64,000 nucleotides of DNA from Buchnera aphidicola (Diuraphis noxia) (GTDB lineage: Bacteria; Pseudomonadota; Gammaproteobacteria; Enterobacterales; Enterobacteriaceae): positions 186,001 to 250,000 of the forward strand of contig NZ_CP013259.1 in the NCBI RefSeq assembly GCF_001700895.1, read 5' to 3'. Shown piece after piece: positions 1 through 64,000 of this stretch. The first letter of the stretch is position 1. Every line of letters starts with the position of its first letter. The position numbers and the translations under genes were made by a program. The notes beneath the pieces are model-generated. The model saw only the letters and a program-made list of their open reading frames with translations, searched no databases and was not told the DNA's origin.

Positions 1-1
1 A

Positions 2-370
2 GATCAACATACATTAGAAGTATGGTTAAAAGGTAACATTAGTCCTACTGCAGAATTATATGAAAATGATTTATATAAAGCTGAATCTATTACTGTTGTT
101 CGAAAAATGTTGGATATATTAAAATCTGCTCTAATGGAAGAAAAAAAAATGGAATTAGCATTAAATGTAACTAATGTACTTTTAGAAATCGATCCAAATG
201 ATCCATATGAAATTCGTGATCGAGGATTAATATATGCACAGTTAGAATGCAATCATGTCGCTTTAACAGATTTAATTTATTTTGTAGAACATTGTCCTGA
301 AGATCCAATTAGTGAAATTATTAAAGTTCAAATTCATTCTATTGAACAAAAAAAAATGATATTACATTAA
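2..370 (+). CDS. sirB1: SirB1 family protein, 3' part (start lies outside the window)
   Basis: The reading frame is open from the left edge to the TAA at 368-370, so this is the C-terminal 122 codons of a longer gene. The sequence matches the end of enterobacterial SirB1/YchA: it contains DPNDPYEIRDRGLIYAQL and, near the end, YFVEHCPEDP, which are diagnostic of the TPR-like C-terminal region of this transglutaminase-like family. The biochemical role of SirB1 is not established. In enterobacteria it sits beside prfA, prmC and kdsA. A short internal Met start at 107 is only an artefact of the window edge. The gene is convergent with nadE, with 13 bp between stops and no obvious strong terminator. 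Confidence 0.9.
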   Translation, partial: DQHTLEVWLKGNISPTAELYENDLYKAESITVVRKMLDILKSALMEEKKMELALNVTNVLLEIDPNDPYEIRDRGLIYAQLECNHVALTDLIYFVEHCPEDPISEIIKVQIHSIEQKKMILH

Positions 371-383
371 AATATTTTATGTG

Positions 384-1190
384 TTAAAATATTATTGGTT
401 TATTTCTTTTATGCAATGTATTTAAATATAATTTTTCAATAATTTCTTTACTAGAAATATCTATTTTTTTTCCTTCTAAATAAGAATCGATGTCGTCATA
501 TTTGACTCCTAAAACAGATTCGTCTTCTCTTTGTGGATGTTCATCTTCAAGGTCCGCAGTTGGTTTTTTTAAATAAAGATGACTAGGACATCTTAGTTGC
601 TTTAATAAAAGAACACCTTGTCGTTTGTTTAATGTAGAAATAGGATTTATATCTGTTCCGTTATCTCCATATTTTGTAAAAAAACCACTAATAATTTCTG
701 ATGCATGTCCTGTTCCTACTACTAAACCATTTTTTACTGCAGCGATACTATATTGTACGATCATTCTTTCTCTTGATTTTATATTTCCTTTTATATGATC
801 TGAAATAATAATTCCAGAGTTTTTTAAAGCTTGTTCATTACTTAAAACTGCATTTTTAATATTTATATTTAGGACACAATCCGGATTTATAAAATTGATT
901 GCATCTTGACAATCTTTTTCATCTTTTTGTATACCATATGGTAAACGTAATGCAATAAATTGATAATTTGTATTTTTTGTCTTTTTTCTTAATTGCTCAA
1001 TACTAATTTGACATAATTTTCCAGTTAATGTGGAGTCTTGTCCTCCACTAATACCAAGTATTAAAGTTTTTAAATGAATATTGTTAAGTAAATATTTTTT
1101 TAAAAAATTAATACGATTTTTAATTTCTATTTCTGGTATAATTATTGCTTTTACTTTTAATAATTTAATAATTTTTTTTTGCATATTCAC
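384..1190 (-). CDS. nadE: NH3-dependent NAD+ synthetase
   Basis: Converts deamido-NAD+, ATP and ammonia to NAD+, the last step of NAD synthesis, in the cytosol. The protein is 268 aa against 275 in E. coli. The P-loop-like ATP pyrophosphatase motif [17 protein letters not shown] is intact near residue 45, and the C-terminal [11 protein letters not shown] and TDINP segments are conserved. The usual VGTDHA motif reads VGTGHA here, a Asp-to-Gly change at a normally conserved position. The start is either GTG at 1190, seven bases after an AGGA, or ATG at 1184. GTG fits the ribosome binding site better. It is divergent from ackA. Confidence 0.96.
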
Positions 1191-1206
1191 ATTTTTATCC
1201 TAATTC

Positions 1207-1223
1207 TCCTCTTATTAAGAGGA
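1207..1223 (-). promoter_or_regulatory. Inverted repeat in the nadE 5' leader
   Basis: An 8-bp perfect inverted repeat with a one-base centre (TCCTCTTA, T, TAAGAGGA on the plus strand) lies 17 bases upstream of the nadE start, next to the Shine-Dalgarno-like AGGAG. In RNA it could mask that purine tract, but with such a tight centre the outer pairs would open. No known riboswitch or repressor site is recognised, so a function is only possible. Confidence 0.35.
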
Positions 1224-1283
1224 TAAATTTATTATTTTTTGATAAATTAAACTTTTTTTAAACACACACTATTATACTAAATA

Positions 1284-2498
1284 ATGGATAAAAAATTGAA
1301 AAATTTTATTTTTGTGTTAAATTGTGGAAGTTCTTCTATAAAATTCGCAATATTAAATCCTGATAGTAAAAAAACATATCTTTCTGGTTTAGTAGAATAT
1401 TTATTTTTACCAGATACATGTATTACATGGAAATATTTAGATAAAAAATATAAACAAATTATAGGTTCAAATATCAATCATAAATTTGCATTAGATTTTA
1501 TTATAGAAAAAATTTTACTAAAACAAAAAGATATTTTAAAAAATATTGTTGGAATAGGGCATAGAGTAGTACATGGAGGAATCAAAATAAAAAAATCCGT
1601 GTTAATAGATGAAAACGTACTGACACATATTCAAGATGCTGCGTTATTTGCTCCGTTACATAACCCGGCTAATTTAATTGGTATTAAAATAGTTATGGAA
1701 AAATATCCCATTTTGTCTAAGAAAAATGTAGCAGTTTTTGATACATCTTTTTATAAAGACATGCCCGAAACTTCTTTTTTATATGCGATTCCTTATAATT
1801 TTTATGAAAAATATAGGATTAGACGCTATGGAGCTCATGGTATTAGTCATAATTATGTGGCTCGTGAAGCTTGCACTGTTCTAAATAAAAAATTTCATTC
1901 CTTGAATATTATAACTTGTCATTTAGGAAATGGATCTTCAATTTCAGGAATTTGTAACGGTGTATGTGTAGATACTTCTATGGGTTTCACTCCTTTAGAA
2001 GGATTAGTAATGGGAACAAGAAGTGGAGATATTGATCCTTCTATTATTTTTTTTATGCATAAACAATTAAATATGAGCATTAATGAAATTGAAGAAGTGT
2101 TAACTAAAAAATCTGGTTTATTAGGTTTAAGCGGAGTTAGTAATGATTTTCGTTATTTTGAAAAAAATTATCATTTAAAAAAAGAAGCTAAAAGATCTGT
2201 AGATATTTTTTGTCATAGACTAGCTAAATATATTGCAGCTTATACATCTTTAATGGAAAATCGTTTAGATGCTGTTGTTTTTACTGGCGGTATTGGAGAA
2301 AATGTCCCCTTAGTTAGAAAATTAACTTTTTCTAAGCTATTACTATTAGGTTTTAAGATCAATTCGGAACTTAATTTATCTATGATAGGAGGAAAATCTG
2401 GATTAATTACTGAAGTATATTCTCGTCCAGTATTTGTTATCTCAACAAATGAAGAATTATTAATAGCTCAAGAAACCTTAAATATAATTAAAACATAA
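1284..2498 (+). CDS. ackA: Acetate kinase
   Basis: Interconverts acetyl phosphate plus ADP with acetate plus ATP, giving substrate-level ATP from pyruvate overflow. At 404 aa it is close to the 400 aa of E. coli. Conserved elements are FVLNCGSSSIKFAI at the N-terminus, GHRVVHGG, the catalytic Asp segment AVFDTSFYKDMPE, the phosphate loop NIITCHLGNGSS and FTGGIGEN. It is followed 49 bp later by pta, the standard ackA-pta operon. No clear Shine-Dalgarno precedes ATG 1284; a TATACT resembling a -10 box ends six bases before the ATG, so the transcript may be nearly leaderless. Confidence 0.97.
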   Translation: MDKKLKNFIFVLNCGSSSIKFAILNPDSKKTYLSGLVEYLFLPDTCITWKYLDKKYKQIIGSNINHKFALDFIIEKILLKQKDILKNIVGIGHRVVHGGIKIKKSVLIDENVLTHIQDAALFAPLHNPANLIGIKIVMEKYPILSKKNVAVFDTSFYKDMPETSFLYAIPYNFYEKYRIRRYGAHGISHNYVAREACTVLNKKFHSLNIITCHLGNGSSISGICNGVCVDTSMGFTPLEGLVMGTRSGDIDPSIIFFMHKQLNMSINEIEEVLTKKSGLLGLSGVSNDFRYFEKNYHLKKEAKRSVDIFCHRLAKYIAAYTSLMENRLDAVVFTGGIGENVPLVRKLTFSKLLLLGFKINSELNLSMIGGKSGLITEVYSRPVFVISTNEELLIAQETLNIIKT

Positions 2499-2547
2499 CA
2501 ATTATGTTTTTAGTTTTTTTATATTGCAATATTATATTAGGATGATT

Positions 2548-4680
2548 ATGTCACGTATTATAATGTTAATTCCTTTAGATAAAGACGTTGGTTTAACTAC
2601 TATTAGTTTAAGTTTAATATATTTTTTTAAAACAAAAATATTTGATAATAATTCACAAGAATCTATATTATATTTTTCTTGTTTAAATAATTCAAAAAAT
2701 AATACATCTTTAATTATTAATAAATATTTTTCAAATATTGTAGATATTTTAGACGATATAAACTTTTCTAACAAAATTTTTTATTCTGCAGAATATCTTT
2801 TTTTATTAGATAAAATGATTGAAAATATTTATCACAAAAAATCTTTGTATAAGTTAATTTTAATTGAAGGTTTAAAACATCATTTAAATTTTCATTCTGA
2901 ACAAATAAATTATGATATTGCTCAAAATTTAAGTGCAGAAGTGGTTTTTTTAGTTAATTTAAAAAATGATTCTTCTGATAGTTTTAAAAAAAAAGAACAA
3001 GAAATTCAACTATTTTTAAAAAGAAAAAAATTTAAAAATGTTTTAGGTGTAATTTTTAATAAAGTGAATTCCCCTTTTATTAAAAAGGAATATAATTTTA
3101 TTGAAAAATCAATAATACTAAAAAACGAAAAAGAAAATGAAAAAGGTTTCATAGATCAAAAAATAATATCTAAAAATATTTTCTTTCCAGTTTTAGCTTT
3201 TATACCTTGGAATAAAAATATTAAACAAATATATTTAAAGAGTATTTTCAATTTTTTAAATATTTCATTTCTTAACATATCAAAGACAGATGAATCTATT
3301 GTTCAAGAAATAATAATATTTGATGAAAGTGTTAATAATATGATAGAAAAACAATATTTTAATACTTTGATAATAGTTTCTTTTAGTCGTATCAATAGCT
3401 TTATAAAACTATTTAATTTAAATTTTGATAGAAAAAAAATTATTGGAATTATATTAACAGATGTACAATTAAAATCGAAAAAAAGTATCATAGATTGTTG
3501 TAAATGTTTAATTAAAAGAAATATTAATGTTGCTTTTACTACAAAAAATACTATGATGATCTTATGTCAGTTACAAAAATTTAACTTCAATCTTACTGTT
3601 CAAAATAAAATTTATATTGATATTTTGCAAAGATATATTTCTAGTTTTTTTTCTAATGAGTTTTTAAAATCGGTAAAAAAACAAGATGATTATAAGATAA
3701 AATATTCTCCAAAAGAATTTTGTTATAATTTAAGATTATTATCTAGACAAAATAATAAACGTATCATATTACCTGAGTCATATGAAATTAGAATATTGAA
3801 AGCTGTTGTGGAATGTCAAAAAAATAATATTGCTCAATGTGTATTATTAGGCGATCAACAAAAAATTTTTCATATAGCAAATAAAAATAATATTGATTTA
3901 AATTCAAATACTGAAATAATTAATCCTAATTTAATCAGAAATAAATATGTTAGTCGATTCTTAGAATTAAGAAAGAAAAAACATATAGATAAAATTTTTG
4001 CACAAAAACAATTAAAAGATAATATTATTTTAGCTACTTTGATGCTTGAAAATAATGAAGTAGATGGATTAGTTTGTGGATCCGTTAATACGACAGCTAA
4101 TACTATACTTCCAGCATTACAATTAATTAAAACTCAAGATAACACTTCGTTGGTATCATCTATTTTTCTTATGTTATTACCAAATAAAGTTTTAATATAT
4201 TCTGATTGTGCTATTAATATAAATCCAACTTCAGAAGAATTAGCGGAAATTGCTATAAATTCTTCTAATTTCTTAAAAATCTTTAAAATTAAACCTCGTA
4301 TAGCCATGTTATCTTATTCTACTGGTTATTCAGGACATGGATCTACAGTAGAAAAAGTCAGACAAGCGACTTGTATCATTAAAAACAGACAACCTAATTT
4401 GATAATCGATGGTCCAATTCAGTATGATGCAGCAATTTCAAAAACTGTTTTTAAATTAAAAGCGCCTCATTCACCTATCGAAGGTTCTGCTAATATATTT
4501 ATATTTCCTGACTTGAATTCTGGCAACATAGCTTATAAAGCTGTACAAAGGTCTGCAAATATACTGTCTATTGGTCCTATATTGCAAGGATTAAGAAAAC
4601 CAGTAAATGATTTATCACGAGGTGCTTCAGTACAAGATATAATTTATACTATTGCTTTGACTTCAATTCAGTCTCTATAA
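2548..4680 (+). CDS. pta: Phosphate acetyltransferase
   Basis: Converts acetyl-CoA and phosphate to acetyl phosphate and CoA, feeding AckA. The length is 710 aa against 714 in E. coli. The N-terminal half (DRTGG-like P-loop fold and DRTGG domain) is strongly diverged and Lys/Asn-rich, while the C-terminal catalytic PTA_PTB domain from about residue 390 is well kept: KRIILPESYEIRILKA, LMLENNEVDGLVCGSV and the end KPVNDLSRGASVQDIIYTIA. The frame opens upstream at 2524, but MSRIIMLIP at 2548 matches the family start and has AGGA five bases upstream. It probably shares a transcript with ackA and is convergent with yfaE. Confidence 0.96.
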   Translation: MSRIIMLIPLDKDVGLTTISLSLIYFFKTKIFDNNSQESILYFSCLNNSKNNTSLIINKYFSNIVDILDDINFSNKIFYSAEYLFLLDKMIENIYHKKSLYKLILIEGLKHHLNFHSEQINYDIAQNLSAEVVFLVNLKNDSSDSFKKKEQEIQLFLKRKKFKNVLGVIFNKVNSPFIKKEYNFIEKSIILKNEKENEKGFIDQKIISKNIFFPVLAFIPWNKNIKQIYLKSIFNFLNISFLNISKTDESIVQEIIIFDESVNNMIEKQYFNTLIIVSFSRINSFIKLFNLNFDRKKIIGIILTDVQLKSKKSIIDCCKCLIKRNINVAFTTKNTMMILCQLQKFNFNLTVQNKIYIDILQRYISSFFSNEFLKSVKKQDDYKIKYSPKEFCYNLRLLSRQNNKRIILPESYEIRILKAVVECQKNNIAQCVLLGDQQKIFHIANKNNIDLNSNTEIINPNLIRNKYVSRFLELRKKKHIDKIFAQKQLKDNIILATLMLENNEVDGLVCGSVNTTANTILPALQLIKTQDNTSLVSSIFLMLLPNKVLIYSDCAININPTSEELAEIAINSSNFLKIFKIKPRIAMLSYSTGYSGHGSTVEKVRQATCIIKNRQPNLIIDGPIQYDAAISKTVFKLKAPHSPIEGSANIFIFPDLNSGNIAYKAVQRSANILSIGPILQGLRKPVNDLSRGASVQDIIYTIALTSIQSL

Positions 4681-4697
4681 AGTATGTATTATTATTT

Positions 4698-4948
4698 TTA
4701 AATTTTAATTGTGATATCCCCGTGAGGTTGACAACAACAAGGGAAAATATCTTTATTTGTCAATAAAGCAGCCATAGGCTGTTTTATTGAATAAATTATA
4801 TTCCCTTTTATTAATTCAATGCGACACATTCCACAATAACCGGATCGACATTGGTATGCTATACCAATATTATTTAATTCTAATATCATCAATAATGAAA
4901 CGTTTTTTTTATATAGAATTTTTTTTTAATATTTATTATTCTAATCAC
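4698..4948 (-). CDS. yfaE: 2Fe-2S ferredoxin YfaE, apparently frameshifted at an A8 run
   Basis: Small ferredoxin that maintains the diferric-tyrosyl radical cofactor of NrdB. The intact part (64 codons, 4892-4698) carries AYQCRSGYCGMCRIE and a downstream PCCC, the four cluster cysteines. That fragment lacks the usual first beta strand. Adding one A to the A8 run at 4903-4910 joins it to VIRIINIKKKFYIKK starting at a GTG at 4948, giving a protein of about 83 aa, the same size as E. coli YfaE (84 aa) and aligned to it without gaps. No clear ribosome binding site precedes the GTG. It lies directly downstream of nrdB, as in E. coli nrdAB-yfaE. The gene identity is sure; the start and frame are inferred. 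Confidence 0.8.
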
Positions 4949-4961
4949 AGATTTATTTATT

Positions 4962-6092
4962 TTATAGTTGAAATTTTTTAAATTCATTATCAGAAACCTC
5001 TGAATCAATTTGTCCAACAAGATATGAACTGATTTCTGTTTCTTGGGGTGCAGTTTGTATATTATCCGAAGTTAACCAAGAATTAATCCAAGGAATAGGA
5101 TTAGATTTTTTTTGAAAAAGCATTTTAAAACCTATAGCATGCATACGTATATTAGTAATATATTCTATATATTGACAAATTATATCTTTATTTAATCCGA
5201 GCATAGAACCATTTTGAAATAAATATTCAGCCCATTTTTTTTCTTGTTCAGCTGCTGAAATAAATATATTTTTAGCTTCTTCTTTACATTGTAAAATGAT
5301 ATTTTTCATTTCTTCGTCGTTTTCTATGTTACTTAAAATATTTAAAATATGCTGAGTCCCTGTTAAATGTAATGCTTCGTCTCGTGCTATTAGTCGTATG
5401 ATTTTCGCATTTCCTTCCATTAATTCTCTTTCTGCAAATGCAAACGAACATGCAAAGCTAACATAAAATCTAATTGCTTCTAATACATTGACACTGATTA
5501 AACATAAATATAACTTTTTCTTTAATAAACTTAAAGTAATATTAATTTTTTTTTGATTAACTGAATGAATTCCTTCACCTAATAAGTGCCAATAGCTTGT
5601 CAGTTGTATCAATTCGTCATAGTATATAGAAATATTTTGAGCTCGATCATTAATATGCTTATTTGAAATAATATCATCAAATATTAAAGATGGAGAATTG
5701 ACAATGTTTCTAATTATATGCGTATAAGAACGTGAGTGAATGGTTTCTGAAAATGACCAAGTTTCAACCCATGTTTCTAATTCAGGAATAGAAATAATAG
5801 GTAAAAAAGCTATATTAGGACTTCTTCCTTGAATAGAATCTAATAATGTTTGATATTTTAAATTACTAATAAAAATATGTTGTTCATGTTCAGGTAAATT
5901 TTGAAAGTCTATTCTATCTCGAGACAAATCTATTTCTTCTGGTCTCCAAAAAAACGATAATTGTTTTTCAATTAATTTTTCAAAAATATTATATTTTTGT
6001 TGATCATATCTCGCAATGTTTACAGATTGTCCAAAAAACATAGGCTCTTTCAGTTGATTATTGTTTTTTTTTGAAAAAATTGTATAAGACAT
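4962..6092 (-). CDS. nrdB: Ribonucleoside-diphosphate reductase class Ia, beta subunit
   Basis: Houses the diiron-tyrosyl radical that starts catalysis in NrdA; works with NrdA as a cytosolic complex making dNDPs. It is 376 aa, the same as E. coli. The radical Tyr sits in [11 protein letters not shown], and iron ligands are visible in [30 protein letters not shown] split over two helices. The C-terminal tail ending [13 protein letters not shown] is the NrdA docking peptide. It follows nrdA with about 70 bp between and precedes yfaE, forming nrdA-nrdB-yfaE. An oxygen-dependent enzyme fits an aerobic intracellular symbiont. Confidence 0.98.
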
Positions 6093-6161
6093 ATTGTTAT
6101 ACCTGATAATTAATTTTTTTCTTTAAAAAATATTTTTTAAATATATACAAATTGTTTGATG

Positions 6162-8447
6162 TTATATAACACATGCACCACTTTCACAAATATTATTTAT
6201 TACAGACTCAGATATAACGTTTTGATCATCTTTAGAACCATCGTGCACATTTTGATAATACAATGTTTTTAAACCAAGTTTATAAGATAAAAGTAAATCA
6301 TGTAAAAGTTGTTTCATTGGAATTTTATCATTTACAAATCTTTTTGGATCATAGTGAGTATTTACGGATATAGATTGATCAATGAATTTTTGCATAATAC
6401 CAGCTAATTCTAAATAACCTATATTATTCGGTATATCCCAAAGTAATTCGTATTGTAATTTTAATTTTTTATACTCCGGAACTACTTGTCGTAAAATTCC
6501 ATCTTTTGAAACTTTAATACTGACAAATCCTCTGGGTGGTTCAATACCATTAGTTGCATTAGATATTTGAGAAGATGTTTCTGATGGCATTAAAGCAGAC
6601 AACGTTGAATTTCTCAAACCATATTTTTTAATTTTTTTACGTAATGTAATCCAATCTAGATGTAGTGGTTCATTGCATATTTTATCAATATATTTTTTAT
6701 ATGTATCAATAGGAAATTTTCCTAAATAATAATTTGTTTGATGAAATAAAGCACATGCTCCTTTTTCCTTAGCTAATTGACATGAAGCGTCTAATAAATA
6801 GTATTGCATAGCTTCAAAAGTTTTATGAGTTAAATTTTTTGCGCTGCCATCTGAATATCGTACTTTATTTTTCGCTAAATAATACGCAAAATTTATTACA
6901 CCAATACCTAAAGATCGTCTAGAAACAGATGATTTTTTTGCTGCTAGTATAGGATAATTTTGATAGTCTAATATTTCATCAAGAGCTCGTACAGATAATA
7001 TAGATAATTCTTTAAATTCATCTAGATTTTGAATTGTTCCTAAATTAAAAGCTGATAATGTACATAGTGCAATTTCTCCATTTTTATCGTATATATTTTG
7101 TAGAGATGTAGTAGGTAATGTAATTTCTAAGCATAAATTGGATTGTTTGATCGGAGATAATTTTGGATTAAATGCACTATGTGAATTACAATGATCTACA
7201 TTTTGTATATAGATTCGTCCAGTAGATGTTCTTTCTTGCATTATTAAAGAAAATAAATCTAATGCTTTAATTCTTTTTTTTCTTATTTTTTTATTTTTTT
7301 CGTATTCTATATACATTTTTTTAAATTTTTTTTGATCTGAAAAAAATGTTTCATATAATCCAGGAACATCAGAAGGACTGAATAATGTAATATTTTTCCC
7401 TAATAATAATCTTTTATACATTAATTGATTGATTTGAACTGTATAATCGAGATGACGTACTCTATTTTCTTCAATACCTCTATTATTTTTTAAAACTAAT
7501 AAACTTTCAACTTCAAAATGCCATATTGGATAAAAAATAGTTGCTGCTCCTCCTCTAACACCTCCCTGAGAACAAGATTTTACAGCACTTTGAAAATATT
7601 TATAAAAAGGAATACAACCAGTATGAAAAGCTTCTCCATTCCTAATTGGACTTCCTATGGCGCGAATTTTACCAGCATTAATGCCAATTCCTGCACGTTG
7701 CGAAACATATTTTACAATAGAACTAGTTGTGGCATTAATAGAATCAAGATTATCATCACATTCAATTAAAACACAAGAACTAAATTGCCGAGTAGGTGTT
7801 CTTACACCTGACATAATTGGAGTAGGTAATGAAATTTTAAACGTTGAAATTGCGTCATAAAAACGTTTAATATAATCCATACGAGTATCCTTTGGATACT
7901 TAGAAAATAAGCATGCAGAAATTAAGATATATAAAAATTGCGCACTTTCATATATTTTTCCAGTAGTTCTATTTTGTATTAAATATTTACCTTCTAGTTG
8001 TTTTACGGCAGCATATGAAAAATTCATATCTCGACAATGATCAATAAAGGAATTCATATGTAAATACTCTTCATAAGAATAATATTTCAATAAATTTTCA
8101 TCATATTTTCCTAAGTAAACCATGTTTTTTACATGTTCGTATAACATAGGTGGTTCAAATTTACCATAAGCTTTTTTTCTAAGATGAAAAATAGCTAGTC
8201 TTGCAGACATATATTGATAATCTGGTGTATTTTGTGAAATTAAATCTGCTGCAGCTTTAATAATAGTTTCATGAATATTAATAGTAGTCATGTTATTATA
8301 AAATTGAATACGCGAACGTAATTCAACTTGAGAAACAGATACGTTATCTAACCCTTTAGCTGCCCAATTTAGCACTTTATGAATTTTATCTAAATTGATT
8401 TTTTCTTTATTTCCGTTGCGTTTAGTAACAAACAGACTATTTTCCAT
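6162..8447 (-). CDS. nrdA: Ribonucleoside-diphosphate reductase class Ia, alpha subunit
   Basis: Reduces ribonucleoside diphosphates to deoxyribonucleotides using a radical passed from NrdB. It is 761 aa, the E. coli length. The N-terminal ATP-cone (LFVTKRNGNKEKINLDKIH) is present. The catalytic domain carries QFSSCVLIECDD with the first redox Cys, NLCLEITLPT with Glu and Cys of the active site, and ALCTLSAFNLGT. The C-terminal shuttle pair is kept as CESGAC followed by VI. It starts 87 bp downstream of the gyrA stop on the same strand, so a separate promoter is likely in that gap. Confidence 0.98.
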   Translation of the reverse strand: MENSLFVTKRNGNKEKINLDKIHKVLNWAAKGLDNVSVSQVELRSRIQFYNNMTTINIHETIIKAAADLISQNTPDYQYMSARLAIFHLRKKAYGKFEPPMLYEHVKNMVYLGKYDENLLKYYSYEEYLHMNSFIDHCRDMNFSYAAVKQLEGKYLIQNRTTGKIYESAQFLYILISACLFSKYPKDTRMDYIKRFYDAISTFKISLPTPIMSGVRTPTRQFSSCVLIECDDNLDSINATTSSIVKYVSQRAGIGINAGKIRAIGSPIRNGEAFHTGCIPFYKYFQSAVKSCSQGGVRGGAATIFYPIWHFEVESLLVLKNNRGIEENRVRHLDYTVQINQLMYKRLLLGKNITLFSPSDVPGLYETFFSDQKKFKKMYIEYEKNKKIRKKRIKALDLFSLIMQERTSTGRIYIQNVDHCNSHSAFNPKLSPIKQSNLCLEITLPTTSLQNIYDKNGEIALCTLSAFNLGTIQNLDEFKELSILSVRALDEILDYQNYPILAAKKSSVSRRSLGIGVINFAYYLAKNKVRYSDGSAKNLTHKTFEAMQYYLLDASCQLAKEKGACALFHQTNYYLGKFPIDTYKKYIDKICNEPLHLDWITLRKKIKKYGLRNSTLSALMPSETSSQISNATNGIEPPRGFVSIKVSKDGILRQVVPEYKKLKLQYELLWDIPNNIGYLELAGIMQKFIDQSISVNTHYDPKRFVNDKIPMKQLLHDLLLSYKLGLKTLYYQNVHDGSKDDQNVISESVINNICESGACVI

Positions 8448-8534
8448 GTTAATTTTTACTTATTATAAAAGAATGTAAAAAGATATATGTTTAAAGTTTT
8501 TTATACGTTTAATATTCAAGTAAATATACTTTTT

Positions 8535-11018
8535 TTATATAGATTCTACGATTTTTTGTAAAGCAACAACTTTTTCGTTTTTTGATGTTCTGATTAATAT
8601 TACACCTTGTGTATTTCTTCCTAATACACCTACTTCAGATACTCGTATTCTGACTAGTGTACCTGCATCAGTAATCATGATAATTTGATTTTTTTCTAAA
8701 ACTTGTATTGCTCCAATAATTTTTCCATTTTTTTTTGTAATTTTTATCGCTATTACACCTTGTGTGGCACGTGATTTGATTGGAAAATCAGTGATTTTTG
8801 TCCGTTTTCCATAACCATTTTTTGTTGCTATTAAAATACTACCTTTATTTTTTGGAACAATCAAAGACACTACCTTGTCATTTGGTTTTATTTTAATACC
8901 TTTTACTCCTGAAGCAGTTCTGCCCATAGTTCTGACACTATTTTCTAAAAATTGAACTACTTTACCATTTTGTGTGAATAACATAATATTGTTATTCCCA
9001 TCAGTTAAAGAAACTCCTATAAGTTCATCATTAGAATGTAAATTAATTGCAATAATTCCTGAAAATCTAGGTTTTTTAAATTGACTTAAAGAGCTTTTTT
9101 TTACTATTCCCCGAGCAGTGGCCATAAAAATATTCAGATTATCTTTATATTCATATACGGGCAATATAGCTGTAATTCTTTCTTTTTTGCTTAAAGGTAA
9201 TAAATTAACTATTGGTTTACCTTTCGCATGTCTACTCGATTCTGGTAATTGATAAACTTTTATTGAATATAAAATACCTCTGCTTGAAAAGCATAATATA
9301 GTATCATGTGTATTTGCTATTACTAAACTTTCTATAAAATCTTCTTCTTTTATTTTTACAGCTGATTTTCCTTTTCCACCACGTCTTTGAGCATTGTAAT
9401 CAGAAATGGGCTGATATTTTACATATCCTGAATGCGATAGTGTAACTACAACATCTTCTTGATTAATTAAATCTTCAATATTTATATCAGTATGATTTTC
9501 AATGATTTTTGTTCTTCTTTTGTCACCAAAATTTTTTTGTATTAATAATAATTCCTCTTTAATAACTTCAAGCATAGAATTTTTATTTTCAAGAATATTT
9601 TGTAGTTGTTTAGAATATTTTATTAACTCATTGTATTCTGTAATGATTTTATTTTTTTCTAAGGTAGTTAATTTATGTAAACGTAAATCTAAAATAGCTT
9701 GTACTTGTTTTTCACTAAAAAAATATTGATGTTTTTTTTCAAAAAGAGAAAAAGTATTAATGTTTTGATATTTCCATTTTTTTTTGATTATTAAGTTTTT
9801 TGCTTCTATGAAATTATTCGATTTTTTTATTATTTCAATAATTGAATTAATATTGATTAAAGCAATATTTAATCCTTCTAAAATATGAATGCGATTACGT
9901 GCTTTTTCCAATTCGAAAAGACTACGTCTTGTAATTATTTCTTGTCGATGAGATAAAAAATTTTTTAAAATTTCTTTTAAAGATAAAGTTTTTGGTTGTC
10001 CTTGACATAAAGCAACCATGTTAATTCCAAAAGAAATTTCTAGTTGTGTTAAAGAATATAATTGATTTAAAATTATTTCAGACATGGTTTCTTTTTTTAT
10101 TTCAATGACAATCCTCATTCCATCTTTATCTGATTCATCACGTAATGCAGTAATACCATCAATACGTTTATCTTTTACCAACTCTGCTATTTTTTCAATT
10201 AATCGTGCTTTATTGACTTGATAGGGTATTTCATTAAAAATAATAGATTCTTTTTTACTTTTTTTGTTTTGTTCAATAATATTTTTTGCTCGAATATAAA
10301 TTTTTCCTTTTCCTGTTCGGTAAGCTTCTTCAATTCCTAATTTTCCATTGATTATACCGGCAGTTGGAAAATCTGGACCTGGAATATATTTTATTAATTC
10401 GCTTAAGGTAATATCATTGTTATTTATATATGCCAAACATCCATTAATTACTTCATATAAGTTATGAGGTGGTATATTTGTCGCCATACCTACAGCAATA
10501 CCTGATGAACCATTAATTAAAAGATTGGGTATTCGTGCTGGAAGAATTTCTGGTATATTTTCTGTTTCGTCATAATTTGGAATATATTCAACAGTGTTTT
10601 TTTCTAAATCTTCTAATAACTCGTGAGAGATCTTAGACATGCGAATTTCTGTATATCGCATTGCTGCTGCTGAATCTCCATCTATGGAACCAAAATTACC
10701 TTGTCCATCTATAAGCATATACCGTAATGAAAATTTTTGAGCCATTCTTACTATTGCATCATATACAGCTGAATCTCCATGAGGATGATATTTTCCTATA
10801 ACATCACCTACTATTCTCGCAGATTTTTTATATGCTTTATTCCAATCATTGTTTAATATATACATTGCAAAAAGTATTCTTCTATGCACTGGTTTTAAAC
10901 CATCTCGAACATCAGGCAATGCTCGACCAACTATTACAGACATAGCATAGTCTAAGTAAGAGCTTTTTAACTCTTTTTCAATATCAACCTGTATGATTTC
11001 TCGTGCAGGATATTTCAT
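8535..11018 (-). CDS. gyrA: DNA gyrase subunit A
   Basis: Breakage and reunion subunit of gyrase, which supercoils the chromosome. The breakage domain includes the catalytic Tyr in [10 protein letters not shown] and the WHD/tower regions; the C-terminal beta-pinwheel contains the GyrA box QRRGGKG at about residue 555, required for DNA wrapping. Length is 827 aa against 875 in E. coli; what is missing is mainly the acidic C-terminal tail, since the protein stops just after the last pinwheel blade ([12 protein letters not shown]). The start [14 protein letters not shown] replaces the E. coli MSDLAREITPVNIEEE. It is transcribed toward nrdA. Confidence 0.98.
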
Positions 11019-11295
11019 AAAACTATTATCTCTTTATATGTGAACATAATCAAATTAAGTACAAAAGTATAACATAATTAATCTATTAGATGCATAGAAA
11101 GAAAATATTGTCATTAGTGATAAATTTTTAAAAAATAAATTATGTAAAATAAAATTTTTTTTATATTGTTTATTTTTAATGAAAGTATTAATATAAAATA
11201 TAATCACAATTTTTTGTTAAATAAACTAACAACGAATTGTCAATTCTATAATAATTTATTTAGTTCATTAATTTGACTTTAAAACGAGATCTTAT
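11019..11295. other. Divergent intergenic region between gyrA and the DUF2076 gene
   Basis: About 277 bp of AT-rich sequence that must hold promoters for gyrA (minus) and the DUF2076 gene (plus). I find no ORF, no strong hairpin and no remnant of a known gene. TTGTCA near 11238 and TATAAT near 11249 are too close to form one promoter. Confidence 0.5.
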
Positions 11296-12018
11296 ATGAA
11301 AGATGAAGAAAAAAATTTAATAAAAAATTTGTTTCATCGTTTAAAAAACACTGAACTCAATTCTTTTGAAAGAGATAATTCAGCCGACGAATTAATTCAA
11401 AAACTAGTAAAACAACAACCATTTTCTTCTTATTATATGGTGCAAACAATATTGATCCAGGAAACTGCCATAAATAAAATGAATTCAAAAATTGAAGAAT
11501 TAAAAAAGAGGATTGAAATATTAAAAACGAAAGAATCTAATAAAAAACCAAGTTTCTTATCAAATTTTTTTAAAAATAGACCTGATTCTCAAAAATTATC
11601 TCATGATAACAATATATGGAAACATAATGATAGTCATTTGCAATCTCAGACTTCTAATCCTGTAACACAATCATCACCTATAATAACGGCTAATAGAAAT
11701 AGTGGATTTCTTAGCAATGCATTACAAACAGCAACAGGTGTTGCCGGCGGTATGATTTTAGGAAATATGTTAATGAATGTTTTTAATCATGCTAATCCGG
11801 AAGAAGAAGTTTTTGATACTATTAAAAATAATAATACATCTTTACAACATCATGACAATAATGATATACCAGACAATATTAATCATGATAACTTAGTAAG
11901 TTATGAGCAAACTCAACAAGAATTTAATCCAAATACATCTAACTTAGATACTGTTAATAATGATGTTGAAACTACAGATTATGAAGAGATGAATCATGAT
12001 GACGAGAATTTTCTTTAA
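11296..12018 (+). CDS. DUF2076 domain-containing protein of unknown function
   Basis: A 240-aa hydrophilic protein. The N-terminus (LIKNLFHRLKNTE, PFSSYYMVQTILIQE) and a following coiled-coil stretch (NSKIEELKKRIEILK) match the DUF2076 family of proteobacteria. A central Gly/Ala segment, GFLSNALQTATGVAGGMILG, is the family's typical hydrophobic stretch and could be membrane-associated. The C-terminal 80 residues are Asn/Asp/His-rich and low complexity, ending in an acidic tail. No signal peptide is visible. Function is not known for this family; the gene stands alone between gyrA and ahpC. Its retention in a reduced genome suggests a useful role. Confidence 0.85.
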   Translation: MKDEEKNLIKNLFHRLKNTELNSFERDNSADELIQKLVKQQPFSSYYMVQTILIQETAINKMNSKIEELKKRIEILKTKESNKKPSFLSNFFKNRPDSQKLSHDNNIWKHNDSHLQSQTSNPVTQSSPIITANRNSGFLSNALQTATGVAGGMILGNMLMNVFNHANPEEEVFDTIKNNNTSLQHHDNNDIPDNINHDNLVSYEQTQQEFNPNTSNLDTVNNDVETTDYEEMNHDDENFL

Positions 12019-12068
12019 AATATTAATATATTAGAATTCATAATTCTAGGTATTTTTTTGTTAAAAAT

Positions 12069-12109
12069 AAAGCCAGCATAAAATATTTTTTGCTGACTTT
12101 AATTTTTTT
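12069..12109. terminator. Bidirectional terminator between the DUF2076 gene and ahpC
   Basis: Stem AAAGCCAGCA / TGCTGACTTT with one mismatch and a 12-base loop, followed by a T-run on the plus strand and TTTATTTTT on the minus strand. It serves the two convergent genes and overlaps the ahpC stop codon by two bases. Confidence 0.75.
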
Positions 12110-12701
12110 AATATTTTTTACTTAAATATTCAGAAACACCTTGTATAGAAGGTGTCATTCCATTCTCACCGTTTTTCCAATTAGCAGGGCATACTTCACC
12201 ATTTTTATTATGAAAATCTATAGCATCAACCATACGTATTATTTCTTTGATATTTCTTCCAAATGGCAGATCGTTGACAACTTGATGACGTATAATCCAG
12301 TTTGCATCAATTAAAAATGAAGCTCTTAACGCTACACCAAGAACAGGATGTTCAATACCATAAAGTTTCTGAATATTTCGTTTAATATCAGATACCATAG
12401 GGAAATTAATTTTTCCAATTCCACCATTTTTAGGTAACGTATTTTTCCAAGCTTGATGAACAAAAACACTATCAATTGAAACACCAACAATTTTTGTATT
12501 TCTTTTTTTCAATTCTAGGTAAATATTATTAAATTCTATAATTTCAGATGGACATACAAAGGTAAAATCCATAGGCCAGAAAAATAATATTAATGATTGT
12601 TGATTAGCATATTTTTTCAGATCAAATGTTTCAATAATTTGATTATTTTTTAGAATTGCTGGGGCTATAAAATTTGGAGCTTCTTTTGTAACTAAAACCA
12701 T
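12108..12701 (-). CDS. ahpC: Alkyl hydroperoxide reductase C, typical 2-Cys peroxiredoxin
   Basis: Reduces hydrogen peroxide and organic peroxides in the cytosol. The peroxidatic Cys is in DFTFVCPSEIIEF near residue 52 and the resolving Cys in GEVCPANWKNGE near residue 170, so it is a typical 2-Cys Prx of the Prx1/AhpC class. At 197 aa it resembles the longer Tsa-like subfamily rather than the 187-aa E. coli AhpC. No ahpF is adjacent; the reductant is probably thioredoxin, which is inference. It is often annotated tsa in Buchnera. Start ATG 12701 has only a weak purine tract upstream. Confidence 0.95.
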   Translation of the reverse strand: MVLVTKEAPNFIAPAILKNNQIIETFDLKKYANQQSLILFFWPMDFTFVCPSEIIEFNNIYLELKKRNTKIVGVSIDSVFVHQAWKNTLPKNGGIGKINFPMVSDIKRNIQKLYGIEHPVLGVALRASFLIDANWIIRHQVVNDLPFGRNIKEIIRMVDAIDFHNKNGEVCPANWKNGENGMTPSIQGVSEYLSKKY

Positions 12702-12826
12702 TTTTTTTCCTATAATTTTTTTTGAATAAAAAGAATGTGTTGTTTAAAAAAACTATTTCAACAATAAAAAAAATATTTTTAAAAAACAAGTTTTATTTAT
12801 AAAAAAACATTAGAGAGAAGTTAACA

Positions 12827-13491
12827 ATGAATGAAAAATTATCTTGGAAAGATCTTTTATCTCAAGAAAAAAAAAATATTTTATTAACATAATAAAATTC
12901 TTGAAAAAAGAACGTTTAAGAAAAACGATTTATCCTCAACAAAAAGAGATCTTTAATGCTTTTTTATTAACTCCATTTCATAATATTAAGGTTGTGATTT
13001 TAGGTCAAGATCCATACTTTTCTAAAAATCAAGCACATGGTTTGTCTTTTTCTGTTCCTTATGGTTGTATTATACCACCTTCTTTACGAAATATATATAA
13101 AGAGTTAAATAGTGATTTTAAAAAAAATTATTTATTTAATCATGGGTGTCTTAATAATTGGGCTACACAAGGTGTTTTTTTATTAAATACAAGTTTAACG
13201 GTGGAGTCAAATAAACCAAGATCTCATGTTAATATAGGATGGAATATTTTTACTGATAGAGTTATTTCTATGATTAGTTTATATAAACGCTCTATAGTTT
13301 TTTTGCTTTGGGGCAATGATGCACAAAAAAAAATCAATTTGATAAATACTAAAAATCATTATATTTTAAAAACGTCTCATCCTTCTCCATTATCAGCTTA
13401 TCGTGGATTCTTTGGTTGTAAACATTTTTCTTTAACTAATAAAATTTTAAATAAAGAAAAAAAACAACCGATTAATTGGTTTGTAATTTAA
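12827..13491 (+). CDS. ung: Uracil-DNA glycosylase, frameshifted at an A10 run
   Basis: Removes uracil from DNA as the first step of base excision repair. From ATG 12827, preceded by AGAGAGAAG, the frame reads NEKLSWKDLLSQEKK and then stops at a TAA 20 codons later. Inserting one A in the A10 run 12867-12876 continues as KKKYFINIIKFLKKERLRK into the long frame, matching E. coli Ung residue for residue. Downstream are VVILGQDPYFS (catalytic Asp), a Tyr/Phe discriminator region, and the leucine loop HPSPLSAYRGFFGC. The restored protein is about 221 aa. An internal start at 12844 gives no plausible N-terminus or ribosome binding site. Confidence 0.93.
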
Positions 13492-13492
13492 A

Positions 13493-13523
13493 AATAGAAA
13501 AAAATTTTAGAATTTTTTCTATT
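13493..13523 (+). terminator. Hairpin after ung
   Basis: AATAGAAAAAAATT pairs with AATTTTTTCTATT around a TTAG loop, immediately after the ung stop. The right arm supplies the T-run. It lies between convergent ung and grpE. Confidence 0.6.
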
Positions 13524-13571
13524 CTTAAATAATATAAAATTTTTTTATGTGATTTTTTTTAAAATAAAACA

Positions 13572-14108
13572 TTATTCTTTAGAAATTATTACTTTGGCTT
13601 TTCGTAATATTGTTTTGTTTAAACTAAATCCCTTTTTATCTACAAAAATAATATGATTAGGCGGTGTTGTATTAGATTTTTCTAAGCGAATTGCATCATG
13701 AATATTAGGATTAAAAAGTTCTTTTTCCTGTCCTTCGATTTTTACATCTAAATTGAACAACGTATTTAAAAAAGATTTTAACGTCAATTGAATTCCTTCT
13801 ATTAATGGTTCATTTTTACTGTCTAATTTATTAGATAATTGTACAATACTTTCAAGAGAATCGATTATAGGAATGATTGTTTTTAAAAATTTTTCTATTT
13901 GTTCTTTTTTTATTGTATTTATTGTTTCTGTTGTATTTTTTTTTATATTTTCTATATGTGCTAATTTTCGCAATTCAATTTCATTTATTTTTTTTTCATT
14001 TTTTAATATTTGAGACTTTAAGTTATGAATTTTTTTATTATCATTTTCTATGTTTTCTTTTTCTTCTTCTGCTATATTAGCATTTAAATTATTTGTTTGA
14101 TTATCCAT
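13572..14108 (-). CDS. grpE: GrpE nucleotide exchange factor for DnaK (diverged copy)
   Basis: Releases ADP from DnaK in the Hsp70 cycle. The protein has a long N-terminal coiled coil (residues 15-75, Lys/Glu/Asn heptads), the four-helix part IPIIDSLE and LIEGIQLTLKSF, and the C-terminal beta domain with NPNIHDAIR and KGFSLNKTILRKAKVIISK. It is 178 aa from ATG 14108; a TTG four codons upstream is in frame but less likely. Sequence is strongly diverged from E. coli GrpE. Buchnera genomes are known to carry two grpE copies, and this is the one beside ung. A sigma-32-like promoter lies just upstream. Confidence 0.93.
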   Translation of the reverse strand: MDNQTNNLNANIAEEEKENIENDNKKIHNLKSQILKNEKKINEIELRKLAHIENIKKNTTETINTIKKEQIEKFLKTIIPIIDSLESIVQLSNKLDSKNEPLIEGIQLTLKSFLNTLFNLDVKIEGQEKELFNPNIHDAIRLEKSNTTPPNHIIFVDKKGFSLNKTILRKAKVIISKE

Positions 14109-14145
14109 AAAGTTTACCAATTTAAATATTATTAATCACTAATTG

Positions 14146-14176
14146 ATTATAAGGTTTATAATTAATCTTTCAAGGT
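14146..14176 (-). promoter_or_regulatory. Heat-shock (sigma-32-type) promoter of grpE
   Basis: On the minus strand, ACCTTGAAA (consensus -35 core CTTGAAA, exact) is followed after 13 bases by CCTTATAAT, close to the CCCCATNT -10 element. The spacing matches the sigma-32 range. Transcription would start about 30 bases before the grpE ATG. RpoH is retained in Buchnera as far as I know. The element sits in the divergent grpE/nadK gap. Confidence 0.65.
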
Positions 14177-14233
14177 CATTTATTGTTATATTATAATATA
14201 ATATACATTATTTTTGTTAGGAATTTTTGTCTA

Positions 14234-15112
14234 ATGAAGCAATATTTCACTTATATTGGTATTGTTGGATATCCCCGTCATGAGAGTGCATTAATAACAC
14301 ATAAGATACTTTATAAGTGGTTAGTAAAAAATGGTTATAAAGTTTTTATTGAATGTACTGTTGCTAGAGCATTAAATTTAAATAACGCTGATACTGCTAC
14401 ATTAATAGAAATTGGTCAATCTTGTGATTTAGCAATTGTTATAGGAGGAGATGGAAATTTATTATGTGCAGCACGTGTGTTATCTATTTATAATATTAAA
14501 ATTATTGGGATTAATCGTGGTAATTTAGGTTTTCTGACTGATTTAAATCCTGATACCGGTTTAAAAAAGTTATCGGAAGTATTATCTGGAAATTATTTTT
14601 TAGAAAATCGTTTTTTATTAGATGCGCAAGTATGTCAAAAAAAAAATATTTCTAAATCTAGTATAGCAATAAATGAAGTAGTTTTGCATACGAAACATTT
14701 AGCTCATATGATAGAATTTGAAGTTTACATTGATGATAAATTTTCTTTTTCACAACGTGCAGACGGACTAATTATTTCAACGCCCACTGGTTCTACTGGT
14801 TATTCATTATCGGCAGGTGGTCCAATTATAGCTACATCTTTAGATGCTATGGTTTTAGTTCCGATGTTTCCTCATACCTTATCTGCTCGTCCATTAGTGA
14901 TACACAGTGACAGTATCATTTGTTTAAAATTTTCTAAAGTAGAAACTAATTTAAAAATCAGTTGTGATAGTCAAATAGTTTTAACTATTAAAAAAGGTGA
15001 ATGTGTTTTTATTCGTCGAAGTAGTTTTTATTTAAGACTTGTACATCCTAAAAGTTACAATTATTTTCAAACGTTAACTTCAAAATTAAATTGGTCTAAA
15101 AAGTTTTTTTAA
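14234..15112 (+). CDS. nadK: NAD kinase
   Basis: Phosphorylates NAD+ to NADP+ in the cytosol. Exactly 292 aa, the E. coli length, when started at ATG 14234 ([18 protein letters not shown]). The frame is open further upstream but that extension has no family match. Motifs are [13 protein letters not shown] (GGDGN, substrate and phosphate binding), [12 protein letters not shown] and the conserved [23 protein letters not shown] lies 11 bases upstream. An in-frame A10 run at 14637-14646 is intact. Together with nadE this keeps the last steps of pyridine nucleotide synthesis in the window. Confidence 0.97.
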
Positions 15113-15177
15113 AATATTTTATATATATTACAGAAAAGAATTTTTTTTTACATATTAAATTGTAATAGGGTATTATA

Positions 15178-15492
15178 ATGAGACATTATAAAATAATACT
15201 ATTTATTCTTATTTTTTTTTCTGGTTGTTCATTGTTAGAGAGAAGTGAAGAGCATTTGAATTGTTCAAACAAGATTTATTTTAATCAAAATTATTTAAAT
15301 AAAAATTATATTGGAATGACAAAAAAACAAATCATTTATATGTTTGGAATTCCAATTATTTCTGATTCTTTTGAAGACGTTTATCATTATTATTTTTGTA
15401 ATGAAACAGATAGAAATGTTTTTCATAAAATAATATTAAGTTTATACTTTCAAGGTAACAAAGTGATAAGTTTTAAGTTTGATGAAATCTAA
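15178..15492 (+). CDS. bamE: Outer membrane protein assembly lipoprotein BamE (SmpA)
   Basis: Small lipoprotein subunit of the BAM complex, which inserts beta-barrel proteins into the outer membrane. The signal peptide MRHYKIILFILIFFSGC ends in a lipobox with the acylated Cys at residue 17. The conserved core NYIGMTKKQIIYMFGIPIISDSFEDVYHYYF matches the E. coli [22 protein letters not shown] region; it is written in two halves of the SmpA/OmlA domain. Length is 104 aa against 113. It lies 65 bp after nadK and is convergent with the tmRNA gene. Confidence 0.92.
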   Translation: MRHYKIILFILIFFSGCSLLERSEEHLNCSNKIYFNQNYLNKNYIGMTKKQIIYMFGIPIISDSFEDVYHYYFCNETDRNVFHKIILSLYFQGNKVISFKFDEI

Positions 15493-15516
15493 TATGTCTC
15501 AAAAAAATATAATTTT

Positions 15517-15882
15517 TGGAGCTGGCGGGATTTGAACCCGCGTCCAAAATGTCTACAAAAATAAAGTACTACATGCTTAGTTTTTTATTTTTTAGATTCG
15601 TATCCCAATTTGAAAAAACCCATTTTGGGTATATAGCTTGAAAATTATGACGTGTCATCGTCAAGCTCGATTTTCACGTTTTTCTCTTTTTTGACCTTTC
15701 TATAGACCCTTGTCTTAAGAGAAGAAGCTAAGGAGAAAGGGCTTTATGCAGTTTTTTAAGCTGCTAAAGCGTAGTGTTGTTTATTTTTTGCAGCTATTTT
15801 TTTACGGCTTTTATCGAGGCAAACCGTTCCTCGGCATGCACTTTATTTAGTAAATAATTTTGTCAAATCCAAAAACAGCCCC
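15517..15882 (-). ncRNA. ssrA: tmRNA (transfer-messenger RNA)
   Basis: Rescues stalled ribosomes by adding a degradation tag. The 5' end GGGGCTG (from 15882) pairs with the 3' CAGCTCC, and the T-arm GGGTTCAAATCCCGCC is at the 3' end. The tag frame starts at GCA 15791 and ends TAA at 15756, encoding AKNKQHYALAA (11 residues; E. coli has the 10-residue ANDENYALAA). The ALAA degron is kept. The 3' end reads GCTCC followed by A's, so the terminal CCA is not encoded and must be added by tRNA nucleotidyltransferase. The length is about 366 nt, with pseudoknot-rich segments between tag and 3' end. Confidence 0.97.
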
Positions 15883-15897
15883 ATTTTTATGTGACTA

Positions 15898-15925
15898 TTA
15901 TTACAAAAAAAAAGCAATTTGTCTA
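15898..15925 (-). promoter_or_regulatory. Candidate sigma-70 promoter of ssrA
   Basis: On the minus strand TAGACA (positions 15925-15920) and TAATAA (15903-15898) are separated by 16 bases. This would start transcription a few bases before the mature tmRNA 5' end at 15882, leaving a short leader for RNase P. Confidence 0.45.
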
Positions 15926-15997
15926 TTAATTCTTTAAATGTATATTTAAAAATATTTTATTTAATAATTTTACGTAAATTTTAAAAATGGAAAAGAT

Positions 15998-16324
15998 ATG
16001 AATATTACTCAAAAGATAGAAAAACAAATCAAAAATAATATTATTATAATTTATATGAAAGGAACACCTCAATCTCCTAGCTGTGGATTTTCCGCTCAAG
16101 CAGTTCAAGCTTTATCATCGTGTGGTGAAAAATTTGCTTATGTAGATGTTTTAGAAAATTCAGATATAAGAAATGAATTACCAAAATATTCGAATTGGCC
16201 AACGTTTCCGCAATTATGGGTAGATGGTGAATTGATTGGAGGTTGTAGCATTATTCTCGATATGTTAGAAAATGGAGCTCTAAAAAAATTAATATCAAAT
16301 ACAGTTAAGAAATATAAAAAATAA
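15998..16324 (+). CDS. grxD: Monothiol glutaredoxin GrxD (Grx4)
   Basis: Carries and delivers 2Fe-2S clusters as a glutathione-bound dimer, probably with ErpA also encoded here. The active-site motif is CGFS in PQSPSCGFSAQAVQ, at residue 30. The GSH-binding WPTFPQLWVDGELIGGCSII segment follows the family. Length is 108 aa against 115 in E. coli. Start ATG 15998 is preceded by GGAAAAGAT. It is convergent with rnt and divergent from ssrA. Confidence 0.97.
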   Translation: MNITQKIEKQIKNNIIIIYMKGTPQSPSCGFSAQAVQALSSCGEKFAYVDVLENSDIRNELPKYSNWPTFPQLWVDGELIGGCSIILDMLENGALKKLISNTVKKYKK

Positions 16325-16365
16325 TAATTTTTAATATATAAAAATATATTATTTGTTAAATTAAT

Positions 16366-16422
16366 ATATGACATTACAATAAAGAACATTAATTTTTTTA
16401 TCTTTAGTTAGTAATGTCATAT
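16366..16422. terminator. Long hairpin between convergent grxD and rnt
   Basis: A 12-bp perfect stem (ATATGACATTAC with GTAATGTCATAT) encloses an inner stem TAAAGA/TCTTTA. It is equally usable on both strands, 42 bp after grxD and 39 bp before the rnt stop. T-runs beyond the stem are interrupted, so it may act partly as an mRNA-stabilising end. Confidence 0.6.
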
Positions 16423-16460
16423 GTTTCTATTACGTTTTTCATTTATATTTAAATATAAAT

Positions 16461-17108
16461 TTATTTTTTTTTTATTTGATTTAAGGGCCAACCGCCTAAA
16501 CGTTTCCAACGGTTGACTAATTCACAAAAAAGATTTGCAGTTTGCAATGTATCATACAGTGCAGAATGTGCTTGATTATTATCAAATTTTAAACCAATCG
16601 CTTTGCATGCTTTAGCTAAAACTGTTTCACCGACTACTAAACCACTGAGTGCTGCAGTATCAAAAGTTACAAATGGATGAAAAGGATTATTTTTTATTTT
16701 TACTCTTTGAATTGCTGCCATTAAAAAATTATGATCGAAATTAGCGTTATGTGCAACAACAATACCTTTACTACATCCTTGTATTTTAATTCCTTGATTT
16801 ACCATTTCTAATATTGAATTAATTGCTATCTTTTCGCTAATAGCTCCACGTAATGGATTAAAAGGATCAATTTTATTAAAGGCTATTGCATCAGAATTTA
16901 TTATAGAACCTGCAAATGGTTCTATATGAAAATGTAAAGTATTTTCTTTATGTAGCCATCCTAGCTTATCCATTTTTAGTGTAATTATAGCAATTTCTAA
17001 TAATGCGTCAGTGTTAGCATTAAATCCTGCAGTTTCAATATCTATAACAACAGGATAAAAACTACGAAATCGATCACTTAATAAATTGAATTCTTGAGTT
17101 GTAGACAT
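16461..17108 (-). CDS. rnt: Ribonuclease T
   Basis: 3'-5' exonuclease that trims tRNA, 5S and 23S rRNA ends. A DEDDh exonuclease: [11 protein letters not shown] gives the first Asp/Glu, [11 protein letters not shown] the middle Asp, and QAHSALYDT the His/Asp pair. Length is 215 aa, as in E. coli, using ATG 17108; a TTG one codon upstream is also possible. The C-terminal [13 protein letters not shown] is typical of RNase T. It is divergent from sodA. Confidence 0.97.
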
Positions 17109-17111
17109 CAA

Positions 17112-17457
17112 AATCTCATTTTTTTAAAATACTTTTTGTTTAATTAATTAGTTTTTTATTTTTTTTAAAATATTGATATTTAAAATATTAAAAATCAATA
17201 TATTATAGAAATATATTAAAAAAGTTTTTTATTGATTTAAAGTTATTACAAAATGTAAAAAGTTCGTAAAAAATAATTTTTTACATTTTTTGTGATTTTA
17301 ATTTTGGATACTATTTAAATATGTATTAATATATTATAATTATTAGTCGTTATTCAACAAGTGTACTATAATTTTTAGAAATATCTAAATATTAAATAAA
17401 TGTAATTTTTTATGAATATTATTTTTTATTTTATTTCAATTGTACAAGGAAAATAAG
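17112..17457. other. Divergent intergenic region rnt/sodA with two hairpins
   Basis: About 346 bp without a gene. It contains an 8-bp inverted repeat (ATATTGAT, ATCAATAT) at 17170-17201 and an 11-bp terminator-like hairpin (AAATGTAAAAA with TTTTTACATTT, then T's) at 17251-17291 pointing in the plus direction, although no plus-strand gene ends there. A TATAAT at 17367-17372 with a weak TAGTCG 17 bases upstream is the best sodA promoter candidate. No gene remnant is recognisable. Confidence 0.5.
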
Positions 17458-18069
17458 ATGAGTTATGTTCTTCCTAATCTGACTTATTCATATAATGCTT
17501 TAGAACCTTTTTTTGATGAAAAAACAATGAAAATTCATCATACTAAACATCATCAAAATTATATTAATAACACTAATATTATTTTAAAAAATACAACGTT
17601 TTCTTCTTTATCTATTGATGAATTAATTTCAATTTTCAATGAAATTAATTTAGAAAATAAACAGACACTAAAAAATAATGCAGGAGGACATATAAATCAT
17701 AGTTTTTTTTGGAAAAGTCTAAGAGTAGGAACAGTTTTAACACATGATTTAAAAACAGAAATAGAAAAACAATTTAATACAATTGATAATTTTAAAAAAA
17801 AATTTGAAGAAATAGCACTTAATCATTTTGGATCTGGTTGGGTATGGTTGATAAATCAAGATGGTATCTTATCTATAGTATCTACTACGAATCAAGACAA
17901 TCCTTTAATGGAAAAATCAACGTCTAAATTTTATGGTACTCCGATTATCGGATTAGATATATGGGAACATGCTTATTATTTAAAATATCAAAATAGACGA
18001 TTAGATTACATTAAAGCATTTTGGAATGTAGTAGATTGGGAAGTAGCATCTGATCGTTTACAAAAATAA
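17458..18069 (+). CDS. sodA: Superoxide dismutase, Mn type
   Basis: Converts superoxide to hydrogen peroxide and oxygen in the cytosol. Metal ligands are visible in [23 protein letters not shown] and [17 protein letters not shown]; the [10 protein letters not shown] plus GGHxNH pattern and the Gly at [10 protein letters not shown] fit the Mn family. Length is 203 aa from ATG 17458 (E. coli 206), which has AAGGA eight bases upstream; the six-codon upstream extension has no support. It is transcribed alone, with a strong terminator after it. Confidence 0.97.
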
Positions 18070-18124
18070 CTAATTATTTGTTTAGTAAATATTAAAAGTT
18101 TTTTTATATATTGTATATCTTTAT

Positions 18125-18159
18125 AAAAACATATAATTTTATATTAATTATATGTTTTT
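18125..18159 (+). terminator. Terminator after sodA
   Basis: A 14-bp perfect stem (AAAAACATATAATT with AATTATATGTTTTT) and a 7-base loop, 56 bp after the sodA stop and ending in TTTTTAATATTTTT. It separates sodA from pth. Confidence 0.8.
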
Positions 18160-18191
18160 AATATTTTTACCAAAATATTAAGGATATTTTT

Positions 18192-18740
18192 TTGAATACT
18201 ATTAAAATGATAGTAGGATTATCTAATCCAAAAAAAGAGTATCATCAAACACGTCACAATGTCGGTTCTTGGTTTGTATACTTATTAGCTCAACGTTATT
18301 TAAAAATTTTGAAAGAAGAAAAAAAATTTTTTGGTTTTACTTCTTTTTTAAATATAGAATCGAATTATATTCGATTATTAGTTCCAAATATATTTATGAA
18401 CTTAAATGGTAAATCAGTGTTTAAAATGGCCTCCTTTTATAATATACATTTAAATGAAATATTGATTGTTCATGATGATTTAGAATTGAATCCTGGCATT
18501 GCAAAACTGAAACACAGTTATGGACACAACGGTCACAATGGTCTAAGAAGTATTATTTGTACATTTAAAAAAAAAACTAATTTTCATAGATTTAGAATTG
18601 GAATTGGTCGTCCAAGTAGCAAATCTCAAGTTTCTTCTTTTGTTTTGTCAATTCCAGATAAATGTGAAAAATTTTCAATTAAACAATCTATTTTACATGC
18701 GATAGAAGAAACTATACATTCATTCATTTTAAAAACTTAA
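18192..18740 (+). CDS. pth: Peptidyl-tRNA hydrolase
   Basis: Cleaves peptidyl-tRNAs released from ribosomes to recycle tRNA. The catalytic His is in [10 protein letters not shown] and the Asp in [19 protein letters not shown] and GHNGLRSI complete the family pattern. It starts with TTG at 18192 (AAGGA lies nine bases upstream), which gives [10 protein letters not shown] aligned with E. coli MTIKLIVGL; the ATG at 18207 would remove the first beta strand. Length is 182 aa, about 10 shorter than E. coli at the C-terminus. An in-frame A10 run codes for KKK at about residue 123. Followed 40 bp later by ychF, as in enterobacteria. Confidence 0.96.
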
Positions 18741-18780
18741 TTTTATAAAAATATATTCTATATGTTCAAGGCGTATAAAA

Positions 18781-19869
18781 ATGGGCTTTAAATGCGGTAT
18801 CGTAGGACTACCTAACATTGGTAAATCTACTTTATTTAATTTGTTAACAAAAGGAAATTCAGCTGTTGCTAATTTTCCATTCTGTACTATTGAACCAAAT
18901 ATAGCTAAGGTTTCTGTCTTAGATGAACGTCTGAATAGACTTGCTAATATTGTTCTTCCAAAAAAGATTATACATGCATCTATAGAATTTATAGATATTG
19001 CTGGATTAGTTAAAGGAGCTGCTCAAGGAGAAGGTTTAGGAAACCAATTTTTAAATAATATACGAGAAACAAATGCTATAGCTCATGTTGTACGTTGTTT
19101 TCAAGATAATAAAATCAGTCATGTTTATGACGACATTAAACCTGAAAGAGATATAGAAATCATCAATACTGAATTGATATTATCGGATTTAGATGTTTGT
19201 GAAAAACATTTGTTAAAGTATAAAAAAAAAACAACATTACGAACTCAAGATGTGCAAAAAAAAATCAATATTTTAGAAAAATGTATTAAACATTTAACAC
19301 AATGTTTAATGTTAAAAAATCTTAATCTAAATTTAGATGAAAGAAATACTATTAGTTCTTTACGTCTTTTAACCTTGAAACCGACTATGTATATAGCAAA
19401 TATGAATGAAGAAAAAGAATCTTTGCTTCTTTTAAAAAAAGTATATCATATAGCTAAAAAAGAAAATGCTCCAGTAATTCCAATTTCTGCAAATCTAGAA
19501 CTAGATTTAATTAAGATGAATGAAATAGAAAAAAAATCTTTTATGAAAGTTTTCAATATAAAAAGTTTAGGTCTAAATAATATTATTTCAGCAGGGTATC
19601 AATTGTTAAAATTAATTACTTTTTTTACCGTGGGTAAAAAAGAAATTCGTGCTTGGCCTATTCTTGATGGTAGTACTAGTCTTCAAGCAGCTCATAAAAT
19701 ACATACTGATTTTAGTAAAGGTTTTATTAGAGTGCAAATTATTAAATATAACGATTTTATAAAATATAAAAACGAAGTAAAAATAAGAGAACTTGGAAAG
19801 TGTACAAAAGAAGGAAAAAATTATAAAATAGAAGATGGTGATATCGTACATTTTCTTTTTAATGTGTAA
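18781..19869 (+). CDS. ychF: Redox-responsive ATPase YchF (OBG family)
   Basis: P-loop protein of the OBG/TRAFAC class that binds ATP rather than GTP and associates with the ribosome. G1 is GLPNIGKSTLFN at the N-terminus, G3 is DIAGLVKGAAQGEGLGNQFL, and the altered G4 is NMNEE, consistent with ATP preference. A coiled coil spans about residues 130-190, and the C-terminal TGS-like domain contains RAWPILDGSTSLQAAHKIH and ends GDIVHFLFNV. Length is 362 aa (E. coli 363). It probably shares a transcript with pth and is followed by a terminator. Confidence 0.97.
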   Translation: MGFKCGIVGLPNIGKSTLFNLLTKGNSAVANFPFCTIEPNIAKVSVLDERLNRLANIVLPKKIIHASIEFIDIAGLVKGAAQGEGLGNQFLNNIRETNAIAHVVRCFQDNKISHVYDDIKPERDIEIINTELILSDLDVCEKHLLKYKKKTTLRTQDVQKKINILEKCIKHLTQCLMLKNLNLNLDERNTISSLRLLTLKPTMYIANMNEEKESLLLLKKVYHIAKKENAPVIPISANLELDLIKMNEIEKKSFMKVFNIKSLGLNNIISAGYQLLKLITFFTVGKKEIRAWPILDGSTSLQAAHKIHTDFSKGFIRVQIIKYNDFIKYKNEVKIRELGKCTKEGKNYKIEDGDIVHFLFNV

Positions 19870-19894
19870 AAATCTTGATTTTAGATTGTATTTT

Positions 19895-19930
19895 TAGAGA
19901 GGAACAATTATTAATCCTCTCTATTTTTTT
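19895..19930 (+). terminator. Terminator after ychF
   Basis: Stem TAGAGAGGA / TCCTCTCTA with an 11-base loop, followed by seven T's. On the minus strand the stem is followed by A's, so it terminates ychF only, not thrC. Confidence 0.8.
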
Positions 19931-21218
19931 ATTTTTCTATTAAAAATTGTTTTAACTTTTTAAAATCAGGATTAATATTATAAGATAATAATGGTAAATT
20001 AATTCGATTGTTTAATTCATTAGGTAATAAAATTTTATTTTTGATTATTGTTTCTACAGTATTTTTAAATTTAGCTGGATGTGCAGTTCCTAAAAATAAT
20101 CCAAATTCATCTTTTTTTAATTGATTTCGTAATAATCGAAATGCAATTGCAGCATGAGGTTCAGAAACATAACCTAATTGAAAAAGTTCTTTTAATGTTT
20201 CTTTTGTAACACTATCTGATACACTACCAAATCTAAGTTCTTTTAAATTCCATTTTTTTCGATTAAATAATTCTTCTATTCTAGTCCAATTATTAGGTTG
20301 ACTAATATCCATTGCATTAGATATTGTAGATACAGTTTTTTTTGGATTCCATTGACCATCTTTAAGAAACCTTGGCACTGTATCATTATCATTAGTACAT
20401 GCTATGAATGATTTAATTGGTAAACCAAGAGATTTAGCTAGTAACCCGGCAGTTAAATTACCAAAATTACCACATGGGACTGCTATCACTAAATTATTTC
20501 TTTTTTCTTTAGGAATTAAAGAAAATGCTTCAAAGTAATAACATATTTGAGCTAATAATCGACTAATATTTATAGAATTAGCTGAATTTAATCCTATCGA
20601 TTCTTTTAATTTTTTATCATTAAATGCTTCTTTCACTAAGTTTTGACAATCATCAAAACTGCCGTTAATTGATATGGTTTTAATATTTTTCCCTAAAGTA
20701 CAAAATAATTTTTCTTGTAATTCACTGATTTTTCCTTTTGGATATAAAATAATTACTCTAACATTTTTCATTTTATAAAATGCATGTGCTACTGCTGCAC
20801 CTGTATCACCTGATGTGGCAGTTAAAATAGTAACAGATTCATTATTTTTATTAATTGACAGTATCATTTGTGCCATAAAGCGTGCGCCAAAATCTTTAAA
20901 TGCTAATGTTGGACCATGAAATAATTCAAAACAATGTATGTTGTTGGTAATTTTGACTTTTACTGGCTGTTTAAATGAAAAAGCTGTTTTTACATTTTTA
21001 TATAATTCTTCTTTAGAAATTTCATTATAAATAAATCTAGAAAGTATTTCAGTACTACGTGTAATAAAATCCATTTTTAATATTTCTGATAATTGTATGT
21101 TATTAATAACAGGTAATTCTACTGGAAAAAACAATCCTTGTTTTTGTCCTAGTCCTAATTTTACAGCTGTAGAAAAATTAACTTTTTCATTATGATTTTT
21201 TAAATTATAAAGTTTCAT
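19929..21218 (-). CDS. thrC: Threonine synthase
   Basis: PLP enzyme converting O-phosphohomoserine to threonine, the last step of the pathway that supplies the aphid host. Length is 429 aa against 428 in E. coli. The PLP lysine is in GPTLAFKDFGARFMAQ near residue 107; LTATSGDTGAAVAHAFY binds the cofactor phosphate. The start lies three bases after the thrB stop with AGGAT overlapping the end of thrB, so it is translationally coupled. It is the last gene of thrABC. Confidence 0.98.
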   Translation of the reverse strand: MKLYNLKNHNEKVNFSTAVKLGLGQKQGLFFPVELPVINNIQLSEILKMDFITRSTEILSRFIYNEISKEELYKNVKTAFSFKQPVKVKITNNIHCFELFHGPTLAFKDFGARFMAQMILSINKNNESVTILTATSGDTGAAVAHAFYKMKNVRVIILYPKGKISELQEKLFCTLGKNIKTISINGSFDDCQNLVKEAFNDKKLKESIGLNSANSINISRLLAQICYYFEAFSLIPKEKRNNLVIAVPCGNFGNLTAGLLAKSLGLPIKSFIACTNDNDTVPRFLKDGQWNPKKTVSTISNAMDISQPNNWTRIEELFNRKKWNLKELRFGSVSDSVTKETLKELFQLGYVSEPHAAIAFRLLRNQLKKDEFGLFLGTAHPAKFKNTVETIIKNKILLPNELNNRINLPLLSYNINPDFKKLKQFLIEK

Positions 21219-21221
21219 TTT

Positions 21222-22151
21222 TTATCCTATTTTACGTGCACCTTGCATATCTAAAAAACAAATATGAACGAACCCTGTTTCATTTTTTAAATAATATTTT
21301 TTCAACCATAAAGATATTTTTTGAGCTATTTTTATGTTATCCGAAATCGCGAAAATAGTAGGTCCTGATCCTGATATTCCACAGCTTATAGCTCCGATTT
21401 TTTTTATTTTTTCTTTGGTTTTTAAAAAATTAGGTAGCAATTTCATACGATATGGTTCTGCAATAAAATCTTGTATTAATCTAGCTGCTAAATTAGGTTG
21501 TTGACTATATGAGGCATGAATAAATCCAGCTAAATAACGACTATTCTTAATACAAATGTTTTTTTTATATTGTTTAGGTAATATTTTTCTTGCTGCTGCA
21601 GTAGATACTTTAAACCCTGGCCAAGCTATTACCCAAAACCAATGTTTAAAACTTGGTATTTTTTGGCTGATGATTTCAGTATCTTCTAATATCAGTTGTA
21701 AACCTCCTAAATAAGATGGAGCCACATTATCATAGTGTATCTCACCAGATATTTCACCTTCTATTTGACCCATTAATACTAATAATTCTTTAGAATTTAA
21801 AGGTTTATTACAAAATTCATTTATTGCTACTAATGTAGCAACAATAGAACATGCACTAGAACCTAATCCTGATCCAATAGGCATATTCTTTTCAAGAACA
21901 ATAGATACTGGGATGTTTTTTTTTACAACTTTACAAAATTTTGACCAGCATTTCCAAACAATATTTTCTTCAGTCTTTTTAGGTAATTTACTAGAAAAAA
22001 GACCTTTATTAACTAATTGAAATTTATTTGATGGTTCTATTGTTATAAGATCACCTAATAGAGTTTCATTTATAGGTGTGATTGCTGCACCTAAAATATC
22101 AAATCCTACTCCAACATTACCAATAGAAGCTGGTGCATAAATTTTAATCAT
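21222..22151 (-). CDS. thrB: Homoserine kinase
   Basis: GHMP-family kinase that phosphorylates homoserine to O-phosphohomoserine. The ATP loop is [16 protein letters not shown] near residue 90, the N-terminal motif is [19 protein letters not shown], and the third GHMP motif is [14 protein letters not shown]. Length is 309 aa (E. coli 310). It starts 20 bp after thrA with AGGAAC upstream, within the thr operon. Confidence 0.98.
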
Positions 22152-22171
22152 TGGTTCTATGTTCCTGACGT

Positions 22172-24619
22172 TTATGATAGTATGCGCAGTAAATCGGAAA
22201 ACACTCCAGATGCTGTAACGTTATTACCAGCGCCATAACCTCTTAATACAAGAGGAATCGATTGATAATAATTAGTATAAAATGCTAATGCGTTTTCACC
22301 ATTTTTTATTTTATATAATGGATCGTTTACATTTACTTCTTCAAGCTTTATGAAACATTCTCCTGTTTCTTCTATAGTTCCTACATAACGTAATACATTT
22401 CCAGAATCAAGAGCTTTGTTAATTAGTTGTAAAAAATGTGCATCTAATTTTTTTAATTCTACTAAGAATTTGTTTACATCTTTATGTTTTTTAAATGTAA
22501 TCGGTAATAACGGTTCGATTTTTATGTTTTTTAATTCTATTTTATGTCCAGCTTCACGTGCTAAAATTAGTAGTTTTCTAGCTACATCTATACCAGATAA
22601 ATCATCACATGGGTTAGGTTCAGTAAAACCTAATTTTCTAGCTTCTTGAGTAGCTTTTGATAATAAAACTCCTTCTTCAAGTTTTCCAAAAATAAAAGAT
22701 AAAGATCCAGATAATATACCTTTAAAACGAATAAGTTTATCACCTGTTTTAAATAAATTTTGAATTGTTTCTATAACTGGTAGTCCCGCTCCAACATTAG
22801 TTTCATATAAAAATTTTTTATTTGTTTTAGAAACTGCATTTCTTATTTCTTGATAGTATTCCCATTTACTAGTATTTGCTTTTTTATTAGAAGCTATTAT
22901 ATGAAATCCACTATATAAAAAATTTATATATTGTTCCGATAGTAATTCATCAGATGTGCAATCAATAATCACTGAGTTTGTACAACAGTGATTTTGTATT
23001 ATATTATTTAATTTTTTTATATTAAATTCTTCTGTTGTTTTTTGGAAATCTTTTTCCCAATGTAATAAATCAATTGTATCATTTGAAATTAATATTTTTT
23101 TAGAGTTAGCAATAATACGAATCTTGATTTCTATATTGTTTATATTTAAAAATGTGTGTTGTCTGAGTATTTGTTTTAATAAAGTACCACCTACACCACC
23201 TATTCCAATTAAAAATACATGAATAATTTTTTTATTATAAAACAATATGTCATGTACGTTTCTAACTGCATTTAAAATATTTTTTGTTTTAATGACTACA
23301 GAAATAGAATGTTTGGACGATCCTTGTGCAATTGCTAAAACATTAATTTTCGAATTACCTAAAGAAGAAAAAATTTTTGATGCAATATTATTTTTTTTAT
23401 AAATATCTGATCCCACTACAGATAAAATAGATAAATTTTTTGTAACTTTAAAAGGTTTTAATAGGCAATTTTTTAATTCTAATTGCAATTCTTTATTTAA
23501 AGAAGATAAAGCTAGATTAGTTTTATCTTTTAAAATACAAAAATTAATTTTGTTTTGAGAAGATGATTGAGTAATTAATATTATTTTAATATTATTTTGT
23601 GACATAATATTAAGTATACGTGAAATAATATTGTTCATTTTTTTTGTCAACAATACAGATACGTGTAACATCATTATATGATCGAGATGAGTAACTCCCT
23701 TTAAACGTTTTTCTTTTGAAAAATTACTAGAACAAATGACAGTACCAGAAGAGTTAGGATTATTAGTATTTTTTATAACGCAAGGAATTTTAAATTTAGC
23801 AATTGGTTCAATCGTACGAGGATGAAGTACCTTTGCGCCGAAATAAGATAATTCCATTGCTTCTTTATATGATATTGATTTTAGTAAATACGCGTTAGAG
23901 ACTTCTCTTGGGTCACATGTAAATACTCCATCAACATCAGTCCAAATTTCACAGATTTTTGCGTTTAAACAGACAGCTAAAACTGCAGCAGAGTAATCTG
24001 AACCATTTCGTCCTAATACTGATAATTCTTGTTTTTCATTTCCTGCAATAAATCCAGGCATTAAAATAATATCGTCTTTATCTATAGTCATATTTTCAAT
24101 ACGTTTTTTAGACTCAATTATATTAATAGTAGAATCTAAATAAGTTCCTGAAGATACAAGTTGTTTAATAGGATTAATAACAGTGACATTATAGTTTTTA
24201 GATTTCAATATACTTTTCATAATATAGATTGATAGTATTTCTCCGCGAGAAATAATGATTGCACGAATACTATCTGGACATTGTTGTAATAACATTACTC
24301 CATGTATTATTTGTTTTAATCGATTAAATTCTTTATTTATGATATTTTTTATTTTTAAAAATGGAAAATTAGATTGTATTTTTGATAAATCTTTTATTAA
24401 ATTGATAAAAACAGTTTCTGTTAGGTTAATGATGTCTAACGTTTTGTTTTCTTGAGTGATTGTTTCTATAATTGAAACTAAATAATTAGTAATTTTAGCT
24501 GGTGCTGAAAGCACAACTGCAGTTTGTTCAGATCGTATATTTTGTTCTATAATATTAGCTACACATAAAAATTTTTTTGCACTAGCTAGTGAGGTACCAC
24601 CAAATTTTAGTAATTTCAT
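22172..24619 (-). CDS. thrA: Bifunctional aspartokinase I / homoserine dehydrogenase I
   Basis: Catalyses the first and third steps from aspartate to threonine. Residues 1 to about 250 form the aspartokinase ([31 protein letters not shown]), residues 310-450 hold ACT regulatory domains, and from about 465 the homoserine dehydrogenase begins ([16 protein letters not shown], then [13 protein letters not shown] and [13 protein letters not shown]). Length is 815 aa (E. coli 820). Key catalytic motifs are intact. The upstream leader contains an attenuator-like structure, suggesting expression responds to Thr and Ile supply. The ACT domains suggest threonine feedback may persist, but this cannot be judged from sequence alone. 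Confidence 0.98.
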
Positions 24620-24647
24620 ATTTAATTATTCCTTAAATTTATATTAT

Positions 24648-24681
24648 AAAAAAACCCGCTTTAAGCTATGAGCGGGTTTTT
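24648..24681 (-). terminator. Attenuator terminator upstream of thrA
   Basis: On the minus strand AAAACCCGCT pairs with AGCGGGTTTT around CATAGCTTAA and is followed by a T-run, 28 bases before the thrA ATG. Its position inside the leader, directly after a leader peptide stop, is that of an attenuator. The E. coli thr attenuator likewise uses a GCCCGC-type stem. Confidence 0.85.
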
Positions 24682-24760
24682 AAAATATATCATCTGGCCC
24701 CACTTCATAACTAGTTATAACTAGAATAGTTATTCTAGTAAAGAGGCTATAAGTAGACAT
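24680..24760 (-). CDS. thrL: Putative thr operon leader peptide
   Basis: A 26-codon ORF from ATG 24760 to TAA 24680, ending at the edge of the attenuator stem. It begins MSTYSLF, and codons 8-16 read TRITILVIT, so six of nine codons are Thr or Ile, the two amino acids that control the E. coli thr attenuator; Thr occurs four times in all. Codons 19-22 (GAA GTG GGG CCA) are unusually GC-rich for this genome; their RNA (AGUGGG) can pair with the terminator arm CCCGCU, as an antiterminator would, and alternatively with CUUUACU of codons 6-8. The 5' purine tract AAGAAA is a weak ribosome binding site. The sequence bears no direct residue-by-residue match to E. coli ThrL, so the call rests on position, codon content and RNA structure. 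Confidence 0.7.
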   Translation of the reverse strand: MSTYSLFTRITILVITSYEVGPDDIF

Positions 24761-24783
24761 GAATATTTCTTATTGAATTAATT

Positions 24784-24813
24784 TTTATAACATAATGATC
24801 ATTATTAGTGCAA
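24784..24813 (-). promoter_or_regulatory. Candidate thr operon promoter
   Basis: TTGCAC (minus strand, 24813-24808) and TATAAA (24789-24784) separated by 18 bases; transcription would begin near 24777, about 17 bases before the leader peptide ATG. The spacer contains a 14-bp perfect palindrome, ATAATGATCATTAT (24792-24805). Confidence 0.55.
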
Positions 24814-24963
24814 TAGTTAAAAAAATAAATATTGAATTTTTATCGGTATTATTCAAAATTCAGTTGTTTATTATTCTGTATGCATTTTAAGTGAAAACCA
24901 CTATAATTATTTCAAATTTTCAATATAATTAAATTCACGTACATTAAAAATTTCTTTTATATT

Positions 24964-25497
24964 ATGAAACATATTATTAAAGTTATTATTTCAGAAAAAG
25001 CACTAGATGCTCGTGTTCGAGAATTAGGTCAAGAAATTACCAAAAAGTATAAAAATAGTACAAATACGATGATATTAATTGCATTGTTACGTGGTTCTTT
25101 CGTGTTTATAGCGGATTTGTGTCGTAGGATTGAAATCCAACATGAAATAGATTTTATGACAACCTCTAGTTATGGACGAGGAATAGTATCTAGTGGTGAC
25201 GTAAAAATCATAAAAGATTTAGATGAAGATATTTATAATAAACACGTATTGATAGTAGAAGATGTCATTGATTCAGGAAAAACCTTAAGTAAGGTGCTAG
25301 ATATTCTAAAACTTAGAAAACCAAAATCACTATCAATTTGCACTCTTTTAGATAAACCAGAATGTCGTGAAGTGAATATTAATGTTGATTTCATAGGTTT
25401 TTCTATTCCAGATGATTTTATTGTAGGTTATGGAATTGATTATGCTCAATCTTACCGATATTTACCATATATAGGAAAAGTAATTTTTGAAAAATAA
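24964..25497 (+). CDS. hpt: Hypoxanthine phosphoribosyltransferase
   Basis: Salvages hypoxanthine (and guanine) with PRPP to give IMP and GMP. The PRPP-binding motif is [14 protein letters not shown] near residue 98; [14 protein letters not shown] and [17 protein letters not shown] are family hallmarks. Length is 177 aa (E. coli 178-182). It is divergent from the thr operon and convergent with panC, with only 15 bp between stops. With guaC it gives purine interconversion in an organism that depends on imported purines. Confidence 0.97.
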
Positions 25498-25512
25498 ATA
25501 ATTTTATGCGAC

Positions 25513-26361
25513 TTAAAAGATTTTTTTATTGTCAATTAAACGAGTTTTTCCCAACCAAACAGAAGCGAGAATAATCATTTTTTTACTATTTTTAGATGAT
25601 AAATTTAGTGTTTCACGATCGTATAAATTAAATATATCTATTAAAAAACCTTTTTTTATTAAATCTAATTTAGATTGATTAATAATTTCTGCTCTGTTAT
25701 CTATGTTTTCTTTGATAATTTTTTTTGATGTTTTTCTGATGATTTTATACAAATAAGGTGCTATTTTTTGTTCTTCACAAGTTAAATAATTATTTCTAGA
25801 ACTTAAAGCGAGTCCATTTTTTAATCGTATTGTAGATAAACTTACTATTTTTACCATATAATTTAATTCTTTTACAAGTTTTTTTATAATTAATAATTGC
25901 TGATAATCTTTTTCTCCAAAAAAAGAAAAATTAGGTTGTATTATATTAAAAAATTTTGAAACAATTGTTGTAACACCTACAAAATGTCCAGGACGCGATT
26001 CACCTTCTACAATTTTAGATAATATAGGAACGTTAACAAATGTGTGATTTTTAAATCCGTTAGGATAAATTTCATTTATCTCAGGAAAAAAAAGAATATC
26101 AATACCAGTATTTCGTAATATTTTACAGTCCTTTTTAAAAGTTTTAGGATAATTTTTTAAATCCAATAAATTATTAAATTGCATTGGATTAATAAAAATA
26201 CTTACAATAATAATATCTGAATATTTTTGTGATAATAAAATTAATTTTATATGACCATTGTGTAAATTACCCATTGTAGGAACAAATCCTATCTTTTTTT
26301 TTGTTTTTTTGAATATTTTTATTTTTTTATGTAAAGTATGTATTTTTTTTATTATATGCAT
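25513..26361 (-). CDS. panC: Pantothenate synthetase
   Basis: Condenses pantoate and beta-alanine with ATP to form pantothenate. ATP-binding HIGH-like motif is MGNLHNGHIKLI near residue 33; FGEKDYQQLLIIK and LSSRNNYLT are conserved. Length is 282 aa (E. coli 283). It follows panB by 18 bp on the same strand. panD is not in the window, so the beta-alanine source is not shown here. Pantothenate supply to the host is an accepted role of Buchnera. Confidence 0.97.
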   Translation of the reverse strand: MHIIKKIHTLHKKIKIFKKTKKKIGFVPTMGNLHNGHIKLILLSQKYSDIIIVSIFINPMQFNNLLDLKNYPKTFKKDCKILRNTGIDILFFPEINEIYPNGFKNHTFVNVPILSKIVEGESRPGHFVGVTTIVSKFFNIIQPNFSFFGEKDYQQLLIIKKLVKELNYMVKIVSLSTIRLKNGLALSSRNNYLTCEEQKIAPYLYKIIRKTSKKIIKENIDNRAEIINQSKLDLIKKGFLIDIFNLYDRETLNLSSKNSKKMIILASVWLGKTRLIDNKKIF

Positions 26362-26379
26362 TTATTTTTACTCTATTTC

Positions 26380-27171
26380 TTAAAAACTATATATTTTATC
26401 AGGATATAGACCTGTTTGTACTTCTTTTATGTATTTTTGCACGGCGTTTTGAATACTCCCGTTTTCAGCAAGAAAATTTTTTGAAAATTTAGGTATTTTA
26501 CCGTCAGTTATCCCTAATAAGTCATGCATGACAAGTATTTGTCCATCAGTACTATTACCTGCTCCTATTCCAATTACGGGTATAGATAAATTTTCTGTTA
26601 TTTGTTTTGCTAATAGTGCTGGAATACATTCTAAAACAAGCATTCGAATACCCGCTTCTTCTAATAAGAATGCTTCTTCTATTAATTTATTGGCATCTTT
26701 TTCATTTTTTCCTTGAACTTTATATCCACTTAAAAAATTAAATGATTGAGGTGTTAATCCTAAATGACCACATACTAATATTGATCTTTCGGATAATTCC
26801 TTAATAATAGTGATTAACCATTTCCCTCCTTCTACTTTGATCATGTTTGCCCCAGATTGTATAATTTTAGCTGCATTCTGAATTGCTTGTGTACTTGTAA
26901 AATAAGACATAAAAGGTAAATCAGATAATAAAAAAACATTTGGGGCCCCTTTTCTGACTGATTGGGTATGATATTTAATATCTTTAACTGTTACTGGTAA
27001 TGTAGAATTATGGCCTTGTATAGTCATTCCAAGAGAGTCACCTACAAGTATAACAGGTATCCCTTGATTAGAAAATAATTTAGCGAAACTAAAATCATAA
27101 GCTGTGATAGCAGCAATTTTTTTTTTATTTTTTTTCCAAGAGGTTAATTTAGAAATCGTAATGTTTTCCAT
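26380..27171 (-). CDS. panB: Ketopantoate hydroxymethyltransferase
   Basis: Transfers a hydroxymethyl group from methylene-THF to 2-oxoisovalerate, making ketopantoate. Conserved [28 protein letters not shown] and [18 protein letters not shown]. Start ATG 27171 (263 aa, E. coli 264) has AAGG six bases upstream; the GTG two codons earlier is unlikely. It forms the panB-panC operon. The substrate 2-oxoisovalerate comes from the valine pathway, to which ilvIH at the far end of the window contributes. Confidence 0.97.
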
Positions 27172-27225
27172 TTGCACCTTAATTAATTACGTTTTAAACT
27201 TTACATTGTAAATATTAATTTATAT

Positions 27226-27261
27226 AGGATACTCGTAATAATTTCAAAAACCGAGTATCCT
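27226..27261 (-). terminator. Hairpin between dksA and panB
   Basis: A 10-bp perfect stem (AGGATACTCG with CGAGTATCCT) and a 16-base loop, 37 bp after the dksA stop. There is no clear T-run on the minus strand, so it may terminate weakly or protect the dksA mRNA end. Confidence 0.55.
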
Positions 27262-27297
27262 TATTAAAATGTTTTAATTGTTTTAAAATATTTATGT

Positions 27298-27753
27298 CTA
27301 ACCAGTCATTTGTTTTTTCCTAATTTCTGCTAATGTTTTACAATCAATACAAAGATTAGCAGTAGGTCTCGCTTCTAAACGTCGAATACCAATTTCAATA
27401 CTACAAGAAGTACAGTAACCAAAATCTTTATTTTGTATTTTTTTTAAAGTCATTTCAATTTTTTTAATTAACTTTCGACTGCGATCTCGATTGCGTAACT
27501 CTAAGCTGAATTCTTCTTCTTGTGTTGCTCTATCAATGGGATCAGGAAAATTAGTAGCTTTATCTTGTATGTAGAGTAGAGTATGGTTGATTTCAACTTT
27601 TAATTGGTTTTTCCATGTTTCAAGAATTTTATGAAAGTGTAACATTTGATCTTCATTCATATATTGTTCGTCTATTTTTTTTTGATACGGTTTTAAACCG
27701 GCAATAGAAAGAACATTTAAAGATGATGTTTTTTTATTTTTTTCTTTTTCCAT
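27298..27753 (-). CDS. dksA: RNA polymerase-binding transcription factor DksA
   Basis: Binds the RNA polymerase secondary channel and modulates rRNA and amino acid promoters, normally with ppGpp. It has an N-terminal region, a coiled coil (residues 35-110) with acidic tip [12 protein letters not shown], and a C4 zinc finger formed by CTSCS and CIDCK. Length is 151 aa as in E. coli. It is kept in a genome with few other regulators. GAGAGAGTT precedes the ATG as ribosome binding site. Confidence 0.97.
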
Positions 27754-28074
27754 AACTCTCTCCGAGATAATATATGTGCTAAAAATTAAATTTTAAATAT
27801 GATGTTAGTAAAGAATATGTGTGGTTTATTATTTTTTATGGATTTATTTTAAAACAATTTGTTAAAAATATTTTTTTATAATATATGTTTTCTAGATCTA
27901 ATTTTATTAGTTTAGGTATATATAGTAAAAATTTTTTTTAAGTAAAAGAATTCATTATAATAAATAATTTTAATATTAACTATATTTTAATATATTTTAT
28001 ACATGATTTTTTAAAAAACAGATTTATTGTACTGTAAAGTATATAATGAGTATTACTTTTAGATAAAATAATAT
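27754..28074. other. Divergent intergenic region dksA/truA
   Basis: About 321 bp, almost only A and T. It must hold promoters for both genes, but I see no convincing pair of boxes, no strong hairpin and no gene remnant. Confidence 0.5.
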
Positions 28075-28875
28075 ATGAAAAAAATAGTTTTAGGTGTTGA
28101 ATATGACGGAACTTTTTATCATGGATGGCAACGTCAAAAAAATGTTCCTAGTATTCAAGAAGAAATAGAGACAGCGTTATCTCGCATAGCTAATCATAAA
28201 ATAAAAGTTACATGTGCAGGACGTACTGATACTGGCGTTCATGGTATAGGACAAGTAATACATTTTTATACTAAATCTATTCGAGAAAAGAAGTCATGGA
28301 CGATAGGTACAAATAATTATTTATCTCCACATATTTCTATTATGTGGGCAAAAACAGTTTCAAAAGAATTTCATGCTCGTTATAGTGCTATTTCACGTTC
28401 TTATCGTTATGTTATATATAATAATAATTCTCGAACTGCTATTTTTCGAAATCGAGCATATCATTTTTATAGAACCTTAAATGCAAAAAAGATGAATTTT
28501 GAATCTCAATTTTTATTAGGAGAACATGATTTTACATCTTTTAGAGCACTTAATTGTCAATCTCATTCCCCTTGGAGAAATATTACAAAATTAAATGTTC
28601 GTCGTTTTTGTGATTGGGTAATAATTGATATTACAGCTAATTCTTTTTTATATCATATGGTTAGAAATATTGTCGGTTCTTTAATTGAAATTGGTACATC
28701 TAATAAAAAAGACTTTTGTATCCAAAAGTTATTAAGAAAAAAAAATAGACGTTTTGCAGGCATGACAGCACCAGCTAAAGGTTTATATTTAACGAAAGTA
28801 GATTATCCTTTGCATTTTCATCTACCAATCAAAACGTATGACTCTATTTTTTATATAAATGATATATTTCAATAA
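28075..28875 (+). CDS. truA: tRNA pseudouridine(38-40) synthase TruA
   Basis: Isomerises uridines 38-40 in the anticodon stem of many tRNAs. The catalytic Asp is in [15 protein letters not shown] near residue 51; the start [21 protein letters not shown] is typical. [18 protein letters not shown] and the final LYLTKVDYP match the family. Length is 266 aa (E. coli 270). No evident Shine-Dalgarno precedes ATG 28075. It is followed 54 bp later by the first start of mrcB. Confidence 0.97.
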
Positions 28876-28929
28876 CATTTCTGAAAATCAGTATTTATTT
28901 TTAATATAAAACAAATTGGGGAAAACGTA

Positions 28930-31226
28930 ATGTACATAAATAAAAAAAAAATCTTTTAATACAAATGTCTTCTTTAGGCTTGCTTTTATTTATTTTCTAT
29001 GGATTATATTTGTATATCAAAATAAGTAAATTAATTGATGGAAAAGTATGGAGTTTTCCTACTTCCATATATTCTCGTATTATCAACTTAGAACCAGGAA
29101 GTTTATATTCTCAAACAGAAGTCTTACAATTTTTAAATGATACTATGTATAAAAAAGTCAATACTGTAATGTTACCAGGAGAATATAGTATACACAAAAA
29201 TCAAATAGAATTTATACGACGATCTTTTGATTTTCCTGATATTAAAGAAAAAGAAGTTTATACGAGGTTATGTTTTAAGAACAATATTTTAACAAAAATT
29301 ACTAATATTGAAAATAATCGTGATTTTAATTTTTTTCGATTAGAACCGAAGTTAATTACTATGTTAAAAACTCCTGATAGAAAACAACGCATATTTCAGT
29401 CTTATGATAAGTTTCCTAAAATTTTAGTTAAAACTTTATTAACAATTGAAGATAAGAATTTTTATAAACATGAAGGTATTAATATATATTCTATTGGTCG
29501 TGCCTTCTTAGCAAATTTGACAGCAGGACATACGATTCAAGGTGGTAGTACTCTTACGCAACAATTAGTTAAAAATCTTTTTTTGACTAATACTCGTTCA
29601 ATTTTTAGAAAAGTAAATGAAATCTATATGGCATTAATTTTAGATTATTTTTACACAAAAAATCGAATTTTAGAACTATATTTAAATGAAGTGTATTTGG
29701 GACAAGATGGTGATGAACAAATTCGAGGATTTCCGCTTGCTAGTATTTATTATTTTGGTCGACCAATAGATGAATTAACTTTAGATCAATATGCTTTATT
29801 AGTAGGAATGGTTAAAGGAGCTTCTTTATATAATCCTTGGACTAATCCTAGTATTGCAATGAAAAGAAGAAATTTAGTACTATCTTCATTGTATAATCAA
29901 AAATTATTTACGAAAAAAATCTATCAAGATTTATGTAAACGTTCTTTGAACGTTCAATGTAGAGGTGATGTTGTTACTTCTCATCCTGCTTTTGTTCAAC
30001 TTGTTAATACTGAATTAAAAAAAAAAATTAATTATTCCATTGAAAAATATTCAGGTGTAAAAATTTTTACTACTTTAGATTTTGTATCTCAAAATGCAGC
30101 AGAAAAAGCAGTAAAAATAGGAATGCCTATATTAAAAAAACAAAAACAATTAAAAGATTTAGAAGTTGCTATGGTCGTTATAGACAAATTTACCGGAGAA
30201 GTTCAAGCTTTAATTGGCGGTTCTAAAGTAAAATTTAACGGTTATAATCGTGCTTTACACGCACGTCGTGCAATTGGTTCATTATCTAAACCAATAACAT
30301 ATTTAACCGCTTTATCACAACCAGATAAATATAATTTAAACACCTGGATTTCTGATACACCTATTTCAATTAAATTAAAAAATGGTAAATATTGGATACC
30401 TAATAATAATAATTATCATTTTAGTGGAAAAGTGATGTTATTAGATGCTTTAGTTAACTCAATTAATATACCAACAGTGAATCTAAGTTTAGATATAGGA
30501 TTAAATAAGTTAATTGATAGTTGGTTACGTTTGGGTGTGTCTAGAGAATACCTTACTCCATATCCATCTATATCTTTAGGAGCTATTAATTTAACTCCAA
30601 TTGAAATTGCTCAAGTTTTTCAAATTATTTCTAATAGTGGTTTTAAATCATCATTATCTTCAGTTAGATCTGTTGTTACTGATAATAATCAAATTTTATA
30701 TCAAAGTTTACCTACATCGAAACATATAATTTCTTCTGAAGCTTCTTATTTAACATTATACGCTATGCAACAAGTAATAAAAAGTGGAACTGCAAAATCA
30801 TTAGGAAAAGTTTTTAAAAATATTAATTTAGCAGGAAAAACTGGAACAACAAATAACTTAGTAGATAATTGGTTTGTTGGTATTGATGGAAAGCAAGTAG
30901 TAATCATTTGGATAGGTAGGGATAATAATAAAACAACTCGATTATATAGTTCTTCTGGTGCAATGCAAATCTATAAAAAATATCTTCAATATCACAATCC
31001 AAAAAATTTAATATTAAATCCTCCGAAAAATATTGATATGTTTTATATAGATAGTTCAGGAAAATTATTTTGTACAAAAAGTGATAATCATAATCGATTT
31101 ATACCTATATGGTCTAAAAAAGATAAAAAAAATTGTTTTCTAAAAAAACCTATAGATTATTTTGAAAAATTTAAAAACAAAAAAAAATCTTTTTTATTCT
31201 GGTTAAAAGATCTTTTTATACATTAA
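28930..31226 (+). CDS. mrcB: Penicillin-binding protein 1B, with an A10 frameshift in codons 5-8
   Basis: Bifunctional class A PBP that polymerises and cross-links peptidoglycan at the inner membrane. ATG 28930 has GGGG eight bases upstream but its frame stops after 9 codons; one extra A in the A10 run 28942-28951 joins MYINKKKN to LLIQMSSLG and the main frame. The internal ATG 28965 (753 aa) has no ribosome binding site. Features are one N-terminal membrane helix, a UB2H-like region, glycosyltransferase (TIEDKNFYKHEGI, GGSTLTQQLVKNLF) and transpeptidase (GSLSKPITY with SxxK, KTGTTNN). The long E. coli cytoplasmic tail is absent. An internal A11 run at 30017-30027 is in frame. If slippage does not occur, ATG 28965 would still give a complete enzyme. 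Confidence 0.93.
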
Positions 31227-31380
31227 AAATTTAAATTTTATTTATTAATGTTTTATGCATTAGAATTTTTTTCTAAACATTAATTTATAAATAAATTTCA
31301 AATAGTTAAAAGGTGTAAAAATAATAAACATTTTTTTAAAAATTAATTCATTTAAAAAGATTTAATATGAGAATTATAAT

Positions 31381-34011
31381 ATGTTAATTAAAATTTTTAC
31401 TAAAATATTTGGTAGTCGTAACAATCGTATTTTAAAAAAATATGAAAAAATATTATTTTCTATTAATAAATTAGAAAAAGTTTTTGAAAAATTTTCAGAT
31501 CAACAATTAAAAAACAACACGAAAATATTTCGTAGACGACTAAGCAATGGTGAATCATTAGATGATTTATTACCAGAAGCTTTTGCTACCGTTCGAGAAG
31601 CTAGTAAACGTGTGTTTAATATGCGTCATTTTGATGTACAAATACTTGGTGGAATTGTTTTAAATAACCAATGTGTCGCAGAAATGCGTACAGGAGAAGG
31701 AAAAACACTTACATCTACATTACCTGCTTATTTAAATGCATTGACAGGAAACGGTGTTCACATAGTTACTATGAATGATTATTTAGCACGTAGAGATGCT
31801 AAAAAAAATACTGAATTATTTCAATTTTTAGATTTAACAGTTGGTTTAAATTTACCTGACATGTCTTTTTTATCTAAAAAAAAATCTTATTTATCTGATA
31901 TTACTTATGGAACAAACAATGAATATGGATTTGATTATTTACGTGATAATATGGTTTCTTTCCCTGAAGAAAGAGTTCAAAGGGGGTTAAATTATGCATT
32001 AGTAGATGAAGTAGATTCAATTTTAATTGATGAGGCTAGAACACCTTTAATTATTTCAGGTACTTCAGAAGATAGTTCTGATTTATATGAGGAAATCAAT
32101 AAAATTGTACCTCTTTTAATATTGCAAAAAAAAGAAGATTCAGAGGTGTTTCAAGGCAAAGGACATTTTTTTATTGATGAAAAATCCAAACAAGTACATC
32201 TTACAGAAAGAGGATTAATTGAATTTGAAAGAATATTATTTGAAAAAAAGATGATAAAAAAAAGAGATTCTTTATATTCTTCAAATAATATAGTGTTAAT
32301 GCATCATATTTTATCTGCACTTCGTGCACATAAGTTATTTATTCGAGATGTAGATTATATTGTAAAAGACGATAATATAGTTATTGTAGATGAGCATACA
32401 GGACGCACTATGCCGGGACGTCGATGGTCAGATGGATTACATCAAGCGATAGAAGCAAAAGAAAATGTTTCGATAAAAAGTGAAAACAAAACATTAGCTT
32501 CTATTACTTTTCAAAACTATTTTCGTTTGTACAAAAAAATTGCAGGTATGACAGGAACTGCGGCAACTGAATCTTATGAATTTAGTTTAATTTATAATCT
32601 TAATACTGTAATCATACCAACAAATAAGCCTATGATACGGAAAGATATGTCAGACTTAGTATATATCACTGAACAAGAAAAAATGAAGGCTATTATTAAG
32701 GATATACAAAGATGTATAAAATCGAATCAACCTGTACTGGTGGGAACTGTTTCTATTGAAAAATCAGAAATGATTTCTAAAATCTTAAAAAGATTAAATA
32801 TTAGACATAATGTTTTAAATGCCAAATTTCACGATAAAGAAGCAGATATTATAGCACAAGCAGGGAAATCTAAAGCAATAACTATTGCTACTAATATGGC
32901 AGGACGTGGTACAGATATAGTTCTTGGAGGAAATTTAGATGCTGAATTAAATCGAGTGTCAAAAAAATATCCTAATAAAATTAAAGAAATAAAAAAAAAG
33001 TGGAAAAAAGAACATGATTTAGTTGTGTCTGCAGGTGGATTACATATAATTGGTACTGAACGTCATGAATCACGTCGTATTGATAATCAATTGATAGGGC
33101 GTTCTGGTCGTCAAGGAGATAGTGGATCTTCTCGTTTTTATCTTTCTATGGAAGATACATTAATGAGGATTTTTGCATCTGATAAAATGATTCATATGAT
33201 GCGCAAATTAGGATTATCTTTTAATGAAGCTATTGAGCACCCCTGGGTAACAAAAGCAATAGAAAATGCTCAAAAAAAAGTAGAAAATCGAAATTTTGAT
33301 ATCAGAAAACAATTATTGGAATATGATAATGTTATTAATGAACAACGTTGTTTAATATATTCTAAAAGAAATCAATTACTTGATTCAAAAAATATTAAAC
33401 AAATTATTTATAAAATTTTAAAAAATGTATTAATTAGAACTATGGATAGTTACATTTTAAAAAATAAAAATGTAAAGAAAGAATCTATTATTAGATTAGA
33501 AAATAAACTAAATACTGATTTTAATTTGCATATATCTATTTGGGATGAGTTCAATAAAAATTCTAGTTTAAAAATTGAAGATATTAAAAATAAAATTCTT
33601 AATTATGCAAAAAGTAATTATAATAAAAAAGAAAAATTAATTGGTGAAAATAATATAAGAAATATAGAAAAAGCTATTATGTTACAAACTTTAGATTCTC
33701 TTTGGACAGATCATTTATCAGCGATGGATTATTTAAGACAAGGTATTCATTTACGTGGATATGCTCAAAAAGATCCTAAACAAGAATACAAACGTGAATC
33801 TTTTAATATGTTTTCTGACATGTTAGAATCATTACAATACGAAGTAGTGTCTTGCTTGAATAAAATTAATTTATCTGATGTAAAAAAGTATATGTCTTTG
33901 CATCAAGATTTATCATATTCAAGCTCTTCTAAATGGACAAAAATTAGTCGAAACATACTTTGTATATGTGGTTCAGGAAAAAAATACAAGTATTGTCATG
34001 GTGCTTTATAA
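31381..34011 (+). CDS. secA: Preprotein translocase ATPase SecA
   Basis: Motor that drives secretory proteins through SecYEG. Walker A is [13 protein letters not shown] near residue 105, with the [15 protein letters not shown]alker B in NBD1, and NBD2 has [16 protein letters not shown] and [16 protein letters not shown]. The C-terminal zinc-binding tail [14 protein letters not shown] is intact, so SecB and lipid contacts may be kept. Length is 876 aa (E. coli 901). secM, normally directly upstream in enterobacteria, is absent from the 155-bp gap. It was followed by mutT in the ancestor, now a pseudogene. Confidence 0.98.
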
Positions 34012-34079
34012 AAATTAAATTATTACAAATCAAGTGATATTTTAAAAATAAGATATAAATAAAATGTTTAAATATAGAA

Positions 34080-34450
34080 ATTAGAATGATGATAAAAGAG
34101 TTCTATACCAACCAGGAAATATAAAAAACATTTATGGGAATTTCTAATTGGTAAAATTAAACAAACATAAAAATATAATATCTGCATTAAAAAGAGAATT
34201 ATTAAAATAAGTTAGAATTAAAATTCTAACATTTAAATGTTTTCAATCGCAAAAGTATATGTATTGTCAAGCATCGTTAAAATTATATTTTTTTAATATA
34301 TAAATTGAAAGAAAAAATTTATGTTAAAGAAAAATATTTTTATATTTGAGAGTATTCTAGAATCTAGATTCTAATGCATTTTCACCGGAAAATTTCAATA
34401 TTTTGTTAACTTTTAAAAACAATATAAATTTTTTTAATAAAATTATATAA
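34080..34450 (+). pseudogene. mutT: Decayed mutT (8-oxo-dGTP diphosphatase)
   Basis: Fragments of MutT are readable in order in different frames of the 480 bp after secA: KHLWEFLIGKI near 34128 (ancestral KLEFPGGKI), SALKRELLK-stop-VRI near 34182 (Nudix core RELQEEVGI), KLYFFNI near 34281, and finally LDSNAFSPENFNILLTFKNN ending at 34450 (ancestral LNADDFPPANEPVI). There are several frameshifts and stop codons, and the Nudix catalytic GG and EE residues are lost, so it cannot be functional. secA-mutT-coaE order is ancestral. Loss of MutT would raise A:T to C:G transversions from oxidised dGTP. Confidence 0.85.
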
Positions 34451-34491
34451 AAAAATATTGCCATTATATTTAAACTTAAAAAGTCCATATA

Positions 34492-35144
34492 TTAATAAAA
34501 CCTTGTTAAATAATTTTTTTTTATGCTGATTGTTTGTTTTTGATTATTTTTTTTTGATAAATATGAATAAAACAAATTAAAATAATCAACATATTTTCTT
34601 ATTTGATGAATACTGTTTTTATTAAAAATAATATCATCTGATATGGCAATTCTTTCTTTTCTTGAAGCTTGTGCAGAAATAATTTTCTTAGCACTTTGTA
34701 TACTGATTTTATCTCTTTTTATCACGCGTTTTATTTGGTTTTTGAGAGTGGTATCTACTAAAAGAATTCTATTCGGTATATGTTGTAATTTTTTTTCAAT
34801 TAACAAAGGTACTACCCATAAACACCAATGTTCTTTAACCAGTTGTATTTGTTTTTTGCTTTCTCGATAAATTTTAGGATGTAGTAAATTTTCCAACCAT
34901 AATCGATCATTTTGGTTGTTAAAAATATGTTCTCTTAAAGACAATCTATCAATTGTGTTGTTTGATTTTAATATTTTTTTTCCAATTTTTTTTTTATAGC
35001 ATCTGATATTTTATCATTATATTTTATAATCTTTTTTGCAATTGCATCTGTGTCAATAATATTGACACCTATTTTTTTAAAACTATTAGAGACCGTAGTT
35101 TTGCCACTACCAATGCCTCCAGTAAGTGCTACAATATAAGTCAT
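34492..35144 (-). CDS. coaE: Dephospho-CoA kinase, frameshifted at an A10 run
   Basis: Last step of CoA synthesis. From ATG 35144 ([21 protein letters not shown]-loop) the frame ends early at EKKY. One extra A in the A10 run 34986-34995 gives [25 protein letters not shown], best read in two parts, which aligns gap-free with E. coli FGANMI...RRALRERIF and enters the second frame. Downstream are [20 protein letters not shown] and AQASRKERI. The restored protein is about 217 aa (E. coli 206). CoA synthesis is thought indispensable, so expression of a full protein is expected despite the break. It is divergent from guaC and convergent with the mutT remnant. Confidence 0.92.
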
Positions 35145-35213
35145 ATTTTTTGTATTCAATGTTGTTTTTATATAATATCTGTAATTATATATTTTTATTA
35201 GGATTCTAATTTT

Positions 35214-36263
35214 ATGCGTATTGAAGAAGATATTAAATTAGGTTTTAAAGATGTATTGATTCGACCAAAACGTTCTATTTTAAAAAGTCGTTCTCAAGTA
35301 GATTTAATTCGTACTTTTTCTTTTAAATATTCCCCTTTGACATGGTCAGGAATTCCTCTGATTGCTGCAAATATGGATACGATAGGAACTTTTCAAATGG
35401 CACAAGCTTTATCAGGTTTTAAAATACTTACAGCGATACATAAATATTATTCTTTTGAAGAATGGAAAAATTTCATTTTATCATCTTCTAAAGATATATT
35501 AAATTATGTAATTGTGTCAATTGGAACATCTAAAGATGATTTTGTAAAAATTAAAAAAATTTTTTTATTATCTTCGGAGTTAAAATATATTTGTATTGAT
35601 GTTGCTAATGGTTATTCTGAATATTTCGTCTCTTTTTTAAAATTAGTCAGAGATTTTTTTCCTGATAAAATTATTTGTGCAGGTAATGTTGTGACTGGAG
35701 AAATGGTTGAAGAGTTAATAATTTCTGGAGCGGATATAGTGAAAGTAGGTATTGGACCGGGTTCTGTGTGTACAACGAGAGTTAAAACTGGTGTTGGTTA
35801 TCCTCAACTTTCGGCAGTTATAGAATGTTCCGATGCAGCGCATGGATTAAATGGTCAAATTATTAGTGATGGAGGTTGTTCTGTTTCTGGAGATATTGCT
35901 AAAGCGTTTGGTGGTGGAGCAGATTTTGTTATGTTAGGTGGTATGCTGTCTGGACATAATGAATGTTCAGGAAGGATAGTAGAAGAAAAATCTAAAAAAT
36001 ATATGTTGTTTTATGGAATGAGTTCTATCTCTGCTATGAAGCGTTATTCAGGAGAAATTAAGGGATATAGGGCTTCTGAAGGTAAAACTGTTAAAATACC
36101 TTTTCGTGGTGATGTCCATGTTACTATACGTGATATTTTAGGCGGTATACGTTCTACTTGTACTTATGTTGGAGCTGAAAAACTAAAGGAATTAACAAAA
36201 AGAACTACTTTTATCAGAGTAAATGAACAAGAAAATTGTATTTTTGATATTTTTAAAGAGTGA
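35214..36263 (+). CDS. guaC: GMP reductase
   Basis: NADPH-dependent conversion of GMP to IMP and ammonia. IMPDH/GMPR barrel of 349 aa (E. coli 347). The catalytic Cys is in [21 protein letters not shown] near residue 186 (shown here in family context as the GSVCTTR loop); [27 protein letters not shown] binds phosphate. Start ATG 35214 is preceded by TTAGGA at eleven bases. It contributes to purine salvage with hpt. A strong terminator follows. Confidence 0.97.
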
Positions 36264-36296
36264 TTTGTATTATCTTTATAAAAAGATTTATTTATT

Positions 36297-36349
36297 AAAA
36301 TCAATAAAATTAACTGTATTTATATATGATTAATTTTATTGATTTTTTT
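36297..36349 (+). terminator. Terminator after guaC
   Basis: A 17-bp perfect stem (AAAATCAATAAAATTAA with TTAATTTTATTGATTTT) and a 16-base loop, followed by further T's. It is the longest perfect stem I find in the window and lies 33 bp after the guaC stop. Confidence 0.85.
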
Positions 36350-36489
36350 AAAAATATATAATTAATGTTTTCTTAATAATATATGTAAAATAATTATCAT
36401 AAACTAATGAAGAAATTATTTTATAATAGTATTTATATTAAACCTTAATTTAATCGTTAAATACATAAAATGTATAAGGAATTTATAGC

Positions 36490-39153
36490 ATGTTAAAACG
36501 TTTATATGATGACGTGGATCCAATTGAAACTAGCGATTGGATACAGGCTATTGAATCTGTGATTTGTAAAGAAGGTTATAAAAGAGCTTATTTTTTAATC
36601 GAACAAATTTTAAAAAAATCTAAAATAAATAGATCTGAATTTTTCAGATATTTTTTTACTAGTGATTACATTAATACTATCTCTAGTAAAGATGAATATG
36701 AATATCCTGGAGATCTTATTTTAGAACGACGTATTCGTTCTGTAATTCGTTGGAATGCCATGATGATAGTATTGCGTGCATCAAAAAAAAATTTAGAACT
36801 AGGTGGGCATTTATCATCTTTTCAATCTTCAGCAACAATATACGAAGTTTGTTTTAACCATTTTTTTCGAGCTAAAAATAAAAGAGATGGTGGTGATTTA
36901 ATTTATTTTCAAGGTCATATTTCTCCTGGTATTTATGCTCGTTCCTTTTTGGAAGGACGTTTATCAGAAGAACAATTAAATAATTTTAGACAAGAAGTTG
37001 ATGGAAAAGGTTTACCTTCGTATCCTCATCCTAAATTAATGCCTAATTTTTGGCAATTTCCAACTGTATCTATGGGTTTAGGTCCTATATGTGCAATTTA
37101 TCAAGCTAAATTTTTAAAATATCTACAAGATAGAGAATTAAAAGACACTAAAAATCAAGTAGTTTACGCTTTTTTAGGAGATGGTGAAATGGATGAACCA
37201 GAATCTAAAGGTGCTATTTCTATAGCTTTTCGAGAAAAACTAGACAATTTAATATTTATAATAAATTGTAATTTACAAAGGTTAGATGGTCCAGTAGTAG
37301 GAAACGGAAAAATTATAAATGAATTAGAAAGTTTTTTTTATGGCGCAGGATGGAATGTAATAAAAGTAATATGGGGAAGTAAATGGGATGATTTATTAAA
37401 ACGAGATACAACTGGAAAATTAATTCAATTAATGAATGAAACAATTGATGGAGATTATCAAACTTTTAAATCTAAAGATGGTGCGTATGTTAGAAAATAT
37501 TTTTTTGGAAAATATAAGGAAACATCAGAATTAGTTAAACATATGTCAGATCAAGAAATATGGGAGTTAAATAGAGGAGGTCATGATCCTAAAAAAATAT
37601 TTAATGCATTTAAAAAAGCACAAAAAACAAAAGATAAACCTACAGTAATTTTAGCACATACTGTCAAAGGATATGGTATGGGAACTATTGCAGAAGGTAA
37701 AAATATAGCACATCAAATAAAAAAAATTAATACTAATGGTATAGCATATATTCGAGATCGTTTTAATCTTCCTATATCAAATAATGATTTAGATCAATTA
37801 CCATATATTACTTTTAAACCAAATTCTAAAGAATATAATTATATACATACTCAAAGAAAAAAATTAGGTGGTTATGTTCCTTTTCGTTTATCTAAATTTA
37901 CTCATGAGTTAATTTTACCCGATTTAATAGATTTTAAATTATTGTTAATAGAACAAAATAAGAAAATTTCTACAACTATAGCTTTTATACGTGTTTTAAA
38001 TATACTTTTAAAAAGTAATGATATAAAAAATTTAATAGTGCCTATTGTTGCCGATGAAGCACGTACATTTGGAATGGAAGGATTATTTCGAAAAATTGGT
38101 ATTTATAGTTCTAACGGTCAAAAGTATATTCCTCAAGATCGAGAACAATTAGCATATTATAAAGAATCAAAAAAAGGTCAAATTTTCCAAGAAGGAATAA
38201 ATGAATTAGGTGCTGCTGCATCTTGGTTAGCAGCTGCTACTTCTTATAGTACGAATGATTTTCCTATGATCCCTTTTTATATTTATTATTCAATTTTTGG
38301 TTTTCAAAGAATAGGAGATTTATTTTGGGCTGCTGGAGATCAGCAAGCAAGAGGTTTTTTAATAGGTGGAACTTCAGGAAGAACTACTTTAAATGGCGAA
38401 GGATTACAACATGAAGATGGTCATAGTCATATACAATCTTTAACAGTTCCTAATTGTATATCTTATGATCCTGCTTTTGCATATGAAGTTGCTGTGATTA
38501 TACAAGATGGATTAAGACGTATGTATGGTCCTTTACAAGAAAATATATATTATTATATTACTACTGTTAATGAAAATTACCATATGCCTGCTATGCCTAA
38601 AAATGCAGAAAAAGGAATCTGTAAAGGTATTTATAAATTAAAAACTTTACATGGTACAAATATAAAAATACAGTTAATGGGTTCTGGTGCAATTCTACGT
38701 TCTGTTTGTAAAGCTGCAGAAATTTTACTCGAAGACTATCTAATAACAACGGATATATATAGTGTTACGTCTTTTACAGAGTTAGCTAGAAATGGTGCAG
38801 ATTGTGAAAGATGGAATATGTTACACCCTCATGAAAAAAATAAAATAGCTTATATTAAAAAGGTGATGAATCAACATCCTGCTGTTGCAGCTACTGATTA
38901 TATGAAGTTATTTGCAGAACAAATTCGTCATTACATTCCGGCTCAAGAATATCATGTATTAGGAACAGATGGTTTTGGTCGTTCCGATAGTCGTGATAAG
39001 TTACGTAATCATTTTGAGGTTAACGCATATTATATTGTAGTAGCAGCTTTGAATTTACTAGCTAAATTAAATAGTATTCAGACTAAAGTAGTAGAAGATG
39101 CAATTATTAAATTTAATATTAATATCGATAAAATTAATCCGCGTTTAGCTTAA
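36490..39153 (+). CDS. aceE: Pyruvate dehydrogenase E1 component
   Basis: Thiamine diphosphate enzyme that decarboxylates pyruvate and acetylates the E2 lipoyl group. Homodimeric type of 887 aa, exactly the E. coli length. The ThDP fold motif is FLGDGEMDEPESKG to NCNLQRLDGPV; the substrate loop GGTSGRTTLNGEGLQHEDGHSH is split around residues 630-650, and the C-terminal domain contains VTSFTELARNG. TAAGGA lies ten bases before the ATG. No pdhR gene or operator is seen; the 140-bp upstream gap is after the guaC terminator. It heads aceE-aceF-lpd. Confidence 0.98.
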   Translation: MLKRLYDDVDPIETSDWIQAIESVICKEGYKRAYFLIEQILKKSKINRSEFFRYFFTSDYINTISSKDEYEYPGDLILERRIRSVIRWNAMMIVLRASKKNLELGGHLSSFQSSATIYEVCFNHFFRAKNKRDGGDLIYFQGHISPGIYARSFLEGRLSEEQLNNFRQEVDGKGLPSYPHPKLMPNFWQFPTVSMGLGPICAIYQAKFLKYLQDRELKDTKNQVVYAFLGDGEMDEPESKGAISIAFREKLDNLIFIINCNLQRLDGPVVGNGKIINELESFFYGAGWNVIKVIWGSKWDDLLKRDTTGKLIQLMNETIDGDYQTFKSKDGAYVRKYFFGKYKETSELVKHMSDQEIWELNRGGHDPKKIFNAFKKAQKTKDKPTVILAHTVKGYGMGTIAEGKNIAHQIKKINTNGIAYIRDRFNLPISNNDLDQLPYITFKPNSKEYNYIHTQRKKLGGYVPFRLSKFTHELILPDLIDFKLLLIEQNKKISTTIAFIRVLNILLKSNDIKNLIVPIVADEARTFGMEGLFRKIGIYSSNGQKYIPQDREQLAYYKESKKGQIFQEGINELGAAASWLAAATSYSTNDFPMIPFYIYYSIFGFQRIGDLFWAAGDQQARGFLIGGTSGRTTLNGEGLQHEDGHSHIQSLTVPNCISYDPAFAYEVAVIIQDGLRRMYGPLQENIYYYITTVNENYHMPAMPKNAEKGICKGIYKLKTLHGTNIKIQLMGSGAILRSVCKAAEILLEDYLITTDIYSVTSFTELARNGADCERWNMLHPHEKNKIAYIKKVMNQHPAVAATDYMKLFAEQIRHYIPAQEYHVLGTDGFGRSDSRDKLRNHFEVNAYYIVVAALNLLAKLNSIQTKVVEDAIIKFNINIDKINPRLA

Positions 39154-39165
39154 GAGGTAAAAACA

Positions 39166-40380
39166 GTGGATATTGAAGTAAAAATGCCTGATATTGGTTT
39201 AGATGAAGTAGAAATCATAGAAATTCTGGTAAATGTTAATGATATGGTAGAAATAGAACAAGGATTAATTACTGTGGAAGGAGAAAAAGCTTCTATGGAG
39301 ATACCGTCTCCTATATCAGGAATGGTAAAAAAGATTTTTATAAAAATTGGTGATAAAGTTAAAACTTCTTCTATTTTAATGAGTTTAAAAATAAATAATA
39401 TAAATTCCTATCAAACTAAAAAAAATGAAAATTTATCTACAATAGAGGAAAAACCCTTAAAACAAGATACATTTGTTAACTCTCATAAATTAAATAAAAG
39501 TGTGGTTGTACACGCTACTCCTTTCATAAGACGTTTAGCAAGAAATTTGAATATTGAATTACAAAATGTCGTCCCTACTGGTCGTAAAAATCGTATTCTA
39601 AAAGAAGATGTTGAGTTATATGTAAATCAATTAAAACAAACGAATTTAAAAGAAAGCAATACGATTAATTCTGCTATTTTAAATATAATACAAAAATCAG
39701 AAATTGAATTAAGTAGCCTTCAAAAAATTGTTGGTGTAAGATTAGAAAAAAATTGGAAAAACATACCTCATGTTACACATTTTGACGAATTTGATATTAC
39801 AATTTTAGAACAATTTCGTAAAAAATATAATGCTGAAAACAATGTTAAAAATAATGTTACGATATTAGTTTTTATACTTAAAGTAGTTGCTTATGCATTA
39901 AAAAAATATCCTATTTTTAATAGTTCTTTATCTGATAATAAGAAAAAAATCGTTTTGAATAAATACATTAATATAGGAGTTGCTGTAGATGTAAAAGATG
40001 GTTTATTTGTACCTGTATTAAAAGATGTTGATAAAAAGAATATTAAACAGTTATCTTTTGAATTAATAAATTTAGCAGAAAAAGCACGACACAATAAATT
40101 AAATTCATCCGATATGACACAAGGATCTTTTACGATATCTAACTTAGGCGGTATTGGAGGAACTTGGTTTTCTCCCATTATTAACTCACCTGAAATAGCT
40201 ATTCTTGGTGTTTCAAAATCTAAGATAAAACCTTTATGGAATGGTAAAGAATTTATTCCTTCTTTAATGTTACCATTGTCTTTGTCTTATGATCATCGTG
40301 TAATTAATGGTGCTGATGCAGCACGTTTTGTTACATTTATTGGGAAATTACTTTCTGATATGCATTTTTTAATTATGTAA
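39166..40380 (+). CDS. aceF: Dihydrolipoyl acetyltransferase (PDH E2), single lipoyl domain
   Basis: Core of the PDH complex; transfers acetyl from lipoamide to CoA. Starts with GTG 39166 after AAGAGG. Residues 1-75 form one lipoyl domain with the modified Lys in VEGEKASMEIPSP; E. coli has three tandem lipoyl domains in 630 aa, whereas this protein has 404 aa. A short linker leads to the E1/E3-binding domain (ATPFIRRLARNLNIEL, RILKEDVELY) and then the catalytic domain with LSYDHRVINGADAARF (His/Asp active site). Complete for function; E. coli E2 engineered to one lipoyl domain is known to be active. Confidence 0.98.
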   Translation: MDIEVKMPDIGLDEVEIIEILVNVNDMVEIEQGLITVEGEKASMEIPSPISGMVKKIFIKIGDKVKTSSILMSLKINNINSYQTKKNENLSTIEEKPLKQDTFVNSHKLNKSVVVHATPFIRRLARNLNIELQNVVPTGRKNRILKEDVELYVNQLKQTNLKESNTINSAILNIIQKSEIELSSLQKIVGVRLEKNWKNIPHVTHFDEFDITILEQFRKKYNAENNVKNNVTILVFILKVVAYALKKYPIFNSSLSDNKKKIVLNKYINIGVAVDVKDGLFVPVLKDVDKKNIKQLSFELINLAEKARHNKLNSSDMTQGSFTISNLGGIGGTWFSPIINSPEIAILGVSKSKIKPLWNGKEFIPSLMLPLSLSYDHRVINGADAARFVTFIGKLLSDMHFLIM

Positions 40381-40429
40381 TTTATTATTTATCAAAAAAA
40401 TTGTGTTAATTTTTTTTAAAGAGGTTAAG

Positions 40430-41851
40430 ATGCATCAAGAAATTTATACAAAAGTTGTTGTGATTGGCTCAGGACCTGCTGGATATTCTGCAGCTTTTCG
40501 TTGTTCAGATTTAGGCTTAGATACAATTTTAATAGAACGTTATAATAAATTAGGTGGTGTTTGTTTAAATGTAGGTTGTATTCCTTCTAAAGCATTGTTA
40601 CATATAGCAAAGGTAATTAAAGAATCAAAAGAATTACATACAACAGGAGTGTCATTTAATCCGCCATTAATTAACATTGAGAAAATTAGAAGTTGGAAAG
40701 AAACCATTGTCAGCAAATTGACGACTGGTTTATCTAATATGCAAAAAAAAAGAAAAATACAAGTTGTTCAAGGAAGTGCTATTTTTAATACGGATAAAAG
40801 TCTTGTAGTGATAAATAAAGAGAAAAAAATTACTATTTTTTTTGAACATGCAATTATTGCTACTGGTTCTCATCCTATTAAAATTTCTTCTATACCTAAC
40901 GATGATGTCAGAATCTGGAATTCGACTGATGCTTTAATGTTGAAAAATATACCGAATCGTTTTTTAATTATAGGGGCTGGAATTGTTGGACTTGAAATGG
41001 CGACTATATACAGTGCATTGGGTTCTAAAGTTGATGTAATTGATCGTTTTAAACATTTTTTACCTTCAGTAGATAAAGATGTCAGTGATTTATATATAAA
41101 ATCTATTAATAATAGATTTAATTTAATACTTAATACTCATGTAGAAAAAATTAAATCAATAAATAATAAATTAATGGTAAAAATAATAGAAAACGATATT
41201 AATAAAAGATATGTATCTTATGATGCAATATTGGTAGCTATTGGAAGAACTCCAAATATTCATGAAATAGGACTAGATAAAATAGGAATAAAAATTAATA
41301 ATTTTGGATTTATTGAAACAAATCAACAATTACAAACAAATATATCTCATATTTATGCTATTGGTGATGTCACAGGTCCCCCTATGTTAGCCCATAAAGG
41401 CATACATGAAGGACATATTGCAGCAGAAGTTATTTCTGGTAAAAATCATTATTTTGAACCTAAAGTCATACCATTAGTATCGTATACAGAACCAGAAATT
41501 GCTTGTGTAGGATTAAATGAAAAAGAAGCAAAAAAAAACAATATAGATTATGAAGTCTCGATTTTTCCTTGGAATGCATCTGGAAGAGCGGTTGCTTGTA
41601 ATGCTACTGTAGGTATGACAAAATTAATTTTTAATAAAAATAATAATGAAATTATTGGTGGTTCTATTATAGGTACTAATGCAGGTGAATTAATTGGTGA
41701 AGTTAGTCTTGCAATTGAAATGGGTTGTAATGTAGAAGATATCGCATTAACTATTCATGCTCATCCTACTTTATCTGAATCAATTGGTTTATCTGCAGAA
41801 ATTTTTCAAGGAACTATAACAGATTTATTAAATGTGAAATCTAAAAAATAA
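40430..41851 (+). CDS. lpd: Dihydrolipoamide dehydrogenase (E3)
   Basis: Reoxidises dihydrolipoamide in pyruvate and oxoglutarate dehydrogenase complexes using FAD and NAD+. The redox disulfide is in GGVCLNVGCIPSKALLH, the FAD loop is VVVIGSGPAGYSAAF, the NAD loop is LIIGAGIVGLEMATIY, and the catalytic His/Glu of the partner subunit is in AHPTLSESIGL. Length is 473 aa from ATG 40430 (E. coli 474), which has AGAGG at seven bases; the upstream in-frame extension from 40403 is rejected. It ends the operon aceE-aceF-lpd. Confidence 0.98.
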   Translation: MHQEIYTKVVVIGSGPAGYSAAFRCSDLGLDTILIERYNKLGGVCLNVGCIPSKALLHIAKVIKESKELHTTGVSFNPPLINIEKIRSWKETIVSKLTTGLSNMQKKRKIQVVQGSAIFNTDKSLVVINKEKKITIFFEHAIIATGSHPIKISSIPNDDVRIWNSTDALMLKNIPNRFLIIGAGIVGLEMATIYSALGSKVDVIDRFKHFLPSVDKDVSDLYIKSINNRFNLILNTHVEKIKSINNKLMVKIIENDINKRYVSYDAILVAIGRTPNIHEIGLDKIGIKINNFGFIETNQQLQTNISHIYAIGDVTGPPMLAHKGIHEGHIAAEVISGKNHYFEPKVIPLVSYTEPEIACVGLNEKEAKKNNIDYEVSIFPWNASGRAVACNATVGMTKLIFNKNNNEIIGGSIIGTNAGELIGEVSLAIEMGCNVEDIALTIHAHPTLSESIGLSAEIFQGTITDLLNVKSKK

Positions 41852-41859
41852 CTTTTTTA

Positions 41860-41895
41860 AAGTTATCTAATGAAAAGTTTTTTATTAGATAACTT
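41860..41895. terminator. Terminator between convergent lpd and speD
   Basis: A 12-bp perfect stem (AAGTTATCTAAT with ATTAGATAACTT) and a 12-base loop directly after the lpd stop. The downstream T-run is short (AAAAGTTTT) on the plus strand; on the minus strand TTTAAAAAAG follows. Confidence 0.65.
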
Positions 41896-42014
41896 AAAAG
41901 TTTTGATAAATGTACAATATTAAAAAATTAATAAATAACTCTAAAAAAATATTTCTTACGAAGACGGAAAAAATTCACGTTTTTCATAACATATCTTTTG
42001 TAATTATTATAACT

Positions 42015-42821
42015 TTACGAAAAATTAACTTTATTTTCAGTTATATTTCTGCCGTAATATATTTCTCTCATTTCTTTCCATAATAAATTAATTATATGAG
42101 ATTGTTGTTCTTTTTTTAAATCTTGTAAATTAATATTAAATAAATAATTTTTTAAATTAAATTCTCTTAATAACATTCTAGTATGAAAAATATTTTCTTG
42201 ATATACGTTGACATCGACCATATCATACATGGCTTTTATGTTATCGGACATAAAATTTTGAATTGAATTAATGTCATGATCAATAAAGTGTTTGATACCA
42301 TTAATATCTCGAGTAAATCCTCTAACACGATATTCAATAGTAACAATATCAGATTCTAATTTATGTATAAGATAATTTAAAGCGTTAAGAGGTGATATAA
42401 TCCCACATGTTGAAATTTCAATATCTGCTCGAAATGTGCAAATTCCACTTTGTGGATCGCTTTCTGGATATGTATGCACACATATATGACTTTTATCTAA
42501 ATGAGCAACAACAGAAGATGATATTATATTGTCGTTTAATACATTAATTTTATCTATATTTATTGGTTCTTCACAAACTAAAATAGTTACACTTGCACCT
42601 TGTGGTTCATAATCTTGATGAAATATATTTAAAACATTAGCACCAATAATTGAACAAGTTTTTCTTAGTATTTTAGTTAATCGAATAGCATTATACTGTT
42701 CATCAATATAAGAAATATAACCGTTACGTGAATCATTAGTATTCGCATAGCAAATATCATAGATACAAAAACTTAGGCTTTTAGTTAAATTATTAAAGCC
42801 ATATAATTTTAGTTTTTGCAA
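42015..42821 (-). CDS. speD: S-adenosylmethionine decarboxylase proenzyme
   Basis: Makes decarboxylated SAM, the aminopropyl donor for spermidine. It autocleaves before the Ser in [15 protein letters not shown] to create the pyruvoyl cofactor, near residue 111; [19 protein letters not shown] supplies other active-site residues. Length is 268 aa (E. coli 264). It follows speE by 26 bp with AGGAG upstream of the ATG, forming speE-speD. Because putrescine synthesis genes are not here, the diamine substrate probably comes from elsewhere or the host (inference). Confidence 0.97.
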
Positions 42822-42847
42822 TTTAATTATTCTCCTATGAAAGGATT

Positions 42848-43708
42848 TTAATTTTTGTCTAATTCATTAATAATATATTCAGGCAAATAAAAACTGCTGA
42901 TATGAATTTTAGCATTATAGTAATTAAAAGCTAATTTTGCATTTTTTATACGTGATTGTAGGTTTTTGAGAGTGTTTTTACGATATTCTATATTGTTAGT
43001 ACCCCATGCAAACATCATTATTCCTCCATAATAAGTTGGAATAGTTGCATGATAAAAACTTGTGTCATGAAAGTGTTTTTTTAAATTTTTTAAAGTCAGA
43101 AAAGTTTCTTTTTTTTGTAAAAAAAACACACCATTTTGTGCCACAAAAATACCATTCTTATCAAGACAATTTTTACAGTTTAAGTAAAATTTTGATGAAA
43201 ATAAATTTTTTCCATATTTTATAGGATCTGTTGAATCTGATATAATTAAATCAAATTTTTCTTTGGTTTTGTTTGTAAAGTTTAAACCATCGTCAATAAT
43301 TAATTTTAAACGTGAGTCTTTATAAGAATTTTTACTATGATTAGGAAAAAATTTTTTACATATATCAATAATTTCATGATCAATTTCAACCATAGTAATA
43401 TTTTCAATTGTTTTATGTCTACATACTTCGCGTAGTATACCTCCATCTCCTCCTCCTATTATTAAGACATTTTTTATTAACCCATGAGAAAATACAGGAA
43501 TATGAGTTAACATTTCATGATATATAAATTCATCTTTTTCAGTTGTTTGAACAACGTCATCTATTACCATAATGTTACCAAAAAAAGAATTCTTGAATAT
43601 CATTATTTCTTGATAATTAGTTTTTTTTTTATATAATAGTTCGTCAATTAAAAAATGTTGTCCAAAATGACAATAAAGTTTTTCATGCCATATTTTTTTG
43701 CAATTCAT
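42848..43708 (-). CDS. speE: Spermidine synthase
   Basis: Transfers an aminopropyl group from decarboxylated SAM to putrescine. Motifs are [37 protein letters not shown] (SAM-like binding), IDDGLNFTN and ISDSTDPI with the catalytic Asp, and [14 protein letters not shown]. Length is 286 aa (E. coli 288). A sense A10 run at 43630-43621 (codes KKK at residues 28-30) is in frame, a useful comparison for the frameshifted genes. It is the first gene of speE-speD. Confidence 0.98.
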
Positions 43709-43828
43709 GGTATTATTTTTTTATCCTATAAAATATAACGTTATAGATTTTTTGTATTAATACAAAATTCTAAGTATATTGTGATAATAGATTTTTTTAT
43801 TAAATTATTTAAAAGAAGGAAAGTGATT

Positions 43829-43903
43829 TTATCGAAATAAATTAATTTTTAAAATTTATCTAATATCATTAATTAAAAAAATTTTAAAAAATATTTTCGA
43901 TAA
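43829..43903 (-). repeat. Imperfect inverted repeat downstream of mtnN
   Basis: TTATCGAAATA at the left and TATTTTCGATAA at the right enclose AT-rich complementary stretches, forming a long imperfect hairpin about 57 bp after the mtnN stop. It could end the erpA-mtnN transcript or protect its 3' end. The rest of the 250-bp gap shows nothing further. Confidence 0.4.
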
Positions 43904-43959
43904 GATTATCAAAAAAATTATAATAATACTAACTTTTATTACTTTGATTTATATACTTT

Positions 43960-44658
43960 TTATATTTTTACTATATTTTCTAAAATTATTTTTACTATTT
44001 GAAAAGATCGAAAAGATGCAGTACTAATATTTTTTTTAAAATTTACAGTTGCGTTGACATCAGATAAATCAGAAATAGTTTTTATGCAAATTAAAGGAAT
44101 TGTAAATTGATAACACACTTGTGCTATTGCGGCTGATTCCATATCAACAGCTACTGCAGAAGGAAATTGATTTTTTAATTTTTTTATAGATAAATTGTTA
44201 TTAATAAAAGTATCTCCACTAATTATTAGTCCTGTATTAAATGTTAATTTAATTTTTTTAGTAATATTTTTTATATATATATATATATCTTTTTTTATTA
44301 AAAAATTTTGTGGATATTTAGGTATTTGCCCTAGAGAATAACCAAAATTTGTTAAATTTACATCGTGATAACATATTTTTTTTGGAATGACAATATCGCC
44401 AACATTTAATGATGTAATTAAACTTCCGGCGGATCCACTATTAATAATAATGTCTATTTTATACAAATTGATAAGAATCATACATGCTATGCTAGAAGAA
44501 ACTTTACCTATTCCTGATTTTACTAAAAAGATATTATTTTTTTTAAAAATACTTATATAAATTTTACAATTTCCAATTTTTTTTTTTGTGTATGGAAACA
44601 TCATGTTTTTTAATGTTTTAATTTCTTGATTGATTGCGCCTATTATTCCAATTTTCAT
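43960..44658 (-). CDS. mtnN: 5'-methylthioadenosine/S-adenosylhomocysteine nucleosidase
   Basis: Cleaves adenine from MTA, the by-product of SpeE, and from SAH. Family motifs are MKIGIIGAINQEIKTLK at the start, INSGSAGSLITSLNVGDIV, and the catalytic region VAVDMESAAIAQVC and KTISDLSDVNAT with the Asp. Length is 232 aa as in E. coli. A TA-repeat of about 17 bases at 44272-44288 encodes part of the loop KKDIYIYIKNITKK, a potential mutation hot spot that is presently in frame. The location near speED makes metabolic sense though it lies on a separate transcript after erpA. Confidence 0.97.
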   Translation of the reverse strand: MKIGIIGAINQEIKTLKNMMFPYTKKKIGNCKIYISIFKKNNIFLVKSGIGKVSSSIACMILINLYKIDIIINSGSAGSLITSLNVGDIVIPKKICYHDVNLTNFGYSLGQIPKYPQNFLIKKDIYIYIKNITKKIKLTFNTGLIISGDTFINNNLSIKKLKNQFPSAVAVDMESAAIAQVCYQFTIPLICIKTISDLSDVNATVNFKKNISTASFRSFQIVKIILENIVKI

Positions 44659-44711
44659 ATTCTTATCATGTATATTGAATTATTAAAATTATTGTGTTAT
44701 TGATATATTTT

Positions 44712-45056
44712 TCAAATGCTAAATGATGAACCACATCCACATGTATTTTTTGCATTCGGATTAGATACTATAAATTTAGAACCTTCTAGGTTTTCTAAAT
44801 AATCGATTTTACCTCCATATAAATATTGAGCACTAATAGGATCAATCACTAATGATACATTGAATTGATTTATTATGATATCATCTTTGGTTACTTTGTC
44901 GTCAAAAATAAATTGATATTGAAAACCACTACATCCACCTCCACTAATATATATTCTTAACTTTAAGTTATTATTTTTTTTTGTTTTGATAAAATCATTT
45001 ATTTTATTCGCTGCTTTTTCAGTAAAACTAATATAGTTTTTATATTTATTTTTCAT
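44712..45056 (-). CDS. erpA: Iron-sulfur cluster insertion protein ErpA
   Basis: A-type carrier that delivers Fe-S clusters to target enzymes. The three cluster cysteines are in [16 protein letters not shown] and [11 protein letters not shown] at the C-terminus. Length is 114 aa, as E. coli ErpA, to which it is more similar than to IscA or SufA. It is 53 bp upstream of mtnN on the same strand. It likely works with GrxD. Confidence 0.97.
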
Positions 45057-45141
45057 TCTTATTCTTAGAATACATAAAATGTTTATTTTAGCATAAATAA
45101 ATATTTTTTATATATTTTATATGTTTTATTGTTTAAAAATT

Positions 45142-45182
45142 AGCCCATGTACCAATAAATTTTTTTGTTATTGGCACAGGCT
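45142..45182 (-). terminator. Terminator after ftsZ
   Basis: On the minus strand AGCCTGTGCCAATAA pairs, with small bulges, with TTATTGGTACATGGGCT and is followed by AATTTTT. It lies 75 bp after the ftsZ stop and closes the division and cell-wall cluster; lpxC, which follows ftsZ in E. coli, is absent. Confidence 0.7.
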
Positions 45183-45256
45183 ATTAAGATACAAAGATAA
45201 TTCATCAATACTTAATTGGAATTTTTTTAAAAATACGTTTTTGTGATACAAAGAGA

Positions 45257-46411
45257 TTAATCTGATCTTTTACGAAGAAAAGATGGAATATCTAAATATT
45301 CCGGTTCTTTGTGTGTTTTATTTTCTGTTTTTGTTTTTTCTTGGTTTTTTGTTATTTTATCTATTTTTTTTGGGGAAATATTTAAATATTGATATCGGTA
45401 ATCCATTAATAATTCTCTAGATGATTTATTTTTTATCTGATTAATATCTGAATTTTTTTCCATTCCAATACCTGTAGCAACAACTGTTACTCTCAGAGTA
45501 TCATTCATATCGGGATCTAAAGAAGTTCCTATAACTACTGTTGCATTATCAGAAGAGAAAGATCTAATAGTATTTCCTACTGTTTCAAATTCATCTAATT
45601 TCAAATCAAACCCAGCAGTAATATTAACTAATACACCGCGTGCACCAGACAAATCTATATCTTCTAATAAAGGACTAGATATAGCAATTTCGGCAGCTTC
45701 TTCTGCACGATTTTCTCCTGATGATATACCAGTTCCCATCATTGCATATCCCATTTCTAACATGACAGTACGTACATCAGCAAAGTCTACATTCATTAAA
45801 CCAGGTCTAGTAATCAACTCGGCAATACCTTGTACAGCTCCTTTTAAAACATTATTCGCAGCACTAAAAGCATCAAGTAAAGAAATACCCCGATTGAGTA
45901 CTTTTAATAATTTATCATTAGGAATAGTAATTAAAGAATCTACATATTTTGATAATTCTATAATGCCTTGTTCTGCTACAATCATTCTTTTCTTACCTTC
46001 AAAATTAAAAGGTTTTGTAACTACAGCAACAGTTAAAATACCTAATTCTTTTGCAATTTCTGCAACTACAGGTGCAGCTCCAGTACCTGTCCCTCCACCC
46101 ATTCCAGCAGCTATAAAAACCATATCGGAACCATCTAAAGCAGATTTTAATAATTCTTTATCTTCTTCTGCTGAAGTACGGCCAATTTCTGGATTAGCTC
46201 CTGCACCTAATCCTTTTGTGATGTTGTTACCTATTTGTATGGTTTGCTCTACCTCTATTTTTCTTAAGGCCTGTGCATCAGTATTAACTGAAAAAAATTC
46301 AACTCCTTCGATACGTTCTCTAACCATATGTTCAACTGCGTTTCCACCACCACCTCCAACACCAATGACTTTAATTATTGCGTTGTTGCTTGCTTCTAAA
46401 GGTTCCAACAT
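45257..46411 (-). CDS. ftsZ: Cell division GTPase FtsZ
   Basis: Tubulin-like protein that forms the Z-ring. The signature loop is [19 protein letters not shown] near residue 105; [13 protein letters not shown] and the T7 loop [11 protein letters not shown] are intact. A variable linker precedes the conserved C-terminal peptide [13 protein letters not shown], which binds FtsA. Length is 384 aa (E. coli 383). It follows ftsA by 57 bp. Its sequence is among the best conserved in the window. Confidence 0.99.
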
Positions 46412-46468
46412 AATTTGTTTCCATTATCTATCATTTATTTATAGAGTTTTAAGTATATTTAATTGTTT

Positions 46469-47725
46469 TTAAAATTCTTTTTTAAACCAATTATTAAGTT
46501 TTTTGAACCATTTTTCAAAAAAAGAAAGTTGTTTTTGTTTTTTTTCAATATTTATATAAAATTCTTTTGCATAATGTAATAAGCCAATTACTGTAGCATA
46601 ATCTGGTTGACTTATGTTTTCTATTAAACCAGAAATATTCAAAGGTTTAGCAATACGTACTTTTTTATTAAATACTTTTTCTGAACAATCAGTTAAATAT
46701 GGAATATTTGATCCACCTCCCGTTAATACTATACCACTAGATAATTGATATTTTTCTCCTTGTTTATGAAGTTTTTTTTGTATATTAAAAATTTTATCTT
46801 TTACTAAATTTAGTAATTCAATATATCTTGATTCAATAACTTCTATCAACGCATCTTGTTGTAAAATTTTTTGGAAATTACTGTTGATATTAGAGCAATC
46901 AATATTTTTAGAGGACCCTAAAGAAGGTTTTATTACAGATCCATATTGCATTTTTATTTTTTCTGCATTAAAATCAGACGTATTAAAAGCATATGAAATA
47001 TCACTAGTGACAATATTTCCTGCATATGGAATAACTTGACTATGTTGTATATAACCATCGATATAAATAGTAAAATCTATCGTTCCTCCTCCTATATCAA
47101 TCATACATACACCTAGTTTACGTTCATCTTTATTTAAAACAGCTTTGCTTGAAGCAAGACCTGAAAAAATCATTTGATCAACTTTTACATCACATCTTTC
47201 TATAGCTTTAACAATATTTTTTGCTATATTTTGATCACAAGTAATTAAATGTACCTTTACTTGCATGCGTACTCCAGATAGTCCTATAGGATTTTTAATT
47301 CCAGATTGTTGATCAATTGAATATTCTTGAGGAATGACGTGTAATATATAATGTTCATTTGGAATTTGAACGGATTTTGCAGTATGGATTACATTTTCTA
47401 TGTCTTCTTTTGTCACTTCATCTTCAGAAATCGGAACTATACCTATTTCATTTTGACAGTGTATATATTTGTTAGATAAAGAAAGATATACAGAAGTAAT
47501 ATGACAGTCAGCCATAATTTCAGCTTGATTAATAGATTCGCGTATACATGTAACAATTTTATCTAAATTGTTAATTCTTCCTTTATCAATTCCCTTTGAT
47601 AAACATATTCCATATCCAATGATTTTCAATGTATTATCTACTAATATTTCTCCCACCAAAGTGACAACTTTAGTAGTGCCAACTTCTAAACCGACTACTA
47701 ACTTTCTATCTTTTGATATAATCAT
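46469..47725 (-). CDS. ftsA: Cell division actin-like protein FtsA
   Basis: Anchors FtsZ to the inner membrane. Actin-type ATPase with VGLEVGTTKVVTLVGE at the N-terminus, the 1C domain inserted around residues 85-165, and ATP-binding segments VCMIDIGGGTIDFTIY and GIVLTGGGSNIPYL. The C-terminal amphipathic membrane helix is FFEKWFKKLNNWFKKEF. Length is 418 aa (E. coli 420). ftsQ, which normally lies between ddlB and ftsA, is not found in the 184-bp gap upstream. Confidence 0.98.
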   Translation of the reverse strand: MIISKDRKLVVGLEVGTTKVVTLVGEILVDNTLKIIGYGICLSKGIDKGRINNLDKIVTCIRESINQAEIMADCHITSVYLSLSNKYIHCQNEIGIVPISEDEVTKEDIENVIHTAKSVQIPNEHYILHVIPQEYSIDQQSGIKNPIGLSGVRMQVKVHLITCDQNIAKNIVKAIERCDVKVDQMIFSGLASSKAVLNKDERKLGVCMIDIGGGTIDFTIYIDGYIQHSQVIPYAGNIVTSDISYAFNTSDFNAEKIKMQYGSVIKPSLGSSKNIDCSNINSNFQKILQQDALIEVIESRYIELLNLVKDKIFNIQKKLHKQGEKYQLSSGIVLTGGGSNIPYLTDCSEKVFNKKVRIAKPLNISGLIENISQPDYATVIGLLHYAKEFYINIEKKQKQLSFFEKWFKKLNNWFKKEF

Positions 47726-47909
47726 TGTTCTTTGGCCTGTACTTTATTACTTTAGTTATTACTTTTTAATCAAACACAATGTTATTGTTTTTGATGTTTA
47801 TGCTATAATAAAATTTGATAATTTAAAAAATTTTTAATTTATTTAATAATTTTTTGAACCATTATCTTTTGATATTAATAGTTTTATTTTATTATTTATC
47901 AGATAAAAT

Positions 47910-48856
47910 TTAACAAGTTTTACTTGGATAGTTGTTTTTAGATTTCTTTAAGTTTAAAATTAATAAAACTAGTTCATCAAATGATATTCCACTTGCTTTA
48001 GCTGCCATTGGAACTAGACTACGATGAGTCATACCAGGTATAGTATTTACTTCTAGTAACCAAAATTGATTTTTTTCATCTAATATAACATCAACTCGTC
48101 CACATCCTTTGCAGTTTAATGTTTTCCATGCTAATAGTGCTATTTTTTTTAGTGTTGTTTCTTGCGCTATGTTTAATCCACTAGGACATGAATATTGAGT
48201 AGAAAAAGATTGGTATTTAGCATTATAATCATAGAAATTATTGTTTGTATAAATACGAATAATTGGTAATATTTCGTTGTTTAAAATAGATATCGTATAT
48301 TCTTTTCCTTTTATAAATTTTTCAATTAAAATATCATCATTATAACTACACACAATATTAATGGCATTACTCAATTCTTTTATACAAGATACTAAAGTAA
48401 TTCCTATGCTCGATCCTTGATTATTTGGTTTTATCAAAATAGGAAATCCTAGTTTTAATATTTTTTGTATTATAGAAGAACTCAACAGTTTTGAGTTTTT
48501 TTTTTAATATAAACATCAGGTATTGTGGGTAAATTACAAGATTTCCATAGTAATTTAGTTCTAAATTTATCTATAGATATTGCAGAAGCCATAATCCCAC
48601 TTCCAGTATAAGGTATATTGAGATATTCGAGAACTCCTTGAATACTCCCATCTTCACCCCCTTTTCCGTGTAACATAATATATACTTTGTCAAACTGTTC
48701 TTTTTTTAAATTACAAATAGACGTATTACGTGTATCAATTGCGTGTGCATCAAAACCAGATTTTATTAGACTTTGGAGTATAACATTTCCTGATTGTATT
48801 GAAATTTCTCTTTCAGAAGATGTTCCACCAAATAAGACTGCTATTTTTTTTTTCAT
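47910..48856 (-). CDS. ddlB: D-alanine--D-alanine ligase B, frameshifted at an A10 run
   Basis: Makes the D-Ala-D-Ala dipeptide for MurF. The first frame (48856 on) covers the N-terminal domain: VLFGGTSSEREISIQSG, HGKGGEDGSIQGVLEYLNIPYTGS and FRTKLLWKS, then stops at KKKTQNC. One extra A in the A10 run 48505-48496 continues as KKKNSKLLSSSIIQK into the second frame with IKPNNQGSSIGI, LIEKFIKGKEYT and WLLEVNTIPGMTHRSLVP (ATP-grasp and substrate residues). The restored protein is 315 aa (E. coli 306). The separate Met start of the second frame is not a real start. It follows murC by 13 bp. Confidence 0.93.
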
Positions 48857-48869
48857 TGTGTTTTTTCTT

Positions 48870-50306
48870 TTATTGGTAAATTAATATTTTTTTCATAATT
48901 GTATCTATATTTCCTGCTCCTTGTATTAAAATAACATCATTGCCTGTTACTTTAGAAAGAAGTGTAGTCATAATGAAATTGTTATTAGAAATTAATGTTA
49001 TATCAATTTTTCCAGATTTTTTTATATCTTGGTACAGTGAATAACTATTTGCTCCAGATATAAATTTTTCGTTAGCAGAATATACATTTAATATTAAAAG
49101 AGTATCAACTGTTACTAAAACTTTAATAAATTCATAATATAAATTATATGTTCTCGTATATCTATGAGGTTGAAATATCATTATTAAATTTTTTTTTGGC
49201 CAACTTGTTCGTATTGTTTTAATAGTTTCAGAAAGCTCCGTAGGATGATGTCCGTAATCATCTATGAGTATAGAATTTTTATTATTAATGTTATCTTTTG
49301 TGATTGAAAGATATCCAAGATATTCAAATCTTCTCGCAGTTCCTTGAAAATTTTTTAGTGTTTTAATTATATCTTCAGTTTTTAATCCCTGACTTAAAGA
49401 AAAAGCAACAGCGGCAGCTGCATTTAATGCGTTATGTTTACCTGGTATATTTAATTTGATACTTAATTTTATCTTTTTGTTAACAATTAATGAAAAAAAT
49501 CCAAGAAAAGAATGTTGTCGATAACAGAGAATGCGAATATCTGCGTTTTTATTAAATCCATATGTTATAATTTGACATTTTATTTTGGAAAAAATATTAG
49601 GAATAGGAAAATTATCTATGCATATTATCGCTATTCCATGTATTGGTATTTTTTTTAAAAATTTTAAAAACGTTTCTATTAATTGTTGCAAACTATTATA
49701 GTGATCCATGTGATCTGATTCAATATTTGTTACGATAGCTATCGTTGGATTTAAATACAGAAATGAAGCATCACTTTCATCAGCTTCTACAATAAAGTAT
49801 CTAGAAGAACCTAGTGTAGCATAAGAGTTTATAGATTTTATTAATCCACCGTTAATGCAAGTAGGATTTAATCTACTTCTAATACAGATATCTGTAATCA
49901 TTGAAGTAGTAGTAGTTTTTCCATGTGTACCTGAAATGGCTATGCCAGTTTTAAATTTCATTAATATTTGAAGCATTTCTGCTCTTAATAATATAGGAAT
50001 ATTATATTTTTTAGCAGAAGTAATCTCTGGATTGTTTGATAAAACAGCGCTAGATTTAATAACAAAATCAGAATTTTTAATATTTTTTTTAGAGTGTTTA
50101 AAATATATATTAGCTCCTAAGTTAATTAATGTATCTGTAACAGCATTTTTCAATAAGTCAGATCCGCTAATGTTATAACCCAATTTTAACAAAATTAAAG
50201 CAATACCTCCCATTCCTGTACCACCGATACCAATAAAATGGATATTTTTTATTTTTTTTTTGTTATAAACAAAAAAATTAATATTTTTTATGTCATTGAC
50301 ATTCAT
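48870..50306 (-). CDS. murC: UDP-N-acetylmuramate--L-alanine ligase
   Basis: Adds L-Ala to UDP-MurNAc, the first peptide step of peptidoglycan precursor synthesis. Domain 1 has [19 protein letters not shown], the ATP loop is [18 protein letters not shown] near residue 118, and [14 protein letters not shown] marks the C-terminal domain. Length is 478 aa (E. coli 491). The 5' end contains a sense A10 run at 50260-50251 (NKKKIK) which is in frame with ATG 50306. It lies between murG and ddlB. Confidence 0.98.
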
Positions 50307-50375
50307 ATTTTTATCTTTTAAGATTTAATTTTTAATTTTCAATTTATTTTAATATTTTTTAAAATATAATATTGA

Positions 50376-51437
50376 CTATTCATTAATAGTATCGTGAATA
50401 ATTTCAGAAATTTTTAATATTGAATCGCGAATTCCTAAAGAATAAGATTGTATTGCCATTTTTAACAGAGTTTCTCTGTTTAACTGATTAATTATATTAA
50501 TGATTAATGTTGTATTTAAATATTTTTGATCGATGATTTTTGCGGCACCAATACTTTCAAGTTCTTGTGCATTTTTGTGTTGTTGTTTGTCTTTATGTGG
50601 GTATGGTATAAAAATTGCTCCTAATCCTACTACAGATATTTCACTGACAGTGAGAGCTCCGGAACGACAAATAATTATGTCTGCCCATTCATATGCAGAA
50701 GCTATATTTGTAATAAAAGAAACAATAATACTTGAATTTAATCCTAATTGTTTATATTTTTTTTTGGTTTTTTTAAATTCGAAATTTCCAGATTGATGCC
50801 AAACAATAATTTTTTCTTTTAACAAACAAGCGACTTCTGGTAAAATTGTATTTAATATTGAAGCTCCTTGACTCCCTCCAACTACTAATACTCGAATAGG
50901 TCCCTCCCTGTTTTTAAAACGGTTTTTAGGTGACGGAATGTTTATTATATTTTCACAAATTGGATTTCCTACTAGTTCTGCATTTTTAAGTGATCCAGAA
51001 TAAGCCTGCATATTTTTTGTAGATATTTTAGATAGCCATTGATTAGTAAGACCAGCAATTTTGTTTTGTTCATGTAAAATAAATGGAATTTTGGAGCACC
51101 AAGCGGCGATTCCTCCTGGACCAGATACGTATCCTCCCATACCTAATATAATGTCTGGAGACCAATTTTTTATTATTTTTTTTACTTTCCAAAAAGATTT
51201 TAATATATAAATTGGACAGAAAATTAAGTTTTTTAAACTGGCATTACGTAATCCTTTAATTTCAATAAAATGTATTTTTATTCCATGTTTTGGAATAATT
51301 TCAGCTTCAATGTTATTTTTCGTACCAATCCAATTGACATTCCAGCCCATTTTTATTAAAAATTTTGCTATAGTTAAAGCTGGAAAAACATGACCTCCAC
51401 TGCCACCTGACATAATGATTATTTTTTTTGAAATCAT
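50376..51437 (-). CDS. murG: MurG transferase (lipid II synthesis)
   Basis: Adds GlcNAc from UDP-GlcNAc to lipid I at the inner face of the cytoplasmic membrane. N-terminal [18 protein letters not shown], acceptor region [15 protein letters not shown] and [14 protein letters not shown], and the donor-site [12 protein letters not shown] and [11 protein letters not shown] are present. Length is 353 aa (E. coli 355). Its ATG overlaps the ftsW stop (ATGA), implying coupled translation. Confidence 0.98.
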
Positions 51438-52573
51438 TTCACCTCTTTAGGAAAATCTTGTGATCTTCTTAATCTAATTTCGAAGTCTATTCTTAATAAA
51501 AAAAAAATAGCTATTGAATGAATAATTAAACTTGAGCCACCATAACTAATTAGTGGCAAAGTTAATCCTTTAGTAGGTAATATACCAGTTACTGCGCCAA
51601 CGTTAATTAATGTTTGAAATCCAATCCAAATTCCAATAGAGCAGGCTAAGAATCCTGAAAATATTTGTTTTTTTTCTAATGCTTTTTTTCCAATATACAT
51701 AGCACGAAAAGAAATGATAAAAATCATTAAAAGTATAAAAAAAGCACCAATATAACCTAATTCTTCCCCGATAATAGAAAATACAAAATCACTATGTGCG
51801 TCAGGTAAGTAATCTAATTTTTGTATCGAATTTCCTAATCCTTGACCGAAAAAATTACCTCTTCCTAATGCCATTAAAGATTGTGTTAATTGATAGCCAT
51901 TGCCAAAAGGATCTTTCCACGGATCCCAAAAAGATGATATTCTTCTCATGCGATAAGGTTCTACTAGGATTAATAAAAAAACCGTTATTGTACTGATAAG
52001 TGTAATTATTAAAAATTGTCTTATTTTAGCACCAGAAAGAAATAAAATTGACAAACTAGTAAAAAAAATAACAATAACACTTCCCAAATCAGGTTCAGCC
52101 AGCAATAAAGCAGACTCGATTATAATGATGCTGATAGGTTTGAAAAACCCCCAAAAATTATTGCATACTTCTTTTTGTTTACGTGATAAATAACTAGATA
52201 TATAACAAAAAGATGAAATCTTACATATTTCTGAAGGTTGTATGTGCACAAACCCTATTTTTATCCATCTATAAGATCCACGTGTTGAATGACCTATTAA
52301 CAGTACAAATATAAGTAATAGAATTGAAATAATTAACATTAATTTACTTTTTTTTTTCCAAAAAATAATTGGTGTACGTAAAAAAATAAAAGATAAAGCA
52401 AAGATTAAAAAGAAATAAAATATTTCTCTTTTTACAAAAAAAAATGGATCTTGGTATAAATTTTGACCTATAGGAATAGATGTCGAGAGAACCATAATCA
52501 ATCCGATTACAGATAAACTTAAACTTAACCAAACTAATACACGATCATATAATATGATATATGAGTTTTTCAT
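51434..52573 (-). CDS. ftsW: Lipid II polymerase / cell division protein FtsW
   Basis: SEDS-family peptidoglycan polymerase with about ten membrane helices, acting with FtsI at the septum. Family marks are [32 protein letters not shown]-type region with [37 protein letters not shown] and the C-terminal [16 protein letters not shown]. Length is 379 aa (E. coli 414), the N-terminal cytoplasmic part being shorter. A sense A10 run near 52357-52348 (WKKKSK) is in frame. Confidence 0.97.
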
Positions 52574-52614
52574 ATTGAATTTTTTATATATATTTTTAAA
52601 TTATTTGGGTATTT

Positions 52615-53940
52615 TCAAGAAGCTATATCTTTTGTTATTTTCATAAAAATATTACCTCTTTCTTCAAAGCTAGAAAATTGATCTAAACTACTACAACCAG
52701 GAGATAAAAGTACTGTATCACCTGATATTGCTTCTTTTATAATTAATTTCATTGCCTGTTGTAAAGTATCGAAGTAAATAGATTTTTTTTTACATATTTG
52801 TGAAATATTTTTTCCATCTTTTCCAAAGCAGTAAATTTTTATTTTAAATTTTTCAAAATCATCTTTTAGTATATTAAAATTTGCAGATTTGCTATCTCCA
52901 CCTAACAATAATCTGATTGTTCCAGAAGTATTTAAGGAATTTAAAGCAACTTTTGTACTATTTACATTTGTAGATTTAGAATCGTTTATCCAATCTATTC
53001 CCTTTTTTCTATGTATAATTTGAAGTCTATGAGGTAAACTAGAGAATTTTTGCAATGTAGTTATTATACAATGTCTAGGACATTTTATAGAGTCAGAAAT
53101 AGCTAGAGCAACTAATGCGTTCTGATGATTATGAGCACCCCATAATAATGTTTGACTAATATCTAGTATTTTTTTATTTTTACGAGATAATATAACATTT
53201 TTATGGTTATAATGAACTTGATAATCACTGTTTTGAGTACCAAAAGTAATATATTTTTTAGATTTATTGGTCTGAATAACATCATGTAATTTATTTTTTA
53301 CATTGACAATGCAAATTTCTGCTCTTTGGTAAAGAGATAATTTAATTTTTTTATATTGTTTAAAACCTTCTGGATATCGATTAATATGGTCTTCACTGAT
53401 ATTTAGCACTACTGCAATTTTAGATTTTAAAGTAAATGTATTTTCTAATTGAAAACTAGATAATTCTAATATGTAAAAATCTACTTTTTGATTGAGCATA
53501 TTCAAAATAGGAACGCCTATATTTCCACCTAAACATACTTTGTAACCTGATTTTTTTGCAATTTTTTCAACCATTGTAGCCACAGTACTTTTTCCATTAG
53601 TACCTGTGATTGAAATAATAGGAAAAATGGCTTCTCTTGAAAAAAGTTCTATATCACTAATAATCTCAATTCCTAATGAACGAGCATGTATTAAAATAGG
53701 TTTAAATGAAGAAATTCCTGGACTAATAACAATTATATCTGCTTCTAGAATCCATTTATTGTTTAAGTTTCCTAGAAAAAATGGAATGTTTTTAGGGATT
53801 TTTTTTAAAAACACAGGATTTTTAGATTCATCAATTATTTTTGGTATTACACCTTTTTTTAAAAAAAAATGAATACATGATATTCCTGTTAATCCAATAC
53901 CTAAAATTAATATTTTTTTCCCAAAGTAATTGTATTTCAT
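52615..53940 (-). CDS. murD: UDP-N-acetylmuramoylalanine--D-glutamate ligase
   Basis: Adds D-Glu to UDP-MurNAc-Ala. The N-terminal Rossmann motif is ILILGIGLTGISCIHFFL, the ATP loop SITGTNGKSTVATMVEK, and further marks are GGNIGVPIL, LELSSFQLE and WINDSKSTNVNST. ATG 53940 overlaps the mraY stop by one base (TAATG), and [14 protein letters not shown] fits the family start; the open frame upstream to 53997 lies inside mraY and is rejected. Length is 441 aa (E. coli 438). Confidence 0.97.
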   Translation of the reverse strand: MKYNYFGKKILILGIGLTGISCIHFFLKKGVIPKIIDESKNPVFLKKIPKNIPFFLGNLNNKWILEADIIVISPGISSFKPILIHARSLGIEIISDIELFSREAIFPIISITGTNGKSTVATMVEKIAKKSGYKVCLGGNIGVPILNMLNQKVDFYILELSSFQLENTFTLKSKIAVVLNISEDHINRYPEGFKQYKKIKLSLYQRAEICIVNVKNKLHDVIQTNKSKKYITFGTQNSDYQVHYNHKNVILSRKNKKILDISQTLLWGAHNHQNALVALAISDSIKCPRHCIITTLQKFSSLPHRLQIIHRKKGIDWINDSKSTNVNSTKVALNSLNTSGTIRLLLGGDSKSANFNILKDDFEKFKIKIYCFGKDGKNISQICKKKSIYFDTLQQAMKLIIKEAISGDTVLLSPGCSSLDQFSSFEERGNIFMKITKDIAS

Positions 53941-55010
53941 TAACACACCTTGAGTGAAATAAGACTTATTAAAAGTAATATTAATGAAATAATCCAAAAT
54001 CTTACGATTATTGTAGGTTCTAATATTCCTTTCAGTTCATAATGATGATGAATTGGTGCCATTTTAAAGATTCTTTTTCGTCTGATTTTAAATGATATAA
54101 CTTGTAAAATAACAGATATAGTTTCGAAAATAAATACTCCACCCATTATTATTAATAATAATTCTTGATGCAATAAAATTGCAATTATTCCTAACGATCC
54201 TCCTAATGATAAAGATCCAACATCGCCCATAAATATTTTAGCAGGATAGTTATTGAACCATAAAAAACCTAATCCTGATCCAATAATAGCTGTACATAAT
54301 ATAGATAATTCGCCTGCATTTTTTATATAAGACACATTTAAATACTCAGAATTTTTTATATCTAGACTAAGTAACGATATTAATGTAAAACCACATGACA
54401 AAAAAATAACGGGCATAATTGCCAAACCATCTAATCCATCTGTTAAATTAACTGCATTACTAGTACCAACAATTATAAAATAAGATAATAATATGTATAG
54501 ATAATTAATTTGAATATTTTTTTTACAAAATGGAATATTTAATTCAGTAAAAAAAAGAGTTTTATTATTAATATATATTATATATATTATTCCTAATGCG
54601 AGAATAGATAATAAAAAATATTTACATAAAACTGTTAATCCTTGAGAATTTTGATATTTTAACTTTTTATAGTCATCTACAAAACCAATAAAACCATAGC
54701 CTAATAAAATACTAACCACATACCAAATGTAATTATTAGATAAATCACAGTATAAAAGAACTGAAAACATTATAGAAAAAATAATAAATAAACCACCCAT
54801 AGTTGGAACTTTATTTTTTAAGTAATGAGTTTTTGGACCATTGTGTCTTATTGTTTGATATGTTTGTATTTTTTTAAAAAAATATATAAAAATAGGTCCA
54901 ATATACAAATTGATAAAAAAAGACGTCAACAAACTAAATATTGCACGATATGAAATATATGAAATAGTGTAAAAATAAACATTGAAGTATTTATACAACA
55001 AAATTAACAT
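53940..55010 (-). CDS. mraY: Phospho-N-acetylmuramoyl-pentapeptide transferase MraY
   Basis: Integral membrane enzyme that makes lipid I from UDP-MurNAc-pentapeptide and undecaprenyl phosphate. About ten membrane helices; the catalytic and Mg-binding motifs are [23 protein letters not shown] and [13 protein letters not shown], and the [11 protein letters not shown] loop is intact. Length is 356 aa (E. coli 360). Its start lies 20 bp inside the end of murF, and its stop overlaps the murD start. Confidence 0.98.
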
Positions 55011-56369
55011 GTTTTTTACTCTCTTTAATGAGATATTCTACTACTTTTTCCATTCTTGTATTACGTGAACCTTTAATTAAAATTGTAATTTTATTTTTAT
55101 TAAAAAATATTTTTTTTAAATATTTATTTAATTGTCTATGATCAAGGAAATGTTTTCCATTATTAGATATTTTACTGATTTCATAACTTATTTGTCCAAT
55201 CGTAAGGATTTCATCTATTTTATATAAATTTACAGTATTTCCTATTATTTTATGGTATAAAACACTTTTTTTCCCTAATTCTGACATATCACCGGAAACT
55301 AATATTTTATATCCTGGCATTTTATCTAATACCTGAATAGCTGAAATCATAGATGAAACATTAGAATTATAAGTATCGTTAATCAAAATTTTATGCGGTT
55401 TTAATTCAATGAGTTCTAATCTTCCAGATAAAATTGGAGTGGCTAATAATCCATTTTTTATTTTTTTTAAGGGTATTTTCAAAGAAAAAGATAAAGCGGT
55501 TGCTGCTAATACGTTAGATATATTTTGATATCCTAAAAATGGTAATGAAATATTTATTTTTCCCGACGGGGTATGTATTGTAAAAGATGTACCATGTATG
55601 TGAATTTTAATGTCACTAGAAAAAATATCGCTCGATTTTTTTTTTTAATAGAAAAATATATGATATCTTTTTGAGATATATTTTTTTTCCATTGTGAAAG
55701 ATGATGACTATCTAAGTTGATAATAATTATACCATTAGACTTAAGACCAGAAAATATTTCCGATTTTGCCTTGGAGACTCCTAAAAGTGATTTAAAACCT
55801 TCTAAATGAGCATAGTAAATATTGTTTATTAATACGACTTCTGGTCGACTAATTTTACTACTATAAAAAATTTCACCTGGTTGATTTGCACCCAATTCAA
55901 TGACACCATATTTATGTTTTTTTGTAAGTTGTAGTAAAGTGATCGGAACACCGATGTGATTATTAAAATTACCAATAGTAGATATTGTATTGCCATCTTG
56001 TTTTAGTATAGATGATGTCATTTCTTTTACAGAACTTTTACCACAAGAACCTGTAATCGCTAATATTTTTGCATTAGTTGATTGTCTAATCCAAGAAGCA
56101 ATATCACCTAATGCAATAGATGTATTTTTTACAATAATATAAGAAATACAACATTTGATGTTTTTTTGCATTATAATAGCCGCACATCCTTTGATGATAG
56201 CATTTTCTATAAAGTTATGCGCATCAAACTTTTTACCTATTAATACAATAAACAGACAGCCTGGAACAACCTGTTTAGTATCAATAACGATTTTATTTAT
56301 TACTAAATTTGATCCATATAACTTTCCATTAGTAATTTTAGCTATTTTTTTCAAGGATAGAGAAATCAT
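54991..56369 (-). CDS. murF: UDP-MurNAc-tripeptide--D-alanyl-D-alanine ligase, frameshifted at an A11 run
   Basis: Adds D-Ala-D-Ala to complete the pentapeptide. The first frame from 56369 covers the N-terminal and ATP domains ([47 protein letters not shown]) and then goes out of frame after FSIKKK. One extra A in the A11 run 55646-55636 restores [16 protein letters not shown], then [11 protein letters not shown] and [16 protein letters not shown], into the frame with [13 protein letters not shown] and [12 protein letters not shown]. Restored length is 459 aa (E. coli 452). The fragment ending at 55554 carries a 20-residue nonsense tail. It starts one base after the murE stop. Confidence 0.93.
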
Positions 56370-56370
56370 T

Positions 56371-57861
56371 TTATTTTTCCAATAAATTTAAAACTACTTT
56401 TTTATCTGAATAATTAATATGTTTATTTTGAATAATTTGTTTGTCTTCATGACCTTTTCCTGCTAAAAAAATTATATGATCATCTTGTGATTGATGAAAC
56501 GCATAAGATATTGCTTGTTTTCTATTTGGAATAATGAAAATTTTTTTTGGGTTTTTACAACCATTTAAAATATCATTAATAATATTTTCTTCTTTTTCAT
56601 TTCTTGGGTTGTCATTAGTAATAATGACTTTATTTGCTATTTTTTCGGCGATAGAACCCATTAGAGGACGTTTTTTTTTATCTCTATTTCCACCACATCC
56701 AAATATACACCATATATAAGATTGATTATAATGTAAACGAATTGAATTCAGTGCTTTTTTTAATGCATCTGGAGTATGTGCATAATCAATAATGAAAACG
56801 AGTTTGTTGTTATGAAACACAGTCTCCATTCGACCATTTATAGGCTGTATTTTATATGATGTATTTATAAGATCATATATCTTATAACCTAATTCTAAAA
56901 GACAAGCTAATGATAATAATAAGTTTATAGCATTAAAGTCTCCTATTAAGTAGGATTTTATATTACCTGAACCCCAACTAGATTCAAAAGTGATATTAGT
57001 GCCATTTTTATCATATTGAAGATGAGTAGCATTAATCCATTTGGTTGCATATTTTTTTTGTGTACTATCTTTAATAGTAACTGCTATCGTATAGACATTA
57101 AATAATCTTCTTAGCCAAATTTGTCCACATTTATCATTTGCATTTAATATTACTTTTTTTATTTTATGTTTAGAAAAAAATGACCATTTAGCTGATTTAT
57201 AATTTTCCATGTTTCCATGAAAATCTAAATGATCTTGACTGATATTTGTCAATATTCCAATATGAAAAGGAATCTCTTTAACTCGATTTTGTACTAAACC
57301 GTGTGATGATACTTCCATAGTCACTAATTTAGTTTTTTTTTCTACTGCCATATATAAAAATGATTGTATGTAAATAGCTTCAGGTGTAGTATTTTTTGTT
57401 ACATGTAAAGATTTTAAAAAACCATTTCCTAAAGTTCCCATAGTTGCTATTTTTGTCCCTAAAATTTCACTCCATTGATTAATTAATTGTGTTACTGTTG
57501 TTTTTCCATTAGTGCCAGTTATTCCGATGATTTTTATTTTTTTTCCTGGTGCTTTGTAAAAACGACTTGCTAATGTTGAAATATTTTTAGAAAGTTTAAA
57601 AAAATAAATAATAGGAATACAATGAATATATTTACATATTCCATGATCTACTTTTTTTTGTGTTTCGTATAGAATAGCTGCTACTTTCTTATGAATTGCA
57701 TCATAAATAAAACTTCGTCCATCTCTTTTTGTTCCTAATATAGCAATAAATAAACTTCCTTCAATTAAAGTTCTACTGTCTGTTGTTAAAGATAAAACAT
57801 TTCTATTCGGTACATCTTTTATCCAAGGTGATAATAAATATTTTAGTGAAATATTGTGCAT
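56371..57861 (-). CDS. murE: UDP-MurNAc-L-Ala-D-Glu--meso-diaminopimelate ligase
   Basis: Adds meso-DAP to the precursor. ATP loop GITGTNGKTTVTQLINQW, EVSSHGLVQNRVKEI, and the DAP-specificity motif DNPRNE (ITNDNPRNEKEE) near residue 413, so the peptidoglycan is of the DAP type. Length is 496 aa (E. coli 495). It begins 12 bp after the ftsI stop. A short A9 run in GNRDKKKRP is in frame. Confidence 0.98.
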   Translation of the reverse strand: MHNISLKYLLSPWIKDVPNRNVLSLTTDSRTLIEGSLFIAILGTKRDGRSFIYDAIHKKVAAILYETQKKVDHGICKYIHCIPIIYFFKLSKNISTLASRFYKAPGKKIKIIGITGTNGKTTVTQLINQWSEILGTKIATMGTLGNGFLKSLHVTKNTTPEAIYIQSFLYMAVEKKTKLVTMEVSSHGLVQNRVKEIPFHIGILTNISQDHLDFHGNMENYKSAKWSFFSKHKIKKVILNANDKCGQIWLRRLFNVYTIAVTIKDSTQKKYATKWINATHLQYDKNGTNITFESSWGSGNIKSYLIGDFNAINLLLSLACLLELGYKIYDLINTSYKIQPINGRMETVFHNNKLVFIIDYAHTPDALKKALNSIRLHYNQSYIWCIFGCGGNRDKKKRPLMGSIAEKIANKVIITNDNPRNEKEENIINDILNGCKNPKKIFIIPNRKQAISYAFHQSQDDHIIFLAGKGHEDKQIIQNKHINYSDKKVVLNLLEK

Positions 57862-57872
57862 TTAAACCTTTT

Positions 57873-59600
57873 TTATGCGTTATCTTGTTTGATATTCATT
57901 TTTTTTAATATTAATTGCATTATACTACTAAAAACTGGAGCAGAAATTGCACCTCCATAATATTCTTTGCCTTTAGGATTATCAATAACTACTATTAATG
58001 AAAATTTTGGATTACTAGCTGGTGCTATTCCTGCAGTATAAGCAACATATTGATTGATATAAGTTCCATGTATGCCAACTTTTTTTACAGTACCTGTTTT
58101 AATTGCTACACGATATCCTTTTACAGCTGCTTTTATACCTCCACCTCCTGTTTTAGCGACGCTTTCCATCATATGGATTACGTTTTTTACATATTTTTTA
58201 GGGAAAACTCGTATTCCTCTGACGGGTGTATCAATTTTTATAATCGAAAGAGGACGATAAATTCCATAACTTCCAATTGTTGCATATAATCGTGCTAATT
58301 GAAGAGGAGTTACCATTAATCCATATCCGAATGAGAAAGTCGCTTTTTCTAAATTAGACCAGTTTTTTTTTCTTGGGAAAAAACCATTTTGTTCTCCAAT
58401 CAAACCTAATTGAGTAGGTTTTCCTAATCCAAACTTCATATAAGTCTCAACTAATTGTTTGGTCGGAATAGATAATGCAATTCTTGATACACCTACATTA
58501 CTTGATTTTTGTAATATTCCTGTTATAGATAGTTGATTGTAATATGACACATCTTTTATTTTATGTTTTTTTATTAAATATGGTTTTGTATTAATTACTG
58601 AGTTTGTTTGAATTATTCCTAACTTTAAGGCTTCCATTATGACGATTGGTTTTACTGTAGAACCAGGTTCAAACATATCTGTAATAGCTCTATTACGAAT
58701 ATTTTTTGCAAGAACATGCAGCATATTATTTGGATTATATGCAGGGCTATTTGCCATTGAGAGAATTTCTCCAGTTTCAATGTCAATTAAAACAGCAGTT
58801 CCTGAATCAGCTTTATTATTTTTAACAGCTTGATCTAATTCATTATATACAATAGTTTGTAATCTTTTGTCTATACTCAAAGTTAAATTATTAGATACAG
58901 ATTTATCAACTAAAGATGTTTGTTCAATAATTTGTCCTTTTTTATCTTTTCTAATCGTTCTTTTTCCTGGTTTTCCTATCAATAATTTATTAAAACTTTT
59001 TTCAATCCCTTCAATACCTTCACCATCTATATTAGTCAATCCTATTAATTGAGCAGCTATTTTCCCAGAAGTATAATATCTTTTTGATTCTTCTTGTAAG
59101 AAAATCCCAGACAGTTGTAATTGTTTAATATAATTTCCAATTTCTGGAGAAATTTGTCGAGCTAGATAAATAAATTTTGATTTTTTATTTTTATTAATGT
59201 TATAAATAATGTTTTTTAAAGGAATCGAAATAGCTTCTGATAACGCTTTCCAACGTAAATCATTTGTAATATTTTTTTGATTGTTTAATATTACTGTAGG
59301 ATTAGCACATACAGCATTAACTAATACAGTAACAGCCAATGGATATCCTAATCGATCGTGTATAATTCCTCTTGTACTAAGTAGAGATTCTATTCTTAAA
59401 GTTCGCCGATCTCCTTCATTTATTAGTTCTTCTTTATGAATAATTTGTAAAAAAAATATACGTAATGTTAAAATTATAAAAGATAAGAAAATAAAACTAC
59501 ATAATATAAAAAAACGGCAATTTATATACACACTTTTTTTAAATTTTTTTTCTTTAGAAAAATTAATATTTTTTTTGTTATACATTTTTTTAGAGAACAT
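57873..59600 (-). CDS. ftsI: Septal transpeptidase FtsI (PBP3)
   Basis: Cross-links septal peptidoglycan with FtsW. One N-terminal membrane helix ([20 protein letters not shown]), a pedestal region, and the transpeptidase domain with [15 protein letters not shown] (SxxK), [12 protein letters not shown] (SxN) and AIKTGTVKK (KTG). Length is 575 aa (E. coli 588). The C-terminal processing tail of E. coli PBP3 is shortened. Lies downstream of ftsL with about 74 bp from the restored ftsL stop. Confidence 0.97.
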
Positions 59601-59674
59601 TGATTAATTTAAATTATCTGATTTAAACTATTGACTTGATACTTTTATGTATTTTAAAAGTTAATTGATAGAAA

Positions 59675-59928
59675 TTATTTTTTTGAGATATGAGATGAAA
59701 CAAATAAAGTATTTTTTTCAATGATTAAATTTCTCCATTCATTGTTTTTTTTTTTTTAATACGAAGAAGATTTTCTTCTTCTGAAATTAGTAAACGAGTT
59801 TTATAGACTGTAATAACAGTACAACTGGCAGATATTAAAATGGCTATCAATAAAATTAAGTGTATTTTCCAATTTGAAAGAAAATCATTTTTTATTATTT
59901 GAATTAGATCATAACGTTGAATTTTCAT
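59675..59928 (-). CDS. ftsL: Cell division protein FtsL, frameshifted at an A13 run
   Basis: Bitopic division protein that links FtsW/FtsI to upstream factors. The N-terminal 60 residues include a membrane helix (IHLILLIAILISASCTVITV) and the start of the coiled coil (TRLLISEEENLLRIKKKK). The present frame then ends in TMNGEI. With one extra A in the A13 run 59757-59745 it reads NNEWRNLIIEKNTLFVSSH, a gap-free match to E. coli IEWRNLILEENAL, ending at 59675. Even then the C-terminus is about 37 residues shorter than E. coli FtsL; further FtsL-like sequence may continue in a third frame after the A7 at 59684-59678. It starts 5 bp after rsmH. Confidence 0.85.
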
Positions 59929-59932
59929 TGTT

Positions 59933-60868
59933 TTATTTTTTTTCTGCAGTACGGAGTATTGCGCTCCTTGATCTTGGGTTTTTCTTTATTTCATTCTGAG
60001 TAGGTAAAATACGATGAATAATTTTTAATTTAGATGTTTTTAATTTATTTAATTGTACTTCTGTAATTGGCATTCCATATGGAACGCTGGCTTTTCTACT
60101 GTTTTTTATCATAAATTGTTTTACAATTCTATCTTCTAGAGAATGAAAACTAATAATGGAAATACGTCCTCCTGGTATTAGTATTTTTAAGGTATTGTTT
60201 AAAGCTTTTTTAATTTCCTCTAGTTCCTCATTAATATAAATTCTAATAGCTTGAAAAGTTCTTTTTGCTGGATGTTTAAATTTGTTTTTTATAGGTATTG
60301 CATTTTTGATAATATCAACTAATTCTTTAGTAGTTGTTATTTTTTTTTGGCGATTTTTATTTTTAATAGCATAAGCTATTCTTTTTGAAAAAATTTCTTC
60401 TCCAAAATTTTTTAATATATAAGAGATAGTATGAACATCACTCTTAAATAACCAGTCTGATGCAGAAATCCCACAATTAGGATTCATGCGCATGTCTAAA
60501 GGACCATCTTGTTTAAATGAAAAACCTCTTTTATAATCATCAATTTGTAATGAAGAAAGACCTAAATCAAAAATTATTCCATTCACTTTTCCTATTATTT
60601 TTTTATTTTCAGCATAATTTAATAAATTAGAAAATTTTTCATGAATTATATGAAAACGAGAATCTTGAATATTTTCCCCTATAGCTATAGCACTAGGATC
60701 TTTATCAAACGAATATAGCGTGCCATTTTTCCCTAAATATTTCAAAATTTCTTTTGAATGCCCACCAGAACCAAATGTGCTATCAATATAGATGCCATTT
60801 TTTTTTATTTTCAAAGATTGTATTAATTCTTTTTTCATTACTGGAATATGTTTAAGTATGTCATTCAT
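59933..60868 (-). CDS. rsmH: 16S rRNA m4C1402 methyltransferase RsmH (MraW)
   Basis: Methylates N4 of C1402 in the ribosomal P site using SAM. Marks are [13 protein letters not shown], the SAM loop [43 protein letters not shown] and the C-terminal [14 protein letters not shown]. Length is 311 aa (E. coli 313). It is the first gene of the remaining division and wall cluster; mraZ, which precedes it in E. coli, is absent. Confidence 0.98.
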
Positions 60869-60999
60869 TTTAATTTTTATAGTAGTTTATTATTTATACA
60901 CGGTCACTAAATTTAAATGACCATGTTTAACAAAATTGATTTAATTTATAAAATTAAACTTAAAAAATTTAAAAAAATAAATATTTTTTGCATATACAT

Positions 61000-61034
61000 A
61001 TAAAAAAATAATAAAATCACATATTATTTTTTAT
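61000..61034 (-). terminator. Weak AT-only hairpin after ilvH
   Basis: ATAAAAAAATAATA and TATTATTTTTTAT nearly complement each other just after the ilvH stop at 61046. It contains only A and T in the stem and may be chance; it is the only terminator candidate for ilvIH. Confidence 0.3.
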
Positions 61035-61045
61035 AAAACAGCAAC

Positions 61046-61525
61046 TTATCCTCGTGAAATACCTACTATGCCAGAACGACTTATTTCTATGATATCTGAT
61101 ATCTTTCTTATAACTTTTAAAAAAGAATTTAATTTTTTTGTTGTTCCAGATAATTGTAGTATATATGTTGTAGATGTCATATCTACAATTTGACCTCTAA
61201 ACACTTCAGTAGTATGTTTAATATCATCTCTCTTAGAAGAAGTATTAATCTGGACTTTAACTAACATAATTTCGCGTTCTATATGAGAAAATTGGTCAAT
61301 CTGAACAACTCTTAATACATCTATTAATTTATGCAGTTGTTTTTCGATTTGCTCAATATTTTTTTCATCTCCGATTGTTTGTATAGTCATTTTTGATAGA
61401 GTTGGATCTTCAGTTGGTGCAAGTGTTATCGTTTCTATGTTATATCCTCTTTGGGAAAAAAGCCCTATTACTCTTGACAGTGCACCTGATTCATTTTCTA
61501 ATAAAATAGACAAAATTCTGCGCAT
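61046..61525 (-). CDS. ilvH: Acetolactate synthase III, small regulatory subunit
   Basis: Activates IlvI and confers valine feedback. Two ACT-type domains: [33 protein letters not shown] at residues 1-33 (quoted as two neighbouring parts) and the C-terminal half ending [10 protein letters not shown]. Length is 159 aa (E. coli 163), started at ATG 61525 two bases after the ilvI stop, with GAGGAA inside the end of ilvI; the upstream start at 61555 is rejected because it overlaps ilvI and breaks the family start. Confidence 0.97.
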
Positions 61526-61527
61526 CT

Positions 61528-63243
61528 TTAAAATTCCTCTTTTTTCCTTAGCCACATGTCATTCATTCCACCACCTTGGATTTGCATAGGATAAACATGC
61601 TCAGAACTATCGATTTTAATATCAACGAAAACTAAATTTCCAGTAGATAGTTTTTGTAATGCCAGTATTAGTTTTTCTTTTAATTCTAGAGGTTGGCTAA
61701 TTTGAATTCCAATATGTCCATAAGATTCTACTAATTGTATAAAATTTGGTAGTGAATCCATATAAGAATGAGAATGTCGTCCACAATAAATCATATCTTG
61801 CCATTGTTTAACCATACCTAAAGAAGCATTATTCAGGTTAATAATTAATATAGCTAAATTATATTGTCGTGCTGTAGATAATTCTTGGATATTCATTTGA
61901 ATGCTGCCATCTCCAGTTATACAAATAACTGTGTCTTTAGGGAAACCTAATTTGACACCTAAAGCAGCAGGAAATCCAAATCCCATGGTACCTAATCCAC
62001 CTGAATTAATCCAGCGTCTAGGTTTATTAAAAGGATAATATAATGCAGTAAACATTTGATGTTGACCGACATCTGAAGTTATATAAGCATCACCTTTGGT
62101 GAGTTGAAAAAGAGTTTCGATAACTTTTTGAGGTTTAATTTTTTTGTTATTTTCATAGTATTTTAAACTATTAACTTTTTTCCATTTTTCAATACAGTTC
62201 CACCAATTTTTTAAACAAAAAATATGTTGTTCTGATTTTAATATTTTGAGCATTTGTTGTAAAACGTATTTCGCGTCTCCTACAATAGGTATATGCGCTG
62301 AAACAGTTTTAGAAATCGAAGTAGGATCAATATCAATATGTACAACAATAGCGTTAGGACAATATTTTTTTAAATTATTTGTTGTTCGATCATCGAATCT
62401 AACACCAATAGCAAAAATTACATCAGCATGATGCATTGCCATATTTGCTTCATAAGTACCATGCATACCCAACATAGCAATACTTTGAGGATGATTTCCT
62501 GGGAAGACACCTAATCCCATTAAAGAAGTAGTCACAGGACAATTTGTTTTTTCTGCAAATTCAAGTAATTCTTTATGACATTTGGAACTAATTACCCCCC
62601 CGCCAGCATAAATAACTGGTTGTTTAGCTTTGAGTAATCTATATAAAGCTTTTTGAATTTGTTTTTTATGCCCCTTAGTTGTGGGATTATATGATCTGAT
62701 ATTAACACTATCTGGCCATTTAAAAAAATATTTACTTTTTTTCTTTAAAATATCTTTTGGTAAATCAATAACGATTGGTCCCGGACGTCCACTTTCTGCT
62801 AACCAAAAAGCTTTTTTAAAAGTAATTGGTATATCTTCAGTTTTTTTAACTAAAAAACTATGTTTGACTATTGGACGAGAAACACCGATCATATCGCATT
62901 CTTGAAAAGCATCATAACCAATTAATAATGAAGCAACTTGACCTGATATTACCACCATAGGAATTGAGTCCATATATGCAGTAGCGATGCCAGTAATAGC
63001 ATTAGTTGCACCTGGTCCTGAAGTGACTAATACCACTCCTGTTTTACCAGTAGAACGGGCATATCCATCAGCCATATGAGTTGCTGCTTGTTCGTGTCTA
63101 ACTAGAATATGTTCAATTCCACCAATAGTTTTTAGAGCGTCATAAATATCTAGTACAGCTCCACCAGGATAACCAAATATATGTTGTATTCCTTGATTAA
63201 TTAATGATCTAACGACCATTTCGGCTCCTGACAATATTTCCAT
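61528..63243 (-). CDS. ilvI: Acetolactate synthase III, large catalytic subunit
   Basis: Thiamine diphosphate enzyme that forms acetolactate or acetohydroxybutyrate, the first common step of valine, leucine and isoleucine synthesis and a source of 2-oxoisovalerate for PanB. Catalytic Glu in [20 protein letters not shown]/ThDP segments [19 protein letters not shown] and [16 protein letters not shown]. Length is 571 aa (E. coli 574). GGAGG lies seven bases before the ATG, one of the best ribosome binding sites in the window. Confidence 0.98.
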
Positions 63244-63529
63244 TTTTTCCTCCAGGATACTAATTTAGTATTAGGTTTTATTTCCTAGTTCGCTATCTAT
63301 CAGATTATCCTGTAGTTTATCTAGATAAAATTAGCGCTATTTAATATAAAAAATTTTTAAAATAGTTTTTCGATATTTTTCAAATAGTTCTTATGTTAAA
63401 AATAAAAACTATTATTTTTGTTAATGATGTAATTTTTTATTATTACAAATATATCAGATATTATCAATTAGTAGAATCTAATTAAATGCAATTTATATTG
63501 ATTAATTATTGTCATGATTTAAAAGTATT
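63244..63529. other. Intergenic region upstream of ilvI
   Basis: About 286 bp between the apbE stop and ilvI, both on the minus strand. It contains the palindrome at 63316-63329 and a short hairpin ATACTAA/TTAGTAT directly before the ilvI ribosome binding site (63253-63270). No leader peptide rich in branched-chain codons is seen. The rest is featureless AT-rich sequence. Confidence 0.5.
63316..63329. promoter_or_regulatory. 14-bp perfect palindrome upstream of ilvI
   Basis: TTTATCTAGATAAA lies about 73 bp upstream of the ilvI start. Its symmetry is that of a dimeric repressor site, but it is AT-rich and no regulator can be named. E. coli ilvIH is controlled by Lrp, which has a different, degenerate site. 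Confidence 0.35.
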
Positions 63530-64000
63530 TTACTTAAGTAAAAATTTTCTAAATTGAGGAGATGTCCATGTTGAAAAAGTATTTTTTTTTTGAGTGATAA
63601 GACAAACTGCTAATTTTTCTTTTAGTATTAATTTTTTTGCTTTTTTAAATCCCATGATAAGTAATCCTGAATCCCATCCGTCTGCTTCTAAAGCAGTTGA
63701 AGAAATAACACTAACAGAAACTAAATTATGTGTTATAGGTTTTCCAGTTCTAGGATTGATTAAGTGACAAATACGTTTTCCTTTAAGATAATAATAGTTA
63801 CGGTAACATCCAGCCGTACTGATGGCACCATTTTTTAAATTTATTAATAAATGAATTGATTGGTTTTGATCTATAGGTTTTTGAATTGCAATTATTTTAG
63901 ACTGTTTTTCATTTTTTTCTGTTTCTGTTAATACAGTTCCTCCAACTGAAATAGTATAGTTGTTTATCTTTTTTTTTTAAGTATATACGATATATGATCT
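63530..64000 (-). CDS. apbE: FAD:protein FMN transferase ApbE, 3' part, frameshifted at an A10 run
   Basis: Flavin transferase that attaches FMN to Thr of proteins such as Nqr/Rnf subunits, usually a periplasmic lipoprotein. Only the C-terminal part is in the window: ISVGGTVLTET, GAISTAGCYRNYYYLKGKR, LINPRTGKPITHNLVSVSV and LEADGWDSGLLIMG, ending TWTSPQFRKFLLK and TAA at 63530. Upstream, DHISYILKK leads into the A10 run 63978-63969, after which the frame is lost; one extra A makes a 21-residue gap-free match to E. coli ApbE (ADHLARLMEQEGIS...SVGG). A second A10 at 63591-63582 is in frame. N-terminus outside the window. Confidence 0.88.

Follow-up and report, generated by a model that had tools for sequence, protein, structure and literature searches.

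The window, a 64,000-nt stretch of the forward strand of Buchnera aphidicola (Diuraphis noxia) (NZ_CP013259.1, positions 186,001-250,000), contains eight genes in which the reading frame shifts at an A run on the sense strand, the DNA lacking one base there. All eight had been named in a preliminary description of this DNA and were confirmed here, seven by alignment and the mrcB leader by eye; the run lengths given there also proved correct on recount. The genes and their runs are as follows.

4698..5017, (-) strand: yfaE, one base short at the A8/A9 pair 4903-4910 / 4919-4927 (5' limit approximate)
12827..13491, (+) strand: ung (uracil-DNA glycosylase), one base short at A10 12867-12876 in the N-terminus (start by eye; family match)
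28930..31226, (+) strand: mrcB (PBP1b), with A10 28942-28951 between a dozen-codon leader and the remainder
30017..30027, (+) strand: A11 run within mrcB, in frame
34492..35159, (-) strand: coaE (dephospho-CoA kinase), one base short at A10 34986-34995
47910..48856, (-) strand: ddlB (D-Ala-D-Ala ligase), one base short at A10 48496-48505
54991..56369, (-) strand: murF, one base short at A11 55636-55646, near residue 243 of ~455
59678..59928, (-) strand: ftsL, one base short at A13 59745-59757
63522..64000, (-) strand: apbE, one base short at A10 63969-63978 (3' limit approximate; 5' part beyond the window)

The one-base-short verdict was unanimous (4/4 references) for yfaE, coaE, murF, ftsL, apbE and ung, the frame of ung being re-read by means of its N-terminal peptide. 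The ddlB shift was scored as -1 by three references and as +2 by one, and both represent the same frame class. Alignments of the mrcB leader, which has about a dozen codons upstream of its A10, disagreed, two references giving -2 and one giving -1; by eye, 35 bases separate the leader ATG at 28930 from the ATG at 28965, i.e. one short. The reading frame that opens at 28965 aligns with the PBP1b profile from position 21 through its end, and this in-frame ATG may be a possible start. The C-terminal part of yfaE matches the YfaE family (profile 22-80 of 81), and nadK is the gene at 14183-15112. The gene containing the run 16464-16473 was considered as ung and rejected, as it is RNase T with a family match to its end. 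The apbE A10 at 63582-63591 keeps the frame; when the gene is read with the adjoining sequence, a second one-short A10 appears near 64,400, outside the window.

The same runs were compared in other Buchnera, as the preliminary description had suggested, by sampling ~60 kb in 34 genomes plus 200 kb in one, and many assemblies proved to have lesions at homologous sites. yfaE was out of frame at A runs in 9 further genomes, the ddlB site in 6/33 other genomes, and ftsL in 19/34 genomes (one short in 18 and one extra in 1); coaE was broken in D. noxia alone and free of shifts in all 32 other genomes where the gene was found. Over the 34 genomes, the broken fraction was 2/2873 at A7, 0/1978 at A8, 13/807 at A9, 36/230 at A10, 25/67 at A11, 8/37 at A12 and 12/31 at A13 and longer. 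These fractions omit ung, truA, mrcB (mostly decayed), an ORF of uncertain status (gene 14) and any copy in which the frame shifted more than twice. Lesions close to the ends of an alignment, and those on which the references disagreed, were likewise set aside before counting, and shifts close to the N-terminus in murD, rsmH and ilvH were taken as start ambiguity. A sharp length threshold, by which nearly every run needing A11 or more would be one short, does not hold genus-wide, since 90 runs of at least A11 were intact in the 34 genomes. In otherwise sound copies, 94 of 108 lesions sat at A9 or longer and 14 elsewhere (ung, the truA 3' end and the uncertain ORF excluded), and the lesions have the form of the slippage-rescue class, namely a single indel in a poly(A) run of ~9 or more with the remaining gene open. 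D. noxia, whose cluster had been called extreme, has 5 such lesions, a number exceeded in Melanaphis (6) and equalled in four other genomes, and is therefore not exceptional.

The phase of the lesions was strongly skewed. With ung and truA included (the truA 3' end being kept in phase and event counts), 51 events led from the in-frame state to one base short and 6 to one extra, compared with 64:46 among the shifts of decayed mrcB (p 2e-5, weakened from 7e-11 after ung was added). One-extra copies outside ung include Melanaphis murF, Artemisaphis ddlB, Pentalonia murE, R. maidis yfaE and the ftsL of one further genome (G023). The one-directional pattern described earlier is upheld in the window and, for the most part, across the genus. 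A clear exception is ung, which among the 34 genomes is one extra in 15, one short in 6 and in frame in 13. The ung N-terminal peptide was found in 34/34 genomes and is out of frame with the remainder in 21/34; because one-extra copies outnumber one-short copies, simple +1 slippage fits ung less well. The phase bias could partly come from contraction-biased mutation of long runs; in a polarity test on 41 neutral runs, only 3 changes could be polarised; each of them lengthened the run, but the sample is too small to judge by.

To 55 of the 56 out-of-frame copies of murF, murC, murE and ddlB in the 34 Buchnera genomes belonged one internal lesion, the sole exception being Pentalonia murF. Copies with 0, 1 and 2 or more internal shifts, in 34 copies of each gene, numbered 6/27/1 for murF, 20/14/0 for murC, 26/8/0 for murE and 27/7/0 for ddlB. 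No stops were found inside the broken copies of these four genes in the 34 genomes, the ddlB stop calls falling at reference residue 4, upstream of the start. Ka/Ks values (NG86 medians; pairs non-independent) for murF pairs with both copies broken were 0.158 before the lesion and 0.207 after it (20 pairs), and intact murG gave 0.181 (20 pairs). Both-broken versus intact values were 0.229 (5 pairs) and 0.236 (10) for murC, 0.159 (3) and 0.245 (15) for murE, and 0.205 (3) and 0.200 (13) for ddlB. Purifying selection was thus seen on both sides of the lesion in murF, with fewer pairs in murC, murE and ddlB, and at the ung N-terminus. The several lesions and the Ka/Ks approaching 1 of a decaying pseudogene were not found in these genes; mrcB served as the positive control, its 11 decayed copies having 3-17 shifts and as many as 22 stops, and its Ka/Ks being 0.75 (3 pairs, 0.55-0.95) when both copies were decayed versus 0.240 (10) when intact. 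Furthermore, when read in the downstream frame, the 16 murF codons just past the lesion (249-264) gave a pN/pS of 0.195 over 12 pooled pairs, and 0 stops occurred in the 199-200 codons past the lesion in 13/13 Aphidini examined, while neutral redrawing of 10, 20 and 30% of murF sites gave 3.0, 5.3 and 7.8 expected stops per lineage. Judged from the sequences, the shared lesions look like neither decay nor sequencing error.

The preliminary description had left the choice between slippage rescue and homopolymer undercalling open. Recurrence at homologous sites, gene dependence (below) and two-sided purifying selection together favour rescue, and we infer that the rescue works through transcript slippage and that the cell needs little of the product. 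In Buchnera transcripts, insertions in homopolymers accounted for 151/157 insertions but deletions in homopolymers for 16/57 deletions, and insertions climbed exponentially as runs grew to a length of 11 (PMC5574713); transcripts of varied A-length, some of them in frame, are reported for an aphid endosymbiont (PMC5009743). It is likely, in our view, that these genes are permanently frame-broken yet working, and that their full-length protein is made via RNA-polymerase slippage. At an A run of ~9 or more, the nascent RNA would slip back on the template, which would add an A to some transcripts, and the in-frame fraction would yield full-length enzyme. Because extra-A transcripts would restore the frame, a one-short lesion would be tolerated, most of all where little product may suffice (murF, murC, murE, ddlB and ftsL).

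Ribosomal -1 frameshifting on the A run, without polymerase slippage, would likewise repair a missing base and could act alongside slippage. A-rich heptamers are a classic slippery site for the ribosomal -1 shift, and dnaX of E. coli undergoes programmed -1 frameshifting at an A run. The genes described here share with dnaX an A run and a one-step frame change but lack its SD-like and structural stimulators: an SD-like motif lay upstream of 1/101 broken sites versus 57/1024 in-frame control runs, and the folding of the downstream 60 nt was -5.37 versus -5.22 kcal/mol in controls. Moreover, dnaX-type shifting yields a second product, whereas the A runs here would serve for rescue. Seven A's are enough for the ribosome, yet lesions were present in only 2/4851 A7-A8 runs, a scarcity to which lower mutation at short runs may contribute. 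Ribosomal shifting in place of slippage is therefore improbable. Slightly less probable still is a mixture of chromosomes. Buchnera is highly polyploid, and genome copies might differ in run length, some being in frame, with the assembly reporting the commonest length. Runs do change, as indicated by 8 inferred events in which a one-short run regained the frame, but a uniform commonest state across nearly all Aphidini is more easily explained by a fixed lesion.

If long homopolymers were undercalled by one and the genes were truly in frame, the lesions would be a sequencing artefact. PacBio HiFi is prone to homopolymer indels. Such an assembly is described for the D. noxia Buchnera genome (PMC10851558), all eight window lesions are one short, and the coaE lesion, occurring in D. 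noxia alone, could be an assembly error. The window also has 4 runs of at least 11 in D. noxia and 5 to 8 in five relatives (in a slightly longer region), but ten matched stretches elsewhere gave 4 such runs per 200 kb in D. noxia, 3 in Brevicoryne and 2 in Myzus. A pooled shortage of these runs in D. noxia (8 in 284 kb versus 33 in 332 kb, p 0.0005) was discarded, as it vanished in matched stretches because the window region is run-rich in relatives (33 runs of 11 or more in 332 kb of five relatives, and 5 in 400 kb outside the region in two relatives). Against undercalling, breakage followed neither run length alone nor a single assembly: the murF lesion is present in 29/35 genomes and grouped on the tree, and the 90 runs of 11 or more were called intact. 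In addition, ten cell-wall/division genes were broken more often than others at equal run length, in 30/110 versus 20/135 runs at A10 (p 0.018) and in 40/94 versus 13/61 at A11+ (p 0.009), with ung included, which weakened the enrichment from p 9e-6 at A10 and 0.0006 at A11+. Since undercalling is blind to gene identity, this dependence speaks against an artefact, which we consider unlikely.

Lesions were also denser in the window than in ten other 20-kb D. noxia stretches. The matching count for the window gave six lesions (yfaE, coaE, ddlB, murF, ftsL and apbE), while comparison of the ten stretches against two relatives yielded one single A-run lesion (folC), one single lesion away from an A run (L140:18115), one two-shift gene (L139) and one decayed gene (L142). 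The binomial p for 6/7 at A runs was 0.001, in a post hoc test on two scans with different references.

On a tree of 35 genomes and 3 outgroups, the murF lesion lies at one site in all of its 29 broken copies and is found in all 14 Aphidini-clade genomes (13 + G018). An early lesion followed by five returns takes 6 steps, compared with 8 if every lesion were independent; in this shortest history, a single lesion would have arisen before the Aphidini/Macrosiphini split and been retained, with five later returns to frame. Lesion events on the tree numbered 7 for murC and 4 for murE, so each of these lesions may be young, and the low Ka/Ks of the two genes may merely reflect too little time for decay. 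Five of the 14 murC shifts fall at residues 15-20, upstream of the family match start (residue 21), and may be start ambiguity. Strong drift acts in Buchnera, and the lesions could be recent, fixed by drift, without rescue and with decay to come. The frequent state changes of murC and murE agree with such young pseudogenes, as do the four independent murF inactivations inferred by Degnan et al. (2011) (PMC3164680), where we find one early lesion and five returns. However, murF is broken in 14/14 Aphidini with no second internal lesion and with low Ka/Ks in the compared pairs, and R. maidis Buchnera builds a cell wall (PMC9116674); incipient decay thus seems about as unlikely as a sequencing artefact. 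Fission, in which the downstream half of murF would be a separate protein with its own start codon (an ATG at residue 265 in 23/28 broken copies), is highly improbable for murF, as purifying selection acts in the downstream frame on the codons that separate the lesion from residue 265, the ATG is missing there in D. noxia and four others, residue 265 is methionine in all 6 in-frame copies too, and the lesion is mid-protein, near E. coli MurF residue 242.

The preferred mechanism, polymerase slippage, is itself already known. Tamas et al. (2008) reportedly remarked on purifying selection and are said to have demonstrated MurF protein by immunostaining. Slippage in Buchnera cell-wall genes was reported in that study (PNAS) according to papers that cite it (PMC5009743, PMC3164680, PMC3017870, PMC7067036). 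Its poly(A) frameshift genes (Buchnera, Blochmannia) share the genus, the lesion class and the cell-wall genes with ours; to these we add the D. noxia cases coaE, apbE, ddlB, yfaE, ung and ftsL, some of which that study may already list for other strains. Beyond it, we have followed 34 genomes, placed the murF lesion on a tree and counted the phase bias. What is added here is the genus-wide extent and age of the lesions, the one-short bias (51:6 events), ung as an exception and the link to the R. maidis wall. The homopolymeric murF lesion is common to our study and that of Degnan et al. (2011) on Aphidinae Buchnera, in which murF was broken in Ap-5A, Ap-Tuc7, Ak, Ua and Sg and intact in Ap-Tokyo, 8-18 homopolymeric frameshifts were tabled for 6/8 genomes and 1 and 3 for the remaining two, and slippage correction in R. 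padi Buchnera was mentioned (PMC3164680). In another symbiont, Blochmannia vafer, eight genes, each carrying a single indel in a poly(A) or poly(T) tract, were scored intact because slippage may correct them, and the four genes tested showed no unusual acceleration (PMC3017870); the genes differ from ours and include dnaX, dnaG, dxs, pth and ribF.

Tentatively, and with slightly less than even confidence, we propose that slippage has a standing hotspot in the lipid II/division cluster of Aphidinae Buchnera, where long A/T runs are common, that murF has been slippage-dependent since before the Aphidini/Macrosiphini split, that the slippage rate may act as a fixed throttle on cell-wall output, and that inventories dropping frameshifted genes may have wrongly scored the Aphidini wall pathway as lost. 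A scan of genome contigs for mraY relatives returned no Buchnera among the 80 loci kept, and these loci were not used. Gene-loss calls in AT-rich symbionts need a category between intact and lost. A 2022 study describes R. maidis Buchnera as lacking murC, murE and murF yet having a labelled cell wall, and invokes novel adaptations; one of its sentences, contradicting the others, names MurF as the sole remaining ligase (PMC9116674). Frameshifted coding sequences were dropped from its annotations, and the words 'slippage' and 'homopolymer' are absent from its main text (PMC9116674). In our comparison, murC, murE and murF are all present in R. maidis Buchnera, and each lacks one base at an A10 run. 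The murD gene is likewise one short there, at a T8-A7 stretch rather than a long A run, which is a caveat to a slippage account of this wall. Going by the genome sequence, the known slippage mechanism could explain the R. maidis wall; murC, murE and murF each have one internal shift and low Ka/Ks versus R. padi.

Bases 186001-250000 of the 636,266-bp single-contig genome of D. noxia Buchnera (CP013259.1), which make up the window, are nearly collinear in most of 35 further Buchnera genomes; the homologous region was taken from 33 genomes, as four contiguous stretches in five and as three stretches in 28. Family searches backed the names of the lesion genes and also those of murC, murE, mraY, murD, ftsW, murG, ftsI, ilvH, rsmH, truA, pth, ychF, nadK and guaC; ftsA, ftsZ and nrdAB in this region are presumptive assignments. 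Each gene was compared with at most four of its longest orthologues by frame-tolerant protein-to-DNA alignment, and the resulting lesions were filtered. The preliminary description had eight window genes lacking one A, and the alignments confirmed a missing base in D. noxia for yfaE, coaE, ddlB, murF, ftsL, apbE and ung, with the apbE lesion checked using sequence adjoining the window and that of ung through its N-terminal peptide. The eighth case, the mrcB leader, was also one base short by eye, and the alignments split over it. A PacBio HiFi assembly of this genome is described in PMC10851558.

Across the 34 scored genomes, 110 internal lesions lay at runs of A8 or longer after filtering, eight of them in ung, and 13 more lay away from A-runs. 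The other genes are listed below.

Internal lesions at A8 or longer in 34 Buchnera genomes
murF: 29 lesions in 28 genomes
ftsL: 19 lesions
murC: 11 lesions
yfaE: 10 lesions
murE: 8 lesions
ddlB: 7 lesions
truA, 3' end: 7 lesions
apbE: 4 lesions
murD: 3 lesions
coaE, mraY, ftsI and nadK: 1 lesion each

The sharp length threshold claimed earlier did not hold across the genus: the broken fraction climbed from 0/1978 for A8 runs and 13/807 for A9 to 36/230 for A10, and reached 45/135 among runs of 11 or longer. At equal run length, ten cell-wall and division genes were broken more often than the rest, even with ung added to the rest; thus, breakage depends on run length and gene together. In five relatives the window region carried A/T runs of at least 11 at about eight times the density (33 in 332 kb) seen elsewhere in two relatives (5 in 400 kb).

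Including genome G018, murF was broken in 29 of 35 genomes, 28 copies being one short and that of Melanaphis one extra, and a run of 9-14 A's was kept at the lesion site in the 28 broken copies listed. The gene was in frame in Baizongia, Nipponaphis and genome G053, and no murF match was found in genome G025. In a tree of 14 proteins (6849 columns), Muscaphis, whose murF is in frame, adjoined a clade of Aphidini and Macrosiphini (labels assigned from the aphid hosts) with support 100; Aphidini comprised 14 genomes, with support 86 when Melanaphis was included. By parsimony, one early murF lesion with five returns takes 6 steps, and lesions without returns take 8.

On this one tree and one reconstruction, the in-frame state gave way 48 times to a one-short and twice to a one-extra state with ung excluded, or 51 and 6 times with ung added; in the decayed mrcB comparison, shifts stood at 64:46. 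RNA-polymerase slippage would add one A and so mend a one-short lesion. Insertions in Buchnera transcripts fall nearly all in homopolymers, and deletions are overall slightly more frequent per transcribed base than insertions, according to PMC5574713. Ribosomal frameshift stimulators were absent at the broken sites, which were checked against control runs for a Shine-Dalgarno-like motif and for downstream folding. We consider it improbable that polyploid heteroplasmy, with chromosome copies of differing run length, accounts for the lesions.

Internal shifts occurred in 28 copies of murF, 14 of murC, 8 of murE and 7 of ddlB, each out of 34, and all but one of these 57 shifted copies carried exactly one (the exception is Pentalonia murF); five murC shifts near the N-terminus may reflect start ambiguity. 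Real decay was seen in mrcB (homologues of window 28930-31226), with 3-17 shifts each in 11 of 34 genomes; these genomes, dispersed over the tree, include Schizaphis, Microlophium, Sitobion avenae, A. glycines and A. nasturtii. Ka/Ks (NG86) was about the same 3' and 5' of the lesion and in intact genes; because NG86 is crude in AT-rich DNA, we relied on contrasts between genes. In thirteen Aphidini, the 199-200 codons that follow the murF lesion contained no stop; several per lineage would be expected under neutral drift. Fission of murF, with the downstream half a separate gene, is very improbable, since the 16 codons 3' of the lesion show constraint in the downstream frame; at the sequence level this speaks for one continuous protein. 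The argument for live genes is weaker for murC and murE because their lesions are scattered on the tree.

Counted separately, ung (window 12827-13491) was broken in 21 of 34 genomes: its A-run was in frame in 13, one extra in 15 and one short in 6. For ung as for the other genes, states counted over species are not independent. This gene does not fit the one-short rule well: although all 34 genomes retain the N-terminal peptide (pN/pS 0.20 over nine codons), 15 of them have a one-extra copy. By eye, the other frame offered a start codon in some one-extra copies and none in others.

Slippage rescue was reportedly described in Buchnera and Blochmannia by Tamas et al. in 2008, with murF said to be the gene with protein evidence. 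Since such rescue in Buchnera was reported earlier, the present lesions are probably further cases of a known class. Correction by slippage in Buchnera of R. padi is also cited by Degnan et al. (2011; PMC3164680). A link between slippage lesions and the 2022 cell-wall paper (PMC9116674) was not met in searches of openly licensed papers on Buchnera mur genes and slippage.

Three further lesions were observed. In R. maidis, murD (homologue of window 52615-53997) appears one short relative to R. padi and Schizaphis around codon 44, in a T8-A7 stretch, and slippage at A-runs would not account for this. Just upstream of the window, folC carries a one-short lesion at A10 (13558-14828 of the D. noxia stretch L137, about 179,560-180,830 in the genome), backed by two relatives and with an N-terminal piece that matches the family. 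At position 18115 of another D. noxia stretch, L140, a gene of ~470-505 aa has a single -1 shift away from A-runs, likewise backed by two relatives.
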